This document shows, one piece after another, positions 1 to 42,332 of a stretch of 42,332 nt of DNA. The stretch comes from Candidatus Aenigmatarchaeota archaeon. GTDB taxonomy: Archaea; Aenigmatarchaeota; Aenigmatarchaeia; GW2011-AR5. The notes beneath the pieces are model-generated. The model was not told the DNA's origin, searched no databases, and worked only from the letters and a program-made list of their open reading frames with translations. Both the position numbers and the translations under genes were made by a program. Location of the stretch: contig JACPRW010000007.1 in the NCBI GenBank assembly GCA_016193585.1, positions 1 through 42,332 of the forward strand, written 5' to 3'. How positions within the stretch are numbered: the stretch's first letter is position 1; every line of letters begins with the position of its first letter.

Positions 1-138
1 CTTGACCACATGAACGAACTGCTACAGCAGTTCGAGAAGCAGTACAACAACACGCCACACAGCAGCCTTAAGTATATGACTCCGCTAGAAGTATTCAGAG
101 CCAAACAAAGGACTGGCTCAGTATGGGCTGTCGGTTAA
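1..138 (+). CDS. Transposase C-terminal fragment (IS3/IS481-like rve integrase), 5' truncated by window
   Basis: The reading frame is open from the first base and stops with TAA at 136-138. The 45 visible residues include YNNTPHSSLKYMTPLEVF, the usual tail of DDE (rve) integrase-type transposases of IS481/IS3 families. The catalytic core would lie outside the window, so it is not possible to say whether the element is intact. A strong hairpin follows 20 nt after the stop. The fragment marks the left edge of the window as mobile or accessory DNA, in keeping with the AT-rich genes that follow. Confidence 0.75.
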   Translation, partial: LDHMNELLQQFEKQYNNTPHSSLKYMTPLEVFRAKQRTGSVWAVG

Positions 139-157
139 CACGTAGCCTCAGCGAATA

Positions 158-178
158 CCGCCGGTCTGTGACCGGCGG
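158..178. repeat. Perfect 9-bp hairpin with a 3-nt loop downstream of the transposase
   Basis: CCGCCGGTC and GACCGGCGG (158-166 and 170-178) pair perfectly around the loop TGT, followed by an AT-rich run. It may be the terminator of the transposase gene or part of an insertion-sequence end. Its 3-nt loop also matches the loop size of the hairpin elements elsewhere in this window, but the flanking TGTACA/ATGTA words are absent. Confidence 0.6.
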
Positions 179-196
179 ATATATTTATATATACTT

Positions 197-1378
197 ATGT
201 CACATAGCGCGGATTTTATAAAAGCAAAGACGCTTTACTATAAGGAGCGCTACGAACCGTCCGAAGTAAAAATTAATCTTAACAGAGATCCTGCGACAAA
301 TGAATTGTTAGGAAAGGCACATATTGTATTTGAAAAGGATGGTAAGAAAGAAGAAATTATTTCTTCAGAGGATGATTTTTTTGTACTCGCATCTTCATTG
401 CAAACTACAGTCAGGAACGGCATAAAGAAACTTGTTGAGATTAAGAATACAAACAAGTATTACGAAAATGTCGAGTTCCTCTTACCAAAGTCTAACAATG
501 AAATTCAAATTGCCATAAAAGAAATAACAGAAGGTAAATTTCAGGTGTCGAAAGATTTTATTTTAAAGAAAGCTATATACGATGTTTTGGACGGAAACTT
601 CTCGGGACAGAATGCAACAACCATTATAAAAAATTACAATTATGTTTTGGCAAATGAAATACTGCTGCTCAATTCTTTGAATCAGTTTCTGGAATTGTTC
701 AAGAGAAACAACCCTAGAAGTGTACAAAGATTTACTGACTTCATGGATACCACATGGAAATTATTTCAGAGTACGTTATTTCAGCAACCGCCTCTGGAGG
801 CAGCTAGGATATACAGGCAATATTCTAATCTAGATTTAGACGGAATAGCAACCGCATTGCGCCGGCAGGAGCTGTCATGGCGTGCCAAATGGAACGCATT
901 GTCGGACGGAGGTAAAAGACCAATAGACGGGCAGATTGCAGCTAAGCAAATGGTCGATGATTACGCAGATATGTTTGAAATTTCCAAGAAAATATTGAGA
1001 GGTTTAGCCCGTCTGAATGCCCATTATAGTGGAAATGAAATTAATATGGAATCGTTCGAAGACATAGATAAGGAGCTTAAATCGAGCGGTTATAATAAGC
1101 TAGTCGCTTCTGTAGACAGGGCACTGAGAAATGCGGGCAGTCACTGGGAAGTCGATTACGAAGAAAAGGGCTTTGTCAAAATAATTGATACCAGAGGTAA
1201 AAAACCCAAGTTAATAAAATCTATCTCGTATAACGATCTGATGGATAAAACCAGAACACTGAGAGACCTTACCTTTGGACTATTTTTTGGGCTTACATTC
1301 GCAGAGAGTTTGTTGATATTCAGGGCACTTGATTCGCCTGATTTGAAATTTACCCTTATTGAAAACTATTCAAATTAA
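197..1378 (+). CDS. Uncharacterised AT-rich protein with a C-terminal HEPN-like RNAxxH-type motif
   Basis: 393 residues, soluble, strongly AT-rich compared with the core genes, which suggests recent acquisition. I do not recognise the N-terminal 300 residues. Near the C-terminus the sequence LRNAGSHWEVDYEE (R311, N312, H316) followed by a short beta-rich stretch and a helix matches the R-N-x3-H arrangement of HEPN ribonuclease domains, common in abortive-infection and toxin proteins. It stands alone, directly after a transposase remnant and next to a toxin-antitoxin operon. A defence or toxin role is inference from motif and context. The start is the ATG at 197, right after a TATA-like stretch at about 179-195. 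Confidence 0.6.
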   Translation: MSHSADFIKAKTLYYKERYEPSEVKINLNRDPATNELLGKAHIVFEKDGKKEEIISSEDDFFVLASSLQTTVRNGIKKLVEIKNTNKYYENVEFLLPKSNNEIQIAIKEITEGKFQVSKDFILKKAIYDVLDGNFSGQNATTIIKNYNYVLANEILLLNSLNQFLELFKRNNPRSVQRFTDFMDTTWKLFQSTLFQQPPLEAARIYRQYSNLDLDGIATALRRQELSWRAKWNALSDGGKRPIDGQIAAKQMVDDYADMFEISKKILRGLARLNAHYSGNEINMESFEDIDKELKSSGYNKLVASVDRALRNAGSHWEVDYEEKGFVKIIDTRGKKPKLIKSISYNDLMDKTRTLRDLTFGLFFGLTFAESLLIFRALDSPDLKFTLIENYSN

Positions 1379-1546
1379 CAGTTTGATTATAGAAATCTAT
1401 TTATCTAAGGACGTACAATTACTAGCAAGATAGTCATTGGTGTGGTTTTATGCTCGGAAACATGCTTATTTCTGCTGAAAACGCTAGTTCTGGGGCTGTT
1501 TTAAGGGGAACCAAACGAGTAAGCAAACACAGCTGCGAGCCCACAA

Positions 1547-1921
1547 CTATAGTTTTCCTCTGGTATCTTCAATTATCGTTTCGTATATAAACCATGCCTG
1601 GCACGTTGGACAGGCTGATTCGTATTCTTTACACTTTGTGCCAAATAATTTTTCAGTTCGCTCTTCGAGCCAGCATTCGTGAAACGCTTCTTCAAAACAT
1701 TTATCGCATTCCCAGTACTCGACTTCTTTTTGTTTTCCTGTCCATTTAACAACATCCGCTCTAATCTTTCCAATTCTCACGTTTCCAACTTTTTTGTATT
1801 TACCGGGCTTTAATGGAAGCTTGAATTTTCCAAAATAATGACCGCCAACATATTTTCTGCCATGCAATGTCACATTTATTTTTGCGCCACAAATAAGACA
1901 GTTTCTTTTCATGTTGTTCAC
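1547..1921 (-). CDS. Zinc-ribbon protein, third gene of a toxin-antitoxin operon
   Basis: 124 residues if the GTG at 1921 is used, 121 from the ATG at 1912. Cysteine pairs C8/C11, C72/C75 and C104/C107 plus C83 and C97 suggest one or two zinc-binding sites. The middle is lysine- and glycine-rich and strand-like. The GTG overlaps the stop of the upstream RelE-like gene (TAGTG), so the two are probably translationally coupled. I do not recognise the family. Possible roles are nucleic-acid binding or modulation of the toxin. It is AT-rich like its partners. Confidence 0.65.
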   Translation of the reverse strand: MNNMKRNCLICGAKINVTLHGRKYVGGHYFGKFKLPLKPGKYKKVGNVRIGKIRADVVKWTGKQKEVEYWECDKCFEEAFHECWLEERTEKLFGTKCKEYESACPTCQAWFIYETIIEDTRGKL

Positions 1922-2271
1922 TACTTCTTTCTGTAGCCAAATTTTTTGTCGTATGTTTTATGGTCGATAATGTCAAGAATAAATGCTATGATCTCTATCT
2001 CCCCTTCGGCTGTCAATGTATAGAGCATTCTCCAGAAGTTTGGAAGCTCTACCCTAAAGAGGTTTGTCACACCGTACTTTATCTTGTACTCTTCGGGTAT
2101 CAGTTTCTTCTGGATACCGTCTCCATAGTGCGGATTCGCTTTTATCAGTTCTATTTTCTGGTTGATAGCATTGAGTATCATCCGTTCCAATTTTGACGTC
2201 GGTGCTTGGGCGTTTATGTACTTGTAGATTTCTTCTGCTTCTGGCGAGAGCTTGACGCGTATTTGCTTTAT
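1921..2271 (-). CDS. RelE/ParE-superfamily toxin, apparently starting at ATA
   Basis: Reading from 2271 gives 116 residues starting IKQIRVKLSPEAEEIY, the usual N-terminus of RelE-type toxins, then FWRMLYTL, EIIAFILDIIDHKTYDKKFGY at the C-terminus. The conserved tail (His, Tyr, Lys) fits the ribosome-dependent mRNA interferase family. No ATG or GTG occurs in frame before the TTG at 2190, which would remove about 27 conserved residues. ATA at 2271-2269 overlaps the antitoxin stop as ATAA, exactly where ATGA would be expected. So the start codon is either a rare AUA start or a start-loss mutation. The operon order is antitoxin, toxin, zinc ribbon. Confidence 0.8.
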   Translation of the reverse strand: MKQIRVKLSPEAEEIYKYINAQAPTSKLERMILNAINQKIELIKANPHYGDGIQKKLIPEEYKIKYGVTNLFRVELPNFWRMLYTLTAEGEIEIIAFILDIIDHKTYDKKFGYRKK

Positions 2272-2549
2272 ATTTCTACGCCACGCTCAATCGCTTTTTT
2301 CAGTTTTGGGCTTGGATTGTAAACCCATGTTATTCCTTTCATGGTCACCAGAATCTTGTTGCTCGCTTCCAGGTATTCTAAAATGATTTTCAGTGTATTG
2401 TGATTTACTTGCTTGGGTAGTTTTCTCTTCAGTTCCGCGATTGTTATCACGCTTTCGTCCATATTTTTCAGCGCATCCTCTACCATAAGCACTGTATTGA
2501 GCGTTGGCGCATGTTCTATACGCCGATGTTTTAGTAACATATTCATCAC
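2268..2549 (-). CDS. Winged-helix antitoxin-like protein of the RelE operon
   Basis: 93 residues. The segment TLNTVLMVEDALKNMDES, then ITIAELKRKLPKQVNHNTL and a final strand pair (KILVTMKGITWVY) fits the short archaeal winged-helix proteins encoded directly upstream of RelE-type toxins. The gene overlaps the toxin by 4 nt. It probably neutralises the toxin and represses its own promoter: a perfect palindrome (ATCAATA, CAT, TATTGAT) lies 13 nt upstream of its start, next to an AT-rich TATA-like stretch. Confidence 0.75.
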   Translation of the reverse strand: MMNMLLKHRRIEHAPTLNTVLMVEDALKNMDESVITIAELKRKLPKQVNHNTLKIILEYLEASNKILVTMKGITWVYNPSPKLKKAIERGVEI

Positions 2550-2561
2550 TTTTTATTATTA

Positions 2562-2591
2562 ATCAATACATTATTGATATAAGTATATAAG
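2562..2591 (-). promoter_or_regulatory. Toxin-antitoxin promoter and candidate operator
   Basis: The palindrome ATCAATA-CAT-TATTGAT (2562-2578) is perfect over 7-bp arms. Just upstream on the minus strand, CTTATATACTTATATC (2591-2576) supplies a TATA box about 30-40 nt before the antitoxin start at 2549. The palindrome sits between TATA box and start, where a bound repressor would block transcription. Autoregulation is inferred from position. Confidence 0.55.
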
Positions 2592-2724
2592 TGTATTGTT
2601 TAGCCTTTACAGAACCAAACCGCTAGCTAGGCACAGCTACGAATCCGACAAGGACAACATACTGCAAAAGCAGATTTATAGTCGCCCAAAGAAATAAGCG
2701 GCATGTGATTTATTTGAACTCCTC

Positions 2725-2770
2725 ATAGTGAAACAGAATGATGTCATGATTGTTTTCTTGTTTCGCTATA
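2725..2770. repeat. TATA-palindrome element, copy 1 (degenerate), supplying the TATA box of the gene at 2811
   Basis: ATAGTGAAAC (2725-2734) pairs with GTTTCGCTAT (2760-2769) with one G-T wobble; the arms extend inward (GAA / TTC) with one gap. The arms match those of the copy at 42142-42184 (GTGAAACAAGAA). The right end reads CTATAAAAG (2766-2774), a good archaeal TATA box about 40 nt before the ATG at 2811. The remaining 2550-2810 region shows no other gene. Confidence 0.6.
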
Positions 2771-2810
2771 AAAGCGCCAGTTTTTAATACCGTCGCGTGC
2801 AAGACTACAG

Positions 2811-3665
2811 ATGCTTCCGAAGGGTTTCGACGGGCTGGTGAAGCTGGCGATGAAGGAGCGGCCGCCGAAGGCGCAGTCGATTGAGGCGCTGTGGGACGCG
2901 TTCCTTGATGTGCTGTTCATGGGCGGCAGGCGGTCGGAAGGCGACATCCGTCTGCTCGTCAACATGCTCAGGGGCAGGAAGCTGCTCGACCTGCAGCTGT
3001 TGCTGAAAACGCCCGGCGAGGACTGGCGCGAGGCAGTAGAAGCGCTGGTGAACGAGCGTCTGCAGCGCATTCAGGACGAGGAAACCAGGGCGATGCTCCG
3101 CTCGTTCAAGGCGGAGATCTTCAGGATTACCGCGTCGGTCAAGGGCAGCGCGCGCTTCTTCAGGTCGCTGCCGCCCGCTGTATTTGAGCAGCTCGATGAC
3201 AAGGAGCAGACGCAGCAATTCATTGAATCGCTCGTCAGCAACGAGGACGTGCCGAACGTGCGGTATACGAAGGTCATCCTCTGGCTGCATGCAATCGGCT
3301 ATGCAGAGGATTTCTGCCCGCCGAGCTGGCAGGTGAAGAAGTTTGTCAATGAAGTCGGGCCGTACTACCAGTTCTACGAGGATGACAAGTATTTCATGGA
3401 AAAGGCGCAGGATGCCGCCGCCGACGTGAGGAAACGCGTCAAGGGCGCGACTGCCCGCGACGTCTCGGTTGCCATCTACTGCTACATGACGCTCAAGACC
3501 GCGCTGCCGCCGCGCTCAGCATCAAAGAAAAAATGCACGCCGGCAGCGGTTGTCGCGTTCCTCAGGAAGAGGAAGCTTTCGATAAAAATTCTTTCAGAAC
3601 AGCTCGCTGACGAGGAGCAGCGGGATGCGTTGCTGGGGGATTTCGTCAAGCATGTCATGAAGTAG
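2811..3665 (+). CDS. Uncharacterised helical protein, 284 residues
   Basis: Soluble, predicted almost entirely helical, rich in Arg, Lys and Glu. I do not recognise the family. The central stretch NVRYTKVILWLHAIGYAEDFCPPSWQ has a Gly-Tyr-Ala turn between helices and weakly recalls helix-hairpin-helix DNA glycosylases, but no catalytic Lys/Asp signature is evident. It stands alone and converges with the PIN/adk unit. Its probable promoter is the TATA box of the palindromic element immediately upstream (2766-2774). Confidence 0.6.
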   Translation: MLPKGFDGLVKLAMKERPPKAQSIEALWDAFLDVLFMGGRRSEGDIRLLVNMLRGRKLLDLQLLLKTPGEDWREAVEALVNERLQRIQDEETRAMLRSFKAEIFRITASVKGSARFFRSLPPAVFEQLDDKEQTQQFIESLVSNEDVPNVRYTKVILWLHAIGYAEDFCPPSWQVKKFVNEVGPYYQFYEDDKYFMEKAQDAAADVRKRVKGATARDVSVAIYCYMTLKTALPPRSASKKKCTPAAVVAFLRKRKLSIKILSEQLADEEQRDALLGDFVKHVMK

Positions 3666-3676
3666 CTCACGGATTC

Positions 3677-4316
3677 TTAAGAAAATGATAAGTGACATAA
3701 TTCGAGCTCGTCCAGAAAGTCCTCATCAAGCAATCTAATTTTTGTCTTGTACAGTCCTTCCAAACGTTTCCGGTCTTGAAAGATACCTTTTCTATCGTTT
3801 GTCACGAATACATCGCCTCCACTAAGAAGATGGTAGGCGAATATTTCGCTGTCATTTTGCCGCTTTTCTGCGCGGCACAGAAATTTTTCAGGGCTATTGG
3901 AGATGAGCGCTAAAGCCATCCGAGTGTTATCAGGTGGCAAGAAATTTCTTATGATATCGGGGACAGTCTTTTCCATCTCATTTTCATCCAAGCCATCAAT
4001 AACGCTAATTTTATCTATCATCCTAACGACTTTTCTGTACTCCGGATTGTTTTTTATCTTGAATGCCTTGAAAACTGCCGCCTTCAGGCAGCAGATGCAC
4101 CACAAGGCATTCGGGATGCCATGCTCCACGGAAACCACCGACTTCAGTCGGTGGTATAGAGGAGCATATCATTTTTGATCCAGGAGCAACAACTTCGTTT
4201 AGTGTTTGCGGTGCTATCTGCAGAAGTATGTTTTTCTTGCCTGACAAACGTATGAGCCTTTCGAGGAGTTCTTCATTTTTCTGGTCAAAGCAAGACGAAT
4301 CAAGTGTTATTTTCAT
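3677..4316 (-). pseudogene. PIN-domain nuclease gene interrupted by a small hairpin element
   Basis: Two frames make one PIN protein. The 5' part starts MKITLDSSCFDQKNEELL at 4316 with an early acidic residue and TLNEVVAPGSK. The 3' part resumes at FKIKNNPEYRK and ends RQNDSEIFAYHLL, DVFVTNDRKG, the usual C-terminal acidic motifs of PIN ribonucleases. Between them lies about 106 nt of nested inverted repeats (4061-4167), not coding. Removing a length that is 1 more than a multiple of 3, such as 106, restores the frame. The gene starts 10 nt after the adk stop, so it was probably co-transcribed. It is almost certainly non-functional as it stands, unless the insert is removed from the RNA. Confidence 0.8.
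4061..4167. mobile_element. Non-autonomous hairpin element (IS200/IS605-like ends) inserted in the PIN gene
   Basis: Two adjacent nested palindromes. In the first, GAATGCCTTG (4061-4070) pairs perfectly with CAAGGCATTC (4103-4112) around the stem CTGCC/GGCAG. In the second, ATGCTCC (4121-4127) pairs with GGAGCAT (4161-4167) around ACCACCGAC-TTCA-GTCGGTGGT, a 9-bp hairpin. The inner word CCGACTTCAGTCGG is like the subterminal hairpins of IS200/IS605-family elements, which insert without target duplication; none is evident here. No transposase is present, so this would be a MITE-like derivative mobilised in trans. Confidence 0.7.
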
Positions 4317-4325
4317 TATCAGAAG

Positions 4326-4973
4326 CTACTTGGTGACTTTCTTCCCTTCCAATACCCCGCAAATGTCCCGGAAAACCTTGCCGATGTCCTGGTCGCCATT
4401 CACCGTGGCGTACAGTCGCTTGCGCTTGTAGTAGTCGATGAGCGGCTTCGTTTCCGCGTGGTAAATCTCGATGCGCCTCTTGATTTTCTTCGGGTCGTCG
4501 TCTGCGCGCATCGCGAGCGGCTCCCTGCACGTGTCGCACGTGCCGCTCTGCTTCGGGACCCGATCGAGCCCGTACACGGTGCCGCAGCGGGCGCAGTTGC
4601 GGCGCGCCGAAAGGCGCTTGAGTACGGTTTCGTCTTCGACGTGGATATGGATGACGTGGTCGATGGGCGCTATGTTCTGGAGCTCGTCTGCCTGCTGCTC
4701 GGTGCGCGGGAAGCCGTCAAGGATGAAGCCCTTGGTACAGTCGGGCTTTGCGAGCCGCTCCCTGACGACGCGGACGGTGACATCGTCAGGAACGAACGCC
4801 CCTGATTCGATGAGCGATTTCACCTTCCTCCCCAGTTCCGTGTGTTCCTTTGCTATCGAGCGGAACATCTCGCCGGTCGATATGTGGGCGATGCCGTATT
4901 TCTTCTGGAGCAGCTTCGCCTGCGTTCCCTTGCCGCTGCCGGGGTGGCCGAGAAGAACGATGTTCATTTTCAA
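4326..4973 (-). CDS. adk: Adenylate kinase, zinc-containing LID type
   Basis: 215 residues, the normal length for the long-form enzyme, which interconverts ATP + AMP and 2 ADP in the cytoplasm. P-loop GHPGSGKGT at 9-17, AMP-site GFPRT at 87-91, and a LID with the four zinc cysteines C127, C130, C146 and C149. This is the type typical of bacteria and many DPANN archaea, not the short archaeal form. The start is the ATG at 4973. The PIN gene follows after 9 nt. The palindrome upstream ends in CTATA (minus strand, 5000-4996), about 23 nt before the start, a likely TATA box. Confidence 0.95.
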   Translation of the reverse strand: MKMNIVLLGHPGSGKGTQAKLLQKKYGIAHISTGEMFRSIAKEHTELGRKVKSLIESGAFVPDDVTVRVVRERLAKPDCTKGFILDGFPRTEQQADELQNIAPIDHVIHIHVEDETVLKRLSARRNCARCGTVYGLDRVPKQSGTCDTCREPLAMRADDDPKKIKRRIEIYHAETKPLIDYYKRKRLYATVNGDQDIGKVFRDICGVLEGKKVTK

Positions 4974-4995
4974 AAAACCTCATCTGCTACTGTTG

Positions 4996-5157
4996 TATAG
5001 ATAATTGCGCAGCTTATGTCGTATTAACGCGCAATTTTCTATAGGTGAATTGCAAATAATATCAGGACATAACCAGTGCAATTCACCATATATGGAGCTG
5101 TTTTTGAATTGAGATGCTCAAAGATATCAGCTTTAGCCTCCTTCACAAGGCATCTCA
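4996..5157. repeat. TATA-palindrome elements, copies 2 and 3, plus a third inverted repeat, upstream of adk
   Basis: Copy 2: a 15-nt arm at 4996-5010 (TATAGATAATTGCGC) pairs with 5029-5043 with one mismatch. Copy 3: GGTGAATTGCA (5044-5054) pairs perfectly with TGCAATTCACC (5077-5087), flanked by TATA on both sides; its loop begins AATAATATCAGG, the motif shared with other copies. A third repeat, TGAGATGC (5110-5117) with GCATCTCA (5150-5157), runs into the stop of the UPF0200 gene and could act as its terminator. Copies 2 and 3 share the bases 5040-5043. Confidence 0.75.
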
Positions 5158-5700
5158 TGGATGTATCACGCTGATGAGCTGCTCGAGGGCTTTCTGGAAC
5201 TCGCGGAGCGTCCCTTCGTTCTCGACGGTGTAATCAGCCTGCTGCACGATCTCGGGAATGTCGTACCGGTCGTTGATTTCCCGGTGCTCGAACTCCTCCC
5301 GCGTGAGCGGCCGCACTTTCCTGCTGTCAAGCCTTTTGAACCTCGTTTCCCCGTCAGCTTCCAGCGCTATCAGGACGAAATCGCTGCCGAACTTCTTTTT
5401 GAAATAGGCTATTTCGGGAAACGAGTGGATGCCCGCCACGACGACGACGTCAGCATCGATTTTTTCGACCTCCTGCGAGGTGAGCATGGCGATGGCGTCC
5501 TTGCCGTACTGCCGCCGCAGGTCGGTGCGGATCTGCTGCTCGACGAATTCGTTCAGTTCCCTGATCCCGCGCTTCGCTGGCTCTATCCTGGTCACGACGT
5601 CGCCCATATTGAATACAGGAAAGCCGTGCGATTTGAACAGATGGAGCGCCTCGGTCTTGCCGGAGCCCGGCATGCCGACGATGCCGATGATTTTTTTCAT
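5155..5700 (-). CDS. UPF0200-family P-loop nucleotide kinase (dephospho-CoA-kinase-like)
   Basis: 181 residues with P-loop GMPGSGKT at 9-16 and the acidic DVVVVAGIHS Walker B-like strand. The C-terminal RLDSRKVRPLTREEFEHRE region belongs to the archaeal UPF0200 group, which is related to dephospho-CoA kinase and thymidylate kinase folds. The substrate is not established for the family. It is transcribed divergently from trm5. A TTTTAAAA TATA-like box sits about 11-22 nt upstream of the ATG (minus strand). Confidence 0.85.
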   Translation of the reverse strand: MKKIIGIVGMPGSGKTEALHLFKSHGFPVFNMGDVVTRIEPAKRGIRELNEFVEQQIRTDLRRQYGKDAIAMLTSQEVEKIDADVVVVAGIHSFPEIAYFKKKFGSDFVLIALEADGETRFKRLDSRKVRPLTREEFEHREINDRYDIPEIVQQADYTVENEGTLREFQKALEQLISVIHP

Positions 5701-5766
5701 GCCTATTTCAGTTTTAAAAGTACGGATTTAAACCTAACAGAAACCCAATAAGCTTAATAAGAAGGC

Positions 5767-6573
5767 GTGGTGCGCATGGCGAGTTTCGATGTCGTCGGGA
5801 GCAGGGAGAAGGCTGTAGCCATCGTGGAGGTTCCTGCCGCAGCAAGGCGCAAGGCAAAGGGCATCGCGGCTGAAATCATGCGGAAGCACAAGAATGTCCG
5901 TTCTGTCCTGCTCAAGTCATCGCCGAGAAAAGGCGTGTACAGGACAAGAAAGCTGAAGCTGGTAGCCGGCGGGAAGAACACCGAGGTCCTGCACATCGAG
6001 CACGGCATGCGCTTCCTCCTCGACCCGAAGAAGGTGTATTTCTCGCCGCGCGAGGCGACTGAGCGCCAGCGGGTAGCGGCGATGGTGCAGGAGGGGGAAT
6101 TTGTCATGGTGTTTTTTGCCGGCGTCGGCCCCTTGGCCATAGCGGCAGCGAAAATGGCGAAGGCGCAGCGCGTGATAGGCATCGAGCTCAATCCTGATGC
6201 AGTCCGCTATTTCAGGAAGAACGTGAAGCTGAACAAGGTAACCAATGTGGAAGTAGTAAAGGGCGACGTGAAGGAAAAGGCACGGCGCTTCTACGGCATG
6301 TGCGACCGCGTCGTCATGCCGCTGCCCGAGAAGGCAGCTGCGTATCTTGAGGATGCGATCCGCTGCGTGCGGCCTTCGGGCGTTGTTCATCTGTACTGTT
6401 TCTCGAAGGACGAGGATATCGGGCGCGTGAAAGATACGGTTAAAAGTATTGCCGCGCAATTGAAGAGAAAGGTGCGCTTCGGAGAGGTGCAGCACGTGCT
6501 GCCGTATGCGCCGCGCGTGTGGAAATGCAGAGTCGATTTCACGGTGCACGAGAAGGCGGCGCGGAAAATATAG
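5767..6573 (+). CDS. trm5: tRNA (guanine37-N1)-methyltransferase Trm5-type
   Basis: Transfers methyl from SAM to N1 of G37 next to the anticodon; in archaeal tRNA-Phe this is the first step of wyosine synthesis. Rossmann SAM site VFFAGVGPLA (116-124), acidic strand end VIGIELNPDA, and the family motif DRVVMPLPEKA (180-190). With 268 residues it lacks a long N-terminal D1 domain, so it is Trm5b-like or compact. The start could be GTG 5767 or ATG 5776. Taw2 and Taw1 for the next steps lie at 14.2-16.1 kb. Confidence 0.9.
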   Translation: MVRMASFDVVGSREKAVAIVEVPAAARRKAKGIAAEIMRKHKNVRSVLLKSSPRKGVYRTRKLKLVAGGKNTEVLHIEHGMRFLLDPKKVYFSPREATERQRVAAMVQEGEFVMVFFAGVGPLAIAAAKMAKAQRVIGIELNPDAVRYFRKNVKLNKVTNVEVVKGDVKEKARRFYGMCDRVVMPLPEKAAAYLEDAIRCVRPSGVVHLYCFSKDEDIGRVKDTVKSIAAQLKRKVRFGEVQHVLPYAPRVWKCRVDFTVHEKAARKI

Positions 6574-6661
6574 TTTGTCTGGCTTCCTTAAAAGGTTTGG
6601 ATTCTGCGCCTGCATTTAAAAAAGGAAGAATCTAATACACGGCTAGCTGATAGTCACAAGC

Positions 6662-6669
6662 ATTTAAAG
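6662..6669 (+). promoter_or_regulatory. TATA box of the fbp-pgk-gap operon
   Basis: ATTTAAAG in an AT-rich setting. A transcript starting about 25 nt later (near 6690) would carry the whole hairpin array 6708-6809 as its 5' leader before the GTG at 6835. The position is inferred from consensus only. Confidence 0.45.
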
Positions 6670-6707
6670 ATTAAACGAGTAGGAAAAAGTATTCCAATAG
6701 AATGGGA

Positions 6708-6761
6708 TACATGTAGAAGCAATGCTTCTGCTGTACAGGTGGAACAGCGTTCCACCATGTA
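6708..6761. repeat. 54-nt double-hairpin element, copy 1 (fbp leader)
   Basis: TACAT, then GTAGAAGC-AAT-GCTTCTGC (one G-T pair), then TGTACA, then GGTGGAAC-AGC-GTTCCACC, then ATGTA. Both hairpins have 8-bp stems and 3-nt loops; the outer TACAT and ATGTA pair and the centre TGTACA is self-complementary. The copy at 42186-42239 has exactly the same length and layout but different stems. Confidence 0.85.
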
Positions 6762-6809
6762 CCTTGAAGAGTTGAGCTCTTCGAGGTCTCGGAAAGCAGT
6801 GCTTTCCGA
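6762..6809. repeat. Second-type hairpin pair in the fbp leader
   Basis: CCTTGAAGAG (6762-6771) pairs with CTCTTCGAGG (6777-6786, one wobble). TCGGAAAGC (6789-6797) pairs with GCTTTCCGA (6801-6809) around loop AGT. The skeleton TGAAGA..TCTTCGAGRTC..GCTTTCCG recurs at 23790-23836 with altered but still paired stems. The array ends about 11 nt before the Shine-Dalgarno-like GGTGGGG (6823-6829). Confidence 0.75.
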
Positions 6810-6834
6810 AGGCGACACCAGTGGTGGGGTATTT

Positions 6835-7911
6835 GTGAAGATAACGCTGAGCGCAATCAAGGCCGACATCGGCGGCGTCGGTGGGCATACGAAGCCAAGC
6901 GACGAGCTCGTCGATACGGTGAGAAAGATTGTTTCTGAAAGCAAGCTTCCTACTGATAGCTACGTTGGCTACACCGGCGATGACATTCATATTCTCATGA
7001 GCCATGACAAGGGCATCGGCAGTTCCGAAATCCACAAGCTCGCATTCGATGCCTTTATGGAAGGCACAGAGGTCGCAAAAAGCCAGGGACTGTATGGCGC
7101 AGGCCAGGATTTGCTCAAAACATCATTTTCCGGGAACGTGAAAGGGATGGGGCCCGGCGTTGCGGAAATGCAGTTTGAGGAGCGGCCGAACGAGGCGTTC
7201 GTTCTCCTTACTGCGGACAAGACCGAGCCGGGAGCATTTAACTTCCCGTTCTACCGCGTGTTCTGCGAGCCTTCTGCGAATACAGGCCTTCTGCTTAATC
7301 CAACACTTTCCAAGGGTGTCACCTTCCGCATCATGGACGTCATGGACGGCACAATAGCAGAACTCCGCACACCGGAAGACATATTCATGATAGCCGCAGT
7401 GCTGATGTACCCGGGAAGGTACGTCGTCGAGTCCGTATGGACAAAAGACAATGAGCCGGTGCTCGCAGCAACGACAGACCGCCTGCATAACATCGCAGGC
7501 ACGTACGTAGGAAAGGACGACCCGGCTGCACTCGTACGGCTGCAGAAGAATTTCCCCGCAACAGAGGAATTCTGCTCGGTTTTCAAAGTGGCGCATTATG
7601 TGGCCGGCAATACACGGGGAAGCCACCATGTGCCGCTCATGCCGGTGAAGCGCAATTCGCCGGCCAGCACAAACTTCTGCATACCTCTCGTGAGCTGCTC
7701 GCTCTTCAGCATGCACAACGGCATGTTTACCGGCCCGTTCGATGCCTTCGAAACCCCGGACTGGGATTACTATAGGAAGAGGGCCACAAAGAAAGCCGAC
7801 TTCATGCGCGAACAGGGCTTTGTGCATCCCGCCACGCTCATACCCGAGGAACTCGAGTACAACAAAGGATACCAGGCAATCATGGACCAGGTCAGGCAGC
7901 GTTTCAGGTAG
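6835..7911 (+). CDS. fbp: Archaeal fructose-1,6-bisphosphate aldolase/phosphatase
   Basis: Bifunctional gluconeogenic enzyme (class V FBPase): condenses DHAP and GAP and dephosphorylates FBP to fructose 6-phosphate. The protein begins VKITLSAIKADIGGVGGHT, contains ADKTEPGAFN (metal-binding region) and matches the family length at 358 residues. An in-frame codon at 6739 would add 32 residues, but these are encoded by the hairpin array and lack family resemblance. The GTG at 6835 has GGTGGGG just upstream and matches the conserved N-terminus. It leads an operon with pgk and gap. Confidence 0.95.
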   Translation: MKITLSAIKADIGGVGGHTKPSDELVDTVRKIVSESKLPTDSYVGYTGDDIHILMSHDKGIGSSEIHKLAFDAFMEGTEVAKSQGLYGAGQDLLKTSFSGNVKGMGPGVAEMQFEERPNEAFVLLTADKTEPGAFNFPFYRVFCEPSANTGLLLNPTLSKGVTFRIMDVMDGTIAELRTPEDIFMIAAVLMYPGRYVVESVWTKDNEPVLAATTDRLHNIAGTYVGKDDPAALVRLQKNFPATEEFCSVFKVAHYVAGNTRGSHHVPLMPVKRNSPASTNFCIPLVSCSLFSMHNGMFTGPFDAFETPDWDYYRKRATKKADFMREQGFVHPATLIPEELEYNKGYQAIMDQVRQRFR

Positions 7912-7946
7912 GTCCTCCTACAGGCGCGCGCGACAGGGTAGTGTGT

Positions 7947-9410
7947 ATGGTGAACCTCAGCGAACTCGCTACGCTCAACGATATCGATGAGAAGCAGATA
8001 CGCGGCCAGTCCGTGCTTCTGAGGACATCCTTCGACGCGTTCGACGAGCAGGGGCAGATCAAGGACGGCCTGCGCATCGAGACAGCTGAAGGTACTATCC
8101 GGATGCTCAAGCAGAAAGGCGCGCGGCGGATTATTATCATGACGTACGCGGGAAGGCCTGAGAAGGCGCCTGCAAAGGAGCCGAAACTTGGCGATAACGC
8201 GCGCTATGTTGGCGTGCTCTATGACAAGCGGTTCAGCCTCCGGCCGACAGCTGATTACCTGCATGGCCTTCTTAGGGAAAAAGTCCATTTCATTGCCGCA
8301 ATTGACGATGATGGCGAATTCTACGAAGATGCAGGCAGTTACATCAGCCACGCGGCAGAATACATCGAAAAGAAGGCGCGGAACGGCGACGTCGTGCTTC
8401 TGGACAACCTGCGCTTCTGGGAAGGGGAGAATAACGGTGACAAGGAAGTCGGGAAGGAATTCGCCCGGCTCATCGCTTCGCTTGGCACCGTGTACGTGCA
8501 GGACGGCTTTGCGCAGGCGCACCGCGTGAACAACGCAACCGTGGGAGAGATAACGAGGCACGTGAAAATCAAAATACTTGGTCTGCAGTTCAAGAAGGAA
8601 ATCGAGTACCTCAGGAGCATTTTCGACAACCTCCTCGAGCGTGACCGGAAGCCGTTCATATTCATCATCGGCGGAAAAAAGATAGAAACCAAGCCTGGAA
8701 TCGTTTCAAAAATAGAGGTAGCAAGCAAGCTCATGGATAACATGCAGCCCAAGGACAGCATTTTCGTTGGTGGCGCCATGGCATATCCATTTCTCATCGC
8801 GCACGAGTACCTCGAATACGTGAAGCAGGGAAAGGACGCGCTGGTGGCGCACGCCCGTGGCAAGCAAATCAAGGGCATCGTCGGCGATTCGTACCTCGAA
8901 TGGGAGCAGGTGCACGACCAAGTAATGGTAGCGGGGTCGATGCTGTTGAAGGCTGAATCGAAGCGCATCGAGGTACAGCTGCCCGTCGACCACGGCGTAT
9001 TCGCCATCGGCGCAAAAAAGCCCGAAGTGTTCTATGTCGACAAGATTTCCGAGGGCATGGTTGCCGGCGACATAGGACCAAAGACCGTGGAATTGTGGAG
9101 CCGCAGCCTGAAAGGCGCGCATACCATCCTGCTTGCAGGGCCGGTCGGATGGTACGAGAATGAGCTTTTCTCTGCGGGCAGCCTCGGCATCGTCGAGGCG
9201 ACAGCGGCGGAAACGCAGCAGAACGGCACTGTTTCTATCGCAGCCGGCGGCGACACCGCGGAAATGGTGAGGAGCTTCGGTTACGGCTACAAGCTTTCCC
9301 TCGTGTCGATAGGTGGAGGCGCGACGCTCGAGTTCCTGCTGCACGGCGGCCTGCCATCACTCGAGCTGCTCGACAGAAAGGAGACGGCGGAAAAGACGGT
9401 GGTCATGTGA
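7947..9410 (+). CDS. pgk: Phosphoglycerate kinase, long and divergent
   Basis: Interconverts 1,3-bisphosphoglycerate + ADP and 3-phosphoglycerate + ATP. Recognised by GARRIIIMTYAGRPEK, VLLDNLRFWEGE, VQDGFAQAHR, FIIGGKKIETK, LLAGPVGWYE and the C-terminal GGDTAEMV with SIGGGATLEFLLHG. It has about 487 residues, against roughly 400-415 usual. The extra length sits mainly at 90-125 and in the middle. The usual N-terminal RVDFN substrate motif is RTSFD here; the Arg is kept. The ATG at 7947 is preferred; a GTG at 7941 is possible. It overlaps gap by 4 nt. Confidence 0.93.
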   Translation: MVNLSELATLNDIDEKQIRGQSVLLRTSFDAFDEQGQIKDGLRIETAEGTIRMLKQKGARRIIIMTYAGRPEKAPAKEPKLGDNARYVGVLYDKRFSLRPTADYLHGLLREKVHFIAAIDDDGEFYEDAGSYISHAAEYIEKKARNGDVVLLDNLRFWEGENNGDKEVGKEFARLIASLGTVYVQDGFAQAHRVNNATVGEITRHVKIKILGLQFKKEIEYLRSIFDNLLERDRKPFIFIIGGKKIETKPGIVSKIEVASKLMDNMQPKDSIFVGGAMAYPFLIAHEYLEYVKQGKDALVAHARGKQIKGIVGDSYLEWEQVHDQVMVAGSMLLKAESKRIEVQLPVDHGVFAIGAKKPEVFYVDKISEGMVAGDIGPKTVELWSRSLKGAHTILLAGPVGWYENELFSAGSLGIVEATAAETQQNGTVSIAAGGDTAEMVRSFGYGYKLSLVSIGGGATLEFLLHGGLPSLELLDRKETAEKTVVM

Positions 9411-10426
9411 ACATATGCGTGAACGGTTACGGGACGATTGGCAAACGGGTTGCAGAAGCGTTAAGCGCACACCCGAAGCTCAGGCTGGTCGGCGCTTCGA
9501 AGTACACGCCTGACCAGGACGCGCGCCTTGCAAACATAAAAGGCATCCGGCTTTTCGTGCCCTCGGAGTCAATAAAGAATTTTGAGTCAAAGGGCATTGC
9601 CGTGTCCGGCAGCGTCGACGACATGATAGCGCAGGCAGACCTGGTCATTGACGCCTCGTCAGACGGCAAAGGACTAGCGAACAAGAACGGCGTATATCTT
9701 CCTCGCAGCAAACCGGCATTGTTTCAGGGAGGCGAAAGCGAGGATATCGCCGAAATGAGCTTCAACGCACGGAGCAATTTCGACGCCGCGAAAGGAAAGC
9801 GCTATGTTCGCGTCGTGAGCTGCAACACGACGGCGTACTGCCGCCTCCTCAAGCCGCTTGCCGAGCATTACACCATAAAGCATGTCGACGCATTTCTCAT
9901 ACGCCGCGGCGCGGACCCGAATGACGCAAAGGGTTCGGCGCTCAACGCGGTCGAGTGGAAGGCGAAAAGCCACCACGCGCATGACGTGCAGACGGTGATA
10001 CCGGCTATTTCTATAGCAAGCACCGCCTTCAAAGTGCCCCACACCATTGCGCACATCAACTCGATGAGCATACAGTTCGATGAGGTGCCAAGCAAGGATG
10101 CTATTGCAGAACTGTTCAGCAAGGAATCGCGTGTCGCAATGCTCAACAGCGCGACGACGAGCGCCCAGATAATGGAGGCAGCGCGCGACATCGGCGTGAA
10201 GCGGTACGATACCTACGCGGTGTCGCTGCTCATGAACACGCTGCAGGTCAACGGCAACAGCGCATTCATGTCATTCTTCGTGCCACAGGAATCCATTGTC
10301 GTGCCCGAAAACGTCGATGCGGTATGCGCGCACTTCGGCATGGGAAAACAGGAATCTATGAAGATAACTGACGACCTTCTTGGCATCGGCAGAATCAAGA
10401 AGGAACTTGAGGCCGTTTTCGCGTAG
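9407..10426 (+). CDS. gap: Glyceraldehyde-3-phosphate dehydrogenase, archaeal type II
   Basis: Phosphorylating NAD(P)-dependent enzyme of glycolysis and gluconeogenesis. Rossmann motif NGYGTIGKRVA at 6-16 and catalytic cysteine C139 in VVSCNTTAYCR. At 339 residues it has the normal length of the archaeal type II enzyme. It starts with GTG in the GTGA overlap with the pgk stop, so the two are translationally coupled. With fbp and pgk it forms the GAP-to-fructose-6-phosphate arm of gluconeogenesis. Confidence 0.96.
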   Translation: MNICVNGYGTIGKRVAEALSAHPKLRLVGASKYTPDQDARLANIKGIRLFVPSESIKNFESKGIAVSGSVDDMIAQADLVIDASSDGKGLANKNGVYLPRSKPALFQGGESEDIAEMSFNARSNFDAAKGKRYVRVVSCNTTAYCRLLKPLAEHYTIKHVDAFLIRRGADPNDAKGSALNAVEWKAKSHHAHDVQTVIPAISIASTAFKVPHTIAHINSMSIQFDEVPSKDAIAELFSKESRVAMLNSATTSAQIMEAARDIGVKRYDTYAVSLLMNTLQVNGNSAFMSFFVPQESIVVPENVDAVCAHFGMGKQESMKITDDLLGIGRIKKELEAVFA

Positions 10427-10452
10427 CGCCATGACTGGCGACGGCGGTGGAA

Positions 10453-11658
10453 ATGTTCTCGTTACCGAAATTTGACAGCGAGGTGGCAGCCCTTTTTTTC
10501 ATCACCTTCATTGTCGGCTCGAGCGTCAGCATGCTCGCGCCCCTGCTGCCTGAAATCAAGCAGGAGTTCGGCCTCTCCTACACCGCCGCCGCGCTCGTCT
10601 TTTCCTCGTACGGCATCGCTCGTCTCTTCCTGTCGCTGCCTGCAGGCTATGTATACAACCGCGTGAACAGGAAATTATTGCTCGCTTCCGGGCTCCTCCT
10701 CATGCTTGCGAGCTCCCTCATGGCATTCCGCGCATCGTCGTTCGCCGAATTCATCGCCTCCCAGGTCGTCATGGGAGCAGGGTTCTCGTTCTGCGTCACA
10801 ACGGTCATCATATCGCTGTCGGGGCTTTCGACGAAATCGAACCGGGGGAAGGTCATGGGTTCGAACACCTTCGCCCGCTCCGCCGCCGCGACCGTCGCTC
10901 CTGCCGCAGCCGGTTTCATCACTCTCTCGTTAGGCTGGCGGGCCGTGTACCTCTTCTATGTAATCGCCCTCGGCGCAGCACTCGTGGTCATGCACCGTTA
11001 CGCGAAACGGCAGATAACCGCAAGGGAAGAGCGCGAGCACGGCGGTAAAGGAGGGAATACCGGCATGCTGCTCGTGTTGTTCGTGGTAACCTTTCTCGCC
11101 ACGTTTTCGACTGCCGGCTTCAAGAGCAACGTTGTTCCGCTCTACGGCAGCGATGTGCTGCGGCTTGATACCGCGACCATCAGCATGGTGCTGTCGCTTA
11201 TGGCGTTCATGCACCTCGTGACGAGCCCGATAGCCGCATGGTATTCCGACAAGTACGGGAGGAGAATCTTTCTTCTCATCGGCCTTGCCGCGACGGCGCT
11301 CGGTTCGTTTGCACTGCTGTTCGCGGCAGATGTCGCGCTGCTCATCGCCGCCGCCGCGCTGCTCGGCGTCGGCACCATGATATTCGTGACGCCGCCCATT
11401 ATCATGGGTGACATAACGCCGCACCGCCAGGCCGGCAGGAACTACGGCATCCTCCGCTTCACGCAGGACCTCGGCTTCGTTGTCGGCCCGGTGCTGCTCG
11501 GTTATACGGTCGACACCTACGGTTTCGGCGCTGCGGCGCTTCTGACAGGTTTCCTGTCGCTTTTTGTCTTCGTGCTTGCGTATGTCGTCGTGAAGGAGCC
11601 GGAAACGCACGCGAAGCTCAACTGGAAGCGCATTCTGCAGATAGAGGCGGAGGACTAG
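10453..11658 (+). CDS. Major facilitator superfamily transporter
   Basis: About 401 residues with twelve predicted membrane helices. Two copies of the loop 2-3 signature are visible: GYVYNRVNRKLLLASG in the N-half and AWYSDKYGRRIFLLIG in the C-half. The central loop is charged (KRQITAREEREHGGKGG). The substrate cannot be told. It lies 26 nt after gap and may be co-transcribed with the gluconeogenic operon. The ATG at 10453 follows GGCGGTGG; GTG 10447 is an alternative. The stop overlaps that of the convergent O-methyltransferase by the 4 bases CTAG. Confidence 0.88.
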   Translation: MFSLPKFDSEVAALFFITFIVGSSVSMLAPLLPEIKQEFGLSYTAAALVFSSYGIARLFLSLPAGYVYNRVNRKLLLASGLLLMLASSLMAFRASSFAEFIASQVVMGAGFSFCVTTVIISLSGLSTKSNRGKVMGSNTFARSAAATVAPAAAGFITLSLGWRAVYLFYVIALGAALVVMHRYAKRQITAREEREHGGKGGNTGMLLVLFVVTFLATFSTAGFKSNVVPLYGSDVLRLDTATISMVLSLMAFMHLVTSPIAAWYSDKYGRRIFLLIGLAATALGSFALLFAADVALLIAAAALLGVGTMIFVTPPIIMGDITPHRQAGRNYGILRFTQDLGFVVGPVLLGYTVDTYGFGAAALLTGFLSLFVFVLAYVVVKEPETHAKLNWKRILQIEAED

Positions 11659-12197
11659 AGCCGCACGCTCACTTCCATGCCGTCGAAGCCGAAATCGTGG
11701 AACTCGCTTCTGTACATGCCTGAATTCCGGACGTGGGCAAGGTAGTCTTTCATTTCGGCTGCAAAGATTTTCGCATTATCCGCAACGATAACAGTAGCAG
11801 GGTGCATCTTCACCTCGCACAGCAGGAGGTAGTCGAGGTATGCTGATTTGGCCGCGTCGATGAAGATGAAATCAAATTTTTCTTTCAGATTTGGCATTGT
11901 TTCTGTTGCATCGCCTACGAGCACTTCTATTCTGTCAGCCAGGCCTGCCCGCCCTATATTTCGTTCAGCTTCTTTGGCATGCTGCGCGCTCTGTTCAATG
12001 GTCGTGATGCGCGCTGTGCTGTTGGCAGCCATAAGAATTGCGGAATAGCCGACGAGCGTGCCGATTTCAAGGATGCGCTTTGGCTTGTGCTTCCGGAGCA
12101 GGCGTATGAGCAGGCTCCCCTTTGCCTTGCCGACAATCGGCAGGAATTCGCTCTCAGCCCTGATTTCTATCTCTTTCAAAACCTTTCCTGCGTGCAT
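11655..12197 (-). CDS. Class I SAM-dependent O-methyltransferase (COMT-like)
   Basis: 180 residues. Motif I ILEIGTLVGYSAILMA, motif with acidic ITTIEQSAQHAKEAERNI, and FIFIDAAKSAYLDYLL are those of the small cation-dependent O-methyltransferase family (COG4122). The acceptor is unknown. Divergent from dinB across a 53-nt promoter region. Confidence 0.88.
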   Translation of the reverse strand: MHAGKVLKEIEIRAESEFLPIVGKAKGSLLIRLLRKHKPKRILEIGTLVGYSAILMAANSTARITTIEQSAQHAKEAERNIGRAGLADRIEVLVGDATETMPNLKEKFDFIFIDAAKSAYLDYLLLCEVKMHPATVIVADNAKIFAAEMKDYLAHVRNSGMYRSEFHDFGFDGMEVSVRL

Positions 12198-12250
12198 GCT
12201 ACATGCTTGATGGAAAGCATTTTTAAGATTGCCACGATGAGGTAGAGCAT

Positions 12251-13333
12251 ATGAGACGCATCATCATGCACGTTGATTTTGACTCCTTTTACGCCTCGCT
12301 GGAGGAGCAGCGGAAGCCTGAACTTGCGGGGAAGCCGGTTGTCGTCTGCATGTTCTCCGGCCGTTCGCGTGATTCGGGGGCAGTGGCAACGGCGAATTAC
12401 CGCGCACGGCAGCAGGGCATCGAGGCGGGCATGCCGATAGCTGCGGCGAAAAAGCTCGCGCCGGATGCGGCGTTCCTGCCTGCTGACCTTGACTACTATC
12501 GTGCCGCATCAGACCGCATCATGCAGTCGCTCGAAGCCGACGCCGACAGCTTCGAGCAGCGAAGCATCGACGAGGCATACCTCGACGTCAGCCAGCGGTG
12601 CAGTGACTTTGACGCGGCATACATGCTGGCAACGTCCATCAGGAGCCGCGTCAGGGAAAGCGAGGGCATCACCTGCAGCGTCGGCATAGCGCCGAACAAG
12701 CTCATTGCGAAGATGGCGTCCCGCTTCAAAAAGCCCGATGGTCTTACGGTGGTGAAGCCGGAAGAAGTTGTGGCGTTTATTGAGCCGATGCCGGTGGGCA
12801 AAACACACGGCATAGGCCCTAAAACAGAGCAGGTGCTGCACGAACTCGGCATACAAACGATAGGAGAACTTGCGTCATGTGATATGCACAGGCTTGAGGC
12901 AGTTTTCGGAGATAATAAAGCCCGTTTCCTCCATGATGCCTCCCGGGGAATCGATGCATCTCCCGTGCGTCAGGAGGAGCGGCAGCAGGTTTCCCGGATC
13001 GTGACGCTCAGGGAGGACACGAACAGCCTCGACGTCCTGTATCCGCAGATTGACATGCTTGCCGGTCTTGTGCACAGCAAACTGCGCGGCCAGCGTTTCA
13101 GGACAGTATCGATTCTGGTGATCACGCCGCAGCAGTCTCTGGTGACGAGGAACCGGACGCTCGCAGCTTACGAATCCGATGCTCACGCCATCTCGGTGAA
13201 TGCACGGAAGCTGCTGGAGGAATTCGTCGCAGCAAATCCGGCGACAGCACTGCGTCGCCTCGGCGTGCGGGTTGCTAATTTAGAAGAAGCAGCGGAATCG
13301 GGGCAGAAGACGCTGGCGAGTTATGGAATTTAA
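12251..13333 (+). CDS. dinB: Y-family DNA polymerase IV (Dpo4/DinB type)
   Basis: Translesion polymerase of 360 residues. Catalytic acidic residues D9 (MHVDFDSFYAS) and D107, E108 (SIDEAYLDV); steric-gate Tyr14; thumb helix-hairpin-helix VGKTHGIGPKTEQVL; little finger at about 240-345. The C-terminus ends QKTLASYGI, which resembles a PCNA-interacting peptide (Q-x-x-L-x-x-aromatic). GAGGTAG precedes the ATG as ribosome-binding site. Confidence 0.95.
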   Translation: MRRIIMHVDFDSFYASLEEQRKPELAGKPVVVCMFSGRSRDSGAVATANYRARQQGIEAGMPIAAAKKLAPDAAFLPADLDYYRAASDRIMQSLEADADSFEQRSIDEAYLDVSQRCSDFDAAYMLATSIRSRVRESEGITCSVGIAPNKLIAKMASRFKKPDGLTVVKPEEVVAFIEPMPVGKTHGIGPKTEQVLHELGIQTIGELASCDMHRLEAVFGDNKARFLHDASRGIDASPVRQEERQQVSRIVTLREDTNSLDVLYPQIDMLAGLVHSKLRGQRFRTVSILVITPQQSLVTRNRTLAAYESDAHAISVNARKLLEEFVAANPATALRRLGVRVANLEEAAESGQKTLASYGI

Positions 13334-13348
13334 ATAAGCCCCTGCACA

Positions 13349-14131
13349 ATGGTACCTATGGTTTCTGGCAGAAGCGCCGCCCTTTTCGTCATCTCCACGC
13401 TTATCGGCCTGGTGCTGCCGCTGGCAATTCTCGCGGTTGCGCTGCAGCCGGCGTTTTCAGCTGATTTCTACAAGGACGGGTTTGAGAAATACAACGCGTA
13501 CAGCCGCCTGCGCACAGAGATCGTCAAAGAGGACCCGCGCCTCGCGCCTTTCGTGACCGAACAGTCCCTGCGAGAGGCTTTTGTCGACCTGTTCGACAGG
13601 GCGTTTGCCTATATCCGTGCGGAGACAAACAACCTGTCGACAGAGTCCAAAGGTTCGCCGGTCCAGCTGTCCGAAATGAAGCCCACGCTTGATCAGGGAC
13701 GGGAGGCGTACCGGGTGTACAACTCAGGACTGCTGCTCATCGGCGTCGTAGCTCTGCTCCTGCTCGTGCTGATGGTCGCGCTCACAAGGAAGTCAAAGAA
13801 AACGATGACGAAATGGGTTGGCATGACGCTCCTGTTCGCCGGCATCGGCGGCATCATCGCGGTATTCATCGTGCAGGCCGAGGTGCAGCAGCTCCTGCAG
13901 CCTTCCGAGCCGAATAGCGTAGACAGCATACTTGCCGATGTCTCGATATCGATAGCGAAGGACCTGATTGCCGTCTCGATGAGTGCGCTCATGGTCTATT
14001 CCGTCATTTTCACCGCCGTCGGGGCTGCGCTGGCGCTCTATTCGTGGAAGCTTGCGGCAGCGCCGGAAGAAAAAACGCCTGACGACGGCAGGCGGAAGAA
14101 ACCCGCTTCCGGCAAGCAGCTTCAGAAGTGA
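13349..14131 (+). CDS. Uncharacterised membrane protein, four predicted helices
   Basis: 260 residues. Hydrophobic segments at about 10-33, 125-146, 157-178 and 205-232 with an extracytoplasmic loop of about 90 residues between the first two and a basic C-terminal tail. The layout suggests the large loop outside and both ends inside. No family recognised. It follows dinB after 15 nt. Confidence 0.7.
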   Translation: MVPMVSGRSAALFVISTLIGLVLPLAILAVALQPAFSADFYKDGFEKYNAYSRLRTEIVKEDPRLAPFVTEQSLREAFVDLFDRAFAYIRAETNNLSTESKGSPVQLSEMKPTLDQGREAYRVYNSGLLLIGVVALLLLVLMVALTRKSKKTMTKWVGMTLLFAGIGGIIAVFIVQAEVQQLLQPSEPNSVDSILADVSISIAKDLIAVSMSALMVYSVIFTAVGAALALYSWKLAAAPEEKTPDDGRRKKPASGKQLQK

Positions 14132-14151
14132 GTCACCCATTTTTACACGAA

Positions 14152-14976
14152 TCAATCAATTATCGTTGCCTCTATGTCAAGCACCACGTGATACGTATGC
14201 GGTGCAACTGACTTCACTTTCTTTCTGGCTTTTACGCTGAACCGGGCTTTTTCCCCGAATGCTTTGGCAATATCCTTGAGAGGTTTTTTCCACAATTCGT
14301 GCGTTGCGTACGTGTTGTGGAAGTGAATGGTGCCCCGCTGCTTGAGCAGGCGTAGCGCATGCGGCAGAAACGTTTCTGTGCCGGGGAAGTAGCCCATGAG
14401 AATCCTGTCGGCTTTTCCTGCAAGCGTGCCGGCAAGGGTCCTGTTGTCGCCAAGCAACGGTTCAATGGTCGCTGCCTTGTTGAGCGCTATATTCTGGGCG
14501 AGATAGCGGTATGCAAGCGGATTCTTTTCTATGGCGTGAATTTTTGCCGCTCTGGTATACCGGGCAATGCCAAGGGAAAAGTAGCCGATGCCGGCGAACA
14601 TATCGATGATAACTTCATTATCGCGAACTTTGCTGATGAGGCGCTGCCTTTCGTAGTGGTTGCCTTTCGAGAACATGATGCGCGACGCGTCAAGCCTGTA
14701 GAGGATGCCGTGCTCCTTGTGCGCCGTCTCGAAGCCGTTTCCCGCGAGTTTCCTGACGGACGGCGTGCGGAATTCGTCGCCGATACCTGCTAGCTCGCCA
14801 ACGGTCTTCACGTAGGGGAACATTTCAAGAAGGGCGGATGCCACCTTCTGTTTTTCCTTCACGCCTTGCAGCTTGAGCATTTTCAGAAGAAGGACGTCGC
14901 CAACAATCTGGTAGCTCGAGGGCAGCAATTCCTCGGAAATCCCCGTTTCCCCCGCGAGACGTGACGTGAACGACAT
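14152..14976 (-). CDS. taw2: tRNA-Phe wyosine aminocarboxypropyltransferase Taw2 (TYW2-type)
   Basis: Transfers the 3-amino-3-carboxypropyl group of SAM to the tricyclic base made by Taw1. A Trm5-like fold with IIDMFAGIGYFSLGIA as SAM site, AIEKNPLAYRYL, and the Taw2-specific DRILMGYFPGTETFL in place of the Trm5 NPPY-type motif, followed by IHFHNTY. 274 residues, normal for the family. Divergent from taw1 across 50 nt that contain TTTAAAAG, so both steps are probably co-regulated. Confidence 0.92.
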   Translation of the reverse strand: MSFTSRLAGETGISEELLPSSYQIVGDVLLLKMLKLQGVKEKQKVASALLEMFPYVKTVGELAGIGDEFRTPSVRKLAGNGFETAHKEHGILYRLDASRIMFSKGNHYERQRLISKVRDNEVIIDMFAGIGYFSLGIARYTRAAKIHAIEKNPLAYRYLAQNIALNKAATIEPLLGDNRTLAGTLAGKADRILMGYFPGTETFLPHALRLLKQRGTIHFHNTYATHELWKKPLKDIAKAFGEKARFSVKARKKVKSVAPHTYHVVLDIEATIID

Positions 14977-15026
14977 GGCTGACGTAACAAGGTATTGTTT
15001 AAAAGTTTATAGGCAGATGTGGTACT

Positions 15027-16094
15027 ATGTCGCTGCTGAAGATAATCAACAACGGGCAGCATCGCGAGAAAGAAGGCAGCTGCGCCGAAGGCTGCAACGC
15101 CATACCTGACGGATTCATTGACGTGCCGCCTGAAATAAGCAGGCGCATTGACGAACGGCTCGATTTCATGCGCGAAAAGACGACGCGCATGGGCTACCGC
15201 TTTGTCGGCAGGCACTCGGCCGTGAAAGTATGCAGCTGGACGAAAGAAAGCATCAGGGGTAAAAACTACTGCTACAAGAAGAAATTCTACGGCATCGAGA
15301 GCAGCCAGTGCGTCCAGATGACTCCGGCGATGTTCTTTTGCACATTCAACTGCAAGCACTGCTGGAGGAATTTCGCGTACCTCCTGCCGCGCATGCACGA
15401 GCAATGGGACGACCCGCTCGACGTGCTCAACGGCTGTATCGAGGCGCAGCGCGAAGTGCTGCAGGGTTTTTGGGGAAGCGAAACAGCCGACAAGCGCAAG
15501 CTCAGTGAGGCGATGGATCCGAAACATGTTGCCATCTCATTGTCAGGCGAGCCGACGCTGTACCCCTACCTGCCTGAATTTGTTGACGAAATCACGGGAC
15601 GAAATATGACGGCATTCCTCGTGAGCAACGGCACGGTCCCTGCGATGATACGCACGCTCGTCGGCCACCAGCCAACAAACCTCTACATTTCATTCTACGG
15701 AACGACACCCGAAATGTACGCTGATGCGACCATCCCCATGATACAGGACTTCTGGCCGAAGGTGATGGAATCGCTGTCATTGTTCAAAGAGTTCGAATGC
15801 AACACGGTGATGCGGCTCACGCTCAGCAAAGGCTTGAACTTCACCGACCCGAAAGGCTACGCCGCATTTGCCGAGAAATTCGAGCCAAAATTCGTCGAAG
15901 TCAAAGCCTTCATGGCAGTAGGGGGCTCGCGTCGCGTCATGAAATACGAGGATATGCCGCTCCATAACGAGATACAGGAGTTCGCTGCAGCAATAGAGCG
16001 CTATTCGTCGTACCGCATTATTGACGAGAAACCTGACAGCAGGGTGGTGCTGTTGACGAGGGAAGGCAGCCCGCGGTTCATGGGGATTGAGTAA
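15027..16094 (+). CDS. taw1: Wyosine synthase Taw1 (TYW1-type radical SAM enzyme)
   Basis: Uses pyruvate and N1-methylguanosine-37 of tRNA-Phe to form 4-demethylwyosine. Radical SAM cluster C105, C109, C112 (FFCTFNCKHC). A second cluster is provided by C69, C82 and C95, spaced 13 and 13 as in the archaeal enzyme. 355 residues. A TATA box TTTAAAAG at about 14998-15005 lies roughly 25 nt before the ATG, so the mRNA may be leaderless. Substrate is supplied by Trm5 (5.8 kb) and product goes to Taw2. Confidence 0.96.
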   Translation: MSLLKIINNGQHREKEGSCAEGCNAIPDGFIDVPPEISRRIDERLDFMREKTTRMGYRFVGRHSAVKVCSWTKESIRGKNYCYKKKFYGIESSQCVQMTPAMFFCTFNCKHCWRNFAYLLPRMHEQWDDPLDVLNGCIEAQREVLQGFWGSETADKRKLSEAMDPKHVAISLSGEPTLYPYLPEFVDEITGRNMTAFLVSNGTVPAMIRTLVGHQPTNLYISFYGTTPEMYADATIPMIQDFWPKVMESLSLFKEFECNTVMRLTLSKGLNFTDPKGYAAFAEKFEPKFVEVKAFMAVGGSRRVMKYEDMPLHNEIQEFAAAIERYSSYRIIDEKPDSRVVLLTREGSPRFMGIE

Positions 16095-16096
16095 AA

Positions 16097-16269
16097 TTAT
16101 CCGGTTTCTCCTGTTTTGTAAAGCTCCCCGGCAGCCGGCGTGAACGTATGGTCAGCTTGCCCTATGCGCGCTTTTTTGCCGGTTTTCGTCTCTTCCAGCA
16201 TGCGATGAAGATTTCCGTCCGGCATAGAATTCGCTGTATGCCATGCGCCAATTTGTTTAAGCTCTTTTT
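16097..16269 (-). other. Out-of-frame coding-like extension downstream of aTrm56
   Basis: Reading in the neighbouring frame from the run of five A (plus strand 16265-16269) continues for over 50 codons as KELKQIGAWHTANSMPDG and LEETKTGKKARIGQADHTF before a stop at 16097. It has no strong start codon of its own near its beginning. It could be a C-terminal extension of aTrm56 cut off by a one-base indel in the A-run, or a separate short gene starting at an internal ATG. Confidence 0.35.
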
Positions 16270-16796
16270 CGGGAACGGGTCTCGATGACCTTTTTCCCCT
16301 TTTCCTGCGGCACAATCCTGAGCTTCGCGCCCCTGAACCGTTTGCTGAGCTCCTTTCCCTTGTGATACTCATGAAGGAATACGGCGAGCGCAGCGACCTC
16401 GCTGTGCGGCTGGCTCGTCACCGAAACGTTGAAATCGGCGAGCTGGTAGATTTCAGGCGGTACCTTCTCGCTGCCGACCACCACGAGCAGCTTTTTCCTC
16501 TTTCTAATTATTCGCATCGCCTTCTGGACCGGCGTGCCGTACATCGTCAGATGGACGACCGTGAAGCCTTTTTTCTTGTGCGCGAGCAAGGATTTTTTCC
16601 ACTGCCCCTCGTAGTGTACGTCGAAAGGGCCGCCCCACCGCTCGGCGACGCCGCCGATGCTTTCCATGAGCTTTGCGTCATGCTCGCCCGAGAAAATTAT
16701 CCGGCGCGCGCCGAATGCACGGGCAACGAGGCCGCAGTGCGTGCTGAGGCGCTCGTCCCGTTCGTAGCGGTGGCCGATGCGCAGTATAATGATCAT
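16257..16796 (-). CDS. trm56: tRNA (cytidine56-2'-O)-methyltransferase aTrm56
   Basis: SPOUT-class methyltransferase that modifies C56 in the T-loop of archaeal tRNAs. 179 residues. Characteristic N-terminus IILRIGHRYERDERLSTHCGLVARAFGA, middle VHLTMYGTPVQ, and SAM-knot region LLVVVGSEKVPPEIYQLADFNVSVTSQPHSEVAALAVFL. Only archaea have this protein, which supports the assignment of the window. Confidence 0.94.
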   Translation of the reverse strand: MIIILRIGHRYERDERLSTHCGLVARAFGARRIIFSGEHDAKLMESIGGVAERWGGPFDVHYEGQWKKSLLAHKKKGFTVVHLTMYGTPVQKAMRIIRKRKKLLVVVGSEKVPPEIYQLADFNVSVTSQPHSEVAALAVFLHEYHKGKELSKRFRGAKLRIVPQEKGKKVIETRSRKRA

Positions 16797-17014
16797 GAAA
16801 ATAATAATTCGACAGACTATAAAAGCTGCACTTTTTTAGTCACTCTTCGACGGATTTTTACATTTGAAAAACACGCTTCTACGCTAATGAAGACTTTATA
16901 CGACATTACTATCACCATACGTATCTTATCTTCAGATTAATTTATTGACAAAAAATACGAGCTTGTCAGAAGGGTTGAATTTGTCTTTAAACTAATGTAG
17001 ATCTATCCAATAAT

Positions 17015-17728
17015 ATGCCTACTATAACTAGGGGTCCACATCGTACAATTAAGGCATTTTTAATTGTGTTTCTCCTTTATCGTCTTGGAAAAAGGTTTGC
17101 ACAAAGAGATCTTTCTTCGATTGTAAGGAAAAAATGGAATTTGAGAAACAATAGATCTATAAAACGTCATCTAGGAGATTTGGTCAACAAACGATTCCTT
17201 CTAGTCAACCAAGAAACAGAACAATATTGGCTTCCAAAGAAAATTCTGACGGTAGATTATGCACGACAACTTTTACATTATTTTGAAGAAACCAGAACAA
17301 ATAATCCAGAACCTTTCAGAGGATTGATACCTGGAAAGCCAAACGCATATTTTAACTGGGATGGACCACTTGACGGAACATCCGCAGATCAGTATGGACT
17401 TATTCGGGATGCTCTCTGGAACAATTTCCCCCAATCTATAAGAGACAAAATACGAAAGCAACGACTTACGGAATTTGAAAGGATAGAAGAAAAGTTTAAT
17501 AAAGAAAGAGAAATCGCTACTGCAATCTGGCTTATTCAAGAAAGCATAATAAGATCACACGCTAGAAATTCCCCTATCCCTAAATTGACAAAAAAAGATC
17601 TATGTCAAAATTACCAGTTACTTGAGATGCTAAAGAAGAGAAAAATGATACGTCGAGATCTTAAGCCCCTCGTTGAATATTTACTTCTTGAATTAAGAAT
17701 AATGATTACCAAAAAATATTGGCCTTAG
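17015..17728 (+). CDS. Uncharacterised AT-rich protein with probable N-terminal winged helix
   Basis: 237 residues. Residues 10-75 (FLIVFLLYRLGKRFAQRDL, then RSIKRHLGDLVNKRFLL and a YWLPKK strand) look like a winged helix-turn-helix; the rest is helical and unrecognised. Its base use is clearly more AT-rich than the neighbours, suggesting acquisition. The upstream 218 nt (16797-17014) are AT-rich and contain no gene that I can see. Confidence 0.6.
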   Translation: MPTITRGPHRTIKAFLIVFLLYRLGKRFAQRDLSSIVRKKWNLRNNRSIKRHLGDLVNKRFLLVNQETEQYWLPKKILTVDYARQLLHYFEETRTNNPEPFRGLIPGKPNAYFNWDGPLDGTSADQYGLIRDALWNNFPQSIRDKIRKQRLTEFERIEEKFNKEREIATAIWLIQESIIRSHARNSPIPKLTKKDLCQNYQLLEMLKKRKMIRRDLKPLVEYLLLELRIMITKKYWP

Positions 17729-17757
17729 AAGAGATATATGCCGTCGCTTATCCCATT

Positions 17758-18126
17758 CTATTTCAGGAATTCCTTGTACATCTTCTCGACGTTCTTCCTG
17801 CAGACGTAGTCGTGCTGGCGGAAGCCGCCTTTCATGCGTTCCGGTATGTGCATGAGCTCGTGGATGACGGTTTTCGCCTGCTCGTCCGGCGGGAGCCTGT
17901 CGAACTGCTCGGCGATTACCTCTATGGCGTAATGCGCCTTGACGCCGAGCGCAAGCTGCATGACTCGGGGAAGCGCGTGGCATCGGGCGAGCGTCCGGCG
18001 CGCTTTCGAGCCGGTGCTTCTGATGCAGGCGATGCGCGTCATGTCGTGCCTGAGCTGCAGCTTCTGTGCGATGCCGCGAACGCGCAATTCCAATGCCTCG
18101 TCCCGTTCGTACCGTATCATGGGCAT
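17758..18126 (-). CDS. Putative small zinc metallopeptidase (HExxH)
   Basis: 122 residues. TVIHELMHIPERMKGGFRQHDY supplies the HExxH zinc site (H89, E90, H93) and a third ligand candidate H105. This pattern matches a small archaeal/phage metallopeptidase group with SprT-like layout. Substrate unknown. It follows the HAD gene by 6 nt and is probably in the same transcript. Confidence 0.78.
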   Translation of the reverse strand: MPMIRYERDEALELRVRGIAQKLQLRHDMTRIACIRSTGSKARRTLARCHALPRVMQLALGVKAHYAIEVIAEQFDRLPPDEQAKTVIHELMHIPERMKGGFRQHDYVCRKNVEKMYKEFLK

Positions 18127-18132
18127 GACCTG

Positions 18133-18795
18133 CTAGAGTGCGAGCAGTTGCTCAGCCTTCAGGCTCGCAAGGCTTTCCACGACCATAAGCGCCTTGGGGA
18201 ATTCCTGCCCTTTCATGTATTTGTTGGGGGCGACAATGCACCTGAGACCTGCTGCCTGCGCAGCCTGGAAGCCCGCAAGCGAGTCCTCGACAGCGATGCA
18301 GCTGGCCGCCTTCAGGCCGAGCTTTTTCAGCACAAGGAGATAGACGTCCGGAGCAGGCTTTATTTCCCTGACTTCGTCGCCTGTTGCCAGCGCGTCGAAC
18401 GCGCTGCCGAGCTTGAGGAATTTGAGCGTCATGAGCACCGAAGGCCTCACGGAGTTCGTTGCAAGCCCGAGCTTCGCCTTCCCGCGCAGCCCGGCGATGA
18501 GTTGCTGCGCGCCCTTCGCCGGCCTCACACCCGCTAGGAGCTTCATGTAGCGCTCCCGCTTCTTCCTTACCAGCGCGTCGTTGCTGTCGAGGCGGCCGAA
18601 CGTCTGTAAAATATACTCGGCTGTTTTTTCCCCTCCCTTGCCGACCACGCGCACGAAGTTGTCCAAGGTGAAGTCCACGCGGTATTCCCTGAGCGTCTCT
18701 TTCCACGCGCGGTAGTGCAGCGGCTCGGTGTCCGCGATGGTGCCGTCCAGGTCGAAAATAACTCCGTGTACGATATGCTCCACCTTGCTGTACAT
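18133..18795 (-). CDS. HAD-superfamily phosphatase (beta-phosphoglucomutase-like subfamily)
   Basis: Motif I GVIFDLDGTIADTEP (nucleophile Asp), motif II ATNSVRPS, Lys in REIKPAPDVYLL and motif III CIAVEDSLAGFQAA, with a helical cap: a haloacid dehalogenase hydrolase. Substrate not deducible. The frame stays open upstream to 18912, but that stretch is the tRNA-Gln gene. The first plausible start, ATG 18795-18793, begins on the last base of the tRNA; GTG 18783 is an alternative. Confidence 0.88.
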   Translation of the reverse strand: MYSKVEHIVHGVIFDLDGTIADTEPLHYRAWKETLREYRVDFTLDNFVRVVGKGGEKTAEYILQTFGRLDSNDALVRKKRERYMKLLAGVRPAKGAQQLIAGLRGKAKLGLATNSVRPSVLMTLKFLKLGSAFDALATGDEVREIKPAPDVYLLVLKKLGLKAASCIAVEDSLAGFQAAQAAGLRCIVAPNKYMKGQEFPKALMVVESLASLKAEQLLAL

Positions 18796-18946
18796 AGCCC
18801 CAGCAGGACTTTCGGCTCGCTGCGCGTGTTCAGCAGAGCGTTCGAACCTGCGTCCGAAGCTTTCTTCAGGGGTTGCCGGAGGCATCGGAACTCGCTGGGG
18901 TTCCGATTCCAAAGGCTTCTATGCTTGGCCACTACACCATGGGGCT
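18795..18946 (-). tRNA. tRNA-Gln (UUG) with two introns, at 37/38 and 59/60
   Basis: Exons 18946-18909, 18861-18841 and 18808-18795 join to a 73-nt tRNA in which every stem pairs: acceptor AGCCCCA/TGGGGCT, anticodon stem GAAGC/GCTTC with loop CTTTGGA (anticodon UUG), T-stem GCAGG/CCTGC with loop TTCGAAT, discriminator A, no encoded CCA. Intron 1 (18908-18862, 47 nt) has central helix CTTT/GAAG with bulges GG^A and AA^A. Intron 2 (18840-18809, 32 nt) has a strict bulge-helix-bulge: central helix TTCG/CGAA, bulges AA^C and AG^T, inner helix GCTC/GAGC. Archaeal splicing endonuclease would remove both. Confidence 0.96.
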
Positions 18947-18953
18947 AATTGCT

Positions 18954-19050
18954 TATAGTGAAACCAGTAAATAATCTGGATATATTACAACTGGTTTCAC
19001 GTATAGCTCACAAGGAAATAATATCATGTTTGTCCCCTTGTAGAGCTATA
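18954..19050. repeat. TATA-palindrome elements, copies 4 and 5, between tRNA-Gln and the YbaK-like gene
   Basis: Copy 4: GTGAAACCAGT (18958-18968) pairs perfectly with ACTGGTTTCAC (18990-19000); loop AAATAATCTGG... Copy 5: TATAGCTC-ACAAGG (19002-19015) pairs with CCTTGT-A-GAGCTATA (19036-19050) with one bulged A; loop AAATAATATCATG... The right end CTATAAAAG (19046-19054) is a TATA box about 27 nt before the ATG at 19077, which predicts an almost leaderless mRNA. Confidence 0.8.
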
Positions 19051-19076
19051 AAAGAATAAGTTACAAGGTTTAAATA

Positions 19077-19544
19077 ATGCTCGACCCTTTCAGGGACTTT
19101 CTGGAAAAAAACAGCATCTGGCACGAGTTTCTGGAGAAGGAGGATACGCGCAGCGTGGCGAAGGCATCGAACGCGAGCGGCATCGACTCTGGAAGCATCG
19201 TCAAGAGCCTCGTCTTCCTGGCAGACGGCGAGCGGTGCCTGATACTATTACAAGGCAGCAGAACGGTGGACAGGAAAAAGGTAAGGAAATTGCTCCGTGC
19301 AGAAAACATCGCGCTCGCATCCCCCGGACAGGTGCTCGAGGCGACCGGCTACGAGGTGGGCGCGGTGCCGCCGGTTGGTCATGCGACAAAGTTACGGTGT
19401 ATTCTCGACACACGGGCAGCGCGCCTGCATGACGCTTGGGCAGGCGGCGGCACAAAGACGAGGCTCGTGCGCCTGCACATGCAGGATATCGTCAGGCTCA
19501 CGGGACCGCGGATTGCTGACGTGAGCGAGGAAGCTAGTCATTGA
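19077..19544 (+). CDS. YbaK/ProX-type aminoacyl-tRNA deacylase
   Basis: 155 residues of the Cys-tRNA-Pro/Ala-tRNA-Pro editing family, which hydrolyses mischarged tRNA in trans. Signature SGSIVKSLVFLADGERCLILLQGS carries the conserved lysine, followed by GYEVGAVPPVGH, where the family has a G-x-x-S/P-P-G-H substrate loop. Specificity cannot be told. Convergent with and overlapping the small gene at 19534 by 11 nt. Confidence 0.88.
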   Translation: MLDPFRDFLEKNSIWHEFLEKEDTRSVAKASNASGIDSGSIVKSLVFLADGERCLILLQGSRTVDRKKVRKLLRAENIALASPGQVLEATGYEVGAVPPVGHATKLRCILDTRAARLHDAWAGGGTKTRLVRLHMQDIVRLTGPRIADVSEEASH

Positions 19545-19920
19545 GCATCCGCAGCACGCATATGCCCTGCGCTGCCCTGAGAAGAACCTTCAGTTTATGG
19601 TACCTGATTTCTGCATCCTTTTTTCTTTTGGCTGAGGTTATGTCAGCGACGAGTCTTTCGGTCAGGGCTTTTATCTGCTCTGCGTGGGGCTTTTCTCCTT
19701 TGAGGTCGCATTCGAGCGCGAATTTTTTCGCGATGAGAAGGTTGTAGACGCATTCCTCGAAATGCCTGCAGCGTAAATCCTCGGATGACTTGAGAAGGTA
19801 GGTGTACAGCCTCAGGTAGAATATTGTCCTCTTCTCAGCCTTTCGTCTGGCAACCAGCAGGTCTGCAAGCGTTTCCAGCCCGGCAAGTCCTTTCAGCGAG
19901 ATGATGTTTTTAAATTTCAT
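19534..19920 (-). CDS. Uncharacterised small helical protein, last gene of a ligase operon
   Basis: 128 residues from the ATG at 19920, all helical and basic (KRTIFYLRLYTYLLKSSEDLR, AKKFALECDLKGEK). The start overlaps the end of the amidohydrolase gene by 11 nt, so coupling is likely. No family recognised. A longer reading to 19959 would overlap the amidohydrolase further and is less likely. Confidence 0.6.
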   Translation of the reverse strand: MKFKNIISLKGLAGLETLADLLVARRKAEKRTIFYLRLYTYLLKSSEDLRCRHFEECVYNLLIAKKFALECDLKGEKPHAEQIKALTERLVADITSAKRKKDAEIRYHKLKVLLRAAQGICVLRMLND

Positions 19921-20716
19921 ACAACCACTTCCCAAGGTTTCCTGAGAGTATGTCTCCAAGGTCGCGCATCGTGATGTTCAGCATGCTCGATACATGAACA
20001 AGGGACTCAAGTGCATATTCGCAGCTTACGTACGGCTCGTCGGAGCCGAAGACGATGCTTTTTCTGTTTACCTTGTCGATGAGCGTGTAAAGGTCGAATA
20101 TGCTGATGGCGGACAGTTCAAAGAGCACGTATTTCGAATTCGCCAGCTTTTCTATTGTTTTGTTGACATCGATGAACGCCGCGTGCCCGAGCATGAGCTT
20201 GAGTTTCGGGTGCTCTTTCACCAGCTTTTCAAGATCGCCGGATATCTCGTTCAGCCCGTGCCCCGTGTGCACGAGGACCGGAAGGCTATGCTGTTCCGCT
20301 GCGGCGTATATTTCCATCGCTTCCGGCGACGCTATACCGAATTGTTGCGATATGGGGTGCAGCTTTATTCCCATGAATCCCTGGAGAATGCGCCTGCCGA
20401 ACTCGCGCTTCCAGTTTCCGTGCGGGTTGAGCCTGAAGAAGGGCACTATACGCGTCGGATGAGCCTTAAAAGCCCGGTATACGGCACTGTTCGGTTTCGT
20501 GAAGTCGTGGTCGCGCGGGTCGTTCAGAGGGAACGTGACGAATTTCTGTACGCGGCACTTGTCCATGTCCTTAAGCAGGCTTGCCAGCGAGAACCGCGTG
20601 CCGTCTTTGTCGGTTCCGATATGCGTGTGCGCATCCCATACGTCGAACTGGTCGAAAACCCACGTGGCCAGCTCGAATCTTTTCCCACCGACAAAATACG
20701 TCGACCATGAGGACAT
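19910..20716 (-). CDS. Amidohydrolase-2-like TIM-barrel hydrolase
   Basis: 268 residues from ATG 20716; an upstream frame to 20767 overlaps the ATP-grasp gene and is not needed. Metal motif WDAHTHIG (HxH on strand 1), GIKLHPISQQFG, LPVLVHTGHG, LMLGHAAF and the strand-8 Asp in IVFGSDEPY fit the COG2159 amidohydrolase group, which contains decarboxylases and hydrolases. It starts 5 nt after the ATP-grasp stop. Substrate unknown, probably linked to the neighbouring ligases. Confidence 0.82.
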   Translation of the reverse strand: MSSWSTYFVGGKRFELATWVFDQFDVWDAHTHIGTDKDGTRFSLASLLKDMDKCRVQKFVTFPLNDPRDHDFTKPNSAVYRAFKAHPTRIVPFFRLNPHGNWKREFGRRILQGFMGIKLHPISQQFGIASPEAMEIYAAAEQHSLPVLVHTGHGLNEISGDLEKLVKEHPKLKLMLGHAAFIDVNKTIEKLANSKYVLFELSAISIFDLYTLIDKVNRKSIVFGSDEPYVSCEYALESLVHVSSMLNITMRDLGDILSGNLGKWLYEI

Positions 20717-20721
20717 TGGTA

Positions 20722-21651
20722 TCAGTTCTCCAGGACCGATTGTATGCTGCCCAGCAGCCTTCTGCACAGTTCATCGTACACAGGTTTCATCCCCTCAAAT
20801 TCATAGTAGGAGACAAGCGTGACATGGGCATTCAGTTCAGCAATCCACGGTACCTGGTGCCGGTCCAGGAGGAAATCAATCGAGTAGAGTCTGGGTTTGC
20901 AGGCGGCAAATCGTTTGTCGACCTCACTGCATATCTTCCGCACGCGATACGGAAGGCGGGGGATGCGCACCGCGCTTCCTCCTCGGGATATGTTGCTGAT
21001 GAATCCGTGGCGGGGGACACGCAGGTAAAAATCGGCGACCCTCCCATCAAGCATGACGACGCGCAGGTCGTGCACGCCGTGATACATTCCCCGCATGCCA
21101 GCAGAAGTGTCGATAAATTCCTGCGCTAGAGCGCCGCGAGGCAGGCTCCTGAGTCGTTCTTTGCTCACCACGCGTACTCCTCTTCCGCCGAAGCCGAAGC
21201 GGGGTTTCACCACAACGGTAGGGCTTCGTATGGCGCGGAGATCGCGGTAACGGAGGCAGGTGGCTGGCATGAAGCGGGAGAACAGGGCATGCGTGCGGCG
21301 CTTGTCGGTGCAGGCGCCCTCGATGAAGGGGTGGTTCACGAGCGGCAATGTTCTGTTCAGCGAATTGCGCAGCCTTCTCATGAACGTGCGATGGGCGTCC
21401 GAAAAGCTGAGGCAGCGGTCGAAGATAAAATCAACAGGGACGCTTCTTTCGACGCGTTCAGTGAGCAGGTTCCATGAAAGGGCAAGCTTGTTGCCCGCAT
21501 ACCAGCCGGGCTTTGCAACAGCCACCTTGAAGCCGCGTTCAGCAGCTATTTCAGAGAATTTCCTGTACGCTGCAAGGCTGTAGGGTGCGCTGAACGGGCG
21601 CTTCAGGAAAATGCCGTCCACATCGTTGTAGAGAATGCCAATGGTTGTCAT
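20722..21651 (-). CDS. ATP-grasp ligase (RimK/GshB-like)
   Basis: 309 residues. The ATP-binding core TVVVKPRFGFGGRGVRVV (glycine-rich loop), LAQEFIDTSAGMRG, HDLRVVMLDGRVADFYLRV and the metal-binding end YSIDFLLDRHQVPWIAELNAHV match ATP-grasp enzymes that form amide bonds between a carboxylate and an amine. It starts 9 nt after the GCS2-like ligase, suggesting consecutive ligation steps as in gshA-gshB pairs. The actual substrates are unknown. Confidence 0.82.
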   Translation of the reverse strand: MTTIGILYNDVDGIFLKRPFSAPYSLAAYRKFSEIAAERGFKVAVAKPGWYAGNKLALSWNLLTERVERSVPVDFIFDRCLSFSDAHRTFMRRLRNSLNRTLPLVNHPFIEGACTDKRRTHALFSRFMPATCLRYRDLRAIRSPTVVVKPRFGFGGRGVRVVSKERLRSLPRGALAQEFIDTSAGMRGMYHGVHDLRVVMLDGRVADFYLRVPRHGFISNISRGGSAVRIPRLPYRVRKICSEVDKRFAACKPRLYSIDFLLDRHQVPWIAELNAHVTLVSYYEFEGMKPVYDELCRRLLGSIQSVLEN

Positions 21652-21660
21652 GTTCTCGCC

Positions 21661-23037
21661 TCATTCATCGAGGCGGGCGATGAGCCTCCTCGTCCGTTCT
21701 ACATCCTCGCGCGTGCCTTCTGCAATCCTGAGCGCAAGCTCCGCGGCAGCGTGCTGCGGAATCTGGTCATGGTAGCCCATCCGCTTCGCCCGTGCAAGTA
21801 TTTCGTCCGAGACGGTGCGCTTTTTCTGCACCATGCCGTTGAGCAGGGAGGCGAATTTTTTGTGGTCTTTCGGCAGCGTTTTTCGTGCGAGCGCAATAAA
21901 CCGCGAGCAGTACCGCTGTATGAGAGGGCTGTCCATGCCGTACAGTACTGATTCGAGCTGCAGCACGTTGCTGACGTAGCTGTACGGGGGTATCAGTATT
22001 CTGCTTCCGGCACGTTTGAAAGGTTCCTGTATCGCGAGGTCGCTGTCGACGACATGCAGGTAGTTCTCATGCACGTCCTTGAGGACGTATTTCATGAGCG
22101 CGGCAAGCGATGCGGCGATTTCGAACCTGTTCATGTCCATGCCGCGCATCTCGAACGTGCCGAGAGGGTTTATCTTGACCGGAGACCAGTTAGTTTCGAG
22201 AACGGAACCGTAGAGCGCGAGCGCCCGCATGTTCACCTCAAGCTTCTTGACGAGCAGCGACCATTCGTTGAAGCGGTCCTCGATGAGGTGCATGACGTCG
22301 AGGAGCGTGTGCGTGTAGCGCGGCAGTCCGCCGAATTCCTGAAAGCCGGTATAGAGGCCCTCGACGCCGAAGATGCGGCTGCCGCGGTAGAACATCACGC
22401 GCGCGTCTTTCCCGTATCTCTGTCCCTGATAATACGGCGAGGACTGGGCGAGCGCAGTGAACGCCGGGTCGAGCGCGATGAGCAGATTATGGCCGCCGAC
22501 CATCGATTGGCTGAGCTTCGAGTTCAGGGACACCTTGAGGTGCCTGCTCAGGGAATCAAAGACGCCCCGCGGCAGGGTATAGTGGCAGTGCAAGCCGGCG
22601 CATCTGCCGGCTATCATAAACCGCTCCCTGCCGAATATCTTCTCCTTGATGCCGTACGCAGCTCCCCTCCGCATCGAGGGCGTGAAACTGCCGGGGTACG
22701 TGCCGCAGCAGTAGAGCGAATAGCCTTCTTTCTCCATGACGTCGAGCAGCTGTTCTGTCCTGTCGAGCATGTCGTGCATGGTGCCCGTAGCAACGCGCGA
22801 GGGGATGGCAGCTATCTCAAGCATGTTCTTCGCGCACTCCTTCTTGGCATGGCTGCCGGTTTTCCTGAGCATCTCGTCGGCAACGTGCGCGATGCGGCCT
22901 TTGTTGTCGAGAAGCAGAAATTCGGCCTCGAGTCCGACGAGGTGGTGTTTGAGGGTTTTTTTCTGCACCCCGAACGCAGCGTGGAGGCTATCCGCAACGT
23001 CCTTGAGGAACGGCGTTTTTTTAGCCTTCATAAACAA
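21661..23037 (-). CDS. Glutamate-cysteine ligase family 2 (GCS2)-like carboxylate-amine ligase
   Basis: 458 residues, first gene of a four-gene operon. HHLVGLEAEFLLLD at 35-48 is the metal/glutamate-binding entry motif of the glutamine-synthetase-fold ligases; AGLHCHYTLP and FEMRGMDMN are further active-site strands of the GCS2 group. Such enzymes make gamma-glutamyl peptides. Whether Glu and Cys are the substrates here cannot be read from sequence. The probable promoter lies in 23038-23130. Confidence 0.75.
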   Translation of the reverse strand: MFMKAKKTPFLKDVADSLHAAFGVQKKTLKHHLVGLEAEFLLLDNKGRIAHVADEMLRKTGSHAKKECAKNMLEIAAIPSRVATGTMHDMLDRTEQLLDVMEKEGYSLYCCGTYPGSFTPSMRRGAAYGIKEKIFGRERFMIAGRCAGLHCHYTLPRGVFDSLSRHLKVSLNSKLSQSMVGGHNLLIALDPAFTALAQSSPYYQGQRYGKDARVMFYRGSRIFGVEGLYTGFQEFGGLPRYTHTLLDVMHLIEDRFNEWSLLVKKLEVNMRALALYGSVLETNWSPVKINPLGTFEMRGMDMNRFEIAASLAALMKYVLKDVHENYLHVVDSDLAIQEPFKRAGSRILIPPYSYVSNVLQLESVLYGMDSPLIQRYCSRFIALARKTLPKDHKKFASLLNGMVQKKRTVSDEILARAKRMGYHDQIPQHAAAELALRIAEGTREDVERTRRLIARLDE

Positions 23038-23122
23038 ACTACCGCTCGATTGCTTTTAAGGTTCCTCTGTTCCTGCTTATTGTAGGAATCAAAAATCTCT
23101 GGAATCATTCCGGGACACCACG

Positions 23123-23131
23123 CTTAAATAA
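23123..23131 (+). promoter_or_regulatory. TATA box of the small HTH operon
   Basis: CTTAAATAA lies about 38-46 nt before the proposed TTG start at 23169 and would place transcription near 23155. Confidence 0.4.
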
Positions 23132-23168
23132 CGTGCTGTGCATGAGTTCGGTGATACTATGAGGCGAG

Positions 23169-23390
23169 TTGGTAGACCCACAGTGCAGCGCAGCTGATTC
23201 TTGCGGCAGCCTCAGCCATTCACCGAGGAAAGCAGGAAGGAAGCCGAAGCTTCTCGGAAAAGAGAAAGACGTGCTCTACTTTTACAGCTTAGGCCTTTCC
23301 GTGAGGATGATTGCCTCCGAACTCTGCGTTTCCCGTTCCTCGGTTCATAGGTTTCTGCAGAAATTCAAGCGCAAGGAGGTGAACAAATGA
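23169..23390 (+). CDS. Small helix-turn-helix DNA-binding protein
   Basis: 73 residues. GRKPKLLGKEKDVLYFYSLGLSVRMIASELCVSRSSVHRFLQKFKRK is a resolvase/Hin-like helix-turn-helix preceded by the usual GR-P basic arm. The start is uncertain: TTG 23169 with GAGGCGAG 1-8 nt before it. An ATG at 23159 is out of frame and reads MRRVGRPTVQRS then a stop, so a small frameshift near 23190 is possible. It overlaps the next gene in ATGA. Confidence 0.65.
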   Translation: MVDPQCSAADSCGSLSHSPRKAGRKPKLLGKEKDVLYFYSLGLSVRMIASELCVSRSSVHRFLQKFKRKEVNK

Positions 23391-23656
23391 GAAGTTACAG
23401 GGAACCGGGAAGGGTATTCTTTGGGGAGTCTGCTGCCGCCGAAAGAAACCGTTTGCTGTCATGCCTCAGGGGAGCACGGCTTCCAGAGCATGATATCAGT
23501 GCAATAGCTCTGGCATACCCTGTCGAGGAAGAGCATGTGCCTCTCTATAATAGGTGGAGAGTGCCAGCGCATGAGGAACTGTCGGTTGCAGCAGGAAGAA
23601 GCGAAGGTGATTACCATCCCGATATCCTTAACGGCATACTTTTGTACGAAGGCTGA
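23387..23656 (+). CDS. Uncharacterised small protein co-expressed with the HTH protein
   Basis: 89 residues, acidic, with no recognised motif. The ATG overlaps the HTH stop (ATGA) and AAGGAGGTG at 23374-23382 is a strong ribosome-binding site. The tight coupling to a small DNA-binding protein recalls toxin-antitoxin or regulator-effector pairs, but nothing in the sequence shows toxicity. Confidence 0.55.
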   Translation: MRSYREPGRVFFGESAAAERNRLLSCLRGARLPEHDISAIALAYPVEEEHVPLYNRWRVPAHEELSVAAGRSEGDYHPDILNGILLYEG

Positions 23657-23684
23657 AAGGCATTTTGTTTTTCTTTTACTTTTT

Positions 23685-23887
23685 TATAGCAATACAAGGA
23701 AATAAACACGATATGAGGAGAATCGAAGATTCTCCTGTACAGGTGGATTCATGGAATCCACCTTGTATTACTTCCTTGTTTGCTATCTGTGAAGAACCGA
23801 GGTTCTTCGAGATCCCAGAGAGCTCGGCTTTCCGGGGATAGGTGAAGCAAATGTATAATATCGGTATTATTTATTTGCTTCACTATA
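23685..23887. repeat. Composite hairpin array upstream of thrS (modules A, B, C)
   Basis: Module A: ATAGCAATACAAGGAA (23686-23701) pairs with 23772-23786; inside are two hairpins, GGAGAATC-GAA-GATTCTCC (23717-23735) and a 9-bp stem with loop ATG (23742-23762), joined by TGTACA. Module B: GAAGAACC-GA-GGTTCTTC (23791-23808) and CCCAGAGAGC-TCG-GCTTTCCGGG (23814-23836). Module C: GTGAAGCAAAT (23842-23852) with ATTTGCTTCAC (23873-23883), loop GTATAATATCGG... The right end CTATAAAG (23883-23890) is a TATA box about 35 nt before thrS. Residues 23693-23786 recur inverted at 42239-42332. Confidence 0.88.
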
Positions 23888-23921
23888 AAGATAGACATGC
23901 AAGAGGAAAAGAGGAATACCA

Positions 23922-25610
23922 ATGAAGATTTTACAGCTCCACGCAGACTGGGTCGAGTACGAGCCGGTCAAGAAGGAAATTGCGCAGGCAGAGGCCGTTG
24001 AGCAGAAGCCATACCGCTACGAGAACATACTCGTGGTGCTCGCTGCTGTCGAGAGGGGCGACAGCGAAGAGCTCGGTGTTCATGCGATAGACGAAATACG
24101 GGAATTCATGAAATCACTCGGGGCCAGCAGGCTGCTCGTCTACCCGTACGCCCACCTGAGCAGGGAGCTCGCAAAGCCCGCCGAAGCGCTGTTCGTCATC
24201 AAGCGCATGGAAGAGCATGCAAGGAAACTCACGCTTGACGTTCATCGCGCGCCGTTCGGCTGGACGAAACGGTTTGCCATTTCAGTGAAGGGGCACCCGC
24301 TTGCCGAGCAGTCAAAATCATTTACTCAGGAAGATCTGAAGGGAGGGAAGGAAAAGAAGCCCGCGAAGAAAGTGCAGAAAGCACCGAAGAAGGAGGAGCA
24401 CAAGGAGCTTTCGCCGAACGACCACCGCATCGTCGGAAAGAAACTGGACCTGTTCAGCTTCCAGGAGGAAGCGCCAGGCATGGTGTTCTATCACCCGAAG
24501 GGGCTTACGGTACGGAATGCGCTCATCGATTTCTGGAGGCAGGAGCACGGGAAGGCAGGATACCTCGAAGTCTCCACGCCGGGCGTGATGAACAAAAGCC
24601 TGTGGGAGACGTCGGGCCACTGGGAGCATTACAAGAACAACATGTTTTTCACCACCATCGAGGACATGGATTTCGCCATGAAGCCGATGAACTGTCCCGG
24701 TGCTATTCTTGTCTTCAGGAGCGGGACGCGGAGCTATCGCGACCTGCCGCTGCGGCTGGCAGAACTGGGAACCGTCCACCGCAATGAGCTTTCGGGCGTT
24801 CTTTCCGGATTGTTCAGGATGCGCATCTTCACGCAGGACGATGCGCACCTATTCGTAACGTCTGACGGACTCGAGGACGAGCTGCTCAATGTCGTGAACC
24901 TTGTCGACCGCTTCTACAAGGTGTTCGGCTTCGACTATCACGTCGAGCTTTCGACGCGGCCTGAGAATTCAATGGGTTCTAATGAACTGTGGGAAAAAGC
25001 CGAATCAGCGCTCAAGCATGCGCTTGAGTCGAAGAAGATGAAATTCAAGGTCAACGAGGGCGACGGCGCGTTCTACGGCCCGAAAATCGATTTCCACATC
25101 AAGGACTCGCTGGGCCGCACGTGGCAGTGCGCGACCGTGCAGGTCGACTTCATGATGCCGGAGCGCTTCTCGCTCAGCTACACCGGCAGCGACGACAAGC
25201 AGCACCGGCCGGTCATCATCCACCGCGTCATCTACGGCAGCCTGGAGCGTTTTCTGGGGATTCTCGTCGAGCACTACGCGGGCGCGTTCCCGCTCTGGCT
25301 TTCGCCTCATCAGGTAGCAGTGCTCTCCATGACCGAGCGGAACGTTGAGTACGCGAAAAAAATTCAGGCGGCGCTCGAGCAGGCAGGATTCCGCGTTGCA
25401 AGCGACTACGGGCCGCACACGATAGAATACAAGGTGCGCGAAGCTGAAGTGGCGAGAACTCCTTACATACTCGTCTGCGGCGACAAGGAGGAAAAAAATA
25501 ATACCATCGCTGTGAGAAAGCGCGGCATGAAAGGCGTCGAGTTCGGCGTGAAGCCCGACGACTTCGTCCGTCAGGCAGCCGCCGGTGTCACCGAGAAGAA
25601 GATCTGGTAG
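23922..25610 (+). CDS. thrS: Threonyl-tRNA synthetase, archaeal type
   Basis: Charges tRNA-Thr. Residues 1-140 (MKILQLHADWVEYEP...) form the archaeal D-aminoacyl-deacylase-like editing domain that removes serine. A lysine-rich linker (about 145-168) precedes the class II core: motif 2 TVHRNELSGVLSGLFRMRIFTQDDAHLF, and zinc ligands in PMNCPG, DDAHLF and VIIHRV. The anticodon domain begins at about 460 (LWLSPHQVAVLS). With 562 residues it is shorter than many archaeal forms (about 620). AAGAGGAA precedes the ATG. Confidence 0.97.
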   Translation: MKILQLHADWVEYEPVKKEIAQAEAVEQKPYRYENILVVLAAVERGDSEELGVHAIDEIREFMKSLGASRLLVYPYAHLSRELAKPAEALFVIKRMEEHARKLTLDVHRAPFGWTKRFAISVKGHPLAEQSKSFTQEDLKGGKEKKPAKKVQKAPKKEEHKELSPNDHRIVGKKLDLFSFQEEAPGMVFYHPKGLTVRNALIDFWRQEHGKAGYLEVSTPGVMNKSLWETSGHWEHYKNNMFFTTIEDMDFAMKPMNCPGAILVFRSGTRSYRDLPLRLAELGTVHRNELSGVLSGLFRMRIFTQDDAHLFVTSDGLEDELLNVVNLVDRFYKVFGFDYHVELSTRPENSMGSNELWEKAESALKHALESKKMKFKVNEGDGAFYGPKIDFHIKDSLGRTWQCATVQVDFMMPERFSLSYTGSDDKQHRPVIIHRVIYGSLERFLGILVEHYAGAFPLWLSPHQVAVLSMTERNVEYAKKIQAALEQAGFRVASDYGPHTIEYKVREAEVARTPYILVCGDKEEKNNTIAVRKRGMKGVEFGVKPDDFVRQAAAGVTEKKIW

Positions 25611-25731
25611 TTCTGTTCTGCGGGAAGAGCATGACAAAAAAGCACGCCGAGTGGTTATTCGAGTTTGTTGCCGGTCAGTTGCGAACGTAAGCCCCCGATC
25701 TCCGTTTTTCCCAGCGTGGTTGTAGACTGCG

Positions 25732-25739
25732 TATTTAAG
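25732..25739 (+). promoter_or_regulatory. TATA box of the small lipoprotein gene
   Basis: TATTTAAG lies 22-29 nt before the ATG at 25761, the spacing of a leaderless archaeal mRNA, and supports that start over an upstream one at 25665. Confidence 0.5.
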
Positions 25740-25760
25740 TTTCGTAGGATACTATACTTT

Positions 25761-25970
25761 ATGAAACTAGCTGCCTTTCTTTTGCTGCTTGCAGTTATGG
25801 CAAGCGGGTGCACAACGGTAGGGCAGGTCACTGATTGCGTCCCCCGATTCGAGGAATGCAAGTACGCATGCGGGGAAGGAGTCTTCGCCGGCACCTGCAA
25901 GGAAAAGTGCACATGGGAATACGACCAGTGCAAGAGCGAAAAGGAAGCGAGCGCGAACGAGCAGCGGTAA
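25761..25970 (+). CDS. Small cysteine-rich lipoprotein
   Basis: 69 residues. MKLAAFLLLLAVMASGC is a signal peptide ending in a lipobox (ASGC), predicting lipid anchoring at C17 or so on the outside of the membrane. The mature part has six more cysteines (DC, EC, AC, TC, KC, QC), probably three disulphides, and a charged C-terminus. Function unknown. Upstream reading frame to 25665 is excluded by the promoter position and by the signal peptide. Confidence 0.75.
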   Translation: MKLAAFLLLLAVMASGCTTVGQVTDCVPRFEECKYACGEGVFAGTCKEKCTWEYDQCKSEKEASANEQR

Positions 25971-26028
25971 TTCCCTGTCAGAAGGCATGTTGCTGCAGGG
26001 TTAGATAGCCGGCGGTTTTCCACGATCA

Positions 26029-27252
26029 CTACAGCAGCACTTCCTGCGGCAGTGAGCGCAGGTTGTAGTGCGACGCCATGCTGAAGCCGTATGCTCCTGC
26101 ATTGTGCACTGCAAGTATGTCTCCTTCTTCTGGCTTCGGCATCACCCGCTTCGCGGCAAAGACATCGCCTGTTTCGCACAGGTTGCCTGCTACCGTTACT
26201 ACTGTGTCCGCCTTCTCGCCAGCCTTTGTGCAGTTGATTATCTCATGGTGCGCGTCATAGAGCACCGGCCTGATAAGGTGGTTGAACCCGCTGTTGACAC
26301 CGGCGATAACGTCGCCGTACCGTTCTTTCACGTCGACCACTTCCATAAGAAGCAGGCCGGAATCAGCAACGAGATAGCGGCCGGGTTCAAAGCACAGGGC
26401 TTCGCATTCGATGCCCGATGCTGCAACTTTCCTGCACGTTTCTTCCGCATAACGTTCGAGAGGAAATTCGGGATGGTTTTCCATATAGCGAACTCCCGGT
26501 CCCCCGCCAAAGCTGACGAACTCAAGCTCGCAGCCCATCGCAGTTAATTGTTTCGCCTTTTCCAGAACCACATCAACCGTTTGCAGGAATTCATTCACCT
26601 CTTCATCAGTGCGCCAGTTGGATCCTATATGCTCGTGCAGGCCCACGACCCTGAAGCCATAGTCGCGTGCAAGCTGTGCCGCCGTGATGACTCCGCTTTC
26701 AGGAATCGAGAATTTTATCGGCAGTCCATGAGACTCCCTGCCTGCTGTCATGGTTTTCCAGTGGCCGCTCGCGCCCGTTATGCCGGGGTCCATGCGCAGT
26801 GATAGTTCTGTTCCTGCAGGAGCGATGTTCCTGAGTCGTCTAACTTGCGACAGTGAATCGACGTTGATTCGTATACCCAACTCAACAAGCTGCTTCATGT
26901 CGTTGTTGCTCACGCTCGTGCCGGTAAAGAGTATCTTGTCCTTGGGAAACCCTGCTTCGAGCGCTTTTCGCGCCTCCTCAGGCGAGACTGCATCGATCCA
27001 CGCCCCCTCGCGCCGCAGCAGCCGCAAAATCCCTTCGTTGGAATTCGCTTTCATCGCATAGTGTATCCTCACCTTTTTCTGTGCGTACTTTTCTATTGTT
27101 TCGGAGAACCTCCTGTACACATCCGCAATTCGTTTTTCATTGTACACATACAGGGGGGTTCCAAAGTGGCGCGCAGTTTCAGCTGCAGGGGCGTTCGCTA
27201 TGTGCAGCTCGCCGTTCTTCACTTCGAGGTGATTCGGTATTTCCCACCACAT
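26029..27252 (-). CDS. lysA: Diaminopimelate decarboxylase
   Basis: Last step of lysine synthesis, meso-DAP to L-lysine. PLP lysine in HYAMKANSN (about 65-73), phosphate-binding GLHEHIGSNW and EFVSFGGGPGV, and the dimer-interface catalytic CETGD near 370. 407 residues, usual length. It begins 2 nt after the stop of the unknown 309-residue gene, giving an operon dapF, unknown, lysA. Confidence 0.95.
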   Translation of the reverse strand: MWWEIPNHLEVKNGELHIANAPAAETARHFGTPLYVYNEKRIADVYRRFSETIEKYAQKKVRIHYAMKANSNEGILRLLRREGAWIDAVSPEEARKALEAGFPKDKILFTGTSVSNNDMKQLVELGIRINVDSLSQVRRLRNIAPAGTELSLRMDPGITGASGHWKTMTAGRESHGLPIKFSIPESGVITAAQLARDYGFRVVGLHEHIGSNWRTDEEVNEFLQTVDVVLEKAKQLTAMGCELEFVSFGGGPGVRYMENHPEFPLERYAEETCRKVAASGIECEALCFEPGRYLVADSGLLLMEVVDVKERYGDVIAGVNSGFNHLIRPVLYDAHHEIINCTKAGEKADTVVTVAGNLCETGDVFAAKRVMPKPEEGDILAVHNAGAYGFSMASHYNLRSLPQEVLL

Positions 27253-27254
27253 AG

Positions 27255-28184
27255 TTATCGCCCGTAAAATTCAGATTTCACGCTGACATGCCTTCCTGAT
27301 CGGTTGGTGAGCAAAGTGCCCAGAGCAGGCTCTATCGCTCGTGCATACGGGGTATCCGGGCCGAACCTGGTTCTATGAGCTCTGGTTCCCGCATTATAGG
27401 CTGCAACATAAAAGACGCGAGTACCTTCCTGTCTCTGAACTCTGTCGAGCGTTATGGCTATTTCAGACAGGCTGCAACCCATGATATCGTCCGGTCTCAA
27501 GTAAACAGAATTTCCACCAAACTCGAGGTTATGGCAATCCGGTTGGTTGTCGGCCCATTCCAGTGCTGCCCGAACGGAATTATCGCTGTACGGTGACGTG
27601 CCGCCGAGCATTACAAGTTCGTTCAAATCATGGTCAAGTCTTTCCCTCTCCGCAGGTCTGCAAGGCAGCATATGCACGTCGTATTCTGAGGTGATTGCAA
27701 CGGTTATGGGAGACGCGGTTCCAGCGACTCTCCTCTCCCCGAAACCCTCCAGTGCCATTGTGGTATCCCTGAGTGGCGTTTGGCTGAGATAGCCTAGTGC
27801 TTGTTCGCCGAAGGTAAAGAAAGCTCGCTGCGCATCTTGCCGAAACGCTTCTCCCGGCAGCAAAACCCTTTTTACCAGTTCTTCTCTTGTCCAGTCGCCA
27901 CTGTCGCTCTTAAACCCAGACCATGGGACACGCCGGGGGCCATAAAATCTGTACATATGCAGCGGCCACGGGAAATCGACAAGCATTTCAACCGCGACAT
28001 GCGCGCCTTCCTGCGCCATGCGGGCGTAGGGTTCCACATGGTCATAACAAAAATCAGAACGAAACCGATTCATGGTCGCGTCTACGCTACCGGTGCTCAT
28101 ATCCTCTCCATGTATGGTAATCGGGAATATGCTCAGAAAAACCGCGCTGCCGTCTTGTAATGGTTGTGATGTGCTTAAAGTCAT
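27255..28184 (-). CDS. Uncharacterised protein embedded in the dapF-lysA operon
   Basis: Up to 309 residues (a start at 28100 would give 281). It lies 4 nt after dapF and 2 nt before lysA, so it is certainly co-transcribed with lysine genes. I do not recognise it. Near the C-terminus RVFYVAAYNAGTRAHRTRFG recalls the A-YNAG segment of lytic transglycosylases, but the rest of that fold, including the catalytic ESGF-type Glu, is not visible. No signal peptide or membrane helix is clear. Confidence 0.65.
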   Translation of the reverse strand: MTLSTSQPLQDGSAVFLSIFPITIHGEDMSTGSVDATMNRFRSDFCYDHVEPYARMAQEGAHVAVEMLVDFPWPLHMYRFYGPRRVPWSGFKSDSGDWTREELVKRVLLPGEAFRQDAQRAFFTFGEQALGYLSQTPLRDTTMALEGFGERRVAGTASPITVAITSEYDVHMLPCRPAERERLDHDLNELVMLGGTSPYSDNSVRAALEWADNQPDCHNLEFGGNSVYLRPDDIMGCSLSEIAITLDRVQRQEGTRVFYVAAYNAGTRAHRTRFGPDTPYARAIEPALGTLLTNRSGRHVSVKSEFYGR

Positions 28185-28188
28185 ATAA

Positions 28189-29007
28189 TCACCGTAACAA
28201 ACTATCCAAATTAATTTCGCCTGTAAAGATGTACTCCGCCGGGCCGGTCATATGAATAGAGTCATCTGGTTTAATGTCAATGCCGAGAGTGCCTCCCGTT
28301 AATTTCACACGTACCGTATTGTTCGTCTTTTTTCCCTTGAAGGCTGCGAATGTCGCAGCGCTTGCGCCGGTACCGCAGGCGAGTGTCGGGCCGGCGCCGC
28401 GCTCCCATACATGCACGATTATCACGTCTTTGCTTTTGACGTATACAAATTCAACATTTGTCCTTCGCGGAAATTCGCCATGGTTCTCTATCACTGAGCC
28501 ATACCTTTTTGCATTTTCTTTTGCTTCTTTCTCGGTTTCCGTAAATATGACGAAATGCGGGTTGCCGACAGATACCTTGACGCCGGACACGTGCGTGCCA
28601 TCGATGCCCAGGACCGCTTTTCCGAGGATTTTCCCCGTTCCCATATCCACCGTTACCGTATCATCCTTGTTGATACGCGGCCTGACTATCCGTCCTCCCC
28701 TGCTGCCGCCGACTTCTATGTCCGCTTCACGCCCGATCAGCTTTTTGTCATAAAGGTACCGTGCAAACATCCGTATGCCGTTGCCGCACATCTCTGCCTC
28801 GCTGCCGTCAGGGTTGATGACGCGCATCCAGTACTTCGCACGCTTTCCTTTGTTGACGACGAGGATGCCGTCAGAGCCGATGCCGAAGCTCTTGTCAGAG
28901 AGCGCGTGCGCGAGTTTCGCATAGTGCCGCTCAAGCTTCCTGTCGACATCCTCGAAGAGAACATAGCTGTTGCCGATGCCGTGCATCTTGGTTATGGGAA
29001 GTTTCAT
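28189..29007 (-). CDS. dapF: Diaminopimelate epimerase
   Basis: Converts LL-DAP to meso-DAP. Entry motif TKMHGIGNSYVLFED, first catalytic cysteine in MCGNGIRMFARYL, second in TLACGTGASAATFAA, and substrate motif NPHFVIF. 272 residues from ATG 29007. A TATA box TTTAAAAG (minus, 29036-29029) lies about 25 nt upstream of 29007, which makes the longer reading from 29025 unlikely. Confidence 0.95.
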   Translation of the reverse strand: MKLPITKMHGIGNSYVLFEDVDRKLERHYAKLAHALSDKSFGIGSDGILVVNKGKRAKYWMRVINPDGSEAEMCGNGIRMFARYLYDKKLIGREADIEVGGSRGGRIVRPRINKDDTVTVDMGTGKILGKAVLGIDGTHVSGVKVSVGNPHFVIFTETEKEAKENAKRYGSVIENHGEFPRRTNVEFVYVKSKDVIIVHVWERGAGPTLACGTGASAATFAAFKGKKTNNTVRVKLTGGTLGIDIKPDDSIHMTGPAEYIFTGEINLDSLLR

Positions 29008-29166
29008 GACGAAGGATTGGCACAAGAACTTTTAAAGGTTAGGCAAAGCGCCTGAATCGAATCGTATGGCAGCTCATCGAAACCATTACGGAGAAAGTAC
29101 ACGGCAATTGCAGCGGCGCGCGGCAGCGCATTTAAGAAAATTGCTGCTGAGTACTGTAAGCACAGT

Positions 29167-30510
29167 ATGTCAGGCTTGGTAGTTGTCAAATTCGGCGGCA
29201 GCGTTTTAACAGGTGCCGATTCCTTCAGGGCTGCCGCGGGGTACGCTGCTGCCAGAAATGCTGTTTCTCTTGTTTCAGGAATGAACGGCCTTACCAATGC
29301 ATTCATGGACATGTACGACCAGCAGGTTTATGGCATCGAGTGGCTTACAGATGTGTACCGAAGAGTTGTCAGCAAACTCCCCCACGAATTGAAGCAAGCG
29401 GTGCTGAAGGAAATAGCAGAAGAGCTGAACCCGTTGCCTGTATACCAAAAGATAGGCGCACGGGATGCCTTTGTCGGGTCACCTGAAGGGCATGCCGCGA
29501 TTTTATTAAAGTATCACCTCAAAGCACAGGGAGTGGTTGCAGCACATCTGACAGGTCCGGACGCCGGATTCTTTTTCGACAGGCACGGGCTGGTAGACAT
29601 GGACACGAGCAGGGAATTTCTTGCAAATAACGTAGGTGCGATAGTGAAGTGTGGACAGATGGCTGTTGTTGGCGGATACCTTGGAATAGGTGGGGATCAC
29701 TACTACAGGGTGGGCGCACGGAATATAAACGACGCATGTGCTACGGCGCTTGCCGGTGCATTAGGTGCGGGTGAGGTTCACATCATCAAAGATGTTCCGG
29801 GCGTTTATCGCGTTCCACCAGAATTCGGTGATTACGGCCTATTGGGACGGCTCAGCTACAATGAGGCGCGGAAAATGTCATCGAGAGGTTCTCCTATTGT
29901 CCATCCAACTGGAGTAAGAATGGCACAGGATGGGGGCATACCGGTCATTGTTAAATCGATGGATAGCAGGGGAACAACAATAGCCGGTGAGACCCAGACA
30001 ACACCGGAAAACCCCGTTGCTGCACTGGTGCCTGAACGAACATGCATGGTAACAGTGCGCGATGACATAATGGATACGCCAGAAGGCATGGAATACCCTG
30101 TTCTTATTCATCAATTCGAAAACAAAAATGGGGCTGACATGGGAATAGCCGCATCCGATGTGGGAGGATTTTCTTACACAGTAACGCTTGGCGATAGAAA
30201 AAAAGCCAATGGCAACGGTGCCCTGGTAAGGGCTCATACCGAAGAATTAAGAGACTATCTGAATGCTCATGGTTACAGGCCTGTTGTAGAAGGCGAAGAA
30301 ATAGGCATGATTACCGTGGTAGGCGACAGCATGCAAAGGAGACCGGGTACATTGTCATACGTGTCAGGAGTGCTGGGCAGAAAGGGCATATCCGTGCTTT
30401 CTGCTGTGCAAAGCAACGAACGACATGCTCCGCCAAGCATCACCATGGCAGTCGATGCCGACAAACTGGAAGCAACGACAAGGGCTCTGGCAGAAGAACT
30501 ATTTGCATGA
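29167..30510 (+). CDS. Aspartate kinase, partner of homoserine dehydrogenase
   Basis: Phosphorylates aspartate. VVVKFGGSVLTGADSF at 5-20 is the amino-acid kinase nucleotide motif; VHIIKDVPGVYR and PIVHPTGVRMAQDGGIPVIVKS are the Asp-binding and C-lobe signatures. ACT-like regulation at about 330-447 (EIGMITVVGDSM, GRKGISVLSAVQS). 447 residues. It lies 9 nt upstream of hom, so it feeds threonine/methionine; the other aspartokinase sits with the lysine genes. Confidence 0.9.
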   Translation: MSGLVVVKFGGSVLTGADSFRAAAGYAAARNAVSLVSGMNGLTNAFMDMYDQQVYGIEWLTDVYRRVVSKLPHELKQAVLKEIAEELNPLPVYQKIGARDAFVGSPEGHAAILLKYHLKAQGVVAAHLTGPDAGFFFDRHGLVDMDTSREFLANNVGAIVKCGQMAVVGGYLGIGGDHYYRVGARNINDACATALAGALGAGEVHIIKDVPGVYRVPPEFGDYGLLGRLSYNEARKMSSRGSPIVHPTGVRMAQDGGIPVIVKSMDSRGTTIAGETQTTPENPVAALVPERTCMVTVRDDIMDTPEGMEYPVLIHQFENKNGADMGIAASDVGGFSYTVTLGDRKKANGNGALVRAHTEELRDYLNAHGYRPVVEGEEIGMITVVGDSMQRRPGTLSYVSGVLGRKGISVLSAVQSNERHAPPSITMAVDADKLEATTRALAEELFA

Positions 30511-30519
30511 GGTGAAAAA

Positions 30520-31782
30520 ATGGCAATAGGCATTGGTCTTTTGGGCGTAGGGAATATTGGAACAGGCGTTGCAGAATACCTGCAGCGACACGGCGAGTCT
30601 CTGGGAGTGTATTTAAAAGGTGCTGCCGTCGCGGACCCAAAAAAACCAAGAGGGGTTGCTCTCCCGTATGTGACTGGGGATGCGTACAGTATACTGAAGG
30701 ATCCGGACGTGCAGATAGTGGTTGAGCTCATCGGCGGGGAGGAACCTGCATTACAGTACGTTATGGAGGCGGTGCATAGGGGAAAAGACGTTGTAACTGC
30801 AAACAAGCGTATCATGGCAAAATACGGGTCACAGATATTCGCCGCAGCACAAAAAAATCGTGTTGATATCGGTTTTGAAGCATCAGTTGGCGGCGGCATA
30901 CCTATAATTCAAACGCTGAGAGAACAACTGGCGGCAAACAAAATCCGTGCGATACAGGGGATAGTTAACGGGACAACAAACTACATGCTGACCAGAATGC
31001 GCGGAGGCATGCGGAATGAAGATGCGCTGCGAATAGCTCAGGAAAAGGGATTTGCCGAGGCTGATCCGACATCGGACGTCAGCGGCGAGGATGCAAAGTA
31101 CAAACTGGCTTTGCTTTCATCAGTTGCGTGGAATGCATGGGTTGACCCGGAAAAAATACCGTGCGAAGGCATAACCGGCATCACCCCGGGGGATTTTGAT
31201 TATGCAGCAGAAGTCGGCAGCACGATAAAATTGCTTGCGACCGCCAAAAAACATGACGGCATCGCTGAGGTGCGGGTAAATCCCGCGCTCATAAGAGAAT
31301 CGCACCCGCTCGCCGGCGTGAATGAGGAGTTCAATGCAATCTATGTCGAAGGCGATCTGTGCGGGCCGCAAATGTACTGGGGTAGAGGTGCGGGTAGGCA
31401 TCCTACAACAAGCGCAGTCATCTCGGATATACGGCGCATTGCCCGCAACCTCGAAAGAGGCACGCACGATGGTGTGCCTTCCCTTGGAGAACACGTACAA
31501 CTGCTGGAAGAGCATCAAAGCCGGGGATACATAAGACCGGATTTGGTTGACGAGCCCGGTTCTGCAGCTGCTGTATTCGGGATCTTATCTCGGCACGGCA
31601 TAAATGTAAAAGATTCTGTACAGAGGAGCCGGTTCGGGTATGACGTTAACGGCAGGCGCATAGTGCCGGATATCATAACAATCGACCCTGTCAGCGATAG
31701 CACTATTCAGAAAGTGCTCAGCGAACTGGAAGCATGCGAGAGGGTGCATGGAAAGCCGTTCTATATGCGTATAGAAGATTAG
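30520..31782 (+). CDS. hom: Homoserine dehydrogenase
   Basis: Reduces aspartate semialdehyde to homoserine. NAD(P) motif IGIGLLGVGNIGTGVAEYL at 3-21, catalytic-domain FEASVGGGIPIIQTLREQL and VNGTTNYML, substrate region FAEADPTSDVSGEDAKYKL (Lys catalytic), and a C-terminal ACT domain from about 335 (GIKLHG-like SRHGINVKDSVQ). 420 residues. GAGGTG before the ATG is a clear ribosome-binding site. Convergent with dapL. Confidence 0.95.
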   Translation: MAIGIGLLGVGNIGTGVAEYLQRHGESLGVYLKGAAVADPKKPRGVALPYVTGDAYSILKDPDVQIVVELIGGEEPALQYVMEAVHRGKDVVTANKRIMAKYGSQIFAAAQKNRVDIGFEASVGGGIPIIQTLREQLAANKIRAIQGIVNGTTNYMLTRMRGGMRNEDALRIAQEKGFAEADPTSDVSGEDAKYKLALLSSVAWNAWVDPEKIPCEGITGITPGDFDYAAEVGSTIKLLATAKKHDGIAEVRVNPALIRESHPLAGVNEEFNAIYVEGDLCGPQMYWGRGAGRHPTTSAVISDIRRIARNLERGTHDGVPSLGEHVQLLEEHQSRGYIRPDLVDEPGSAAAVFGILSRHGINVKDSVQRSRFGYDVNGRRIVPDIITIDPVSDSTIQKVLSELEACERVHGKPFYMRIED

Positions 31783-31814
31783 GCATCGTTGCTTCAGCAG
31801 TGCATGGCTTTTAT

Positions 31815-32993
31815 TCAAGAAAAATGCTCCCGTATCAGCTCCGCAGCCTGCTTCGTATCATCCAGTGATGGCACGAGCGCGAACCGCGCATAGGCATCGG
31901 CATACGCGGTATCGGTGAGCGCAAGCATCTTTCCGGGCGTGACATTGATGCCAACCTTGTTCTTTGCATCAAGCTGCAGCAGTTTCTTCGCAAAGCCCAT
32001 CGAATCGCCGACTTTCACCCATAGGTAAAACGCAGCTTCTGCCCAGTATTTCATGCCTGCCGCCTTGAGCGCGGCTGTCATGACATCCCTGCGCTTATTG
32101 TACATCTGCCTCATCGATTCCACGTGCTGCTCATCCTTCCATGCAGCTATCGCTGCCTCCTGTATCGCATTCGCCACGCCTGAATCAATCTGCGTCCGCA
32201 GGGTGCGGTAATGCCTGATGATGTCGGCGCCTCCGGCAGCAAACCCTATCCTGAGCCCTGTTGCATTGCTCCGTTTCGAGAGGGAATGGAAGATAACAAG
32301 GTTGCTCCAGTCGTCAGAAAATTCAAGGAGCGAGTGCGGCTTTTCATGTAGGTACATTTCCGTGTACGCCTCGTCGGACGCCATGATAACGTTGTGCTTC
32401 TGGGCGAGCTCTATGAGCTCCTCGAACAGTTTCTTTTTTGCAACGACAGTTGTCGGATTGTGCGGTGAGTTTATCCACATAAGCTGTATGTTTTTGTTAG
32501 CCTCAAGGAGCTGCTCTATTTCATGTACATCCGGAAGGAAATTGTTCTCTTCCCTCAGGTCGTAATAGACAGGAATGCCGCCTGCAAATACCGTTCCTGC
32601 CTTGTACGGCGGATAGCCTATCGAGGGCATGAGCACCGCATCGCCGGGGTTGATGAACGCAAACGGAAAGTGGAAGATTGCCTCCTTTGCCCCTGCGGTT
32701 GCGGTTATCTGCGTTTCGGGGTCGACACTGACCTGAAACCGCCGCTCAAGCCATTCAGATGCTGCTGTACGGAACTCTTTCATTCCAATGTAAGAAGGAT
32801 AGCCTGAGCGCGCATGCTTCTCGGCTCCCTGCTGCAGCCCCTTGATCGCGCCTTCGTACAAAGGATCAGTGGGGTCGCCGACGCCGAAGTCTATGATTCT
32901 GAACCCTTTCTGTGCTGCTGCTTCTTTCGCTTTGTCAACCTCTGCAAACGCATACGTCGAGAAGCGCTTCAGCCGTTCGCTTGACTCGATCAT
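31815..32993 (-). CDS. dapL: Class I PLP aminotransferase, probable LL-diaminopimelate aminotransferase
   Basis: 392 residues. PLP lysine K240 in FHSLSKRSNATGLRIG, NSPHNPT near 175-181, DEAYTEMY at 207-214. Context indicates the DapL route (tetrahydrodipicolinate to LL-DAP in one step): no dapC, dapD or dapE is present, while dapA, dapB, dapF and lysA are. It is the last gene of dapA-dapB-lysC-asd-dapL, 67 nt after asd. A general aromatic or aspartate aminotransferase remains possible. Confidence 0.85.
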   Translation of the reverse strand: MIESSERLKRFSTYAFAEVDKAKEAAAQKGFRIIDFGVGDPTDPLYEGAIKGLQQGAEKHARSGYPSYIGMKEFRTAASEWLERRFQVSVDPETQITATAGAKEAIFHFPFAFINPGDAVLMPSIGYPPYKAGTVFAGGIPVYYDLREENNFLPDVHEIEQLLEANKNIQLMWINSPHNPTTVVAKKKLFEELIELAQKHNVIMASDEAYTEMYLHEKPHSLLEFSDDWSNLVIFHSLSKRSNATGLRIGFAAGGADIIRHYRTLRTQIDSGVANAIQEAAIAAWKDEQHVESMRQMYNKRRDVMTAALKAAGMKYWAEAAFYLWVKVGDSMGFAKKLLQLDAKNKVGINVTPGKMLALTDTAYADAYARFALVPSLDDTKQAAELIREHFS

Positions 32994-33060
32994 CGAGATA
33001 CCCTCATGCCCTGCATGTGTCGCTTCGCTCTATCCATGCATCGCATCCCATTTTACACGT

Positions 33061-34134
33061 TCAGTCTAAATATCCTTCGGCTTTCAGCAGCTCAGCGGTC
33101 AGCACTGCACCGCCCGCCGCGCCGCGGAGCGTGTTGTGGCTCAGCGCTGCGAATTTGTAGTGAAAGAGGTTGTCCTCGCGCAGCCTGCCGATAGTGATTG
33201 CCATGCCGTTGCCCTCATCACGGTGCAGCCGTGTTTGCGGATGGTGCGCTTCAGTCAAGTACCTGAGAAATGGAACCGGGGCAGACGGCAGCTTGAGTTC
33301 CTGTGGCCTGCCGGCAAAGCCCTTCCACGAATCAAGTATCTGGTCAGCAGTCGGCTTCGTGGAGAACGATACGGACGTCGCAGCCAGATGGCCGTCGCTG
33401 ACCGGCACGCGGATGCAGTGGGCAGAAATGCGCGGTCCTGCTGCATTGACAATCCTGTTGCCGTCGATGCATCCCCATATCTTGAGCGGTTCCTGCTCGC
33501 TTTTCTCTTCTTCGCCGCTGATGAAGGGAATCACATTGTCAGCCATTTCCGGCCATGTCGCAAACGTCTTTCCTGCGCCTGAGATGGCTTGATAGGTGCA
33601 AACAGAAACGTCTGTCGGGCCGAAATCGGCTAATGCATGCAGCGGCGGCACGTATGATTGAATGGAGCAGTTCGGCTTGACAACCACAAAACCGCGTTTT
33701 GTACCGAGTCGTTTTCTCTGCGACGGAATGATGCCAAGGTGCTCTGGATTGACTTCCGGAATAATCATGGGCACGTCAGGCGTCCACCGGTGCGCCGAAG
33801 CGGTTGACACGACCGGAATTTCTTTCTGGGCGTATGCATCTTCGAGCGCACGCAGCGCATGCGCGTCCATGTCGAGCGATGAAAAGACACATGCGACTTC
33901 TCGAGCGACGGCATCGACGTTCATGACATTCCTTACCGTAAGGCCAGCAACATGCTGCGGGATACTGCCTCTCGTCCACCTCCCTGCAACAGCTTCACGG
34001 TACGTTTTCCCTGCAGATTTTTCTGACGCAGCGACTGCAGCCACTTCAAACCACGGGTGGTTTTCAAGAAGATGCACAAACCGCTGGCCGACCATGCCGG
34101 TCGCGCCGAGTATGCCGACAGGGATTTTATTCAT
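33061..34134 (-). CDS. asd: Aspartate-semialdehyde dehydrogenase
   Basis: Reduces aspartyl phosphate at the branch to lysine, threonine and methionine. VGILGATGMVGQRFVHLL at 6-23 binds NADP; catalytic C156 in VVKPNCSIQSY; AISGAGKTF and the general-base region ISAHCIRVPVSDGHLAA. 357 residues, of the archaeal/fungal type. Its ATG abuts the lysC stop. Confidence 0.95.
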   Translation of the reverse strand: MNKIPVGILGATGMVGQRFVHLLENHPWFEVAAVAASEKSAGKTYREAVAGRWTRGSIPQHVAGLTVRNVMNVDAVAREVACVFSSLDMDAHALRALEDAYAQKEIPVVSTASAHRWTPDVPMIIPEVNPEHLGIIPSQRKRLGTKRGFVVVKPNCSIQSYVPPLHALADFGPTDVSVCTYQAISGAGKTFATWPEMADNVIPFISGEEEKSEQEPLKIWGCIDGNRIVNAAGPRISAHCIRVPVSDGHLAATSVSFSTKPTADQILDSWKGFAGRPQELKLPSAPVPFLRYLTEAHHPQTRLHRDEGNGMAITIGRLREDNLFHYKFAALSHNTLRGAAGGAVLTAELLKAEGYLD

Positions 34135-35451
34135 CTATTCACCAAATAACGTTTCGTGCAGTATTCTTACGGCATCGTTCGCGTCTTCTTCCTTTACAAC
34201 TATTGTTTCATTTATTTTCCATGCCCCCGCGGATATCATCTCGACATCTATGTTTTTATCCTCGAAAGAGGTGTATATTCTTCCGGGTATTACCGGTGCA
34301 TTTCCGGGAAGCACCCCTATGACAGATACAGTTGCACGGTTGTTCTTTACCTCTACAGCAGCCAGTTTCCTTAATTCTTCAACAAGTTTCGTTGTATCGT
34401 ATTTCCCGTCTATGGTCAGGGAAATGCTTACTTCAGATGTGGATATAAAATCCACAGATATTGCCATCTCATCAAAGATCTTGAATATTTTGTGCAGAAA
34501 CCCGTGAAAAAGAAACATTTCCGGGGAATGTATGACGATTATCTTTATGTTTCTTTTGCAGGCGATTGACGTTATGCCTGATTTTTTGTTGACATGAGCG
34601 AGCACAGTAGTACCTTTATGCGTTGGGTTGTACGTATTCAGTATCCTTACCGGTATGTTTTTCTTTATCGCAGGCAGAATCGTTTTTGGATGCAGAACCT
34701 TTGCCCCCAGAAAGGCAAGTTCAGAAGCTTCCTTGTAGGATACCACGTCAACAGTTCTCGCATTCTTCACTATCTTCGGGTCTGCAGTCAGTATCCCGTC
34801 CACATCAGTCCATATCTGTATCTCTTCTGCATCTAAAGCAGAACCGATTATCGAAGCCGTGTAGTCGCTTCCTCCCCTCCCGACTGTGGTGATGTAGCCG
34901 TTTTTATCCTTGGCTAGAAAGCCCGTTACTACAGGAATGTGCACTTCCGGGATGCGCAAAAATTTCTGCAAATTCGTTTCTGTCTCGGGAAGGACTTCGG
35001 CATTGCCAAAATTGGAGTCTGTAACAAAGCCGATGTCGTATGAATTGTACGCCCTGGCGTCCAAGCCCTCTTTGGTCATGTATTCAGCGATTATTTTTGC
35101 TGCTATGCGCTCGCCAAAAGACATCACCGTATCCAGGGTTCTTGGTGTAAGCTCCTTCAAGGGCGATATATCCCTCATCAGAATTTCCAGTTCTTCAAGC
35201 TCGCGCCATATGACTGATGTACCGATGCCAAGGCCTTCGATAACTTCGAAATGCCTTCTTTTGAGACCTTCAAGGGCAGGGTTGCCGTTAACCGCACTAT
35301 TTGCCGCGCTTATCAATGAATCAGTGACGCCGCTGAAAGCAGAAACAACAACTACCGGCTTCCTGTTAATCTGGGACCTGACAATTTCTACAATATCTTT
35401 TATTCTCTCCGCATTGCCGACAGAAGTGCCGCCGAATTTCATGACAATCAT
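34135..35451 (-). CDS. lysC: Aspartate kinase of the lysine operon
   Basis: 438 residues from ATG 35451 (IVMKFGGTSVGNAERI at the N-terminus). The frame is open to 35556, but that part overlaps dapB and lacks family resemblance. GRGGSDYTASIIGSAL, TDVDGILTADP and HPKTILPAIKKNIPVRI are typical. Two ACT repeats at about 300-438 (ITSIACKRNIKIIVIHSPEM, VSVIGVLPGNAPVIPG) suggest feedback control, probably by lysine. It lies between dapB and asd. Confidence 0.94.
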   Translation of the reverse strand: MIVMKFGGTSVGNAERIKDIVEIVRSQINRKPVVVVSAFSGVTDSLISAANSAVNGNPALEGLKRRHFEVIEGLGIGTSVIWRELEELEILMRDISPLKELTPRTLDTVMSFGERIAAKIIAEYMTKEGLDARAYNSYDIGFVTDSNFGNAEVLPETETNLQKFLRIPEVHIPVVTGFLAKDKNGYITTVGRGGSDYTASIIGSALDAEEIQIWTDVDGILTADPKIVKNARTVDVVSYKEASELAFLGAKVLHPKTILPAIKKNIPVRILNTYNPTHKGTTVLAHVNKKSGITSIACKRNIKIIVIHSPEMFLFHGFLHKIFKIFDEMAISVDFISTSEVSISLTIDGKYDTTKLVEELRKLAAVEVKNNRATVSVIGVLPGNAPVIPGRIYTSFEDKNIDVEMISAGAWKINETIVVKEEDANDAVRILHETLFGE

Positions 35452-35492
35452 ACGAAGAACCCATGATTTCCTTGTGGAAGCATAAGAACCAG

Positions 35493-36239
35493 TTACGTGA
35501 AAAAGTCGCCCATAAAATCCTGCATGGTGTAAAATCCCCGCTTGTTGCGTATCCACTGTGCAGCGAGCAGAGCTCCCAGTGCAAACCCTGCCCTGCTCCG
35601 GGCGGTGTGCGTCAGTTCTATGGTGTCGGCTTCGCTGTCAAATCCGACGACATGCGTTCCGGGTATGTACCCTGCCCGGAAGCTTGCTATGTGCAGTTCC
35701 TCGGGGAGTATGCGCCTGTCGAGCCGGTCAAAGACAGGTTTTTTCTTCCGTTCGATGTTTTTGATGAGGAGGTCGCCGAGCGCCTTTGCCGTTCCTGACG
35801 GGGAGTCTATTTTTTTGTTGTGATGGCCTTCGTACACGAATGCATCATAATCGCTGACCTTGTCAAAGAGCTGCGCCGCCTTTTCGGTGATGGTAAAGAA
35901 GAGGTTCACCCCAAGGGAAAAATTAGGGCTGTAGATGCACCCTATGTTGTGTTCCTGCACGGTTTTTTTTACCTCCTCAAGAGAATCGTACCATCCTGTT
36001 GTGCCAACAACCATATTTTTTCCGATGTCCGCTGCGCTGCGTACATGGTCGGCAACAGCATCAGGTACAGAGAAGTCTATCGCAACATCAGCGTGAGCGA
36101 GCGCGTCTGCGCTTACCGTGGTATGAGTTGCTGCTTGGGCTGTTGGGTCTATGATAGCGCTTACGGTCATGCCCCTTTCCTTGGCAAGGCGCGCCAGCTC
36201 ATGTCCCATCTTCCCGTAACCGATAAGGGCTATATTCAT
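35493..36239 (-). CDS. dapB: 4-Hydroxy-tetrahydrodipicolinate reductase
   Basis: NIALIGYGKMGHELARLA at the N-terminus binds NAD(P)H; catalytic region YEGHHNKKIDSPSGTA; VVGTTGW. 248 residues from ATG 36239, which is 25 nt after the dapA stop; an upstream in-frame start at 36272 overlaps dapA and is less likely. Second step of the DAP pathway. Confidence 0.95.
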   Translation of the reverse strand: MNIALIGYGKMGHELARLAKERGMTVSAIIDPTAQAATHTTVSADALAHADVAIDFSVPDAVADHVRSAADIGKNMVVGTTGWYDSLEEVKKTVQEHNIGCIYSPNFSLGVNLFFTITEKAAQLFDKVSDYDAFVYEGHHNKKIDSPSGTAKALGDLLIKNIERKKKPVFDRLDRRILPEELHIASFRAGYIPGTHVVGFDSEADTIELTHTARSRAGFALGALLAAQWIRNKRGFYTMQDFMGDFFT

Positions 36240-36264
36240 GAGAACCACGGCAACACAACGAGGC

Positions 36265-37152
36265 TCACGCAATGGTAAGTTCCTGGTACTGCCTGAGTAC
36301 CGCTTTTAATTTTTCAGCATTCTGCGGCTGCAGCTCGCACAGCGGCAGCCTGCAGCCTCCGGCAGGCATGCCGGCAAAGTTCATGGCGGCCTTGATGGGC
36401 ATGGGATTTGTCTCTATGAACGCGGTCTTGAAGATGGGCATCAGTTTGTAATGAAGTTTTCTCGCGCTTTCGAAATCGCCTTTCAGTGCATGCGAAACCA
36501 TATCCGAAACCATCCGCGGAAACAGGTTGCTGACGACTGAAATCACGCCTCTCCCCCCTGCTGCTATCAGGGGAAGCGTCATGTTGTCGTCCCCGCTCAG
36601 CACGATGAAATCTTTTGGCAGTTGCGCGATGACGTCCATCATCTGGCTGATGCTTCCCGAAGCTTCCTTGACAGCACGCACGTTGGTTAATCCGCTCATC
36701 CTGAGGAGCGTTGGTGTCTCTATGTTGACTCCTGTCCTTCCCTGAATATTATAAACAATGACGGGCATGGCAACAGCATCGTTGACTGCCTTGAAGTGCC
36801 GGTAGAGGCCTTCCTGCGTCGGCTTGTTGTAATAAGGCGAGACGATGAGCACGGCGTCTGCGCCCAGATCCTTCGCCTGTCTGGCATATTTTATCGTCTT
36901 TTCCGTGGAGTTTGTTCCTGCGCCGACAATCACGGCAGCCTTGCCGTTCGCTTCGTCAACAACCGCAGAAACAATCTTTTCCCGCTCATCGTCGGTTATC
37001 GTGGGCGACTCGCCGGTCGTGCCCAACGGCACAAGCCCGGAAACGCCGTTTGCTATCTGGAACCGAACGTTCTCGCGAAGGCCGGCATAATCCACACCGA
37101 GCGCCGTGTCAAACGGCGTTACCAACGCGGTGATGCAACCTTCAATGCGCAC
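36265..37152 (-). CDS. dapA: 4-Hydroxy-tetrahydrodipicolinate synthase
   Basis: Condenses pyruvate and aspartate semialdehyde, the first committed lysine step. Schiff-base K162 in RAVKEASGSISQ, Y134 in VIVYNIQGRTG, GTTGESPT at 44-51 and SPYYNKPTQEGL. 295 residues, start GTG 37152. First gene of a five-gene operon. A TATA box TTTAAATAA (minus, 37191-37183) lies about 35 nt upstream. Confidence 0.96.
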   Translation of the reverse strand: MRIEGCITALVTPFDTALGVDYAGLRENVRFQIANGVSGLVPLGTTGESPTITDDEREKIVSAVVDEANGKAAVIVGAGTNSTEKTIKYARQAKDLGADAVLIVSPYYNKPTQEGLYRHFKAVNDAVAMPVIVYNIQGRTGVNIETPTLLRMSGLTNVRAVKEASGSISQMMDVIAQLPKDFIVLSGDDNMTLPLIAAGGRGVISVVSNLFPRMVSDMVSHALKGDFESARKLHYKLMPIFKTAFIETNPMPIKAAMNFAGMPAGGCRLPLCELQPQNAEKLKAVLRQYQELTIA

Positions 37153-37182
37153 TCAAACACCCAATATATTCTTGCAAGGTAA

Positions 37183-37217
37183 TTATTTAAAGTTTATTAT
37201 TCGTAATTAATTTACGA
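37183..37217. promoter_or_regulatory. Divergent dapA/Lrp promoter with candidate Lrp-type operator
   Basis: The dapA TATA box (37191-37183, minus) lies next to the near-palindrome TCGTAATTAATTTACGA (37201-37217), with a second inverted AT-rich word ATATTCGAAAATAT (37217-37230) following. AT-rich palindromes of this kind are typical Lrp/AsnC sites. Their position between dapA and the regulator gene suggests lysine-responsive control, by analogy with LysM-type regulators; this is inference. Confidence 0.5.
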
Positions 37218-37261
37218 TATTCGAAAATATGTGCAGTGATGCTTTTGGACGGGTGACGCGT

Positions 37262-37657
37262 ATGGACGACATTGATACGAAGCTGCTGGGCATGTTGAAA
37301 AAGGATTCGAGGAGGAGTTTTGTCACGATGGCAGAGCAGCTCGGCGTAACCGAAGGGACGGTGCGCAACAGGGTCAAGGAGATGATGCAAGCCGGCGAGA
37401 TTAAAAGATTCACCATAAAAACCAAGGCAGGCATGGAGGCGCTTGTCTTTGTCAAGGCGCAGCGTACAAACCTCAGGGGCATTGTGCAGGAGTTGGAAAA
37501 AATAGCCGACGATCTCTATGAAATTTCAGGCGATTATGATATTGTGGTGCGTATAGAAGCTGATTCTTTGAAAGGCCTGAACGAAAAAGTTGACTCCATA
37601 CGGGAAATAAAGGGCATCGCCGCAACGAGCACCGCGGTAAAACTCGCCCAGAAATAG
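37262..37657 (+). CDS. Lrp/AsnC-family transcriptional regulator
   Basis: 131 residues from ATG 37262 (DDIDTKLLGMLKKDSRRSF). Helix-turn-helix MAEQLGVTEGTVRNRVKEMMQAGEI at 24-48, then the RAM effector domain with DLYEISGDYDIVVRIEA. Divergent from the dap operon, so a lysine-responsive regulator is likely. A start at 37229 would place the operator inside the gene. Confidence 0.9.
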   Translation: MDDIDTKLLGMLKKDSRRSFVTMAEQLGVTEGTVRNRVKEMMQAGEIKRFTIKTKAGMEALVFVKAQRTNLRGIVQELEKIADDLYEISGDYDIVVRIEADSLKGLNEKVDSIREIKGIAATSTAVKLAQK

Positions 37658-37692
37658 CAGGGCTATTAAAGTTTTGCTCCTCAGGTAGATTG

Positions 37693-38346
37693 ATGGTTCT
37701 CGGCCAGTTCGACGGGCTCGCCGCTGCCATCCTGGCGTTCATCAAGGCGCATGGCGCGCTTGCGGTGTTCATCGGCGTGCTGCTTGAGGAAATCATCATC
37801 CCGATACCGTCCTTTGCCATCCTCATGAGCGCCGGATTTTTCATCGTCCCTGCCGGCGCGCCGCTCGCCGAAGCGCTGCAGATAATATTACTCGTCATCG
37901 TCATACCCGCTTCCATCGGCGCGACCATCGGCGCGTTCTTCCCTTATGCGATAGGCTACTACGGCGGCAGGCGCATCATCACCAAAATTGAGCGTTTCGT
38001 CGATTTCTCGTGGAGGGATGTCGAGAAGGCAGGCGACAGGCTGGAAAAGGAAAGGAACATGTGGATAGGCCTGGTTGTTGCGCGGGCAATCATCATCGTC
38101 CCCATGTCGGTCGTTTCCGTTGCCGCGGGCACGCTGCGGCTCTCGTGGCGGCATTTTGCAATCACCACGTTCATCGGCTCGGTGCCGCGGGCGTTCCTGC
38201 TCGCATTCCTGGGCTGGAAGTTCGGCGCCACCTATACGACATTCCTCGAAGGGTTCGGCCTTGTAGAGCAGCTCATGGTTCTGGCAATACTTTCTGCCGG
38301 AGGCTACCTGATGTACCGCCATCTCAAGCGGCGTGTTGTCGGATAG
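37693..38346 (+). CDS. DedA-family membrane protein
   Basis: 217 residues. LEEIIIPIPSFAILMSAGFF near the N-terminus and GLVVARAIIIVPMSVVSVAAGTLRLSWRHF, the DedA arginine/proline/glycine segment, followed by FIGSVPRAFLLAFLGWKFG. Four to five membrane helices with a re-entrant loop. Family members act in lipid scrambling and membrane homeostasis. Starts 35 nt after the Lrp gene. Confidence 0.88.
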   Translation: MVLGQFDGLAAAILAFIKAHGALAVFIGVLLEEIIIPIPSFAILMSAGFFIVPAGAPLAEALQIILLVIVIPASIGATIGAFFPYAIGYYGGRRIITKIERFVDFSWRDVEKAGDRLEKERNMWIGLVVARAIIIVPMSVVSVAAGTLRLSWRHFAITTFIGSVPRAFLLAFLGWKFGATYTTFLEGFGLVEQLMVLAILSAGGYLMYRHLKRRVVG

Positions 38347-38381
38347 GGTTTCTAGCGCACTTCGATTCCGTTGCTGCAAGC

Positions 38382-38390
38382 TTTTTATAC
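38382..38390 (+). promoter_or_regulatory. TATA box of the microprotein/FGE-like unit
   Basis: TTTTTATAC would place the transcription start near 38412, downstream of an ATG at 38400 and upstream of the microprotein start at 38488. Confidence 0.45.
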
Positions 38391-38487
38391 CTTCCGGTGA
38401 TGGTAAAAACAGAAAGGGCTGAAGCAGAATGGCTTGCGACACGTCGCCGTGGCAGCCTCAATGAAAACATGAAAGGTGTAGGACATT

Positions 38488-38571
38488 ATGAAATGCGCGC
38501 AGTGTGCAAAAAACGAAGCTGACAAGAAAACCGGGCTGTGCATAGACTGCACGTTCGAGAGCGGATACTGA
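38488..38571 (+). CDS. 27-residue zinc-finger microprotein
   Basis: The ORF reads MKCAQCAKNEADKK then TGLCIDCTFESGY: two CxxC pairs (C3/C6, C18/C21) 12 residues apart, a complete single zinc knuckle. GGTGTAGG lies 6-13 nt upstream as ribosome-binding site. The next gene starts 23 nt after its stop, so both are probably in one transcript. Its small size means it would be missed by usual length cut-offs. Single-knuckle proteins of this kind are often nucleic-acid or protein binders; the role here is unknown. Confidence 0.65.
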   Translation: MKCAQCAKNEADKKTGLCIDCTFESGY

Positions 38572-38594
38572 ACGTTCCCCATGAGGCCGACGCA

Positions 38595-39380
38595 ATGACT
38601 ACAAAGGCACCACCATGGATTCATGTTCCGGCACTGATGGACGGAAGCAACGTAGTTGTCCCTCAGTTCTGGCTGGGCGAAGATGTTGAATACAGACGAG
38701 ATGGAAGGTGTGCGCTTTCTCCGGCTGGATACAATTCTCGGATGCAATTGCCTACACTGGCAGAATTACGGTATGCTTATTGTGGCAGGAATCCTGACGG
38801 ATCTTTTGTTTCTCCTGATTACAAGCAGAGCGTTCGTTCTATGCGTGGCCGTGGCGAATGGACATCTACATTCCTGCGCGATGGAAGAGAAGCAATAGAA
38901 AATCCTGAAAATTTTGTTTGCAGGAACGGCATTTGGGTAGTCGAAGGCGGAAAAGTGAGTCCTGTAGAGCTGCCGCCTGACGGCTGGACGCTTGAATACG
39001 ACAAGCCTACCGGCTTCCCAAGCAGAACATCACAGGAGAGAAGAAACGCTGAGGGAGTCTTCGGCAATGATGCTTCATACTTTTACAGAAATACGAGAGG
39101 TGTAAGGGCCGTGTTGCGGAACTTCGGCCTCAACGACAGCGGGCCGTTCTACGTCAACGCGAGCTACGGGCCTGCTGACGGGGATTCGTACGTCGGTGCG
39201 CGTTCGTGCCGAAGAGAGCCAGACACACGAAATGCGTCAGTCGACGTTGGGCAATCCATGGAGCGCCGTGCGTTACCTGTGTACGCAATGGGTCAGGCAG
39301 AATACGATGCACTGCTACAGCTGGCTCAGGGAAACCCTCAGTTAGAAGAAATTCTCTCCCGGATCAGAAGACAGGCATAA
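38595..39380 (+). CDS. Uncharacterised protein with FGE-sulfatase/C-type-lectin-like features
   Basis: 261 residues from ATG 38595; upstream in-frame start 38538 lies within the microprotein gene. LPTLAELRYAYCGRN resembles the RLPTEAEWE-type helix of formylglycine-generating-enzyme-like domains; RGEWTSTFLRDG resembles their WEWTS motif; RGVRAVLRNFGLND their G-F-R-V strand. Catalytic cysteines of true FGE are not seen, so it is more likely a binding or structural member of the fold. No signal peptide. Confidence 0.5.
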   Translation: MTTKAPPWIHVPALMDGSNVVVPQFWLGEDVEYRRDGRCALSPAGYNSRMQLPTLAELRYAYCGRNPDGSFVSPDYKQSVRSMRGRGEWTSTFLRDGREAIENPENFVCRNGIWVVEGGKVSPVELPPDGWTLEYDKPTGFPSRTSQERRNAEGVFGNDASYFYRNTRGVRAVLRNFGLNDSGPFYVNASYGPADGDSYVGARSCRREPDTRNASVDVGQSMERRALPVYAMGQAEYDALLQLAQGNPQLEEILSRIRRQA

Positions 39381-39411
39381 ACATACAGCCAAGCGGGCGC
39401 CCGCTGTGCTG

Positions 39412-39636
39412 CTAGGCCGGGGCTTTTTCACGGAGCAACCGCGCCAGCGTCGTCTGGAATTCCTTGTCCTCTTCCGCGAACGAGCCTCTCAGGATGCGCA
39501 GGTCGTGCTCTTTCTTTTTTCTCAGGGTGATGAACTGCAGTATTTTGCTGTGGAGCTTTTCCATTTCGGTGTCAATGAGGTCTATCTCCCGTTCAAGCCT
39601 CGCTATTTCACGGTGCATTTCCTCTTCGAGTGGCAT
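39412..39636 (-). CDS. Small coiled-coil protein
   Basis: 74 residues, heptad-like pattern from MHREIARLEREIDLIDTEMEKLHSKI onward, two helices separated near residue 40. Charged and soluble. Function unknown; such short archaeal coiled coils can be prefoldin-like or partner subunits. Confidence 0.6.
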   Translation of the reverse strand: MPLEEEMHREIARLEREIDLIDTEMEKLHSKILQFITLRKKKEHDLRILRGSFAEEDKEFQTTLARLLREKAPA

Positions 39637-39699
39637 AAGAATCGCTCTCGCCAGAATACATATACCAATAAACGTATGGAGACGAAGGGTTTTAAGGTT

Positions 39700-41250
39700 T
39701 CATTGTAGGTTTTTTTCCATGTAAAAACCGTTCAAGGTGTAGCCGAGCTTTCGGTAATATTCCCGTGCGCCGACGCCGCTCGTCACGGTTATTTTTTCCT
39801 TCCCGTGTTCGCGCGCGATGCGCTCGGCTTCTTCCATAAGCCGCTTTCCCAAACCCATGTGCTGGTAGCCGCCATGTGTGCTGATGGGCACCATCCGGCC
39901 GTACACATGAAGCTCGCGTATTTTTGCCGTATCGCTGGCGTCTATCCTGAGGCGGAGGAATGCAACAAGCACGTTGCCGGTGAAGCTCAGGAAGATTTCC
40001 TTCCCGCCTGAAGCTTCATATTCGATTGAGGTGAGCTGTACGTTAGCAGCTTGCTGCGTGCCGACTTCCCTGCAGCGTATGCACAGGCAGCGCAGCCCGA
40101 GCTTGTCCATTTTCTCATGCGCGAGCTGTCGGATATTTGTCGTCTTCGCACCGCTCTCGACCGCTTTTTCCGATATGTCGCGCGAGACGCGCTTTATCCT
40201 GACGTAGCGCGGCACGTTTTTCTTCAGTTCGATGAGCAGGTCTATCGCCTGTTCCGAGGTGAGCGGCGCGTACCTCCCCTGTTTCCACAGATTATAGAGT
40301 TCTGTGCCCGGAATAACAAGGACCGGATATATCTTGAGTTCATCAGGCCGGTATGCAGCGTTGTCGAACAGTTCCTTGAACATCGCGATTTCTTTTTCAG
40401 TATCAATCGCTCCGTGCAAGCCCGTGAGTCCCGGCATCCAGTGAGCGGTCACCTTGAGCCCTGCGTCTTTAAGCAGTTTGAATGCACGCATGTTTTCTGC
40501 AGCAGTATGGCCACGCTTCGTAATCTTCAGGAGTTCTTCGTCTGTCGACTGCACGCCGATTTCAACGCGCGTTGCGCCATAGCCGAGCATTTCCTTGATA
40601 TGATAATCCCTGCAATAATCAGCGCGCGTTTCTATGGTGAGGCCGATGACGCGGCTGGCTGCAGTTTCGTTGGCGCGTTGGGCTTCTTCCATCGCTGATG
40701 CCTCTTTTCCGTTGAATGCCTCATAGCAGCGCTTGATGAACGCATCGCGCTTCTCCTTCCGCCACGCCATGAAGGTGCCTCCCATGACGATGAGCTCGCA
40801 CTTGTCGGTCGCATGGCCGATTGCGTGCAATTGCCTGAGCCTGTTGGTGATCTGGAGATAAGGGTCATAGTTATTGCGGATTGCACGGAGCGTCGTCGGC
40901 TCGACGCCGATGTAGCTTTTCGGCGCATTGCTGCCTTGAGGACAATAGACGCATTCAAAAGGACATGAGTACGGCTTGCCGCCCACGAGCAGATTGTCGA
41001 GCCACATGACCGCGATGTTGGCGACGCCGGAAAGCGTCCGCACCGGCTTGGTCCTGAGGAACTGCACAAGCCCGTCGTTTTTGTCGAGCCGGGATATGAG
41101 ATCGGCATTCCTGATGACGTCGCCGATGCCGTATTTCTTGGCGACGTGTATTTTTTCCCGTTCAAACATTTCATGGCTGGTTATTTTCCCGTTCCTGAGT
41201 TTTGCAATAAGCTCGTCTGCTGCGGCATTTTTGTTGTCGGCGAGTAGCAT
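39700..41250 (-). CDS. elp3: Elp3-type tRNA uridine carboxymethylase
   Basis: 516 residues. Radical SAM cluster C96, C100, C103 (CPFECVYCP) with GVEPTTLRA and GATRVEIGVQS; zinc/linker cysteines LRCLCIRCREVG at about 383-392; C-terminal GNAT acetyltransferase from about 410 with GGYQHMGLGKRLMEEAERIA as acetyl-CoA site. Acts on U34 of tRNA to form the cm5U-type modification. The order and length are those of archaeal Elp3. Confidence 0.95.
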   Translation of the reverse strand: MLLADNKNAAADELIAKLRNGKITSHEMFEREKIHVAKKYGIGDVIRNADLISRLDKNDGLVQFLRTKPVRTLSGVANIAVMWLDNLLVGGKPYSCPFECVYCPQGSNAPKSYIGVEPTTLRAIRNNYDPYLQITNRLRQLHAIGHATDKCELIVMGGTFMAWRKEKRDAFIKRCYEAFNGKEASAMEEAQRANETAASRVIGLTIETRADYCRDYHIKEMLGYGATRVEIGVQSTDEELLKITKRGHTAAENMRAFKLLKDAGLKVTAHWMPGLTGLHGAIDTEKEIAMFKELFDNAAYRPDELKIYPVLVIPGTELYNLWKQGRYAPLTSEQAIDLLIELKKNVPRYVRIKRVSRDISEKAVESGAKTTNIRQLAHEKMDKLGLRCLCIRCREVGTQQAANVQLTSIEYEASGGKEIFLSFTGNVLVAFLRLRIDASDTAKIRELHVYGRMVPISTHGGYQHMGLGKRLMEEAERIAREHGKEKITVTSGVGAREYYRKLGYTLNGFYMEKNLQ

Positions 41251-41295
41251 GTCTATAGTTTCTCAGATATGATTAAAAATGAAGGAGATGGCGCA

Positions 41296-41973
41296 TCAGA
41301 TGTTCCACGGGTTGAGATGGGTGACACGCATTCCTTCATTCCGCAGGGCTGTTATCAAGCCGTAGCCGTCATCTGCGTGGTATGCCCCGATTCTCAGCAC
41401 CGGTCTCTGCGGGCCGTAGTCGCGGACTGTTCGTATGCGCTCTACCCAAATAGTTTCTCGCTCCCTTTGCAATGCTTCGTATTCCTCTGGCGTCAGCGGT
41501 TCGCCTCTCCTGTGCAATTGTTCAAAATACGGATTTTTGTCATCGAGGTAGCATAGGGGGATTCCTGAAGCGCGGCGTCGCGCATACGCAGCAGCAGGGT
41601 CTCTTGAAGGATTTCTCGCCCCTACTTGTTCGTTGCTGCCTTCGAGAAAAAAACCGTCAGGCTCAAGTAGTGTGTACAAGTGGAATTCCAGATACATGAT
41701 TTTTTTTCTTGCGCGCAAAATCCTCTTTGCCGCTCTCTGCAGGGAATCGTACCACACATGATAATTAACAGCCAATGAAATACTGCTTGCTGCGTACAGT
41801 GCAGTTCGTGCCAGTGCAGAAGAGTGAATTTCTCCAATAACATACAATTGCCCTCCTGATAATGCGAGTTCACGCATACTGTCCGGATGGCTGACTAACT
41901 GCCTCAGTGATTTGGTGTATTCACGCGCCTGAAGCTGAACCTTCATTACCATTATGATATCGTCTGCTTCCAT
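41296..41973 (-). CDS. Uncharacterised protein with TraB/Tiki/ChaN-like motifs
   Basis: 225 residues from ATG 41973, which has GTGGGG just upstream. LYVIGEIHSS (G47, H50), YLEFH (E96), RERETIWVERIR and LRIGAYHADDGYGLI at the C-terminus follow the order G-x-x-H, E, R-x-x-x-M/W, G-x-x-H of the TraB/Tiki/ChaN superfamily, which includes metalloproteases and haem-binding proteins. No membrane helix. Function unknown. The composite array at 42.1-42.3 kb lies upstream. Confidence 0.55.
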   Translation of the reverse strand: MEADDIIMVMKVQLQAREYTKSLRQLVSHPDSMRELALSGGQLYVIGEIHSSALARTALYAASSISLAVNYHVWYDSLQRAAKRILRARKKIMYLEFHLYTLLEPDGFFLEGSNEQVGARNPSRDPAAAYARRRASGIPLCYLDDKNPYFEQLHRRGEPLTPEEYEALQRERETIWVERIRTVRDYGPQRPVLRIGAYHADDGYGLITALRNEGMRVTHLNPWNI

Positions 41974-42137
41974 GTCATCCCCACAGTACCATGTTTCAAA
42001 ATGCCAATGGGTACTCAAGATAGGCGGCAACCCTCTCAATACCCCTCAAGAGGCGGCATCTGCGAATGCAATATGCGTATATATTTTATTTCTCATGGTA
42101 CAATTACACCTTTCCGATCAGTATGGAAAAAAGGATT

Positions 42138-42332
42138 TATAGTGAAACAAGAAAATAATATCGGCATATTGCTTCTTGTTTCACATACATGGTAAAGCAA
42201 AGCTTTACCTGTACAGGTGAAACGTTGTTTCACCATGTATAGCAAACAAGGAAGTAATACAAGGTGGATTCCATGAATCCACCTGTACAGGAGAATCTTC
42301 GATTCTCCTCGTATCGTGTTTATTTCCTTGTA
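42138..42332. repeat. Composite hairpin array at the right edge (modules C, B, A, inverted relative to the thrS copy)
   Basis: Module C: GTGAAACAAGAA (42142-42153) with TTCTTGTTTCAC (42173-42184), loop AATAATATCGGC..., minus-strand TATA box CTATAAATC at 42142-42134. Module B: 54-nt double hairpin 42186-42239 (TACAT; GGTAAAGC-AAA-GCTTTACC; TGTACA; GGTGAAAC-GTT-GTTTCACC; ATGTA). Module A: 42239-42332, the reverse complement of 23693-23786 with one mismatch, running off the window. 42040-42137 shows no convincing gene. Confidence 0.9.

Follow-up and report, generated by a model that had tools for sequence, protein, structure and literature searches.

The window analysed here, a stretch of 42,332 nucleotides that is contig 6 of a 10-contig Candidatus Aenigmatarchaeota genome of 1.17 Mb, carries at two places a short element of the same architecture, which raises the question of what kind of element this is and how it came to lie in both. 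An earlier note, made from the letters alone, had read the layout TACAT-N19-TGTACA-N19-ATGTA at 6708-6761 and 42186-42239, with stems that differ in sequence and still pair. Both statements hold: the layout is exact in the two elements, and all four 8-3-8 stems pair, with a single G-T pair in stem 1 of the 6708 element and three perfect stems besides (the 42186 element being read as its reverse complement). The element at 6708..6761 (subfamily 2, stems GTAGAAGC + GGTGGAAC) lies at a TA within a hairpin array, and the one at 42186..42239 (subfamily 1, stems GGTAAAGC + GGTGAAAC) within the linker that joins the two hairpins of a long unit. They are the only matches to the layout in the window at up to 3 mismatches, compared with a mean of 0.06 and a maximum of 1 in dinucleotide shuffles. 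Each 54-mer consists of two head-to-head hairpins joined by a palindromic linker and has TA at both bounds, so that its layout is its own mirror image, symmetric under reverse complementation. A third module, at 23.7 kb, had been described as having the same hairpin pair; it is indeed joined by TGTACA, and its measurements are different (23712..23767, 56 nt, outer ends TATGA/TTGTA, second stem 9-3-9). We refer to it below as U4.

Whether the stems are maintained by compensating changes was examined with 18 distinct copies. These are related sequences, and since the pattern used to choose them prescribes the linkers, linker constancy is partly a matter of choice, while the stems were left free. 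Standard pairs fill 98.3% of the 288 pair cells, and two-sided changes are found in 11 of the 16 stem pairs (48 such cells); none of 500 shuffles reaches the observed values, and pairing falls to 35-48% when the stem partners are slid against each other. The earlier proposal of a structural family with compensating stems is thus borne out. It had left the choice between DNA cruciform and RNA undecided, and here the mirror symmetry favours DNA. Covariation of this strength is also what would be seen if the hairpins were selected as structured RNA, or copied through RNA as proposed for the mitochondrial elements of Allomyces, for which the accessible parts of one report suggest RNA intermediates (PMC2800124). 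We consider this improbable. Reverse-complement symmetry is not required of an RNA made from one strand, no Rfam match was found in the window at gathering thresholds, and the TA duplication described below is unlike what the same source states of Allomyces. One-sided changes are also few, with 6 G-T pairs and 5 mismatches among the 288 positions (11 non-Watson-Crick in total, scored on one listed strand per copy); this is a weak point, since either strand could be the sense strand and the G-T count therefore cannot decide between DNA and RNA.

The stems have a further feature in common. In the majority of hairpins the outer side is interrupted, 3-4 pairs above the foot, by a single unpaired base, and the same is observed in families with other linkers. 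The scan covered 78 distinct neighbouring pairs of short hairpins (156 hairpins, many of them near variants of one another): at least 3 pairs resume past a single outer base in 91/156 hairpins and past a single inner base in 15/156, while none (0/156) resumes past a one-by-one mismatch. When the TGTACA family is left out, the corresponding values are 51/112, 13/112 and 0/112, so that the outer bulge is present in a good part of the other families and not in all of them. The linkers vary (TGTACA, GTGCAC, GTAC, TGCA, ATCT and others), as do, in step with them, the lower stems. In 43 distinct TACA...TGTA elements (83 of the 86 hairpins counted), the bulged base is T or A on the 5' side and A, T or C on the 3' side; since the extra base varies, it is the position of the bulge that is kept and not the letter. 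This bears on a neutral account in which template switching at palindromes corrects one arm from the other, with no selection on shape. The low proportion of non-Watson-Crick positions is in line with such upkeep, both in the set above and in a wider one (16/670, leaving out 3/86 hairpins with more mismatches). Arm correction should however erase the outer bulge, and yet the bulge recurs at one place in several families; the linker and the element length are kept as well, although partly because the search patterns require both. Neutral upkeep therefore seems to us a rather unlikely explanation.

The search proposed by the earlier note, for which absence of the pattern elsewhere would have spoken against a family, shows that relatives carry the element. 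The exact pattern occurs in 8 of 97 genomes, the present one included, and the control read backwards gave no exact match in any of the 97. A refined pattern, with purine/pyrimidine limits added, was found in 19 stretches from 7 assemblies among 84,980 prokaryote genomes, a collection from which the records of the present genome may be missing; all are Candidatus Aenigmatarchaeota. A shape model (a covariance model of the 18 distinct copies) matched 21 of 156 genomes of the phylum at E <= 1e-4, all from one class. The load among relatives runs from zero to at least 28 matched places (in G020), and four genomes of one genus, G014, G017, G018 and G008, gave 37, 23, 32 and 1 matches, counted on both strands. 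These per-genome counts are rough, as an element can match on both strands and scoring had a limit of 37 candidates per genome. Viral contigs searched with two patterns gave no match.

Within its own genome the element has 16 copies at up to one mismatch (14 exact, 2 with one mismatch). The count was kept to 0-1 mismatch; with as many as 3 mismatches allowed, the pattern gave 18 matches and the reversed control 11. Two 3-mismatch matches which by eye are not self-complementary were dropped, and one truncated and one internally deleted copy on contig 7 were left uncounted. Fourteen of the 16 belong to one subfamily and always adjoin a long hairpin, U2, which indicates that they probably go back to one insertion that was then amplified within a composite. 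The remaining two, including the one at 6708, have their right-hand host in common. Overlap of the 54-mer with a mechanical ORF of at least 80 aa, seen for 14 of 36 copies, was not taken as coding. Several contigs of this genome (C2, C4, C6, C7 and C9) begin or end within these repeats, so the assembly was probably broken by the repeats, and the true number of copies may be higher.

The surroundings of the elements are made up of further hairpin units. The 6708 element sits in a host array, ATGGGATA ... GGGGTATT, at 6702..6834 on the plus strand, immediately upstream of the GTG at 6835 that starts FBPase. The 42186 element is flanked on its left by the long hairpin U1 (TATAGTGAAACAAG...CTTGTTTCAC, 42137..42187) and on its right by U2, which is cut by the contig end (42238..42332) and holds in its loop a nested 56-nt double hairpin (about 42258..42313), an inverted copy of the 23.7 kb module lying beside the second 54-mer. 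At 23.7 kb the same units recur in another arrangement: U2 (23685..23786) encloses U4 in its loop, a loop that at other places of the genome is empty and has a single TA, and a 57-nt double hairpin with a GATC-type linker (U5, 23784..23840) lies between U2 and a further U1 (GTGAAGCAAAT...ATTTGCTTCAC-TATAA, 23842..23888). The U1-U2 unit is also present without a nested element (18953..19052, about 100 bp), its empty linker differing by a single mismatch from the empty site predicted from one filled context. A 98-bp long two-hairpin unit at 4996..5093, TATAG-hairpin-CTATAG-hairpin-TATA, has loops that are empty here and, by eye, filled elsewhere. A different hairpin repeat, also dispersed, has a variable middle between the ends ATCCCGAATGCCTTG / CAAGGCATTCAAGAT and is found at 4054-4117 of the window and in four other places of the genome.

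For the empty-site comparison, the flanks of filled copies were joined by a single TA and the resulting 20 nt were sought elsewhere in the loci. Ten contexts of the 54-mer from its own genome gave 3 exact single-TA empty sites, and 6 within 2 mismatches; the exact ones are two linkers of U1-U2 long units and the 6708 site, whose empty counterpart, AGAATGGGA-TA-CCTTGAAGA, is located in the same genome (G000:C5, about 187131). Among fifteen contexts from other genomes, none had an exact empty site and 2 had one within 2 mismatches. U4, which sits in the U2 loop, behaves alike (9 contexts, 3 exact empty sites, 7 within 2 mismatches), and the same loop is occupied by another double hairpin, U7, whose best empty site has 1 mismatch. 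U5 and U6 gave no single-TA empty site in the loci searched, and by eye both split TATA without duplicating TA. In the long units, by eye, a TA duplication distinguishes filled copies from empty ones. In a comparison of G014 with G017, G018 and G008, a composite of ~145 bp present in G014 appears by eye to be absent from G017 at a TA, a case which carries little weight because the intergenic DNA is too diverged for clean alignment. The 54-mer is thus short and multi-copy, has inverted terminal symmetry and shows a TA target duplication, as TA-target MITEs do.

Copies are also found mostly inside or against other hairpins. Of the 57 TACA...TGTA elements (53-57 nt) that have distinct flanks, 41 are nested in another hairpin or directly abut one (scored by exactly matching arms of 8 bases), vs 18.1% of 5,416 control TA sites, which lie at a distance of over 250 nt from any element and not within ORFs of 100 aa; the remaining 16 did not pass this test. 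Fisher's test gives a p of about 2e-18 with copies treated as independent, which the 57 are not, as composites were amplified. This stricter test replaced a laxer one (31/36 copies vs 44.5% of non-ORF TA sites in the same element-rich loci). Long two-hairpin units of 94-102 bp, with the form TATAG-hairpin-CTATAG-hairpin-CTATA, are frequent among the hosts. Independent insertions are clearer across genomes, for example in the hairpin loops of G006 and in the loops and linkers of G020. One host unit (G000:C5:145755, 94-98 bp) matches two IS630-family ends of G020 at 24/29 and 27/29 positions, as against 16-18 of 29 for three shuffled versions of one end sought in 18,324 b. The two G020 ends are on different contigs, with gene pieces overlapping at 100%. 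Because its ends match an IS630-family element of G020, at least this long host family is, judged by sequence, an IS630-type MITE. Hairpin arrays in G020 also border or cut off IS630 gene pieces. A match to a known insertion-sequence end had been named as something that would speak against a separate family; the 54-mer itself matched none, among the few IS630 ends compared, and it is only a longer host-hairpin family that does so.

From the TA-bounded empty sites and the repeated nesting, it is likely that the element spread by transposition. Our main reading, to which we give a probability of roughly 0.6, sees in the 54-mer a MITE-like mobile element of Aenigmatarchaeota, non-autonomous and TA-inserting, that is transposed in trans and read as folded DNA. 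It would enter at a TA and duplicate it; most of these sites would lie in the loops of hairpins belonging to other small elements or at the hinge that joins two such hairpins, and the composites of nested elements would then spread as wholes. A transposase or recombinase may act on it in trans, probably with DNA as its substrate, and may recognise the folded hairpins, single-stranded or as a cruciform, rather than the sequence. The variable stems, the recurring bulge and the mirror-symmetric layout suggest that the folded DNA is read, perhaps from either strand or as a cruciform. More tentatively, there could be a class of mobile DNA defined by shape, in which bulged hairpin pairs are read folded by an archaeal enzyme with a preference for TA at the hinges and loops of hairpin elements; if so, this would be a class whose members stack inside one another.

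The search for the enzyme covered four transposase families (Y1, IS630 DDE_3, DDE_Tnp_1 and TnpB PF07282), none of which is present in every genome with copies. The p-values given here are uncorrected and ignore the relatedness of the genomes, and absence of a gene from the own genome is not proof, since that genome is 90.75% complete. An ordinary IS630/Tc1-mariner MITE, that is, an element with very short terminal inverted repeats moved by double-stranded cut-and-paste and with hairpins as a by-product of palindromic ends, is a possible alternative, though we hold it to be clearly less probable than the main reading. It agrees with the TA target and its duplication, with the host family matching the IS630 ends of a relative, and with the IS630 gene pieces of G020, which has at least 28 matched places. 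On the other hand, DDE_3 was found in 4/31 genomes overall, 3/18 with elements vs 1/13 without, and not in the own genome, on which grounds IS630 was rejected as the sole mover; the ends of the 54-mer are unlike the few IS630 ends seen; and a transposase that reads sequence leaves the variable stems and the bulge geometry shared across families unexplained.

A REP/BIME-like system, in which a Y1 (HUH) transposase reads bulged single-stranded hairpins, is in our estimation unlikely. Y1 enzymes are not expected to duplicate a TA. Y1 genes are somewhat commoner in genomes with elements (9/21 vs 6/38 without, Fisher p 0.03), which makes this reading slightly more probable, yet none was found in 12 of the 21, and they are likewise absent from the own genome and from G014, G030 and G026, all three rich in matches. 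In having two inverted, bulged hairpins on a fixed foot, the element itself resembles a BIME, and the accessible text on the E. coli RAYT describes recognition of single-stranded REP DNA, with REP elements in inverted pairs of short hairpins, some of them bulged (PMC3733652). The present elements differ in having no GTAG foot and in their TA duplication, and membership of the REP/BIME-RAYT systems was rejected on the lack of a Y1 gene in the own genome. DDE_Tnp_1 is present there, and in 10/18 genomes with elements vs 2/13 without (p 0.03), and so is kept as a candidate mover, but no inverted repeat of at least 9 bases was found within 300 nt on either side of the own gene. The excess of Y1 and DDE_Tnp_1 in genomes with elements may reflect only a general mobile load. 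The TnpB domain PF07282 goes the other way (4/18 with vs 8/13 without, and absent from the own genome).

Compared with known systems, the likeness in form to the double-hairpin elements (DHE) of fungal mitochondria that had been remarked on is supported, two tandem hairpins being present. The elements of Allomyces mitochondria are likewise described with two hairpins and evidence for mobility, and flanking duplications are reported to be lacking there (PMC2800124); the elements described here are instead in an archaeal chromosome and have a TA duplication, mirror-image outer bulges and a palindromic linker. The palindromes of Volvox organelles are, in the text available, about 50 nt long and often inserted into one another; they differ in being described as palindromes that fold into hairpins with loops of 3-5 nt, often TAAA/TTTA, and in having no fixed pair layout (PMC2670323). 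Among bacterial MITEs, RUP, Correia/NEMIS and ERIC are given in the accessible sections of one source as shorter than 200 bp, most with terminal TA and target duplication, and RUP is tied there to IS630-Spn1 (PMC2229807). At least one long host-unit family is of this kind, whereas the 54-mer is shorter than the elements described in these sections, has two hairpins with recurring bulges and matches no IS end. In the parts seen of the open-licence literature on Aenigmatarchaeota/Aenigmarchaeota, DPANN or archaeal repeats, no description of these elements was found. With them, the mitochondrial double-hairpin elements gain a counterpart in archaea, and the covariation together with the recurring bulge gives a measurable case of a tiny mobile element that can keep its shape while its sequence changes. 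It also follows that DPANN genomes of ~1 Mb can carry many nested selfish repeats. The range of match loads among relatives forms a natural set for an enzyme hunt and for the question of the folded-DNA substrate.

A second hairpin family, ATGGGATAC ... GGGGTATT/GGGCATT, was observed directly before the likely start codons of several genes, among them FBPase, an aminotransferase and what is by eye a ribosomal protein S17e-like start. In the window it is found at 6702-6834 and, on the minus strand, at about 32998-33051 before ORF 31815-32993; elsewhere in the genome it is found on G000:C3 (about 305950-306000, 328945-329030 and 329615-329700), G000:C5 (about 187131) and G000:C8 (about 20695). 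Another copy, ATGGGATACC...GGGGTATT, at about 660-780 of locus L005 (G000:C3, about 237750-237870), occupies by eye the intron position of a tRNA-like sequence on the opposite strand; ARAGORN run on this locus called no tRNA at the suspected intron-bearing tRNA. In G020:C7 (locus L096, about 1380-1545), short hairpin inserts, AACCAAATCC...GGATTTGGTTAT, are seen by eye within a glutamyl-tRNA synthetase-like gene, perhaps in frame.

Follow-up and report, generated by a model that had tools for sequence, protein, structure and literature searches.

A tRNA gene interrupted twice, once in its T-loop, in an archaeal genome in which a single lysine-less splicing endonuclease was found

Background

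Introns in the T-loop of tRNA genes are a known rarity. A candidate of this kind lies in the window discussed here, a stretch of 42,332 nucleotides that forms the whole of contig 6 of a Candidatus Aenigmatarchaeota assembly (1,170,395 bp, 10 contigs, 90.75% complete). A sequence-only reading, which named no strand, had proposed a tRNA-Gln(UUG) gene with two introns, of 47 nt at position 37/38 and of 32 nt at position 59/60. Is the gene real, and what enzyme could cut it? Fragmentation of tRNAs to this degree usually goes with enzymes more elaborate than the simple EndA, with its altered active site, that is encoded in the host genome.

Thermoproteales and Caldiarchaeum are already known to have tRNA genes with several bulge-helix-bulge (BHB) introns, which lie at 37/38 and also at non-canonical positions, the T arm among them (Sugahara 2008; Fujishima 2010; PMC4033280, PMC3293823); as here, a gene may hold several introns and many genes are affected. 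However, Thermoproteales have heterotetrameric endonucleases, and the host belongs to another phylum and has a single alpha-type gene. The host is an ultrasmall archaeon, one of the groups that the sequence-only reading had named for T-loop introns, and so are the Micrarchaeota (ARMAN; PMC12397907), which also have introns at diverse tRNA positions; but their EndA is of the epsilon-2 type, whereas the EndA of the host has 211 aa, and no fused three-unit enzyme was found in the host or its family. The host combines T-loop tRNA introns with a lysine-less alpha-type EndA, the only one found.

Results

Anatomy of the gene

The gene is on the minus strand (Table 1). Once the two introns are removed, the remaining 73-mer, AGCCCCATGGTGTAGTGGCCAAGCATAGAAGCCTTTGGAGCTTCGGACGCAGGTTCGAATCCTGCTGGGGCTA, with anticodon TTG, folds into a complete cloverleaf in which 21 of 21 pairs are standard: the proposed gene structure holds.

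Table 1. Features of the window in and around the tRNA-Gln(UUG) gene
Feature	Positions	Strand	Description
HAD-family phosphatase ORF	18133..18795	minus	downstream of the tRNA
tRNA-Gln(UUG) gene	18946..18795	minus	3 exons and 2 introns; 152 nt including discriminator
Exon 1	18946-18909	minus	38 nt: acceptor 5' strand, D arm, anticodon stem 5' strand, loop to G37
Anticodon TTG	18912-18910	minus	inside exon 1
Intron 1	18908-18862	minus	at 37/38, 47 nt; relaxed BHB, internal 8-bp hairpin
Exon 2	18861-18841	minus	21 nt: A38 to A59 (anticodon stem 3' strand, variable loop, T stem 5' strand, TTCGAA)
Intron 2	18840-18809	minus	at 59/60 in T-loop, 32 nt; strict BHB
Exon 3	18808-18795	minus	14 nt: T60, T stem 3' strand, acceptor 3' strand, discriminator A73
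Dispersed double-hairpin repeat copy	18953..19051	minus	upstream of the tRNA

Both introns are bounded by a bulge of 3 nt, a helix of 4 bp and a second bulge of 3 nt. At the T-loop intron the motif is strict: TTCG pairs with CGAA, the bulges are AA^C and AG^T, the inner helix is GCTC/GAGC, and the outer helix is the T stem. The sequence-only reading had called this a textbook BHB, with exactly these elements, and the motif is already part of the unconstrained minimum free energy (MFE) fold of the 152-nt precursor (z = -3.5; 0 of 200 shuffles as stable).

At intron 1, the central helix is CTTT/GAAG and the bulges are GG^A and AA^A; the motif is relaxed on its inner side, the inner helix being non-adjacent on the 3' side. 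This BHB is absent from the unconstrained MFE fold; when it is imposed, the energy rises 4.5 kcal/mol above that fold. This cost speaks for intron calls that are partly wrong, with borders off by a few nucleotides or with two nested introns in place of intron 1, and the 16-nt stretch GCCTCCGGCAACCCCT, between the internal hairpin of intron 1 and the central helix, points the same way: its removal would make the BHB symmetric. However, shifted borders would disrupt the anticodon loop or stem, and 37/38 is the commonest intron position both in the host genome and in its relatives in the class. We consider an error of this kind improbable, and keep the borders of Table 1. A homology between intron 1 and the T-loop intron of relative L242 was considered and set aside: the shared CCAGCG.GTTCC / CCTCC.GCAACC is too short to claim.

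Detection and uniqueness

It had been predicted that standard scanners would miss this gene, and they do: the window locus is reported neither by ARAGORN, run with and without introns, nor, at a threshold as loose as E <= 10, by the tRNA model of Rfam. We searched with a custom multi-intron finder whose model accepts introns in the D arm, the anticodon region and the T loop; its criteria favour paired solutions, and it still misses several tRNA isotypes, so that the tRNA set is incomplete. In the real genome, the finder reports 27 tRNAs with scores from 45 to 62, the window gene scoring 51. In 20 first-order Markov genomes it makes 4 hits, with a best score of 27: an origin of the window tRNA-Gln(UUG) by chance is excluded.

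The sole other Gln tRNA found in the genome, at C3:139528-139618, has anticodon CUG. Another intact tRNA-Gln(UUG) gene would have weakened the sequence-only reading; none was found in this 90.75%-complete genome, although the absent portion might hold one. A tRNA with C34 cannot read CAA, and CAA is in use: the 16 genes of the window contain 30 CAA versus 144 CAG codons (30/174). The UUG gene should thus be essential.

These observations weigh against a decayed tRNA, that is, a former gene in which the introns are inactivating insertions, CAA being read by a tRNA encoded elsewhere. The relaxed motif of intron 1 could be read as a sign of decay, but all 21 pairs are intact, the BHB of intron 2 is strict, no other UUG gene was found for the CAA codons in use, and the double-intron design is kept in several families of the class. 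Decay is disfavoured, to the point that we give it hardly any credence, and we go on with a working tRNA.

Introns in the host genome and in the class

Most tRNAs of the host genome are interrupted, at 37/38 and, for several of them, at other positions. Two further introns at 59/60 are those of Ser(GGA) (C8:49765-49906) and Ser(UGA) (C3:265675-265498). A pattern for the 5' half of tRNA-Gln gave candidates in 87 of the 156 genomes of the class. As resolved by the finder, the pair of introns at 37/38 and 59/60 interrupts Gln(UUG) in at least six relatives (L174, L232, L242, L249, L251, L206, L245), spanning families f5, f8, f14, f19 and f26; L171 and L172 (f2) have the 59/60 intron alone, L151 (f1) has the 37/38 intron only, and L215 and L216 (f1) have an intronless gene. 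The uninterrupted T-loop site is visible in the last three. Introns at 59/60 also occur in Gln(CUG) (L168, L219, L222, L264) and in Asp(GUC) (L161-L163).

All the 59/60 introns of the relatives cut after A59. Of 18 distinct introns at this position, 17 have a partner base that matches nucleotide 57 (G:C in 11, A:T in 6), a count slightly favoured by selection, the finder demanding 3 of the 4 central pairs. The 69 distinct mature Gln sequences of the class comprise 1449 pair cells, of which 1447 are standard, and they show many compensatory changes in the acceptor, anticodon and T stems, across the splice junctions; the finder has pairing among its criteria, but not the variety of pair types, and these counts include related genomes, kinship being uncorrected. 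One call, in L156 with a score of 37, was judged to join two tRNAs falsely and was left out of the covariation count.

By eye, T-arm introns at 53/54 are apparent in the tRNA-Gln of L194, L226, L233, L254 and L255; they fall outside the model of the finder, which did not resolve these sequences.

In the host genome, a hairpin CCTTTTCTT...GAAAAGG is common to a 37/38 intron (C1:111306-111368) and to the T-loop intron of Ser(GGA) (C8:49837-49892). These two introns hold two of the three occurrences of the hairpin genome-wide, which is suggestive of an intron transposition between positions.

A guide carried by the introns of relatives

Among 34 distinct Gln(UUG) introns at position 37/38 from the class, 26 contain the motif [CT][CT][AG]A[AG]G-NN-box D, in most cases with a GATGA-like box C after it; 0.13 such motifs are expected in shuffled introns, and none of the 8 Gln(CUG) introns has one. 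The relatives concerned include L246, L186, L190, L208, L181 and L174, and the smallest such intron is 28 nt long. The antisense stretch corresponds to C32-G37 in the anticodon loop of its own tRNA, and the box D + 5 rule designates U34. In 21 of the 26 introns, the base that stands two positions ahead of box D is complementary to tRNA base 31 (G:C 15, U:A 5, A:U 1), a covariation with permutation p = 5e-5, ignoring relatedness. A search for fibrillarin was positive in 29 of 31 genomes from the order. Judging from these motifs, the 37/38 introns of Gln(UUG) in many relatives probably encode a box C'/D' guide to their own U34. Among open-licence PMC papers, reviews name only tRNA-Trp as an archaeal tRNA with an intron that guides its own methylation (PMC4090602, PMC11408192); the wording of PMC7994747 is 'some cases', citing the Trp paper.

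Intron 1 of the window has no antisense guide next to box D, and the element is also absent from the family f1 introns examined. The window intron may have lost its guide, or may never have had one. A search of the host genome with two C/D patterns, for a trans-acting C/D sRNA to U34 of tRNA-Gln, gave no match.

The splicing endonuclease

A search with PF01974 yields one EndA gene in the host genome, coding for an alpha-type protein of 211 aa. As in an alpha-4 enzyme, this single gene carries both an N-terminal domain (PF02778) and a catalytic domain (PF01974), and the protein scores above the TIGR00324 endA cut-off; its homologues in named genomes are nearly all from Ca. Aenigmatarchaeota, with 48-84% identity in the best segment. 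The best structural match of the predicted model (pLDDT 84) is the alpha-4 EndA of M. jannaschii (PDB 1a79; TM 0.88 on target, 40% identity), likewise a two-domain protein encoded by a single alpha gene, and also the best full-length sequence match. Apart from the loop between the catalytic Tyr and His, the family profile is nearly ungapped with respect to 1a79, and, in our reading of the alignment, there is no insertion in the N-terminal region where the ASL/CSL loops lie. The enzyme is probably a homotetramer of the M. jannaschii kind, to which reviews give a narrow specificity.

The active site is where the two differ. Of the Tyr-His-Lys triad of alpha-4 enzymes, Tyr and His are kept and Lys is not: Tyr141, His157, Arg187 and Lys152 are present in 67 of the 67 Aenigmatarchaeota EndA homologues examined, and the position of the triad lysine, which phmmer aligns with K287 of A. 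fulgidus, is Ala in 62 of them, Thr in 3 and Ser in 2, with Ala in the host. In ARMAN-2 EndA, the catalytic lysine is K282 (PMC12397907). Compared to M. jannaschii, the Aenigmatarchaeota enzymes also have six extra residues between Tyr and His, including an invariant GPK. Lys152 sits in this basic loop, and the loop may stand in for the lost lysine. The alpha subunit of N. equitans EndA (PDB 3iey_A) has a basic Tyr-His loop of the same length, PKKGKRSEREH, but, unlike the host enzyme, it keeps the triad lysine and has a beta subunit as partner.

The introns had been said to need a heterotetrameric or epsilon-2 enzyme, a claim that does not agree with the gene content: the only EndA found is this 211-aa alpha-type protein, nearest to the M. 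jannaschii homotetramer, and no (alpha-beta)2 or epsilon-2 EndA, fused three-unit protein included, was found in the host genome or its family. A family-specific profile, built from 35 Aenigmatarchaeota EndAs and searched at E <= 10, gives exactly one EndA in each of 16 host-family genomes, five of them at least 90% complete, and zero in three incomplete ones; no second subunit appears at this threshold in the host genome or in the 16 family genomes with EndA. With this profile the 96-aa beta subunit of P. aerophilum is seen only at E = 0.022, and a very divergent beta could escape.

It is thus conceivable that the tRNA is real and spliced, but by a heteromeric enzyme whose second subunit is too divergent or lies outside the assembly, the lysine-less alpha being one of the partners. 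The enzymes known to have broad specificity are indeed all (alpha-beta)2 or epsilon-2 (PMC6379350, PMC4033280, PMC12397907); a catalytic residue is replaced, and elsewhere in the class several families have a further or different EndA with an open frame of about 400 aa. Yet the 16 family genomes agree on one EndA and no second, and the lysine-less protein retains both Pfam domains, its Tyr and its His, and passes the endA cut-off. Weighing these, we find a heteromer a serious but rather unlikely alternative to an enzyme made of the single alpha-type protein.

Within the class, EndA architectures vary: there are short lysine-less alpha proteins, tandem pairs of about 170-220 aa, proteins of about 400 aa, and combinations of these. 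In some families, the open frame of about 400 aa is found instead of the short EndA, in others beside it.

The hypothesis that introns outside 37/38 are strict because the enzyme is narrow found no support overall: the inner helix has at least 3 pairs in 12 of 19 introns at 59/60, one of which is a low-score call, versus 33 of 58 at 37/38 (Fisher p = 0.79). A post-hoc count by hand gives 10 of 12 in families with the short EndA only, and 1 of 6 where the family has an EndA of about 400 aa; it is only suggestive of a strictness that differs by enzyme type.

Discussion

How the gene may be processed

The host genome encodes a ligase, RtcB, as well as the splicing endonuclease. Starting from the observed anatomy of the gene, its conservation in relatives, the gene content and the residue replacement, we propose, with considerable confidence, that the window holds a working tRNA-Gln(UUG), the sole one found, and that it is spliced by the single alpha-type EndA and RtcB. 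Once transcribed, the precursor would fold so that a BHB bounds each intron; at the T-loop intron, U54-U55-C56-G57 would pair with CGAA near the 3' end of the intron, the T stem serving as outer helix. The single EndA would cut both bulges of each intron, leaving 2',3'-cyclic phosphates, and RtcB would join the three exons into a mature 73-nt tRNA that reads CAA. Cleavage to cyclic phosphates followed by ligation by RtcB is established for archaea generally, and is presumed to apply here.

The role of the altered active site is more speculative; a lysine-less enzyme might be slow or inactive. We suggest tentatively, at slightly less than an even chance, that a homomeric alpha EndA, devoid of the triad lysine and of the known specificity loops, processes T-loop and other non-canonical introns with its Tyr-His centre and its GPK loop. 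If true, this breaks the rule that intron diversity requires (alpha-beta)2 or epsilon-2 enzymes. Since even a narrow enzyme could cut strict BHBs outside 37/38, a real contradiction arises only from the relaxed ones, which are numerous.

Consequences

Introns at 59/60 are widespread in Aenigmatarchaeota, and standard scanners undercount the tRNA sets of such genomes: where essential tRNAs seem to have been lost, the annotation can be at fault. T-loop introns in a genome whose one-gene EndA is without the triad lysine challenge the accepted link between type of endonuclease and diversity of introns. Relatives with and without each intron form natural before/after pairs, and the varied EndA architectures of the class form a natural series in which to study the coevolution of enzyme and introns.

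Neighbourhood of the gene

On its upstream side, the tRNA is separated from a divergent gene with an aminoacyl-tRNA editing domain by a copy of a dispersed repeat, other copies of which lie, for example, at C5:37108-37206 and C3:296025-296123. The genome has 87 units of this repeat, with 11-bp arms GTGAA.../...TTCAC followed by TATA, and the arms vary between copies in a compensatory way. By a crude gene call, 70 of the 87 units are intergenic, with no orientation preference relative to the neighbouring genes. The repeat is also present in most genomes of the family, a reversed-pattern control being near zero. From its form, it may be a MITE-like or a palindromic regulatory element.

On the downstream side, a possible ATG of the HAD-family phosphatase (18795-18793) uses the discriminator A73 as its A, so that 3' processing of the tRNA would remove this start codon. 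An alternative start, GTG, lies four codons in.
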